Part shown: piece after piece, positions 1 through 16,019 of the stretch
Layout of the letters: each line of letters opens with the position of its first letter
Numbering within the stretch: position 1 is the stretch's first letter
NCBI GenBank assembly: GCA_014860005.1
Contig: JACZKP010000091.1
Span: forward strand, 1-16,019
Length of the DNA: 16,019 bases
Source of the DNA: Verrucomicrobiota bacterium
Lineage (GTDB): Bacteria; Verrucomicrobiota; Verrucomicrobiae; Limisphaerales; UBA11358
Reading direction: 5' to 3'
Made by a program: the position numbers and the translations under genes
Notes under the pieces: model-generated
Database searches by the model: none
What the model was told of the DNA's origin: nothing
What the model saw: the letters and a program-made list of their open reading frames with translations, nothing else

Positions 1-116
1 GATTAAACAGCGTCTTCAGCGCGACCAAACGCAAGGCTCGCGGCTACCGTTCGACGACGCATCTGATCACCATGCTCTACTTCGTCGCCGGAAAACTCCG
101 CTTCCCCCAATTTTAA
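1..116 (+). CDS. Transposase, C-terminal end only
   Basis: The reading frame is open from the window edge (first full codon at position 3) to TAA at 114-116 and ends LITMLYFVAGKLRFPQF. The stretch SATKRKARGYRS followed by an aromatic ending is like the C-termini of DDE transposases. I think of the ISL3 group, but the family is from memory. The gene runs out of the window on the left. Its stop overlaps, tail to tail, the stop of the minus-strand gene ending at 113, so the insertion may have set that gene's present 3' end. No terminal inverted repeat could be identified from this side alone. Confidence 0.6.
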   Translation, partial: LNSVFSATKRKARGYRSTTHLITMLYFVAGKLRFPQF

Positions 117-1693
117 TTCCACCGAAAACAGCGAAGAACCCCGCGGATTTCTCCAAGTGTTGCCATTTCAGAGAGGTGGGTCAGTTCCAGTCCCGGTTCA
201 GCCTTTAGTTGCGGGCGAACTTCTTCGCGGAACTCTAACCACCAATCATAAGACGGAATCGGATTAACTTCTCGTTGCCAGTGGAGTCCTAGGCCGATCC
301 AGCAAAACTTCTCCCCTTCAAGTAGTCCGATGTCTTGGAAATATTCGCACCGGCCAGTGAATTCTCGCCTTTTAAGCGCTGCCTTGAAGATTTTGAAAAT
401 GCGTGCTGCATCGGTTCTTCGACCGCTATCGATTTCAAGGGTGAAGACATAGCCGTAGGCGTCATCATCAATCGGCGCAGAAGCGATGGGCCGATTCTCC
501 TCATTCAGGAAGCGTGCCTTAATATTCGCGTTCCCTGATTTCTCAGCGACCTCGAATCTTCCCCTCAGATGCATGCTCATCTCACTAAGCGTTTTTCCAA
601 ACGCCACATGCTGCTGCAATTCTCCGAACTCAAGCACATGGAATCCGGCTTTAGCCTTGCGGCTTGCCGCAATCAATTCTTGGCTAACGTTTTTCCAGGG
701 AAGCGACAGATTCGTCGACGACAAAAGAACGATTCCGTGAATCATTTTGATTGCCCCAAGATCGATGGAGATTTCGACACCGTCTCTCGTGTAGATGGCC
801 TTGCCCTGCCGCAACACTCGGACGCTTCCATTAAGCTGGCCAACGGCTTTCTGAAAGTTTGAATAGACGTTTGCCACTCGTCGATAGGTGGTCTGACGGG
901 GTTTTCGCTCCAATATCGCCATCACCTTTGACTGAATGATGAGCAATTCTTCCTTTCCCACGACAAGCACGTCACAGAACTCTCGTCTCTTCGGCCCGTC
1001 GTCAAACTGAGGATTCAAATGCGCTGTTCCCGGATAGTTCGCTTCCAGAAGCAAGTACGCAGACTTCTCCAGACCCCCACCTTCATCTAAATCGTCCACT
1101 CTGAATGTACCCGCCTCAGCCGAGCTCACATTGATTGGATGAAGATTCTCAAACTGGAGCGGGATTGCTTTCCAAAGATTTGCTTCAGCAGAACCATCGT
1201 TTCGATGCCATTTTGGAATTCCTTCTTGAGCCGTATCCATCGCCTCAATAAGCAACGGCCGATGATCGCCTTGGTAGTGCGGCTTCGTCCGTTCCAAGTT
1301 ATTGAGAACAATCCTCGCGTTCTGAGAATTCCACAGAACCCGTCCTGCCATTACGGGTCGAACAAGTTCATCAAAGAAAGTTACGAACGTGCTTTCCGCA
1401 TTGAGAAGCTTGTCAAAATGCTCTTGATCCTTGGCCTTTCCTTGAGGGCCGTGGATAAATGCTGGGTCGTTTTTATCGTCTTCGATTCGGACGCCAACGA
1501 CACGGACGTTTTTGTCCGCGGCGCGAATCACCGCCACGACAAGCGTAACGGGCGCGCCTTTCAGAACCGCTTTCGTTAAGTCAGCACTTAATTTGATGGC
1601 GAGTTCAATCGAACCGTCATTGACAAGTTCCGGCCAAACTCCGCCGTGCGCGCCAACCATGCGTTTGTAAGTTTCATACGAAGGCAGCATCAT
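113..1693 (-). CDS. 526-aa protein with PD-(D/E)XK-like nuclease core, function unknown
   Basis: I do not recognise the family. Residues about 205-262 look like a restriction-endonuclease-fold core: an acidic helix (E217), a strand with D241 (FCDVLVVGKEEL), and a second strand ending Q254-S-K256 (LIIQSK). Q in place of E before the lysine is a known variant of the (D/E)-x-K motif. The N-terminal 200 and C-terminal 250 residues show no motif I can name. There is no signal peptide or membrane segment, so it is probably cytoplasmic. It is the last gene of the minus-strand train, 71 nt after the HNH gene, with a strong hairpin between them. Start: ATG ATG at 1693/1690, without a clear Shine-Dalgarno. 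The 3' end abuts a transposase gene, so C-terminal truncation is possible. Confidence 0.8.
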   Translation of the reverse strand: MMLPSYETYKRMVGAHGGVWPELVNDGSIELAIKLSADLTKAVLKGAPVTLVVAVIRAADKNVRVVGVRIEDDKNDPAFIHGPQGKAKDQEHFDKLLNAESTFVTFFDELVRPVMAGRVLWNSQNARIVLNNLERTKPHYQGDHRPLLIEAMDTAQEGIPKWHRNDGSAEANLWKAIPLQFENLHPINVSSAEAGTFRVDDLDEGGGLEKSAYLLLEANYPGTAHLNPQFDDGPKRREFCDVLVVGKEELLIIQSKVMAILERKPRQTTYRRVANVYSNFQKAVGQLNGSVRVLRQGKAIYTRDGVEISIDLGAIKMIHGIVLLSSTNLSLPWKNVSQELIAASRKAKAGFHVLEFGELQQHVAFGKTLSEMSMHLRGRFEVAEKSGNANIKARFLNEENRPIASAPIDDDAYGYVFTLEIDSGRRTDAARIFKIFKAALKRREFTGRCEYFQDIGLLEGEKFCWIGLGLHWQREVNPIPSYDWWLEFREEVRPQLKAEPGLELTHLSEMATLGEIRGVLRCFRWN

Positions 1694-1718
1694 GGTTGGA
1701 TTCTACTTTTTTGATGTT

Positions 1719-1748
1719 CGGAGAGCGAGCTTTGACGCCCGCTCTCCG
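1719..1748 (-). promoter_or_regulatory. Intercistronic hairpin after the HNH gene
   Basis: A 9-bp perfect stem (CGGAGAGCG/CGCTCTCCG) with a 12-nt loop lies between the HNH stop and the start of the 526-aa gene. No U-run follows on the minus strand, so it is more likely an mRNA processing or stability element than a terminator. Confidence 0.55.
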
Positions 1749-1764
1749 TTGATTCACAGTTGTT

Positions 1765-2349
1765 TCACTCATTGAGGAACAGCTTCCACTCGGCGACGCC
1801 GTGGGCGTTGCGGAGGTGCGCCGTCACCGGCAGTTCCTTCGGCGCACGCGGCACGCTGAGCAGCTTCAGCCCGGCTTCGTGCGGCAGACGGTTGCCCTTG
1901 CGGGTGTTCACGTCCTTGCTGGACCACACGAGATTTTCCCAAGTGTCCGCGCCACCGCGCGAGCGGGGCAGCACGTGGTCCAGACTGCCTTCGTCTGGCG
2001 TGAGCAACTGGCCCGTGTATTGGCAGCGATTGCCGTCGCGCTCGCGAATCGTCTTGGAGCACAGCTTCGGGCGCTTCTTCGGCACTTTGGCGAAGTTCAC
2101 GGCCACAATCACCGTCGGCACGCGGATCGCGCCGCGCGCGGTGCGAACAGCATAATCGCTTTCACGAACCGGCAGGGTGATCCACTCGTCCCACGTGACA
2201 GGACGGATGTGGCTCTCGCCTTCGATGTCCAGCGCGGTGGCCACGTTCGTGGCCATCTGGCAGAACGCGTCCTGCGGGGTGCGAATGTTGATCGCTTGCC
2301 AGTTGCGGTTGAGCACCAGCACAATCGTCTTGTTCAGTATGTCGCTCAT
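1765..2349 (-). CDS. HNH endonuclease-like protein
   Basis: A 194-aa protein with an HNH nuclease fold near the C-terminus (about 104-155). The LDHVLPRSRGG motif supplies D124-H125, WENL supplies N139, and DVNTRKG supplies N148. The zinc knuckle seen in many HNH proteins is incomplete: C109 is followed by YTG and the second CxxC pair is absent (WSSKDVN). This matches a family that opens with IVLVLNRNWQAIN, here at residues 9-21. That is why I start at ATG 2349 and not at the in-frame ATG 2493, whose 48 extra codons lie in the leader and in tRNA-like unit 1. Family members act on nucleic acid, but the substrate is unknown. It follows the 24-unit block by 68 nt and has no obvious Shine-Dalgarno. 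Confidence 0.88.
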   Translation of the reverse strand: MSDILNKTIVLVLNRNWQAINIRTPQDAFCQMATNVATALDIEGESHIRPVTWDEWITLPVRESDYAVRTARGAIRVPTVIVAVNFAKVPKKRPKLCSKTIRERDGNRCQYTGQLLTPDEGSLDHVLPRSRGGADTWENLVWSSKDVNTRKGNRLPHEAGLKLLSVPRAPKELPVTAHLRNAHGVAEWKLFLNE

Positions 2350-2417
2350 AAAATGTTTGCACACCGTGTCTGCTCCGCGCTGTTGAGGTGTTTGCTCATT
2401 ATTGAAATGGCAGTGAT

Positions 2418-2492
2418 TGGTTGCCTCGCTCGGTTTTGCTCCAAGTCCTCCGGTGTCAGAAACCGGCGCACTCCTGATTATGCGACGAGGCA
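2418..2492 (-). tRNA. tRNA-like unit 1, anticodon CTG (Gln)
   Basis: 75 nt. Acceptor TGCCTCG/CGAGGCA, A73 (Gln usually has G73), encoded CCA. Anticodon stem CCGGT/ACCGG, loop TTCTGAC. T stem CTTGG/CCGAG, loop AGCAAAA (G55, C56). D stem GCAT/GTGC, loop AATCAGGA. It is the last unit before the HNH gene. Confidence 0.82.
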
Positions 2493-2500
2493 ATTGAGAA

Positions 2501-2574
2501 TGGTCGCCCGGGAAGGTTCTGCCCCCTCGATTTCTGGGTGTAAGCCAGACGTGATACTATTTCACCACCGAGCG
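2501..2574 (-). tRNA. tRNA-like unit 2, anticodon TAC (Val)
   Basis: 74 nt. Acceptor CGCTCGG/CCGGGCG with one G-U, A73, CCA encoded. Anticodon stem TCTGG/CCAGA, loop CTTACAC. T stem GAGGG/CCTTC, loop GGCAGAA (G55, C56). D stem GTGA/TCAC, loop AATAGTA with A-G instead of G-G. Confidence 0.85.
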
Positions 2575-2597
2575 GTCGAAGCTCGACTTGCAAAAGC

Positions 2598-2672
2598 TGG
2601 CTGCCGGGGATGGACTCGCACCATCACGGCCGCCTTCAAAGGGCGGTGTCCTACTGATTAGACGACCCGGCA
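2598..2672 (-). tRNA. tRNA-like unit 3, anticodon TTG (Gln)
   Basis: 75 nt. Acceptor TGCCGGG/CCCGGCA, G73 as expected for Gln, CCA. Anticodon stem CCGCC/GGCGG, loop CTTTGAA. T stem GATGG/CCATC, loop TGCGAGT (G55). The D loop TAATCAGTAG resembles a Gln D loop in which G-G has become C-A-G. Confidence 0.87.
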
Positions 2673-2678
2673 ATAAAC

Positions 2679-2752
2679 TGGTGGCCCGCCAGGGTAACGC
2701 GCCCTGTTCTACGGATTAAAAGTCCGTTGCATCACTTTAATGCTTGCAGGCC
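2679..2752 (-). tRNA. tRNA-like unit 4, anticodon TTT (Lys)
   Basis: 74 nt. Acceptor GGCCTGC/GCGGGCC, A73, CCA. Anticodon stem ACGGA/TCCGT, loop CTTTTAA. T stem CAGGG/CCCTG, loop CGCGTTA (G55, C56, no A58). D stem GCAT/ATGC, loop TAAAGTG. Confidence 0.86.
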
Positions 2753-2756
2753 AGAA

Positions 2757-2831
2757 TGGTGCTCGCGGCAGGACTTGCACCTGCACTGGCGACGTTCTCG
2801 ACGTCGTGCCTCTGCATTGGGCTACGCGAGC
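2757..2831 (-). tRNA. tRNA-like unit 5, anticodon GAG (Leu), short variable loop
   Basis: 75 nt. Acceptor GCTCGCG/CGCGAGC, A73, CCA. Anticodon stem CGACG/CGTCG, loop TCGAGAA, so C33 replaces U33. The variable region is only 5 nt, whereas bacterial tRNA-Leu has a long arm. T loop TGCAAGT (G55), D loop CAATGCAGA. Confidence 0.83.
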
Positions 2832-2838
2832 AAATTGA

Positions 2839-2910
2839 TGGAGCCTCCAGCCGGGGTCGCACCGGCAGGATTTCTTTACAAAAGAAATCCGCAGGCTGCT
2901 GCATGGAGGC
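2839..2910 (-). tRNA. tRNA-like unit 6, anticodon TGT (Thr), minimal D arm
   Basis: 72 nt. Acceptor GCCTCCA/TGGAGGC, U73, CCA. The D arm is reduced to stem GCAG/CTGC closing the 4-nt loop CAGC. The anticodon hairpin is extended: up to nine pairs can form around TTGTA, and a normal 7-nt loop reads TTTGTAA. T stem GCCGG/CCGGC, loop TGCGACC (G55). Confidence 0.78.
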
Positions 2911-2915
2911 GAAAA

Positions 2916-2987
2916 TGGTCGCAGTCTCCGGTGCCGCCCCGGACACGGCGGGCTTATGAAACCCACTTGAACGCTGGCTCGACTGCG
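2916..2987 (-). tRNA. tRNA-like unit 7, anticodon CAT (Met), minimal D arm
   Basis: 72 nt. Acceptor CGCAGTC/GACTGCG, A73, CCA. D arm GAGC/GTTC with the 4-nt loop CAGC, as in unit 6. Anticodon stem TGGGT/GCCCG with two G-U pairs, loop TTCATAA. T stem TCCGG/CCGGA, loop GGCGGCA (G55, C56). Confidence 0.78.
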
Positions 2988-2990
2988 AAA

Positions 2991-3066
2991 TGGAGCCCTC
3001 ACTCAGAATTGCACTGAGCTGAATTCGCTTACCGAGCGAAGGCATCGCTGACAATGCTTTGAGGGC
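2991..3066 (-). tRNA. tRNA-like unit 8, anticodon GGT (Thr)
   Basis: 76 nt. Acceptor GCCCTCA/TGAGGGC, U73, CCA. Anticodon stem TTCGC/GCGAA, loop TCGGTAA with C33. T stem CTCAG/CTGAG, loop TGCAATT (G55). D stem GCAT/ATGC, loop TGTCAGCG. Confidence 0.84.
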
Positions 3067-3075
3067 AATTGAAAT

Positions 3076-3153
3076 TGGCGTCCCTGACCGGCTTTGCTCC
3101 GGTGATCTCCTGCATGAGAGGCAGGCATGTTGACTGGACTACACCACAGGGAC
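3076..3153 (-). tRNA. tRNA-like unit 9, anticodon CTC (Glu)
   Basis: 78 nt. Acceptor GTCCCTG/CAGGGAC, G73 as in Glu tRNAs, CCA. Anticodon stem CCTGC/GCAGG, loop CTCTCAT. T stem ACCGG/CCGGT, loop AGCAAAG (G55). D stem TGT/ACA, loop AGTCCAGTCA. Confidence 0.84.
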
Positions 3154-3158
3154 AGAAA

Positions 3159-3235
3159 TGGTGAGAGCAGAAGGATTCGCGCCTTCGACCTGATGCATGT
3201 GAAGCATCCGCTCTGACTTGCTGAGCTATGCCCTC
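3159..3235 (-). tRNA. tRNA-like unit 10, anticodon CAC (Val)
   Basis: 77 nt. Acceptor GAGGGCA/TGCTCTC with one G-U, A73, CCA. Anticodon stem GATGC/GCATC, loop TTCACAT. T stem GAAGG/CCTTC, loop CGCGAAT (G55). D stem GCTC/GAGC, loop AGCAAGTCA. Confidence 0.85.
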
Positions 3236-3241
3236 GGAAAA

Positions 3242-3316
3242 TGGTGGGAGCGAAGAGTGCTGCCCTCTTTGCCTCTCGCATGTCAAACGAGCGCTCTGCT
3301 GGTGAGCTACGCCCCC
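3242..3316 (-). tRNA. tRNA-like unit 11, anticodon GAC (Val)
   Basis: 75 nt. Acceptor GGGGGCG/CGCTCCC with one G-U, A73, CCA. Anticodon stem CTCGT/GCGAG, loop TTGACAT. T stem AAGAG/CTCTT, loop GGCAGCA (G55, C56). D stem GCTC/GAGC, loop ACCAGCA. Confidence 0.85.
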
Positions 3317-3322
3317 TGAAAT

Positions 3323-3396
3323 TGGAGCGGGTGAACGGAGTCGCACCGTCGTCTCGGCCTTGGCACGGCCGCATTCTGCTGTTGAACCACACCCGC
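3323..3396 (-). tRNA. tRNA-like unit 12, anticodon GCC (Gly)
   Basis: 74 nt. Acceptor GCGGGTG/CACCCGC, U73 as in bacterial Gly tRNAs, CCA. Anticodon stem CGGCC/GGCCG, loop GTGCCAA. T stem GACGG/CCGTT, loop TGCGACT (G55). D loop AACAGCA. Unit 42 has the same anticodon. Confidence 0.85.
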
Positions 3397-3401
3397 AAAA
3401 T

Positions 3402-3477
3402 TGGTGTCCCCAGCCGGACTTTCACCAGCAACCTGACGCTTAGGACGCGCCCGCTCTATGCATTGAGCTATGGGGAC
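3402..3477 (-). tRNA. tRNA-like unit 13, anticodon CCT (Arg), U19-A56 variant
   Basis: 76 nt. Acceptor GTCCCCA/TGGGGAC, A73, CCA. Anticodon stem GGCGC/GCGTC, loop GTCCTAA. T stem GCTGG/CCGGC, loop TGAAAGT: G55, and A56 in place of C56. D stem GCTC/GAGC, loop AATGCATA, where T stands where other units have G19. This is a compensating change. Confidence 0.86.
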
Positions 3478-3481
3478 AAAA

Positions 3482-3573
3482 TGGTACGCGCGTCCGGTAA
3501 CGCTCCGGATCCCGGCACTGATCTAGTGCGATGCGGGGTATAAAGCCGCCGGCTCTCTTTGAGCTACGCGCGC
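3482..3573 (-). tRNA. tRNA-like unit 14, probable anticodon TAT (Ile), long variable arm
   Basis: 92 nt. Acceptor GCGCGCG/CGCGCGT with terminal G-U, A73, CCA. D stem GCTC/GAGC with the 5-nt loop AAAGA. Anticodon stem GCGG/CCGC plus a C-C mismatch, loop TTTATAC read as TAT; a shifted reading is possible. The variable region holds a 5-bp hairpin (GCACT/AGTGC), unexpected for Ile. T stem TCCGG/CCGGA, loop AGCGTTA (G55). Confidence 0.75.
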
Positions 3574-3574
3574 A

Positions 3575-3662
3575 TGGCGGAATGCCGTGGACTCGCACCA
3601 CTTGCCCGAAGGCACGCACTGTTTAGCAAACAGGCCCGGCGCGCTTGACCGGTGGACATTCC
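3575..3662 (-). tRNA. tRNA-like unit 15, anticodon GCT (Ser)
   Basis: 88 nt. Acceptor GGAATGT/GCATTCC, G73 as in Ser, CCA. Anticodon stem CTGT/ACAG, loop TTGCTAA. Long variable arm with hairpin TGCC-TTCG-GGCA, correct for Ser. T stem GTGG/CCAC, loop TGCGAGT (G55). D stem CCGG/CCGG, loop TCAAGCGCG. Confidence 0.85.
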
Positions 3663-3666
3663 AATT

Positions 3667-3741
3667 TGGTCCGCGTGGCAGGACTTGCACCTGCAACCTT
3701 TCCGGTTTGAGCGGAACGCCTCTGCCTTGGGCTACACGCGG
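3667..3741 (-). tRNA. tRNA-like unit 16, anticodon CAA (Leu), short variable loop
   Basis: 75 nt. Acceptor CCGCGTG/CACGCGG, A73, CCA. Anticodon stem TTCCG/CGGAA, loop CTCAAAC. The variable loop is 5 nt (AGGTT) and not the Leu long arm. T stem GCAGG/CCTGC, loop TGCAAGT (G55). D loop CAAGGCAGA. Confidence 0.85.
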
Positions 3742-3742
3742 T

Positions 3743-3817
3743 TGGTGCCCACGGTCGGATTCGCACCGACACTGTGCGCGTTTTAAGTGCGCCGTCTCTG
3801 CGTTGGACTACGTGGGC
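3743..3817 (-). tRNA. tRNA-like unit 17, anticodon TAA (Leu), short variable loop
   Basis: 75 nt. Acceptor GCCCACG/CGTGGGC, A73, CCA. Anticodon stem GCGC/GCGC plus an A-C mismatch, loop CTTAAAA. Short variable loop. T stem GTCGG/CCGAC, loop TGCGAAT (G55). D stem GTC/GAC, loop CAACGCAGA. It starts one base after unit 16 ends. Confidence 0.84.
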
Positions 3818-3821
3818 GAAA

Positions 3822-3898
3822 TGGTGCCGCGTGAGGGATTTCCACCCCCAACCTCTCCGGTCTGAGCGGAGCGTCTCTTGTAGTTGGACTAACGCGGC
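3822..3898 (-). tRNA. tRNA-like unit 18, anticodon CAG (Leu), G56 variant
   Basis: 77 nt. Acceptor GCCGCGT/ACGCGGC, A73, CCA. Anticodon stem CTCCG/CGGAG, loop CTCAGAC. Short variable loop AGGTT. T stem GGGGG/CCCTC, loop TGGAAAT with G55 and G56. The D loop CAACTACAAGA is longer than in unit 17 and can place A-C at 18-19, giving C19-G56, but the alignment is ambiguous. Confidence 0.83.
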
Positions 3899-3904
3899 AT
3901 GATT

Positions 3905-3980
3905 TGGTGCATCCGGCAGGACTCCCACCTGCAGACTCTCCGTTCGAAGCGGAGGATGATAATAATTTCACCACGGATGC
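3905..3980 (-). tRNA. tRNA-like unit 19, anticodon TCG (Arg), G56 variant
   Basis: 76 nt. Acceptor GCATCCG/CGGATGC, A73, CCA. Anticodon stem CTCCG/CGGAG, loop CTTCGAA. T stem GCAGG/CCTGC, loop TGGGAGT (G55, G56). D stem GTGA/TCAT, loop AATTATTA, with A-T where unit 2 has A-G, allowing a U19-G56 wobble. Confidence 0.85.
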
Positions 3981-3985
3981 GGAAA

Positions 3986-4060
3986 TGGTGGGTTGCCTCG
4001 GATTCGCACCGAGTTCTCGCCGGTTAAGAGCCGGGACTTCACTGTCAAAGTTTGCAACCC
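3986..4060 (-). tRNA. tRNA-like unit 20, anticodon CTT (Lys)
   Basis: 75 nt. Acceptor GGGTTGC/GCAACCC, A73, CCA. Anticodon stem CCGG/CCGG, loop CTCTTAA. T stem CTCGG/CCGAG, loop TGCGAAT (G55). D stem ACTT/AAGT, loop TGACAGTG. Confidence 0.85.
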
Positions 4061-4064
4061 AATC

Positions 4065-4138
4065 GCGACACGAAGGCGGAGTTGAACCACCGCAGCCAGA
4101 TCTGTGAAGTCCTGGCCGGCACCGGGATTTCGCGTCGC
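4065..4138 (-). tRNA. tRNA-like unit 21, aberrant, canonical T loop, no CCA
   Basis: An odd unit. T arm GGTGG/CCGCC with the ordinary loop TTCAACT. The acceptor can extend to 10 bp (GCGACGCGAA/TTCGTGTCGC) and no CCA follows. The anticodon stem is CCAGG/TCTGG with an oversized 10-nt loop, so the anticodon cannot be fixed (TCA or TTC possible). No convincing D arm. It may be a decayed tRNA or a different class of element. Confidence 0.5.
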
Positions 4139-4144
4139 GTGAAA

Positions 4145-4219
4145 TGGACAGAGCGGCGGGTAACGCTCCCGCTTGATCTTGCTCCCGAAGCAAGCGCCTG
4201 ACTTTTAGGCTACGCTCTG
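4145..4219 (-). tRNA. tRNA-like unit 22, anticodon CGG (Pro)
   Basis: 75 nt. Acceptor CAGAGCG/CGCTCTG, U73, CCA. Anticodon stem CTTGC/GCAAG, loop TTCGGGA with G37 as in Pro tRNAs. T stem GCGGG/CCCGC, loop AGCGTTA (G55, C56). D stem GCCT/AGGC, loop AAAAGTC. Confidence 0.86.
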
Positions 4220-4223
4220 AAAA

Positions 4224-4298
4224 TGGACGGGCATATCGGTAGCGCGCCGACTATTCCGGTTTGGAAGACCGGCGTGTGTCTCTCAACACTTATGCCCG
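4224..4298 (-). tRNA. tRNA-like unit 23, anticodon TCC (Gly)
   Basis: 75 nt. Acceptor CGGGCAT/ATGCCCG, U73 as in Gly, CCA. Anticodon stem CCGGT/ACCGG, loop CTTCCAA. T stem GTCGG/CCGAT, loop CGCGCTA (G55, C56). D stem GTGT/ACAC, short loop TGAGAG. Confidence 0.85.
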
Positions 4299-4304
4299 GA
4301 GAAA

Positions 4305-4379
4305 TGGAATCCCGTGCTGGAATCGCACCAGCCTTTGCGGCTTTGCAGACCGCCGCCTGAGCTAATCGGCCAACGGGAT
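4305..4379 (-). tRNA. tRNA-like unit 24, anticodon GCA (Cys)
   Basis: 75 nt. Acceptor ATCCCGT/ACGGGAT, U73 as in Cys, CCA. Anticodon stem GCGGT/GCCGC, loop CTGCAAA. T stem GCTGG/CCAGC, loop TGCGATT (G55). D loop GATTAGCTCA. Its 5' end lies only 7 nt after the stop codon of the 477-aa gene, so the mRNA and the block are probably one transcript. Confidence 0.87.
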
Positions 4380-4386
4380 GAACTTG

Positions 4387-5820
4387 TCAGTGGAAGAGGA
4401 ATTGCAAATCCAGATTTACGGTTGCTGGCTGTTTGAAATCCGCCCTTTCTGCCGATTCAACCATCTTCTGAATCAATGCCACCACTGCGCTGTCTGCGAA
4501 CAGGTGTGCTTGAACGAGTTCTAGGAAATACGGAATACCGAATATTCTAAATTCCTTATCTCCGGATTTCTTCCAGATGCGAATTCCTCCTTCTTTGAGT
4601 GCCTCGACCTCGATGCCACAACGACGGAGGTCATCAATCAGAAAGACTGGATTGTAAAGCGTCATCACCGCAAATCGTCGGAACAGCAAGGCTTCGATGA
4701 TTTCGGTTTCCAGCGACCACCAAAACAATGGCCTCATTCCCAGCGACAAACTGTAGCGCCCTTGTGCCGGATACGGCAGCCAACCAAACCTGAGGCTGTT
4801 GTCTTTGAGAGCTAGGTCCACAATTTCACGTGCGTCTTCCGTAATGCGCAAGCGATCCAGATTTCTCTTCGAATGATGTTTCCCCGCAAGCCGTGAGAAG
4901 AGCGATTCTCCCTTAAGCCTGATCCCTATGACAAGTAGCCCTCGGTCAGCTTTGATTCGCTCCATTGATAGCTTTGCTGGGCTTCGATAGAGCTCCTCCA
5001 CCTTCGAGTGATGGAAAGTCGCACTCACTTGAGCGGGTGCTAGATGTTGATTCGAGACGACTGGTTTGAACGATTCTTGAATTCTTTCAATTTGGCGTTT
5101 GAGCCGTTCAAGTATCGGTGGCGGCAATGGTCGACGATCGGAACTGAAAGGCGTGTGCTGCCCTTCGACTGATTTAGGCAATCTATCTTTTCTGAGATTT
5201 CGACCAACTAAGTTGATTGTGACAGTTAACTGGTTGTCTCCGTTGGCGCAGGTCTTCAGCTCTCCAATGGCCGCGACTTTCCCCTCAACAAGGTCAACGA
5301 GGCTTACATCGCCGAGCCGCAAGAAAGTCGTGATTGAGTGCGCCAATACCAGATGATCACCGAACTTTGGCAATCCCCGAATGAATTCAATTTCTCCTCT
5401 ACCCCCGATTCCAGTTGGTAGATGCGGGTTGGGCTCATGTTCATCATGTCTCCGCAGCAACTCGCGCTCATTTTGGTAAAACATCCACGCAAACGAATCA
5501 CCCAATGCTTTGCCTACATCCATCGTTGCTCGCAGGAGACGCTTAAAACCGTTCAGGGTGTGAAGCCGGTGGCGAAACCATTTTTTATTCAAATCTGATT
5601 TCCTTGAGATCAATTCACGTCCCTCCTGGCAAATCTGATTGTAGAGAGTTTCAAGCCGGTAGAGGGCGATACCGAGAGTCGGTTGGAACGATACAATAGC
5701 CTCAATCATCTCTGATTTACCTTCGACGCACTTACGAAGCGTCAGCAATTTCAGCCAACAATCCTTGAAAGATTGTTCGGCCTCTGAAACAGCACGCTCG
5801 ATTCGTTTTCGATTTAGCAT
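4387..5820 (-). CDS. 477-aa protein with PD-(D/E)XK-like nuclease core, function unknown
   Basis: I do not recognise the family. Residues about 140-192 form a plausible nuclease core: an acidic helix region (E143, E145), a strand with D171 and D176 (GDVSLVDLVEGK), then AIGELKT with the E187-x-K189 signature. Residues 1-125 are helical and charged and may be a coiled or DNA/RNA-binding segment. The C-terminal half has no motif I can name. No signal peptide or membrane helix. It follows the ClpP-like gene after a 115-nt gap holding a strong hairpin, and runs directly into the 24-unit tRNA-like block. Start: ATG 5820, with only a weak purine stretch upstream. The D/E-x-K layout resembles that of the 526-aa protein but I see no clear overall similarity. 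Confidence 0.8.
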   Translation of the reverse strand: MLNRKRIERAVSEAEQSFKDCWLKLLTLRKCVEGKSEMIEAIVSFQPTLGIALYRLETLYNQICQEGRELISRKSDLNKKWFRHRLHTLNGFKRLLRATMDVGKALGDSFAWMFYQNERELLRRHDEHEPNPHLPTGIGGRGEIEFIRGLPKFGDHLVLAHSITTFLRLGDVSLVDLVEGKVAAIGELKTCANGDNQLTVTINLVGRNLRKDRLPKSVEGQHTPFSSDRRPLPPPILERLKRQIERIQESFKPVVSNQHLAPAQVSATFHHSKVEELYRSPAKLSMERIKADRGLLVIGIRLKGESLFSRLAGKHHSKRNLDRLRITEDAREIVDLALKDNSLRFGWLPYPAQGRYSLSLGMRPLFWWSLETEIIEALLFRRFAVMTLYNPVFLIDDLRRCGIEVEALKEGGIRIWKKSGDKEFRIFGIPYFLELVQAHLFADSAVVALIQKMVESAERADFKQPATVNLDLQFLFH

Positions 5821-5876
5821 ACCGCTTTTTCCGATAGTTGAGATTGTAGTTGATTCGTCAGTTCGATGAAAGAATT

Positions 5877-5904
5877 GCGGGCGGAAGCTTTCGCCTCCGC
5901 CCGC
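5877..5904 (-). promoter_or_regulatory. Intercistronic hairpin after the ClpP-like gene
   Basis: A 9-bp stem GCGGGCGGA/TCCGCCCGC with a loop containing GCGAAAGC on the minus strand. A close relative lies at 6650-6677. No U-run follows, so a processing or stability role is likelier than termination. Confidence 0.6.
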
Positions 5905-5935
5905 GTTGTTTGCCTCTTGGCGTCATTGAACGGAG

Positions 5936-6592
5936 CTATTTCCTTAACTGGCGTGCGCGAGGTCTCTCACGCCGCTGAACGCGACGCTGATTGGCTGCAT
6001 TCATCGAGCTTTCGGCTGGCTCAGGACTTTTCGAGAACACGGTGGCCAGGAAATTGTCCACCTTTTCGTTCTCGATCAGGCCGAATTGCCGGAGCACCGG
6101 CACGCCGATGAGTCGTCCGGCCATTTCCTTGACTGGCAGGAACTCATTGATGATGTCCAGCACTCGCGCGTAATCGCCTTCGTCGGGATCAATTTCGGAA
6201 TACGAATCCCGATACTTCGGTTCGTCTTCGTTCCCAACTCCATTCGCGGACACTTCATCGTCTTTCGACAAAGTGGTCCGGCGGAAATAGAGCCGCGCAT
6301 CCTCGCGAATCGTCCGGCGATCGCCCAGCAACCAGAGCAGCACCGAGCCGCCTTGCAGACTGGAACGCGCGTGTGTGACAATCCATGTCCTGGCCGAACG
6401 CTCTATCAATGCTGCGCGGAATCGCAGCGCCGCGTCCGCCGGGATTTCGCCCGCGCCAACAATTTCGATTTGAAGCTCCTTGGGTTTCTTCGCGAGCGCC
6501 CGCTCAAATTCTGCGAGGCGCTCGACGTAGTTTCCCCAGGACCGGACCTCCACCGTGAATCGGCGGCGGCCTTGCCTTGGTCGTTTTTTCAT
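5936..6592 (-). CDS. ClpP/crotonase-fold-like protein next to slipin
   Basis: A 218-aa protein. Residues about 40-105 (ATG numbering) show the rhythm of a ClpP-type fold: LQIEIVGAGEIP, a helix, TWIVTHARS, then SLQGGSVLLWLLGDRRTI and ARLYFRR. The serine before LQGG sits where ClpP has its nucleophile (ASMGA), but the position of the catalytic His is occupied by Arg (LYFRR), so activity is doubtful. The tail is acidic, then strongly basic (QRRVQRRERPRARQLRK). Slipin genes are classically paired with NfeD proteins carrying a ClpP-class protease domain. This one lacks NfeD membrane helices, so it may be a soluble relative. The fold is inferred by eye. The frame also has TTG at 6604, but ATG 6592 is preferred. 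Confidence 0.72.
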   Translation of the reverse strand: MKKRPRQGRRRFTVEVRSWGNYVERLAEFERALAKKPKELQIEIVGAGEIPADAALRFRAALIERSARTWIVTHARSSLQGGSVLLWLLGDRRTIREDARLYFRRTTLSKDDEVSANGVGNEDEPKYRDSYSEIDPDEGDYARVLDIINEFLPVKEMAGRLIGVPVLRQFGLIENEKVDNFLATVFSKSPEPAESSMNAANQRRVQRRERPRARQLRK

Positions 6593-6649
6593 AACTGTTT
6601 TCAAGAATTGGTTTCATGTTCTTATTGGTTTGAATAATCGGTTGAAAGT

Positions 6650-6677
6650 GCGGGCAGAAACTTTCGTCTCCGCCCGC
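6650..6677 (-). promoter_or_regulatory. Intercistronic hairpin after slipin
   Basis: Stem GCGGGCaGA/TCcGCCCGC with one mismatch and the loop ACGAAAGT region, starting 5 nt beyond the slipin stop. It is a near copy of the hairpin at 5877-5904, so the same element follows two successive genes. Confidence 0.58.
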
Positions 6678-6682
6678 GTTGT

Positions 6683-7483
6683 CTAACTTGCTCCGTCCTC
6701 AGGCTTCTGTTCAGCCGAAGCGGTCTTGCCGTTCTTCAACGGCACGAAGCCCGGCACGCCGAGCACGAGCGTGTTGCCCGCATTCTGTGCAGCCGAGAGC
6801 GACTGCATCAAACGCAGGTTCATCAGGGCCGGGTTGCCTTCGAGCACACGAGCCGCATTCGCGAGATTACGCAGCGATGCGCTTTCGCCGCGGGCGCGTT
6901 CGAGTGCGGCCTGACCTTCCTGCTTCGCCTTCAGCACGTCGCTGAACGCGCGCTTCAGATCAGCCGGGAACATCACGTCCTTCACCTCGACGGCGAGGAC
7001 GTTGATGCCGATCTTCGCGGCTTCCGGTTGCACGCGCGCCAGCAGTTGCGCGCCGATTTCGAGCCGCTGATTGAGCAGCGCCTCCACGGCAACTCCACTC
7101 ACGACCGCGCGGAGCGCGATCTGAGTGGCGTTGTAGAGGTCGCCCTGCCAGTTCTGCGTTTCGTGGGCAGCCTTCGCCGGATCCGTCACCTGGTAAGTGA
7201 CAAGCAGGCTTAGCTTCAGGCCGACGTTGTCAGCCGTGAGCACGTCCTGACCCGCCACGAGCAGCGACGCCTTGCGCACGTCCTGAGCGTCGAGCGTGAA
7301 GTGGCGACCCCAGCGGATGTGTCGGCCAGCGTTGAGGACTTCGATGAACTTGCCCTTGTGGTAGAGCAAGCCGGCGTATCCTTGCGGCACCAGAAAAGCC
7401 CGGCGCAGATCCTTGAGGAACGCATACCCAAAGATGAGCGCGAAGATGGCGACGCCGATCATGAACAGGATTTCGTATTTCAT
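6683..7483 (-). CDS. Slipin, SPFH/band-7 membrane protein
   Basis: 266 aa. One N-terminal membrane helix (about residues 5-23), then an SPFH/band-7 domain (about 28-200): FLVPQGYAGLLYHKG, DVLTADNVGLKLSLLVTYQV, and INVLAVEVKDVMFP are typical of the slipin/stomatin branch. The helical stretch 180-215 (KAKQEGQAALERARGESASLRNLANA) is the usual oligomerisation coil. Slipins form membrane-bound rings or cages. Slipin genes occur in rtcB-type RNA-repair operons, which fits this locus. Start ATG 7483 has a clear AGGAG, and the bases AGGAGAACTCCT form a palindrome over the ribosome binding site. A ClpP-like protein follows, as NfeD does for other slipins. Confidence 0.93.
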   Translation of the reverse strand: MKYEILFMIGVAIFALIFGYAFLKDLRRAFLVPQGYAGLLYHKGKFIEVLNAGRHIRWGRHFTLDAQDVRKASLLVAGQDVLTADNVGLKLSLLVTYQVTDPAKAAHETQNWQGDLYNATQIALRAVVSGVAVEALLNQRLEIGAQLLARVQPEAAKIGINVLAVEVKDVMFPADLKRAFSDVLKAKQEGQAALERARGESASLRNLANAARVLEGNPALMNLRLMQSLSAAQNAGNTLVLGVPGFVPLKNGKTASAEQKPEDGAS

Positions 7484-7574
7484 AGGAGTTCTCCTTTCTG
7501 AGTAGTAGCGGTGAACTATGACCGCCGAATTTGCCAGGCCATGCGTCGCTCACAGAGCGCCGCGTAAAAGTGAA

Positions 7575-7680
7575 GGTCCGGAACAGAAGACCACCGTCGA
7601 GCAGCGGGAGAATGCAACAGAGCATTCTCGCAGAGCCGCTTTCGGGCTGCGCTCGCGCGCCAGCCTCACTGCTCCGGACC
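7575..7680 (-). ncRNA. Structured RNA between tRNA-like unit 25 and slipin
   Basis: On the minus strand an 8-bp closing stem (GGTCCGGA/TCCGGACC) joins the two ends of a 106-nt segment. Inside lie a hairpin GGCT-GCGC-GCGA-GCGC-AGCC with a GNRA loop, and an 8-bp hairpin GAGAATGC/GCATTCTC at 7608-7629. It has no ORF with a ribosome site. It sits directly 3' of unit 25 and 91 nt before the slipin start. It could be a free RNA cut from the transcript or a 5' regulatory structure. I recognise no family. Confidence 0.55.
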
Positions 7681-7752
7681 GTGTATGGGATTCGAACCCA
7701 TGGTTGCCATTGGAGCGATTTACAGTCGCGGTTTGAATCCACCCATGCGCAG
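7678..7752 (-). tRNA. tRNA-like unit 25, anticodon GTA (Tyr), aberrant
   Basis: T arm ATGGG/CCCAT with the canonical loop TTCGAAT, anticodon stem GCGA/TCGC with loop CTGTAAA, D stem GGT/ACC. No acceptor stem can be formed with the flanking bases, and no CCA follows. The 3' side runs straight into the structured RNA at 7575-7680. It may be a decayed tRNA or the tRNA-shaped module of a larger RNA. Confidence 0.5.
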
Positions 7753-7805
7753 AATCGCTCCGACAAATTGTCGGAGGGCTGCTGGTTTGATCCAAATTCT
7801 GAAAA

Positions 7806-7881
7806 TGGTCAGGGCGACGGGATTCGCACCCGCACAGTCCGCGTCACAGGCGGAGATGCTAACTGTTACATCACGACCCTG
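7806..7881 (-). tRNA. tRNA-like unit 26, anticodon GTG (His)
   Basis: 76 nt. Acceptor CAGGGTC/CGCCCTG with a C-C mismatch at pair 7, A73 and no G at -1, so both usual His identity marks (G-1, C73) are missing. Anticodon stem TCCGC/GCGGA, loop CTGTGAC. T stem GCGGG/CCCGT, loop TGCGAAT (G55). D loop TAACAGTTAG. CCA encoded. Confidence 0.83.
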
Positions 7882-7888
7882 ATGAAAC

Positions 7889-7965
7889 TGGAGCCCCTGG
7901 TCGGACTCGCACCGACGAATACGGGTTTACGAAACCCGCCCTGTTGCTGCTGAAGGCACAGGGGC
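7889..7965 (-). tRNA. tRNA-like unit 27, anticodon CGT (Thr)
   Basis: 77 nt. Acceptor GCCCCTG/CAGGGGC, U73 as in units 6 and 8, CCA. Anticodon stem CGGGT/ACCCG, loop TTCGTAA. T stem GTCGG/CCGAC, loop TGCGAGT (G55). D loop CAGCAGCAAC. Confidence 0.85.
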
Positions 7966-7972
7966 TTGAAAC

Positions 7973-8050
7973 TGGTGCTCTCACGTGGATTTGCGCCACG
8001 AACCTCCGGCTTCGCAAACCGGCGTGCAGAACTAATTACACCTTGAGAGC
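7973..8050 (-). tRNA. tRNA-like unit 28, anticodon GCG (Arg)
   Basis: 78 nt. Acceptor GCTCTCA/TGAGAGC, A73, CCA. Anticodon stem CCGGT/GCCGG, loop TTGCGAA. Bacteria normally read this box with ACG (inosine), so GCG is unusual. T stem CGTGG/CCACG, loop CGCAAAT (G55). D loop AATTAGTTCT. Confidence 0.85.
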
Positions 8051-8054
8051 AAAC

Positions 8055-8132
8055 TGGCATCCGTGATCGGACTCGCACCGATTAGGCCCGGCTTGAAAGA
8101 CCGGCTGCTCGAGCTGCTTTGCATTCACGGAC
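8055..8132 (-). tRNA. tRNA-like unit 29, anticodon TTC (Glu)
   Basis: 78 nt. Acceptor GTCCGTG/CACGGAT with terminal G-U, G73 as in Glu, CCA. Anticodon stem CCGGT/GCCGG, loop CTTTCAA. T stem ATCGG/CCGAT, loop TGCGAGT (G55). D stem TGC/GCA with the long loop AAAGCAGCTCGA. Confidence 0.84.
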
Positions 8133-8160
8133 TGAAAATTGTTGCCGCAGAGGATGAGAA

Positions 8161-8215
8161 CACGGAGTCGCTGCTCGCGGGCAGACGTTAACTCGGTGGA
8201 CTCAGCTCCTCCGTG
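8161..8215 (-). promoter_or_regulatory. Stem-loop between rtcB and unit 29
   Basis: A 7-bp closing stem CACGGAG/CTCCGTG encloses about 40 nt, with an inner hairpin CTGC/GCAG. It starts 14 nt past the rtcB stop. It lacks a U-run, so it may be a spacer structure guiding processing between mRNA and tRNA-like block. Confidence 0.4.
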
Positions 8216-8229
8216 GCGATGTGGACACG

Positions 8230-9348
8230 CTAGCGGCGATGCTTGCGTGTCTTGTAGGTGAGGAGTGGTCGGAACGCCGCGATGACGGACACGAGTCCGG
8301 CATCAACGAGGTCTTGAACCACTGCCTCAATGTTCTTGTAGGCGGCTGGTGCTTCCTCGTAGAGCAGGTCGCGATCTTCGCAGACCACACGGCCGCCGAG
8401 GCCGGTCTGGGTGAGTTCAGCAACGCTGAAGCGTTCGCGCATGCGGAGGCGAGCATCGCTGCGCGCCCACTTGCGACCCGCACCGTGCGCGAGCGACCAA
8501 GCGTGGCTTTCGCCATCACCAATCGGCTTCACGAGAAAGCTCAACGAGCCGCGTGAACCGGGGATGACAACGAAGTCACTGTCCGCAGCCACTGCACCTT
8601 TGCGGTGAAGCCAAACAGTTTCCTGGCGGGTGATACTGTTGTGGCAACCGTCCCAGAGACATTCCGCTTGTGCACCGAGCGTCGCAACGAAGCGACGCGC
8701 GATGAGTTCGCGATTTGCCTTGGCCCAACGGACGGCGAAGTCGTGGCCACGGAGATACTCCTCCGCAGCAAACGAGTCTGCCTCCACGTCTTCACCGAAG
8801 TGTTCATTCACATGAGCGCGCAGGATGGATTCACCCAATCCACGCGAGCCGCTATGAACGAGCACGACGAGCTGCTGCTTGCCGAGGTCGAGTTTCTTGA
8901 ACTCATCGGCATCGAGAACCTTCTCGACCACCTGCAACTCGGCGAAGTGATTGCCACCACCAATCGTGCCGAGCGCCGAATCGAACTCCGTGGTTTCGAG
9001 ATCGTGTTCAGCGAGGAAGTCACTGACGAACTGATCCCACGGGTGTTCGAGGTTGAATTGCAATTTGGCCCAGCGGTCGAGCTTCACATCACGGCGAACG
9101 AGGTCCGTCTTGAACAACGCCATGCCGCAACCGATATCGCCACCGATGAGGTGCGGATAGATCACGCCCTCGGTTACGAATGCCGCACCGACGGGTGAGC
9201 CTTTGCCCGGATGCAAATCCGGGAAGCCCACGGCGTGACGGACGCCATCAAGCTTCGCCGTGGCATAGAGTTGGCGCACCGCTTCGCCTTCGATCCAGCT
9301 TTGGGCCGAGGCGAAAAGGCGCACCTGAGTTTCAGTCAAGGTGTTCAT
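8230..9348 (-). CDS. rtcB: RtcB-family RNA ligase
   Basis: 372 aa. RtcB joins 2',3'-cyclic phosphate or 3'-phosphate RNA ends to 5'-OH ends through a GMP-His intermediate with manganese and GTP, sealing cleaved tRNAs and other RNAs. The full active site can be read: metal ligands D71 and C74 (GGDIGCGM), N133-H134 (GGGNHFAE), H165 (LVHSGSRGLG), H236 (CHNSI), and the guanylylated His at H288 (AHGAGR). RKGA (249-252) and PGSRG (263-267) complete the GTP site. At 372 residues it is somewhat shorter than the roughly 400-residue housekeeping form and may belong to an accessory RtcB branch. Start ATG 9348 has AAAGGAAAC upstream. It is flanked on both sides by tRNA-like units, its most obvious candidate substrates. 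Confidence 0.96.
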   Translation of the reverse strand: MNTLTETQVRLFASAQSWIEGEAVRQLYATAKLDGVRHAVGFPDLHPGKGSPVGAAFVTEGVIYPHLIGGDIGCGMALFKTDLVRRDVKLDRWAKLQFNLEHPWDQFVSDFLAEHDLETTEFDSALGTIGGGNHFAELQVVEKVLDADEFKKLDLGKQQLVVLVHSGSRGLGESILRAHVNEHFGEDVEADSFAAEEYLRGHDFAVRWAKANRELIARRFVATLGAQAECLWDGCHNSITRQETVWLHRKGAVAADSDFVVIPGSRGSLSFLVKPIGDGESHAWSLAHGAGRKWARSDARLRMRERFSVAELTQTGLGGRVVCEDRDLLYEEAPAAYKNIEAVVQDLVDAGLVSVIAAFRPLLTYKTRKHRR

Positions 9349-9361
9349 GTTTCCTTTTGTG

Positions 9362-9375
9362 CCCGCTCAAGCGGG
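9362..9375 (-). promoter_or_regulatory. Hairpin upstream of rtcB
   Basis: A small hairpin CCCGC-TTGA-GCGGG lies between the CCA of unit 30 and the rtcB ribosome site, 13 nt before the start codon. It may mark the tRNA-mRNA boundary or tune rtcB translation. Confidence 0.4.
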
Positions 9376-9386
9376 ATTGATGTGAG

Positions 9387-9461
9387 TGGTCCCCGAGGTT
9401 GGTATTGCACCAACGTCTCCTCCTCTTCAGGGAGGCGCTAATCTGCCTCAGCTACTCGGGG
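9387..9461 (-). tRNA. tRNA-like unit 30, anticodon GAA (Phe)
   Basis: 75 nt. Acceptor CCCCGAG/CTCGGGG, A73, CCA. Anticodon stem CCTCC/GGAGG, loop CTGAAGA. T stem GTTGG/CCAAC, loop TGCAATA (G55). D stem GCT/AGC, loop GAGGCAGATT. It is the last unit before rtcB. Confidence 0.86.
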
Positions 9462-9482
9462 CGAAATTCGCCTTCCGTAGAT

Positions 9483-9556
9483 TGGTTGTCCCGCGCGGTA
9501 ACGCGCCGCGGTCTTCCGGTTATCAGCCGGATGCTCTGCTATTGAGCTACAGGACA
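9483..9556 (-). tRNA. tRNA-like unit 31, anticodon GAT (Ile)
   Basis: 74 nt. Acceptor TGTCCTG/CGGGACA, A73, CCA. Anticodon stem TCCGG/CCGGA, loop CTGATAA. T stem CGCGG/CCGCG, loop CGCGTTA (G55, C56). D stem GCTC/GAGC, loop AATAGCA. It starts 49 nt after the 276-aa gene. Confidence 0.87.
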
Positions 9557-9605
9557 GAGAAAGTGAATCGCGAGACGCTCCTTCGAACGCCTCGCGATGA
9601 TTTGT

Positions 9606-10436
9606 TTAGTCCAGGAACGCCACGAGAGCCATCGTGCGGCTCTGGGTCTCGGTGTTCATGATGACCCGATGCCAGAACGGCAGTGTGATGGTGGCGTGGT
9701 CGCTGTGCCGCACCGTGCCGCGCGCATAAACGCCCGGGTTGCGGCGCATCACCTGCCAGCCCCAACGAGCCGCGTCCGGATTGCGGCGCAGGATCGAGCG
9801 ATACTCGTCCGGCGTGACACCATTCGGATGACGACGGCAAACGTGAACCGTTTCGCCGCCGCTGCGGAAGAGTTCTTCCACGAGATGCGGCTTGCCCGCT
9901 CCCCGGCGGAGCGGTTCGTTGCAGAGGATGAGTTTTTCATCCACCACGAACGACGGTTCAGGCACGAAGAACCACTCACCCTGCCGGCGAAATGCGCGGT
10001 TCTTGCGTGCGTAACGTTTGCGGGACGAGACGTGATTGCGCGTGAGCGCCGCACGAACGTCCTGCGGCTGGAGCGCGTCCATGGCCTGACGGACGCTCGA
10101 CGCGCCACCCGGCACGGCAGCAACGAACCATTCGCGTTCGTCGTGGCCGCACAGGAAGCGATCGAGTTTCGCATCTGTGCCCACCTGGCGGACCGCGAGC
10201 AGCAAATGGCGCTGCTTTGGTTCGGCCTGTATGACGGCGACATCCAGCGATTCGCTCAGGTGCGTTGGCACGCGCAGTTCGAAGAACTGCCCGTTGCTGT
10301 CCCGGCGGAGGTCCATGGCGAAATCCTTGGGTTCAATCCAGGATCGATCGCCCTGACGCCAGCGCGACGCGATTTCACGCACCTTCAGGCGCGCACCCAT
10401 CGCGGCGAACTTGGACTCAATGTGATTCGCATTCAT
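9606..10436 (-). CDS. Conserved-looking 276-aa protein of unknown function, RtcB neighbour
   Basis: I cannot assign a family. The protein is soluble, without signal peptide or membrane helix. The N-terminal half has a strand-rich stretch FFELRVPTHLSESLDVAVIQ followed by REWFVAAVP (101-109) and a basic patch SSRKRYARKNRAFRRQGEWFF broken here only by reading (137-157). The C-terminal third has the most motif-like segments: KPHLVEELFRSGGETVHV (182-199), GVTPDEY (206-212), YARGTVRHSDHATI (237-250) and FWHRVIMNTE (254-263). H183, H244, H247 and H256 could form a metal or catalytic site. That is inference only. It lies between tRNA-like blocks and two positions before rtcB, so an RNA-related job is the best guess. 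Start ATG 10436 lacks a ribosome site and overlaps the 53-codon ORF by 20 nt, suggesting coupled translation. Confidence 0.85.
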   Translation of the reverse strand: MNANHIESKFAAMGARLKVREIASRWRQGDRSWIEPKDFAMDLRRDSNGQFFELRVPTHLSESLDVAVIQAEPKQRHLLLAVRQVGTDAKLDRFLCGHDEREWFVAAVPGGASSVRQAMDALQPQDVRAALTRNHVSSRKRYARKNRAFRRQGEWFFVPEPSFVVDEKLILCNEPLRRGAGKPHLVEELFRSGGETVHVCRRHPNGVTPDEYRSILRRNPDAARWGWQVMRRNPGVYARGTVRHSDHATITLPFWHRVIMNTETQSRTMALVAFLD

Positions 10437-10578
10437 AAGTTTTGATTTGTGGTTTCAAACCGAAGCGCACCGGGCGAAATGAGAACTTCAATTTCATCGG
10501 TCGAATTCGGATGACACGATTTGGTTTGTAGCTCTTGCGAAAGAGCAATTGGCTTTGATATCGGAGAACGGGCTTCAT
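10417..10578 (-). CDS. Small basic 53-aa ORF overlapping the next gene
   Basis: ATG 10578 follows a strong ribosome site (AAAGGAAG, about 5 nt away). The 53 residues are rich in Lys/Arg (MKPVLRYQSQLLFRKSY at the start, IRPMKLKFSFRPVRFGLKP in the middle), pI clearly basic. The stop lies 20 nt inside the 276-aa gene, which has no ribosome site of its own. This is the usual layout for translational coupling. It may be a leader peptide or a small RNA-binding protein. An inner hairpin GCTCTT/AAGAGC falls inside it. Confidence 0.55.
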   Translation of the reverse strand: MKPVLRYQSQLLFRKSYKPNRVIRIRPMKLKFSFRPVRFGLKPQIKTYECESH

Positions 10579-10608
10579 GGGACTTCCTTTCGTTAAGGGT
10601 TTTAAAAG

Positions 10609-10695
10609 TGGCGGATGGTGTAGGGATTGCACCCACGCAGCCCGGAGGCTCACTCGGTTTTCGGGACCGGGGCATTACTGCTCTGCCAACCATCC
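10609..10695 (-). tRNA. tRNA-like unit 32, anticodon CGA (Ser)
   Basis: 87 nt. Acceptor GGATGGT/ACCATCC, G73 as in Ser, CCA. Anticodon stem CGGT/ACCG, loop CCCGAAA with C33. Long variable arm with hairpin AGCC/GGCT, right for Ser. T stem GTGGG/CCTAC, loop TGCAATC (G55). D loop GAGCAGTAA. Confidence 0.84.
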
Positions 10696-10699
10696 GAAA

Positions 10700-10791
10700 C
10701 GGTCAGGGTGGTAGGAGTTGCACCTTGGTGGCAGTGCGCAAGCACCCTCCTCGTTCCGAACAAGGCCGTCTGCTGCTGACATTACACCCTG
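10700..10791 (-). tRNA. tRNA-like unit 33, anticodon CGG by geometry, long variable arm, CCG end
   Basis: 92 nt. Acceptor CAGGGTG/CACCCTG, A73, but the encoded end is CCG, not CCA. Anticodon stem CCTTG/CGAGG, loop TTCGGAA (CGG, Pro). The long variable arm (hairpin GTGC/GCAC) would suit Ser (GGA) better, while A73 suits Pro. The T stem has only three clear pairs, loop TGCAACT (G55). D stem GTC/GAC, loop AGCAGCA. Confidence 0.7.
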
Positions 10792-10795
10792 AAAT

Positions 10796-10870
10796 TGGCT
10801 GCCAGGGTTGGACTCGCACCAACACCGTGCGGTTTAACAAACCGTCGTGCTACTTTGACACCACCTGGCA
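10796..10870 (-). tRNA. tRNA-like unit 34, anticodon GTT (Asn)
   Basis: 75 nt. Acceptor TGCCAGG/CCTGGCA, G73 as in Asn, CCA. Anticodon stem CGGT/ACCG, loop TTGTTAA. T stem GTTGG/CCAAC, loop TGCGAGT (G55). D stem GTG/CAC, loop TCAAAGTAG. Confidence 0.87.
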
Positions 10871-10879
10871 ACAATTAAT

Positions 10880-10955
10880 TGGCGCTGCCGGCAGGATTCC
10901 CACCTGCATCGTTCCGCTTAGAAGGCGGATGCCTGATGTGTTCGACCACGGCAGC
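10880..10955 (-). tRNA. tRNA-like unit 35, anticodon TCT (Arg), C19-G56 variant
   Basis: 76 nt. Acceptor GCTGCCG/CGGCAGC, G73, CCA. Anticodon stem TCCGC/GCGGA, loop CTTCTAA. T stem GCAGG/CCTGC, loop TGGGAAT (G55, G56). The D loop GAACACATCA has the same length as GATTAGCTCA of unit 24 and carries A-C where that has A-G: a Watson-Crick compensation for G56. Confidence 0.87.
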
Positions 10956-10965
10956 AAATTGAAGT

Positions 10966-11041
10966 TGGTCGGAACGGCAGGATTTTCACCTGCGACCTCG
11001 CGGGCCCAAGCCGCGCGCTCTAAAGACTGAGCTACGCTCCG
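10966..11041 (-). tRNA. tRNA-like unit 36, anticodon TGG (Pro), A56 variant
   Basis: 76 nt. Acceptor CGGAGCG/CGTTCCG with one G-U, A73, CCA. Anticodon stem CGCGG/CCGCG, loop CTTGGGC with G37. T stem GCAGG/CCTGC, loop TGAAAAT (G55, A56). The D loop AGTCTTTA, aligned with unit 13, puts T at 19 (U19-A56) but T also at 18. Confidence 0.85.
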
Positions 11042-11048
11042 ATGAAAA

Positions 11049-11124
11049 TGGCGGATCCGAAGGGAGTCGCACCCTCAACCCTCCCGCAGACAACGGGGCG
11101 CTCTGCTGATTGAGCTACGGATCC
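11049..11124 (-). tRNA. tRNA-like unit 37, anticodon GTC (Asp)
   Basis: 76 nt. Acceptor GGATCCG/CGGATCC, G73 as in Asp, CCA. Anticodon stem CCCG/CGGG, loop TTGTCTG (unusual T37). T stem GAGGG/CCCTT, loop TGCGACT (G55). D stem GCTC/GAGC, loop AATCAGCA. Confidence 0.85.
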
Positions 11125-11139
11125 ACAGATGCCTGCCAT

Positions 11140-11238
11140 CCGTAGCACTGAGCCGGATTCACAGGCGCCCTCCTTCGCGCAGACGCTACGGAGGGCATCC
11201 TTCGCTCCGACCCGACCATCGTCGGCCCAGAGCGAAGG
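11140..11238 (-). promoter_or_regulatory. Nested hairpin region between units 37 and 38
   Basis: This is the only long gap inside the 11-unit block. On the minus strand CCTTCGCTC (11230-11238) pairs with GAGCGAAGG (11199-11207) around an inner CCGAC-GATG-GTCGG hairpin. Next, GCCCTCC/GGAGGGC (11167-11173 with 11190-11196) competes with CCGTAGC/GCTACGG (11140-11146 with 11185-11191), because the two stems share bases. It may be a small palindromic repeat insert or a switch-like spacer. Confidence 0.5.
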
Positions 11239-11239
11239 C

Positions 11240-11329
11240 TGGTGGGAAGTGCTGGTAACGCTCCAGTCGTCATCTTCCAGCGCTGTTTTGGGACGGCGGG
11301 TTTACAGACCGCGGGCTGGATCACTTCCC
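11240..11329 (-). tRNA. tRNA-like unit 38, anticodon GTA (Tyr), no clear D arm
   Basis: 90 nt. Acceptor GGGAAGT/ACTTCCC, A73, CCA. Anticodon stem GCGG/CCGC plus a mismatch, loop CTGTAAA. Long variable region (about 30 nt, closing stem CGTC/GACG), as expected for bacterial Tyr. T stem CTGG/CCAG, loop AGCGTTA (G55). The D region is too short for a normal stem. Confidence 0.78.
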
Positions 11330-11339
11330 ATATAGATAT

Positions 11340-11417
11340 TGGTAGCGGGGGCAGGAATCACACCTGCCTGACGAAGTTTATGAGGCTTCGCTCTGTGCTT
11401 TAGTCGAGTTCCCCGCA
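11340..11417 (-). tRNA. tRNA-like unit 39, anticodon CAT (Met), U56 variant
   Basis: 78 nt. Acceptor TGCGGGG/CCCCGCT with a U-U mismatch at 1-72, A73, CCA. Unpaired 1-72 is an initiator-like trait, but the anticodon stem GAAGC/ACTTC lacks the initiator G-C pairs. Loop CTCATAA. T stem GCAGG/CCTGC, loop TGTGATT (G55, U56). The D loop GACTAAAGCACA allows A18-A19, giving A19-U56. Confidence 0.82.
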
Positions 11418-11423
11418 GTGAAA

Positions 11424-11498
11424 TGGTGGAGTCGGTGGGTAGCGCGCCCACATCAACCTGCTTGCAGGGCAGGTGCATTACTTGTCTGCCACGACCCC
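11424..11498 (-). tRNA. tRNA-like unit 40, anticodon TGC (Ala)
   Basis: 75 nt. Acceptor GGGGTCG/CGACTCC includes G3-U70, the alanine identity pair. A73, CCA. Anticodon stem CCTGC/GCAGG, loop CCTGCAA with C33. T stem GTGGG/CCCAC, loop CGCGCTA (G55). D stem GCA/TGC, loop GACAAGTAA. Confidence 0.86.
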
Positions 11499-11509
11499 AG
11501 GAATTGATT

Positions 11510-11583
11510 TGGCAGGCCGCCTCGGTGCTGCCCCGAGCAAACTGAGTTTTGGAGACTCTGTCGCGCAAGCTGACGCGCGGCCT
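11510..11583 (-). tRNA. tRNA-like unit 41, anticodon CCA (Trp)
   Basis: 74 nt. Acceptor AGGCCGC/GCGGCCT, G73 as in bacterial Trp, CCA. Anticodon stem GAGT/ACTC, loop CTCCAAA. T stem CTCGG/CCGAG, loop GGCAGCA (G55, C56). The D arm can fold as GCG/CGC (loop TCAGCTTG) or GTC/GAC. Confidence 0.83.
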
Positions 11584-11591
11584 ATGGAAAT

Positions 11592-11666
11592 TGGTGCGGT
11601 TGCCGGGAATCGCACCCGGACATGCTCCCTGGCGAGGAGCCATTCTGGCTGTTAAATCACAACCGC
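11592..11666 (-). tRNA. tRNA-like unit 42, anticodon GCC (Gly)
   Basis: 75 nt. Acceptor GCGGTTG/CAACCGC, A73 (Gly usually U73), CCA. Anticodon stem GCTCC/GGAGC, loop TCGCCAG with C33. T stem CCGGG/CCCGG, loop TGCGATT (G55). D stem ATT/AAT, loop TAACAGCCAG. It is the first unit of the train in transcription order. Confidence 0.86.
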
Positions 11667-11668
11667 GG

Positions 11669-11705
11669 CAGCCTTCACTCTCGATTATGCGTCGAGCGAA
11701 GGCTG
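11669..11705 (-). promoter_or_regulatory. Hairpin immediately upstream of unit 42
   Basis: Stem CAGCCTTC/GAAGGCTG with an inner TCGA-containing stem (CTCGA/TCGAG). It ends 3 nt before the first tRNA-like unit and shares the GCCTTCGCTC wording with the hairpin at 11199-11238, so the two may be copies of one element. Confidence 0.5.
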
Positions 11706-11715
11706 GAAATTGAAA

Positions 11716-11745
11716 GGGCCGGAAGCGTCATTGCACTTCCGGCCC
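11716..11745 (-). promoter_or_regulatory. Strong 10-bp leader hairpin, possible attenuator
   Basis: A perfect stem GGGCCGGAAG/CTTCCGGCCC with a 10-nt loop, followed on the minus strand by TTTCAATTT. The T-run is weak, so it could be a leaky terminator or attenuator ahead of the tRNA-like train, or a processing signal. Confidence 0.55.
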
Positions 11746-11765
11746 ATGCCATTTCAATAAAGAAC

Positions 11766-11826
11766 AAACACCTCTTGCTAGCTTGCGCTACCAACCCGCG
11801 GATTCACGGCGGCTGTTTCGGTGTTT
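11766..11826 (-). promoter_or_regulatory. Branched leader RNA structure
   Basis: On the minus strand AAACACC and GGTGTTT (7 bp) close a 61-nt segment containing two hairpins: CCGC/GCGG, and TAGC-GCAA-GCTA with a GNRA tetraloop. The three-way-junction shape in the 5' leader suggests a regulatory RNA. I recognise no riboswitch class. Confidence 0.45.
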
Positions 11827-12044
11827 AGGGGCACACCTCCTCCGAAGCCCTTAAAATGTAAAAGCGTTTCAAATCGTCCCGGCGCGCGTCTTCGCTCCGC
11901 GTGGGCACACCACATCGGTGGAACGCCGTTGCGTTCCTGCGCCTCAATTCGTTTGGCACTGTCAGACATCATCAAGACGTCGTTTTGTTATCGTTCACAG
12001 ATCGTTGCCTTTCGTTGCTGCCATTTCACCGTCAGTTTCAGGGA
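11827..12044. other. Non-coding stretch upstream of the train
   Basis: No convincing gene. A minus-strand ORF at 11778-11975 has no ribosome site and runs into the structured leader. One neat hairpin (GGAACGC-AACG-GCGTTCC on the minus strand, 11920-11937) is present. The promoter of the minus-strand train should lie here or just upstream, but I could not pick -35/-10 boxes with confidence. Confidence 0.4.
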
Positions 12045-12080
12045 ACAAAAAACCCTGCTCACTTTGCGGTAAGCAGGGTT
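12045..12080 (-). terminator. Rho-independent terminator
   Basis: Minus strand: stem AACCCTGCT/AGCAGGGTT (9 bp) with a 12-nt loop, running into six T residues (12047-12052). It would stop transcripts coming from the right, separating them from the tRNA-like train. Confidence 0.85.
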
Positions 12081-12270
12081 AGAGAGAAAAATTCGTCTTT
12101 CGTTCTTCAGAACCTGCCTACACCAAGTCTATCCATATTACCTTCGGGACATTGCCCAATGGGTGCGAGGGATAGCCTCTGGCTAAACGCACAACCCGGG
12201 TTATACCGGCTATGACGTGTCGCTTTCGCGACCGTCAGCGTCGGCCAACTCGTGGCTGATATGTTCATGC
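12081..12270 (-). ncRNA. Candidate structured RNA ending in the terminator
   Basis: No minus-strand gene precedes the terminator, yet this segment is full of stems. On the minus strand: GACG-GTCGC-GAAA-GCGAC-A-CGTC (12214-12236), and GTGCG..CGCAC closing TAGCC-AGA-GGCTA (12163-12192) with further outer GG/CC pairs. Also CCGG-TATAA-CCGG and GTTC-TGAA-GAAC. The 5' end is a guess. I checked by eye for hallmarks of tmRNA, RNase P, SRP and 6S RNA and saw none. Confidence 0.45.
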
Positions 12271-12480
12271 AAGTTTTCATCGAACGTGTCAGACGCTACC
12301 AAACATCAATGGTTACAGTCTACTTATACTTTGTGGGGGTGCATTATCTTGAATTCAAATATCCGAATTGCTTGATGCAAGCAAACTCCGCGGGCCATTC
12401 GCTGGAGGCAACCACCACTCGCGCTGGGAACAATTTTGACTCGACGAATGTTTTCCACTGGCGCATGACGTATCATCGTT

Positions 12481-13839
12481 ATGAGTTCTCCTCCCAAAGG
12501 CGAGGTGACCGCAGAGCAGGCTGCTGAATCTGCGCAGCAGAGCCGGCCGCCAACAGCTCGGCGCAAAAACATCCGCCCTCCACTTCCCGACGATTTCAAG
12601 GAATTGTGCGCACTGTGCCGCGCGGGAAAATTATTTGCCGTTCAAGAGTGGTTCAAAACCCACGAGTACGACGAACCTGAACAATACGACTGCCGGCACT
12701 GGCCAATCGGAATCGCGATCGAAAAGGGCTTTCACAGCCTCGTTGAGGTGTTGCTGCAGAATGGAATTCCACCCGATGGACGAGCGTTGCAGCACGCCGT
12801 CTCCTACAGGAACAAGGGCATCATCGAACTGCTCTTGCAGCACGGAGCAGACGTAAACTCGATTGATTTCGGCCAAGTGGTTTACATCAGTGACCCGACG
12901 ATCATTCGCCTGTTCATTGATCAGGGAGCAGATGTGCTGACGGATTATCCGATTGCCAGAGGACTCATCCACGCGACGCGCCTCTTCCTTGGAATCTACA
13001 AATCCTACATTGGCAAATATCCGCAGTTGCAATTTCAAGCCGATATGGCGCTGCGCCACTTTTGCGAAAAGGGCAACCTGCGCGGCGTGTCGCTGCTGAT
13101 GTGGTTGGGCGCGAATCCGCGGGCAAAAGTCCCTGCCGATGCCGACGAGAGCGAGGAATGTTGGCGAACTCCTCTTGCGGCGGCAGCCTCGGGCGGCCAA
13201 CTCGACGTGATAAAGCGGCTGAAACCTGATCCCGCGAAAGACGACCTGAACGATTTGCTGCGCGAGAGTCTGTTCCGGCGCAACATGGATCTGGTTCGTT
13301 ATTGGATTTCACTGGGGGCAGACATCAACCACGTTGACGCGGATCGCGACACCGCGCATCGGCACGTTTTCTGGGGTCTCACCTGGGCCATTGATCGCCG
13401 GGATTATTGGTATTCCATTACCCACGGGGCTGATGCGAAGCGGTTCGCCCAGGAATGGTTTTCTTCAGGAGCAAAATGGCAACCCAAGGGTGACGACTTT
13501 CGCACCATTCGAAAGGCTTTCTCACTGCTGTCCTACATGGAGGTGTACGAGTTCGTGAAATTGTTCCGCGAAAAAGACGTGATCCCTGCCGAAACGCTGG
13601 GCGAGATTCTCGACACGCCGAAACTGAAAGAGCATCTGAAGGAACGGCGGGCTGCGTTGGCAGCGCTCGTTCCCAAACTCCAAAAATGGGTCACAGCGGA
13701 AGAGCGCAAGCGCCGTCTTGCGCAGCAACAAGCGGCCGCCCGCAATCGCCCACGTCCGGTCGCGCCACGGCCCGACCCGCCTGAACCTCGCCCCACATGG
13801 AACGATCCGCACCTCGTAAGGAGATTGAGCGATGAATGA
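12481..13839 (+). CDS. Ankyrin-repeat protein
   Basis: 452 aa. Ankyrin repeats are visible from about residue 72 to 290: GIAIEKGFHSLVEVLLQNGI, ALQHAVSYRNKGIIELLLQH (with HGADVNS), TIIRLFIDQGADV, LRHFCEKGNLRGVSLLMWLG, TPLAAAASGGQLDVIKRL and NMDLVRYWISLGADIN. Such repeats bind other proteins. The C-terminus (about 395-450) is basic and then proline/arginine rich (QQQAAARNRPRPVAPRPDPP), probably disordered. There is no enzyme domain, signal peptide or membrane helix. Start ATG 12481 lacks a clear ribosome site. It overlaps the next gene by 8 nt, so the two are translated together. It is on the opposite strand to the tRNA-like train and probably a separate unit. Confidence 0.88.
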   Translation: MSSPPKGEVTAEQAAESAQQSRPPTARRKNIRPPLPDDFKELCALCRAGKLFAVQEWFKTHEYDEPEQYDCRHWPIGIAIEKGFHSLVEVLLQNGIPPDGRALQHAVSYRNKGIIELLLQHGADVNSIDFGQVVYISDPTIIRLFIDQGADVLTDYPIARGLIHATRLFLGIYKSYIGKYPQLQFQADMALRHFCEKGNLRGVSLLMWLGANPRAKVPADADESEECWRTPLAAAASGGQLDVIKRLKPDPAKDDLNDLLRESLFRRNMDLVRYWISLGADINHVDADRDTAHRHVFWGLTWAIDRRDYWYSITHGADAKRFAQEWFSSGAKWQPKGDDFRTIRKAFSLLSYMEVYEFVKLFREKDVIPAETLGEILDTPKLKEHLKERRAALAALVPKLQKWVTAEERKRRLAQQQAAARNRPRPVAPRPDPPEPRPTWNDPHLVRRLSDE

Positions 13840-14893
13840 ACCCGCCGCTGAACGTGCCAAGCCCACCGTCGTCCGGCTCAAAGACAAAGCACTTGTTGAT
13901 CAAATCTGCGCGCAGGCCCGGGACGCCATCCTGAACAACCTGCGGGAGAGAACGGAACTCATCTTCTGGCGCTCAAGCTTGCGGGAATCGTTCAGCCCTT
14001 ATCATCTTGGGCGCTTTCTGGGATTCGGCAGGAATGACAAACTCGACTTCAATTCGGTCGCCAAGGTGCTGGCTCATTTTTCGCCGATGAAATTTCGGAC
14101 ATTCGATGTCATCTGGACCGCCGAGGATGAATATTATCCCGCCATGACCATCAGCCTCAAAGAGGCAAACGAATGGACTGATGTCCTGGGTGAAGCCTGG
14201 GAAGGACTGGAACGTCCGCCCCATGGCCTATCCGAGAGCAGCGGGCTCGCAATTTCGGCTGTTACGCGTTACCTCTGCGGGCAGTACCTGCCCCGCGAAC
14301 AAAGTTTAACGAAGATCGCTCAGGCATTGGGTGTTCCCGAAGCCGATATCTCAGCGAAATTTCCCCCTTTGCCTCCGATTGACGCCACAATCGTCGCGCG
14401 TAATATACGCACACTTTGCTGGGAGCGCGGTTTGCATCCGGCAGCGATAGCAAAAAAGGCGGGTGTGGATCCTGGTACTGTGATCAATTACAGTAAAAGC
14501 GAGACCCAACGCCCCGACCGCGGCGTCTTGACCAAGATTGCGGTGGCACTGGGGCTCAATCTGGCCGAAATAATGGACCCCACGCGATCGGCGTTGCAAA
14601 TTACTCCCTTCTACCGAACGAATCTGGATTATCTGTTGCGCGGTTCTGGTCTATCGGTCGCAACGATCTCGAAGCGATGTGGCCTGAATTACAGACAGCT
14701 TGGAAAGCTTCTCTCCGGCGACGAACCGAATCCGGTGCAAGTCGCGCGGCTGGCCAGGCATTTCAGCCTGACCTCGCGCCAACTCTTGATGGAGGATCTG
14801 AGCGGAAAAGATTCCCTCCCCGCTGGGGCTAATCGAACGGGTGCGGAAGGTTGTGAGAATGCTCCGCTAGAAGCAACCGTACAGCCCGCCTAA
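13832..14893 (+). CDS. Multi-HTH (XRE-like) DNA-binding protein
   Basis: 353 aa. Two XRE/Cro-type helix-turn-helix domains are clear: about 185-250 (NIRTLCWERGLHPAAIAKKA, GVDPGTVINY, LTKIAVALGL) and about 259-325 (NLDYLLRGSGLSVATISKRC, GLNYRQLGKLLSG, VARLARHFSL). A third, partial copy lies at about 137-176 (ISAVTRYLCGQ, LTKIAQALGV). Residues 1-130 are unassigned and contain a helical WRSSLRESFSPYHLGRFLG stretch. It is likely a transcriptional regulator. The 8-nt overlap with the ankyrin gene indicates a two-gene operon, where ankyrin repeats might bind the regulator or its ligand. Confidence 0.87.
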   Translation: MNEPAAERAKPTVVRLKDKALVDQICAQARDAILNNLRERTELIFWRSSLRESFSPYHLGRFLGFGRNDKLDFNSVAKVLAHFSPMKFRTFDVIWTAEDEYYPAMTISLKEANEWTDVLGEAWEGLERPPHGLSESSGLAISAVTRYLCGQYLPREQSLTKIAQALGVPEADISAKFPPLPPIDATIVARNIRTLCWERGLHPAAIAKKAGVDPGTVINYSKSETQRPDRGVLTKIAVALGLNLAEIMDPTRSALQITPFYRTNLDYLLRGSGLSVATISKRCGLNYRQLGKLLSGDEPNPVQVARLARHFSLTSRQLLMEDLSGKDSLPAGANRTGAEGCENAPLEATVQPA

Positions 14894-15290
14894 AAATGAA
14901 TTATCACAGCAGATGCAAAAAATTGGAAGGTGGAAACGACCGTTGGTGGTTCGTGAGCCGGACGTGGAAGTCTGGGCAGATGACGTCACGGCTCTCAGAC
15001 CAACACAGACGAGGATTCTCGAAGCACAAGAGCTGCAGGTGCGAACCCGCTTCGAGAAACCCATTTCGGAAAATTGCGGGCGCATCGAGGTTCTGTGTGC
15101 AGCTTCATGCTGAACGAATGTGTGCGTCCGTGTACCTTTTCAAACGCGAACCGTTCGGGCCCTCATGCAGAAGAAGGAAGTGTAGTCCAAAAGTAGTCCA
15201 ACGCTTCGCCTCCGCACGACCCCCGCACTGCAACGCACCCGTTGACTTTCTTAGAAAAACCGCGTAAAACCTAATAAAAATAGCGCTTTG
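14894..15290. other. Non-coding stretch before the att fragment
   Basis: No gene is visible. It contains an 8-bp direct repeat TAGTCCAA at 15183-15190 and 15194-15201, spaced like integrase arm-type sites and about 100 nt from the tRNA-Arg fragment. The AT-rich segment 15245-15290 leads into the fragment. Confidence 0.4.
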
Positions 15291-15295
15291 GGATA

Positions 15296-15341
15296 CCTTC
15301 TAAGCAGAATGTCGTGGGTTCGAGTCCCGCCGGGCGCACCA
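15296..15341 (+). repeat. 3' fragment of tRNA-Arg (TCT), probable att site
   Basis: Anticodon-loop onward half of a normal tRNA-Arg: CTTCTAA, variable ATGTC, T arm GTGGG-TTCGAGT-CCCGC, acceptor CGGGCGC and ACCA. The expected 5' half (GCGCCCG and D arm) is absent upstream. Integrating elements commonly leave such a 3' tRNA copy at one end. A truncated integrase gene begins 185 nt downstream. The T loop is canonical, unlike the tRNA-like units. Confidence 0.8.
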
Positions 15342-15351
15342 TTTTCAAGGC

Positions 15352-15384
15352 TCACGAAATGCCTATAAATAAAGGGTTTCGTGA
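15352..15384 (+). promoter_or_regulatory. Inverted repeat beside the att fragment
   Basis: TCACGAAA and TTTCGTGA (8 bp) are separated by 17 nt, just after the tRNA fragment. No U-run follows. It could be a remnant of the tRNA 3' flank or an integrase/excisionase site. Confidence 0.4.
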
Positions 15385-15526
15385 ACCTTCATGGTTCCTG
15401 ACTTCCAGCATTCTTCTTCGATCTGCGTAGCCCAAAAACGGCCATCAGTCCATCCATCGGTCCATTACTTTTCGGACCAGACGGAGGACGAAATCCGCGC
15501 TCAACAAAAAAACATGAGCGCAAAAA

Positions 15527-15796
15527 ATGAAGAGAAGCCCAAAAAAACCGTCACTTCTGGAACAAACCTCTCAAACCTACGTGCAGGTGGAGCGAGGGAT
15601 CTACAGGTATAAAGACGCGGGGGGAGAGCCCACTTATCATGAACGCGTCGAAATCGGTGGAAAACGAACCAAACGAGCCCTTGGCTTCAATTTTACACCC
15701 CAAAAATCAATCGCGTTGGCACGCACTGAATATCATCGCCGGCGGACTGAAGTAGTTTCTGGCCGGAAACGGGGGTTGTTGGATGACGGCAGGTGA
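15527..15796 (+). pseudogene. Truncated tyrosine recombinase (integrase), N-terminus
   Basis: 89 codons from ATG 15527. The sequence YVQVERGIYRYKDAGGEPTYHERVEIGGKRTKRALGF resembles the N-terminal arm-DNA-binding part of phage-type integrases, followed by a helix (SIALARTEYHRRRTEV). The core-binding and catalytic domains (R..H-R-H..Y) are missing, against a usual 350-450 aa. The frame ends soon after, and the right side belongs to another mobile element. Its place beside a tRNA 3' fragment is standard for integrases. It is non-functional unless the gene is interrupted and not deleted. Confidence 0.65.
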
Positions 15797-15923
15797 CGAT
15801 GGGCGGTGGCGCAGGACGTTGCGGGACGGAGTTTCCGTTCGCTCACGCTCACGTCGTCAAAAATCGCAGGCGACGACGACACCGCTCCTGTCGGACTGGG
15901 CGGCGGGTGGCGGGGTGGCGGCG

Positions 15924-16019
15924 TCAGGCCGCCAGCGCGAGAAGGTTGCCACGCGCGCGTTGGCGGGCGAGCCACTCCCGCCCGATGACGTGCAGGTTGT
16001 AGCTCAGCACCCCGTAACC
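15924..16019 (-). CDS. Transposase, C-terminal end only
   Basis: Open from the right window edge to TGA at 15924-15926: 31 residues beginning GYGVLSYNLHVIGREWLA and ending in LLALAA. The GVLxYNLHxIG wording is common at the C-terminus of IS transposases, but I cannot fix the family. The insertion probably interrupted the integrase at 15527-15796. The GC-rich 15797-15923 would then be the IS end. Confidence 0.5.
   Translation of the reverse strand, partial: GYGVLSYNLHVIGREWLARQRARGNLLALAA

What the first reader, a model, noticed from the sequence alone, without database searches (positions are those of the whole stretch)
2418..11666. T-loop position 55 is G in 40 of 42 units
Seen: T loops read TGCGAGT, TGCAAGT, CGCGTTA, AGCGTTA, GGCAGCA and similar, always with G at the second loop base where tRNAs have U55 (pseudouridine). 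The partner D loops carry A-G where G18-G19 is expected. Known: G18-Psi55 and G19-C56 hold the tRNA elbow. Inferred: an alternative A18-G55 elbow that TruB should not modify and whose nuclease, synthetase or EF-Tu handling may differ.
Basis: partly seen in the sequence, partly recalled or inferred. Interest (0 to 1): 0.95.

Follow-up and report, generated by a model that had tools for sequence, protein, structure and literature searches.

The report
tRNA set with a rewired elbow
A block of about 42 tRNA genes in a Verrucomicrobia-type genome builds the bend of the tRNA with a different base pair (A18-G55) from the one found in nearly all known tRNAs, and the two partner bases change together across several bacterial groups, which points to a working second tRNA set kept beside RNA-repair genes.

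Summary
A fold search blind to loop sequence gives G55 in 31 of 31 window units and 33 of 33 CCA-anchored units; with nine harder units it is 40 of 42. It is not a frame slip.

Position 18 changes with 55. Over 958 distinct units, G55-C56 units offer A18-G19 and not G18-G19 in 321 cases (reverse 4); T55-C56 units G18-G19 only in 489 (reverse 2). Within 31 loci holding both types, 440 units agree and 2 disagree. Where 56 is not C, base 19 tends to change with it. UGNRA plus an outside A is a known motif, the composite GNRA loop (PMC2258182), so a sheared A18-G55 pair is likely.

The locus is a long tRNA array with RtcB, SPFH and HNH genes; relatives add Ro60 and RlaP. G55 dominates Verrucomicrobiota arrays, is sporadic in arrays of Planctomycetota, Nostoc, Chloroflexota and Deinococcota, and was not found in 56 housekeeping tRNAs of two related hosts. 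G55 units cover all 20 amino-acid types and largely keep charging identity elements. Function (a back-up set escaping elbow-directed damage or modification) is inferred.

The parts
2385..2412 (.). left arm of inverted repeat bracketing the array (core GGTGTTYGTTCTTT)
11747..11774 (.). right arm of inverted repeat bracketing the array
2422..2492 (-). tRNA-Gln(CUG), T loop AGCAAAA, G55
2505..2574 (-). tRNA-Val(UAC), GGCAGAA, G55
2602..2672 (-). tRNA-Gln(UUG), TGCGAGT, G55
2683..2752 (-). tRNA-Lys(UUU), CGCGTTA, G55
2761..2831 (-). tRNA-Leu(GAG), short variable arm, TGCAAGT, G55
2843..2910 (-). tRNA-Thr(UGU), TGCGACC, G55
2920..2987 (-). tRNA-Met(CAU)-like, GGCGGCA, G55 (weak D arm; anticodon arm read by hand)
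2995..3066 (-). tRNA-Thr(GGU), TGCAATT, G55
3080..3153 (-). tRNA-Glu(CUC), AGCAAAG, G55
3163..3235 (-). tRNA-Val(CAC), CGCGAAT, G55
3246..3316 (-). tRNA-Val(GAC), GGCAGCA, G55
3327..3396 (-). tRNA-Gly(GCC), TGCGACT, G55
3406..3477 (-). tRNA-Arg(CCU), TGAAAGT: G55 A56 with A-U available at 18-19
3486..3573 (-). long-arm unit, AGCGTTA, G55, anticodon ambiguous
3579..3662 (-). tRNA-Ser(GCU), TGCGAGT, G55
3671..3741 (-). tRNA-Leu(CAA), TGCAAGT, G55
3747..3817 (-). tRNA-Leu(UAA), TGCGAAT, G55
3826..3898 (-). tRNA-Leu(CAG), TGGAAAT: G55 G56 with A-C available at 18-19
3909..3980 (-). tRNA-Arg(UCG), TGGGAGT: G55 G56, no Watson-Crick 19 (U-G at best)
3990..4060 (-). tRNA-Lys(CUU), TGCGAAT, G55
4068..4140 (-). 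exception: Sec-like unit, canonical TTCAACT, no CCA
4149..4219 (-). tRNA-Pro(CGG), AGCGTTA, G55
4228..4298 (-). tRNA-Gly(UCC), CGCGCTA, G55
4309..4379 (-). tRNA-Cys(GCA), TGCGATT, G55
7678..7765 (-). exception: degenerate unit (GUA by eye), canonical TTCGAAT, no CCA
7810..7880 (-). tRNA-His(GUG), TGCGAAT, G55
7893..7965 (-). tRNA-Thr(CGU), TGCGAGT, G55
7977..8050 (-). tRNA-Arg(GCG), CGCAAAT, G55
8059..8132 (-). tRNA-Glu(UUC), TGCGAGT, G55
9391..9461 (-). tRNA-Phe(GAA), TGCAATA, G55
9487..9556 (-). tRNA-Ile(GAU), CGCGTTA, G55
10613..10695 (-). tRNA-Ser(CGA), TGCAATC, G55
10704..10791 (-). long-arm unit, TGCAACT, G55, anticodon ambiguous, followed by ACCG not NCCA
10800..10870 (-). tRNA-Asn(GUU), TGCGAGT, G55
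10884..10955 (-). tRNA-Arg(UCU), TGGGAAT: G55 G56 with A-C available at 18-19
10970..11041 (-). tRNA-Pro(UGG), TGAAAAT: G55 A56, no A18 with Watson-Crick 19
11053..11124 (-). tRNA-Asp(GUC), TGCGACT, G55
11240..11325 (-). tRNA-Tyr(GUA)-like with long variable arm, AGCGTTA, G55 (folded by hand; automatic folds failed)
   Evidence: sequence printed
11344..11417 (-). tRNA-Met(CAU), TGTGATT: G55 U56, A-A available at 18-19
11428..11498 (-). tRNA-Ala(UGC), CGCGCTA, G55
11514..11583 (-). tRNA-Trp(CCA), GGCAGCA, G55
11596..11666 (-). tRNA-Gly(GCC), TGCGATT, G55
1765..2349 (-). HNH endonuclease at the array end; relatives sit by tRNA arrays on Nostoc and Mycolicibacterium plasmids
6683..7483 (-). SPFH/Band 7 protein inside the array
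8230..9348 (-). RtcB RNA ligase of the RtcB2 type (PRK09588/TIGR03073)
9606..10436 (-). 276-aa protein found beside many tRNA arrays, no known family or fold
5936..6604 (-). 222-aa protein of unknown family, relatives in L005 and L008
4387..5820 (-). 477-aa protein of unknown family between tRNA blocks

Best explanation
This is a long tRNA array (L-array type) with genes for all 20 amino acids, set in an RNA-repair island. Its tRNAs build the elbow with A18 and G55 in place of G18 and Psi55. SHOWN by covariation: 18 and 55 change together (A-G or G-U), and 19 tends to change with 56. INFERRED structure: G55-C56-R57 is the triloop of a UGNRA-type T loop and A18 from the D loop slots in as its fourth base, giving a composite GNRA loop with a sheared G55-A18 pair; 19-56 still closes the elbow. 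SHOWN: housekeeping tRNAs tested in two hosts of related arrays keep U55, seven such hosts have TruB, G55 units cover all amino-acid types without being copies of one another, and charging identity elements are largely kept. INFERRED function: the array is a silent, stress-induced back-up set, as shown by others for the Anabaena array, expressed with RtcB when housekeeping tRNAs are damaged or translation is blocked; the rewired elbow lets these tRNAs escape whatever acts on the standard elbow (a T-loop or elbow-reading nuclease, or the need for Psi55).
For: G55 31 of 31 and 33 of 33 by loop-blind folds. 18-55: G55-C56 units AG-only 321, GG-only 4, both 16, neither 19; T55-C56 units GG-only 489, AG-only 2, both 48, neither 13; in 31 mixed loci 440 concordant, 2 discordant. 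19-56: of 29 non-C56 G55 units 17 have A18 plus the Watson-Crick partner, against a mean of 2.8 for random D loops of the class (0 of 10,000); T55-U56 units have G18-A19 5 of 5. Motif precedent: passage of PMC2258182. Housekeeping TTC 36 of 36 and 20 of 20; TruB in 7 of 7. Isotype homology; identity elements. RtcB in 18 of 27 G55-dominant loci against 3 of 25 T55-dominant. Anabaena: silent trn array under the same repressor as rtcB, a slipin gene and an HNH gene (PMC10272220 passages).
Against: No expression, modification or structure data exist for these units, and the window's own genome is not held. 12 of 29 non-C56 G55 units lack the strict A18 plus Watson-Crick 19, including window units 3909 and 10970. 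Only 162 of 276 G55 units have the U54-A58 pair of strict UGNRA; others have A-U 40, G-G 33, C-A 21 and 20 further combinations. The 18-19 call uses a dinucleotide at allowed offsets and Leu units are ambiguous. Permutations ignore relatedness. The RtcB link may be inflated because the query proteins are verrucomicrobial. No elbow-directed nuclease was recognised in the loci. U8, U33 and A21 are less conserved than in housekeeping tRNAs and Gly units mostly have A73, so some decay or altered charging is possible.
Confidence: 0.72

Rival explanations
1. Modification-free emergency tRNAs. The A18-G55 elbow is stable without Psi55, Gm18 and partly without m5U54 and m1A58, so a burst of new tRNA can work before modification enzymes catch up. 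No nuclease is involved.
For: All G55 units lose the Psi55 site and A18 removes the Gm18 site; of 276 G55 units 54 is not U in 107 and 58 is not A in 89, while T55 units in the same loci keep T54, A58 and a pyrimidine 60 in 30 of 31. PMC7912444 passages say these modifications mainly stabilise the elbow.
Against: T55 arrays, presumably doing the same job, keep the normal elbow. Hosts have TruB.
Confidence: 0.3
2. DNA-level avoidance. Breaking the GGTTCRANYCC box keeps the array from being cut, recombined or used as an integration site by enzymes that target tRNA genes; A18 follows only to compensate.
For: HNH homologues in 19 of 27 G55-dominant loci; a conserved inverted repeat brackets the arrays; a tRNA 3' half with a canonical box lies at about 15295-15341, near a short ORF that looks to me like the start of a tyrosine recombinase (Pfam found nothing in it).
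Against: Arrays on Nostoc and Mycolicibacterium plasmids next to related HNH genes keep TTC in 16 of 17, 19 of 20 and 24 of 29 folded units. Avoidance would not need G specifically at 55.
Confidence: 0.12
3. Drift. Spare tRNAs are under weak selection and slid into an alternative elbow that happens to fold; no benefit.
For: U8, U33 and A21 are less conserved than in housekeeping tRNAs, and T55 arrays are looser too; non-pairs in stems 135 of 6647 in G55 units, 130 of 8619 in T55 array units, 6 of 901 in housekeeping. Sporadic G55 units in other phyla.
Against: Near fixation across all amino-acid types in one lineage, with two coupled changes each, and near-perfect 18-55 coupling, argue for selection; identity elements are largely kept.
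Confidence: 0.15
4. Alignment slip: T stems are shifted by one base and a normal UUC is hidden.
For: None found.
Against: The Rfam alignments printed and the loop-blind folds agree; C56 in 240 and R57 in 261 of 262 G55 units.
Confidence: 0.01

Closest known systems
Long tRNA gene arrays (L-arrays), e.g. the 26-gene trn operon on the Anabaena PCC 7120 delta plasmid and Mycobacterium tRNA array units
   Same: Dozens of tRNA genes of many isotypes in one block, HNH gene at or in the array; in Anabaena the array shares the repressor TrcR with rtcB, and slipin and HNH genes rise in the trcR mutant (PMC10272220 passages; Mycobacterium: PMC5966550 passages).
   Different: Those tested here (Nostoc L148, L149, Mycolicibacterium L150) are mostly TTC (16 of 17, 19 of 20, 24 of 29); only tRNA-Ile(GAU) of the two Nostoc arrays is G55 with A-G in the D loop. 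The Anabaena 7120 plasmid itself was not available.
UGNRA lonepair triloop / composite GNRA loop (TPP riboswitch, PMC2258182 passage; rRNA examples recalled)
   Same: U-G-N-R-A with an outside A contacting the triloop G.
   Different: Not described in that passage for a tRNA elbow; here combined with the 19-56 pair; 54-58 varies beyond U-A.
RtcB-centred RNA repair operons (rsr-yrlBA-rtcBA; RtcB2-PrfH)
   Same: RtcB ligase; Ro60/TROVE and RlaP in relatives of the locus.
   Different: A whole tRNA set is built in; no prfH or rtcA recognised among the window proteins scanned.
Canonical elongator tRNA
   Same: Cloverleaf, encoded CCA, most identity elements.
   Different: No U55/Psi55, no G18; often no U54 or A58.

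Membership tests
Long tRNA array (L-array) | 20 or more tRNA genes, many isotypes, in one compact block | tested here: met
   42 units in 9.2 kb, all 20 amino acids if the hand-folded Tyr-like unit and the Trp unit are counted
Long tRNA array (L-array) | supernumerary to a housekeeping set | tested here: inconclusive
   the window's own genome is not held; six hosts of related arrays each have 36-41 canonical T arms
Long tRNA array (L-array) | HNH gene at the array | tested here: met
   1765-2349 HNH_4; relatives beside arrays on three plasmids
Long tRNA array (L-array) | silent, induced by translational stress | not testable with these tools
   known to me only for Anabaena (PMC10272220 passages)
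Canonical tRNA elbow | G18-U55 | tested here: not met
   40 of 42 units are G55
Canonical tRNA elbow | 19-56 Watson-Crick pair | tested here: met
   A18-G19 available in 316 of 338 G55-C56 units; 17 of 29 non-C56 G55 units keep A18 plus Watson-Crick 19 against 2.8 at random, 12 do not
UGNRA lonepair triloop with outside A | U-G-N-R-A sequence | tested here: inconclusive
   T54-A58 in 162 of 276 G55 units; other 54-58 pairs in the rest
UGNRA lonepair triloop with outside A | outside A tied to the G | tested here: met
   A18 tied to G55, 440 concordant against 2; sequence evidence only, geometry not tested
RtcB2-PrfH system | RtcB2-family ligase | tested here: met
   PRK09588 504.5 bits, cut-off 407
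RtcB2-PrfH system | adjacent prfH | tested here: not met
   no release-factor family among the window proteins scanned (ten, nine)

The most novel reading that the evidence does not exclude
Bacteria of the Verrucomicrobiota carry a complete second tRNA set whose members share a private elbow code (A18-G55, composite GNRA), selected isotype by isotype so that the set stays invisible to agents that read or need the G18-Psi55 elbow; it is switched on with an RNA ligase and Ro60 when the normal set is destroyed.
Probability: 0.35. Interest if true: 0.95.

Novelty: new variant of a known kind. Interest (0 to 1): 0.87.

Why it matters
[quoted passage not shown] A natural tRNA set that has swapped out U55 across all amino-acid types, with a compensating change at position 18, gives a direct test of why the standard elbow is kept, whether ribosome, RNase P, EF-Tu and synthetases need it, and what attacks it. 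It may also suggest parts for orthogonal tRNAs.

Tried and rejected
Frame slip: rejected. Expansion from one G55 tRNA: not supported; G55 units of different isotype in the same locus are no more alike (0.455) than T55 array units of different isotype (0.452), while same-isotype G55 and T55 array units are more alike (0.514 against 0.449). The nearest T55-array unit shares the isotype in only 92 of 266 cases (17 expected), so the signal is real but weak. Host loss of TruB: rejected for the 7 genomes tested. RtcB as a hook in viral contigs: no relative found. The 276-aa protein in named plasmids and phages: no match at E 1e-5. Its fold in PDB: none at E <= 0.001. Three HNH plasmid hits (L151, L152, L153) had no tRNA gene by ARAGORN in the stretch fetched.

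Literature: ten searches, seen as listings of the top papers. None listed a paper whose title or abstract start tells of a tRNA with an A18-G55 elbow, and the exact search for A18, G55, tRNA and T-loop together found no paper; the library is partial. Santamaria-Gomez 2021, Tran 2015 and Burroughs and Aravind 2016 were looked up and are not held; Puerto-Galan 2012 was seen only in a reference list. The G55 state may be mentioned in them. Papers of which I saw passages: PMC5468388, PMC10272220, PMC5966550, PMC9086364, PMC7790460, PMC2258182, PMC7912444.

Full report
WHAT IS THERE. The window holds 42 tRNA-type units on the - strand in four blocks between 2418 and 11666, with protein genes between the blocks. 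A cloverleaf scan that scores only stem pairing and spacing, and never the loop letters, found 31 units, all with G at T-loop position 2; a version anchored on NCCA found 33, all G55. Relaxed folds of the gaps, two of them finished by hand, bring the total to 42: 40 with G55 and two with a normal UUC (4068-4140 and about 7678-7765). Both exceptions lack CCA and fold poorly. ARAGORN reports 22 and cmscan 26 of the units.

THE PARTNER BASES. I collected relatives through the 276-aa protein at 9606-10436, which has at least 5951 homologues: 80 loci kept of 114 in genome contigs and 16 in viral contigs, and later added arrays found by plasmid search and by pattern. In the final set of 958 distinct units (score at least 46, R57 and G53-C61 required; rows failing these were dropped; 53 are housekeeping), 360 are G55-C56 and 552 are T55-C56. 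Counting which dinucleotide stands at the allowed 18-19 offsets, G55 units give AG-only 321, GG-only 4, both 16, neither 19; T55 units give GG-only 489, AG-only 2, both 48, neither 13. In the 31 loci that hold both kinds, 440 unambiguous units are concordant and 2 are not; 29 of the 31 loci have no exception. A few of the T55 units in mixed loci may be housekeeping neighbours of the array, and single G55 units in some loci may be chance folds. Shared ancestry alone is unlikely to make this, because the two kinds sit side by side in loci of Verrucomicrobiota, Planctomycetota, Acidobacteriota, Deinococcota, Chloroflexota, Nostoc plasmids and viral contigs.

BASE 19 FOLLOWS BASE 56. In the 861-unit set, 29 G55 units do not have C56; 18 of these have Arg anticodons. 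Seventeen of the 29 have A18 followed by the Watson-Crick partner of 56, against a mean of 2.8 with random D loops of the same class (0 of 10,000). Five T55-U56 units all have G18-A19; for all 8 non-C56 T55 units the count is 7 against 2.0 (4 of 10,000). Twelve of the 29 do not fit strictly; some would need G-U or A-C at 19-56.

LIKELY STRUCTURE. [quoted passage not shown] T54-G55-C56-R57-A58 with A18 fits this. That the pair is a sheared G-A is my inference. In 276 G55 units 54-58 is U-A 162, A-U 40, G-G 33, C-A 21 and 20 others, so the closing pair is looser than in strict UGNRA.

WHERE IT OCCURS. Of the 97 sources (window plus L002-L097), 22 are G55-dominant and 25 T55-dominant by the cut-offs; the other 50 have too few units at this threshold. 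The G55-dominant ones are Verrucomicrobiota as far as their titles tell, except the viral contig L083 (10 G, 9 T). The T55-dominant ones come from Planctomycetota, Acidobacteriota, Deinococcota, Bacteroidota, Chloroflexota and viral contigs (for example L073 32 T and 0 G, L060 24 and 0), plus one verrucomicrobial locus, L014 (5 T, 2 G). On a quick tree of the 276-aa protein (88 rows; 43 labelled) the G/T label needs 3 changes against 14.4 for shuffled labels, and 25 verrucomicrobial rows form one branch with SH-aLRT 97. A G55 T-arm pattern gives clusters of three or more in 6 of 194 Verrucomicrobiota genomes, one of which was the centre of the search. In 119 Planctomycetota genomes it gives clusters of three or more in 3, and pairs within 3 kb in 5 more. 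Arrays fetched from five of the verrucomicrobial genomes are mostly G55: 28 of 28, 19 of 19, 18 of 20, 4 of 5 and 4 of 5 folded units, the last two sets small and partly doubtful. From the planctomycetes I fetched six (the 3 clusters and 3 of the 5 pairs): most are mixed, with AG available in 21 of 22 G55-C56 units and GG in 66 of 71 T55-C56 units. In 12 genomes picked through my loci, mostly of T55 arrays, the pattern gives 0-6 hits, clustered in the genomes of L077, L020 and L034. Arrays on Nostoc PCC 7524, Nostoc N6 and Mycolicibacterium TY66 plasmids are TTC in 16 of 17, 19 of 20 and 24 of 29 folded units, but tRNA-Ile(GAU) in both Nostoc arrays is GGCAGTA with A-G in its D loop.

NOT THE HOUSEKEEPING SET. 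In two hosts of related arrays 36 of 36 distinct tRNAs around the best Rfam matches are TTC, and 20 of 20 further tRNAs of one of them. Six G55-array hosts have 36-41 canonical T arms each; the listing of places was cut, but those shown, for four genomes, are spread over many contigs. Seven of seven hosts have TruB. The window's own genome could not be searched.

GENE BY GENE. Outside the loops, G55 units of the same isotype resemble T55 array units of that isotype (mean 0.514) more than other isotypes (0.449), and G55 units of different isotype within a locus are no closer (0.455) than unrelated isotypes. So the switch was made isotype by isotype and did not come from copying one tRNA. Discriminator bases are mostly kept (Cys U 17 of 17, Asp G 19 of 19, Asn G 15 of 15, Leu A 35 of 35; Ala G3-U70 14 of 14), but Gly has A in 17 of 23 where T55 arrays and housekeeping mostly have U, and Glu, Phe, His and Arg are loose. 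Stems have 135 non-pairs in 6647 positions against 6 in 901 in housekeeping. U33 is present in 328 of 391 and U8 in 76%, below housekeeping tRNAs.

SURROUNDINGS. The window adds HNH (1765-2349), SPFH (6683-7483) and an RtcB2-type ligase (8230-9348). ORF clusters in 28 relatives show Ro60/TROVE, RlaP, RtcB and HNH. RtcB is found in 18 of 27 G55-dominant loci and 3 of 25 T55-dominant loci, TROVE in 15 and 8, HNH in 19 and 7, RlaP in 7 and 0; the queries are verrucomicrobial, which favours the first group. In Anabaena the silent trn array, rtcB, a slipin gene, its hypothetical neighbour and an HNH gene all rise when the repressor gene trcR is deleted (PMC10272220 passages). I take the window to be a one-locus version of that stress response.

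MECHANISM AND DOUBT. The best reading is a back-up tRNA set for times of tRNA damage, with an elbow that standard elbow readers miss. Agents that act at this spot exist: TruB acts at U55, and one published contact-dependent toxin cuts the T loop between T and Psi (PMC9086364 passage). No such nuclease was recognised in these loci, and nothing here shows expression, so the function is inferred. The rival of a modification-free elbow is almost as good.

Noticed in passing
window 2385-2412 and 11747-11774; L004, L006, L009, L011, L012, L015, L017, L023, L024, L032, L034, L040, L066, L154, L155, L157, L158: A conserved inverted repeat (GGTGTTYGTTCTTT) brackets the G55 arrays: both arms in these 18 of 108 sources searched, one arm in L005, L008, L010, L018, L020 and L031, none in L156. 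Both arms share lineage-specific variants (TTTGATC in L009 and L011, GTGTGTTC in L154-L155 and L157-L158). Shuffled sequence gives 6 hits in 1.78 Mb. Terminal repeat, operator or leader-trailer pairing: not resolved.
   Followed up: partly
window 9606-10436; L002-L090: A 276-aa protein with thousands of homologues accompanies tRNA arrays in many phyla (about half of the 97 sources have countable arrays); confident model (pLDDT 88.9) but no PDB fold match.
   Followed up: partly
window Leu units; sets: Leu tRNAs with a 5-base variable arm in place of the usual long arm: 28 of 28 G55 Leu units and many T55 array Leu units; the arrays L154-L157 have long-arm Leu instead.
   Followed up: partly
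window 15295-15341 +: A 3' tRNA half (read by eye as Arg UCU) with a canonical T loop, near a short ORF at 15527 that looks like a recombinase start by eye (no Pfam match): possible integration-site remnant.
   Followed up: no
window 4068-4140: Sec-like unit with canonical T loop; sub-threshold match to the tRNA-Sec model (21.8 bits, cut-off 47).
   Followed up: no
L083: A 235-kb viral contig carries an array with 10 G55 and 9 T55 units; those with C56 sort by A-G or G-G without exception.
   Followed up: partly
window 5873-5909 and 6646-6682: 37-nt direct repeat, 89% alike, between genes.
   Followed up: no
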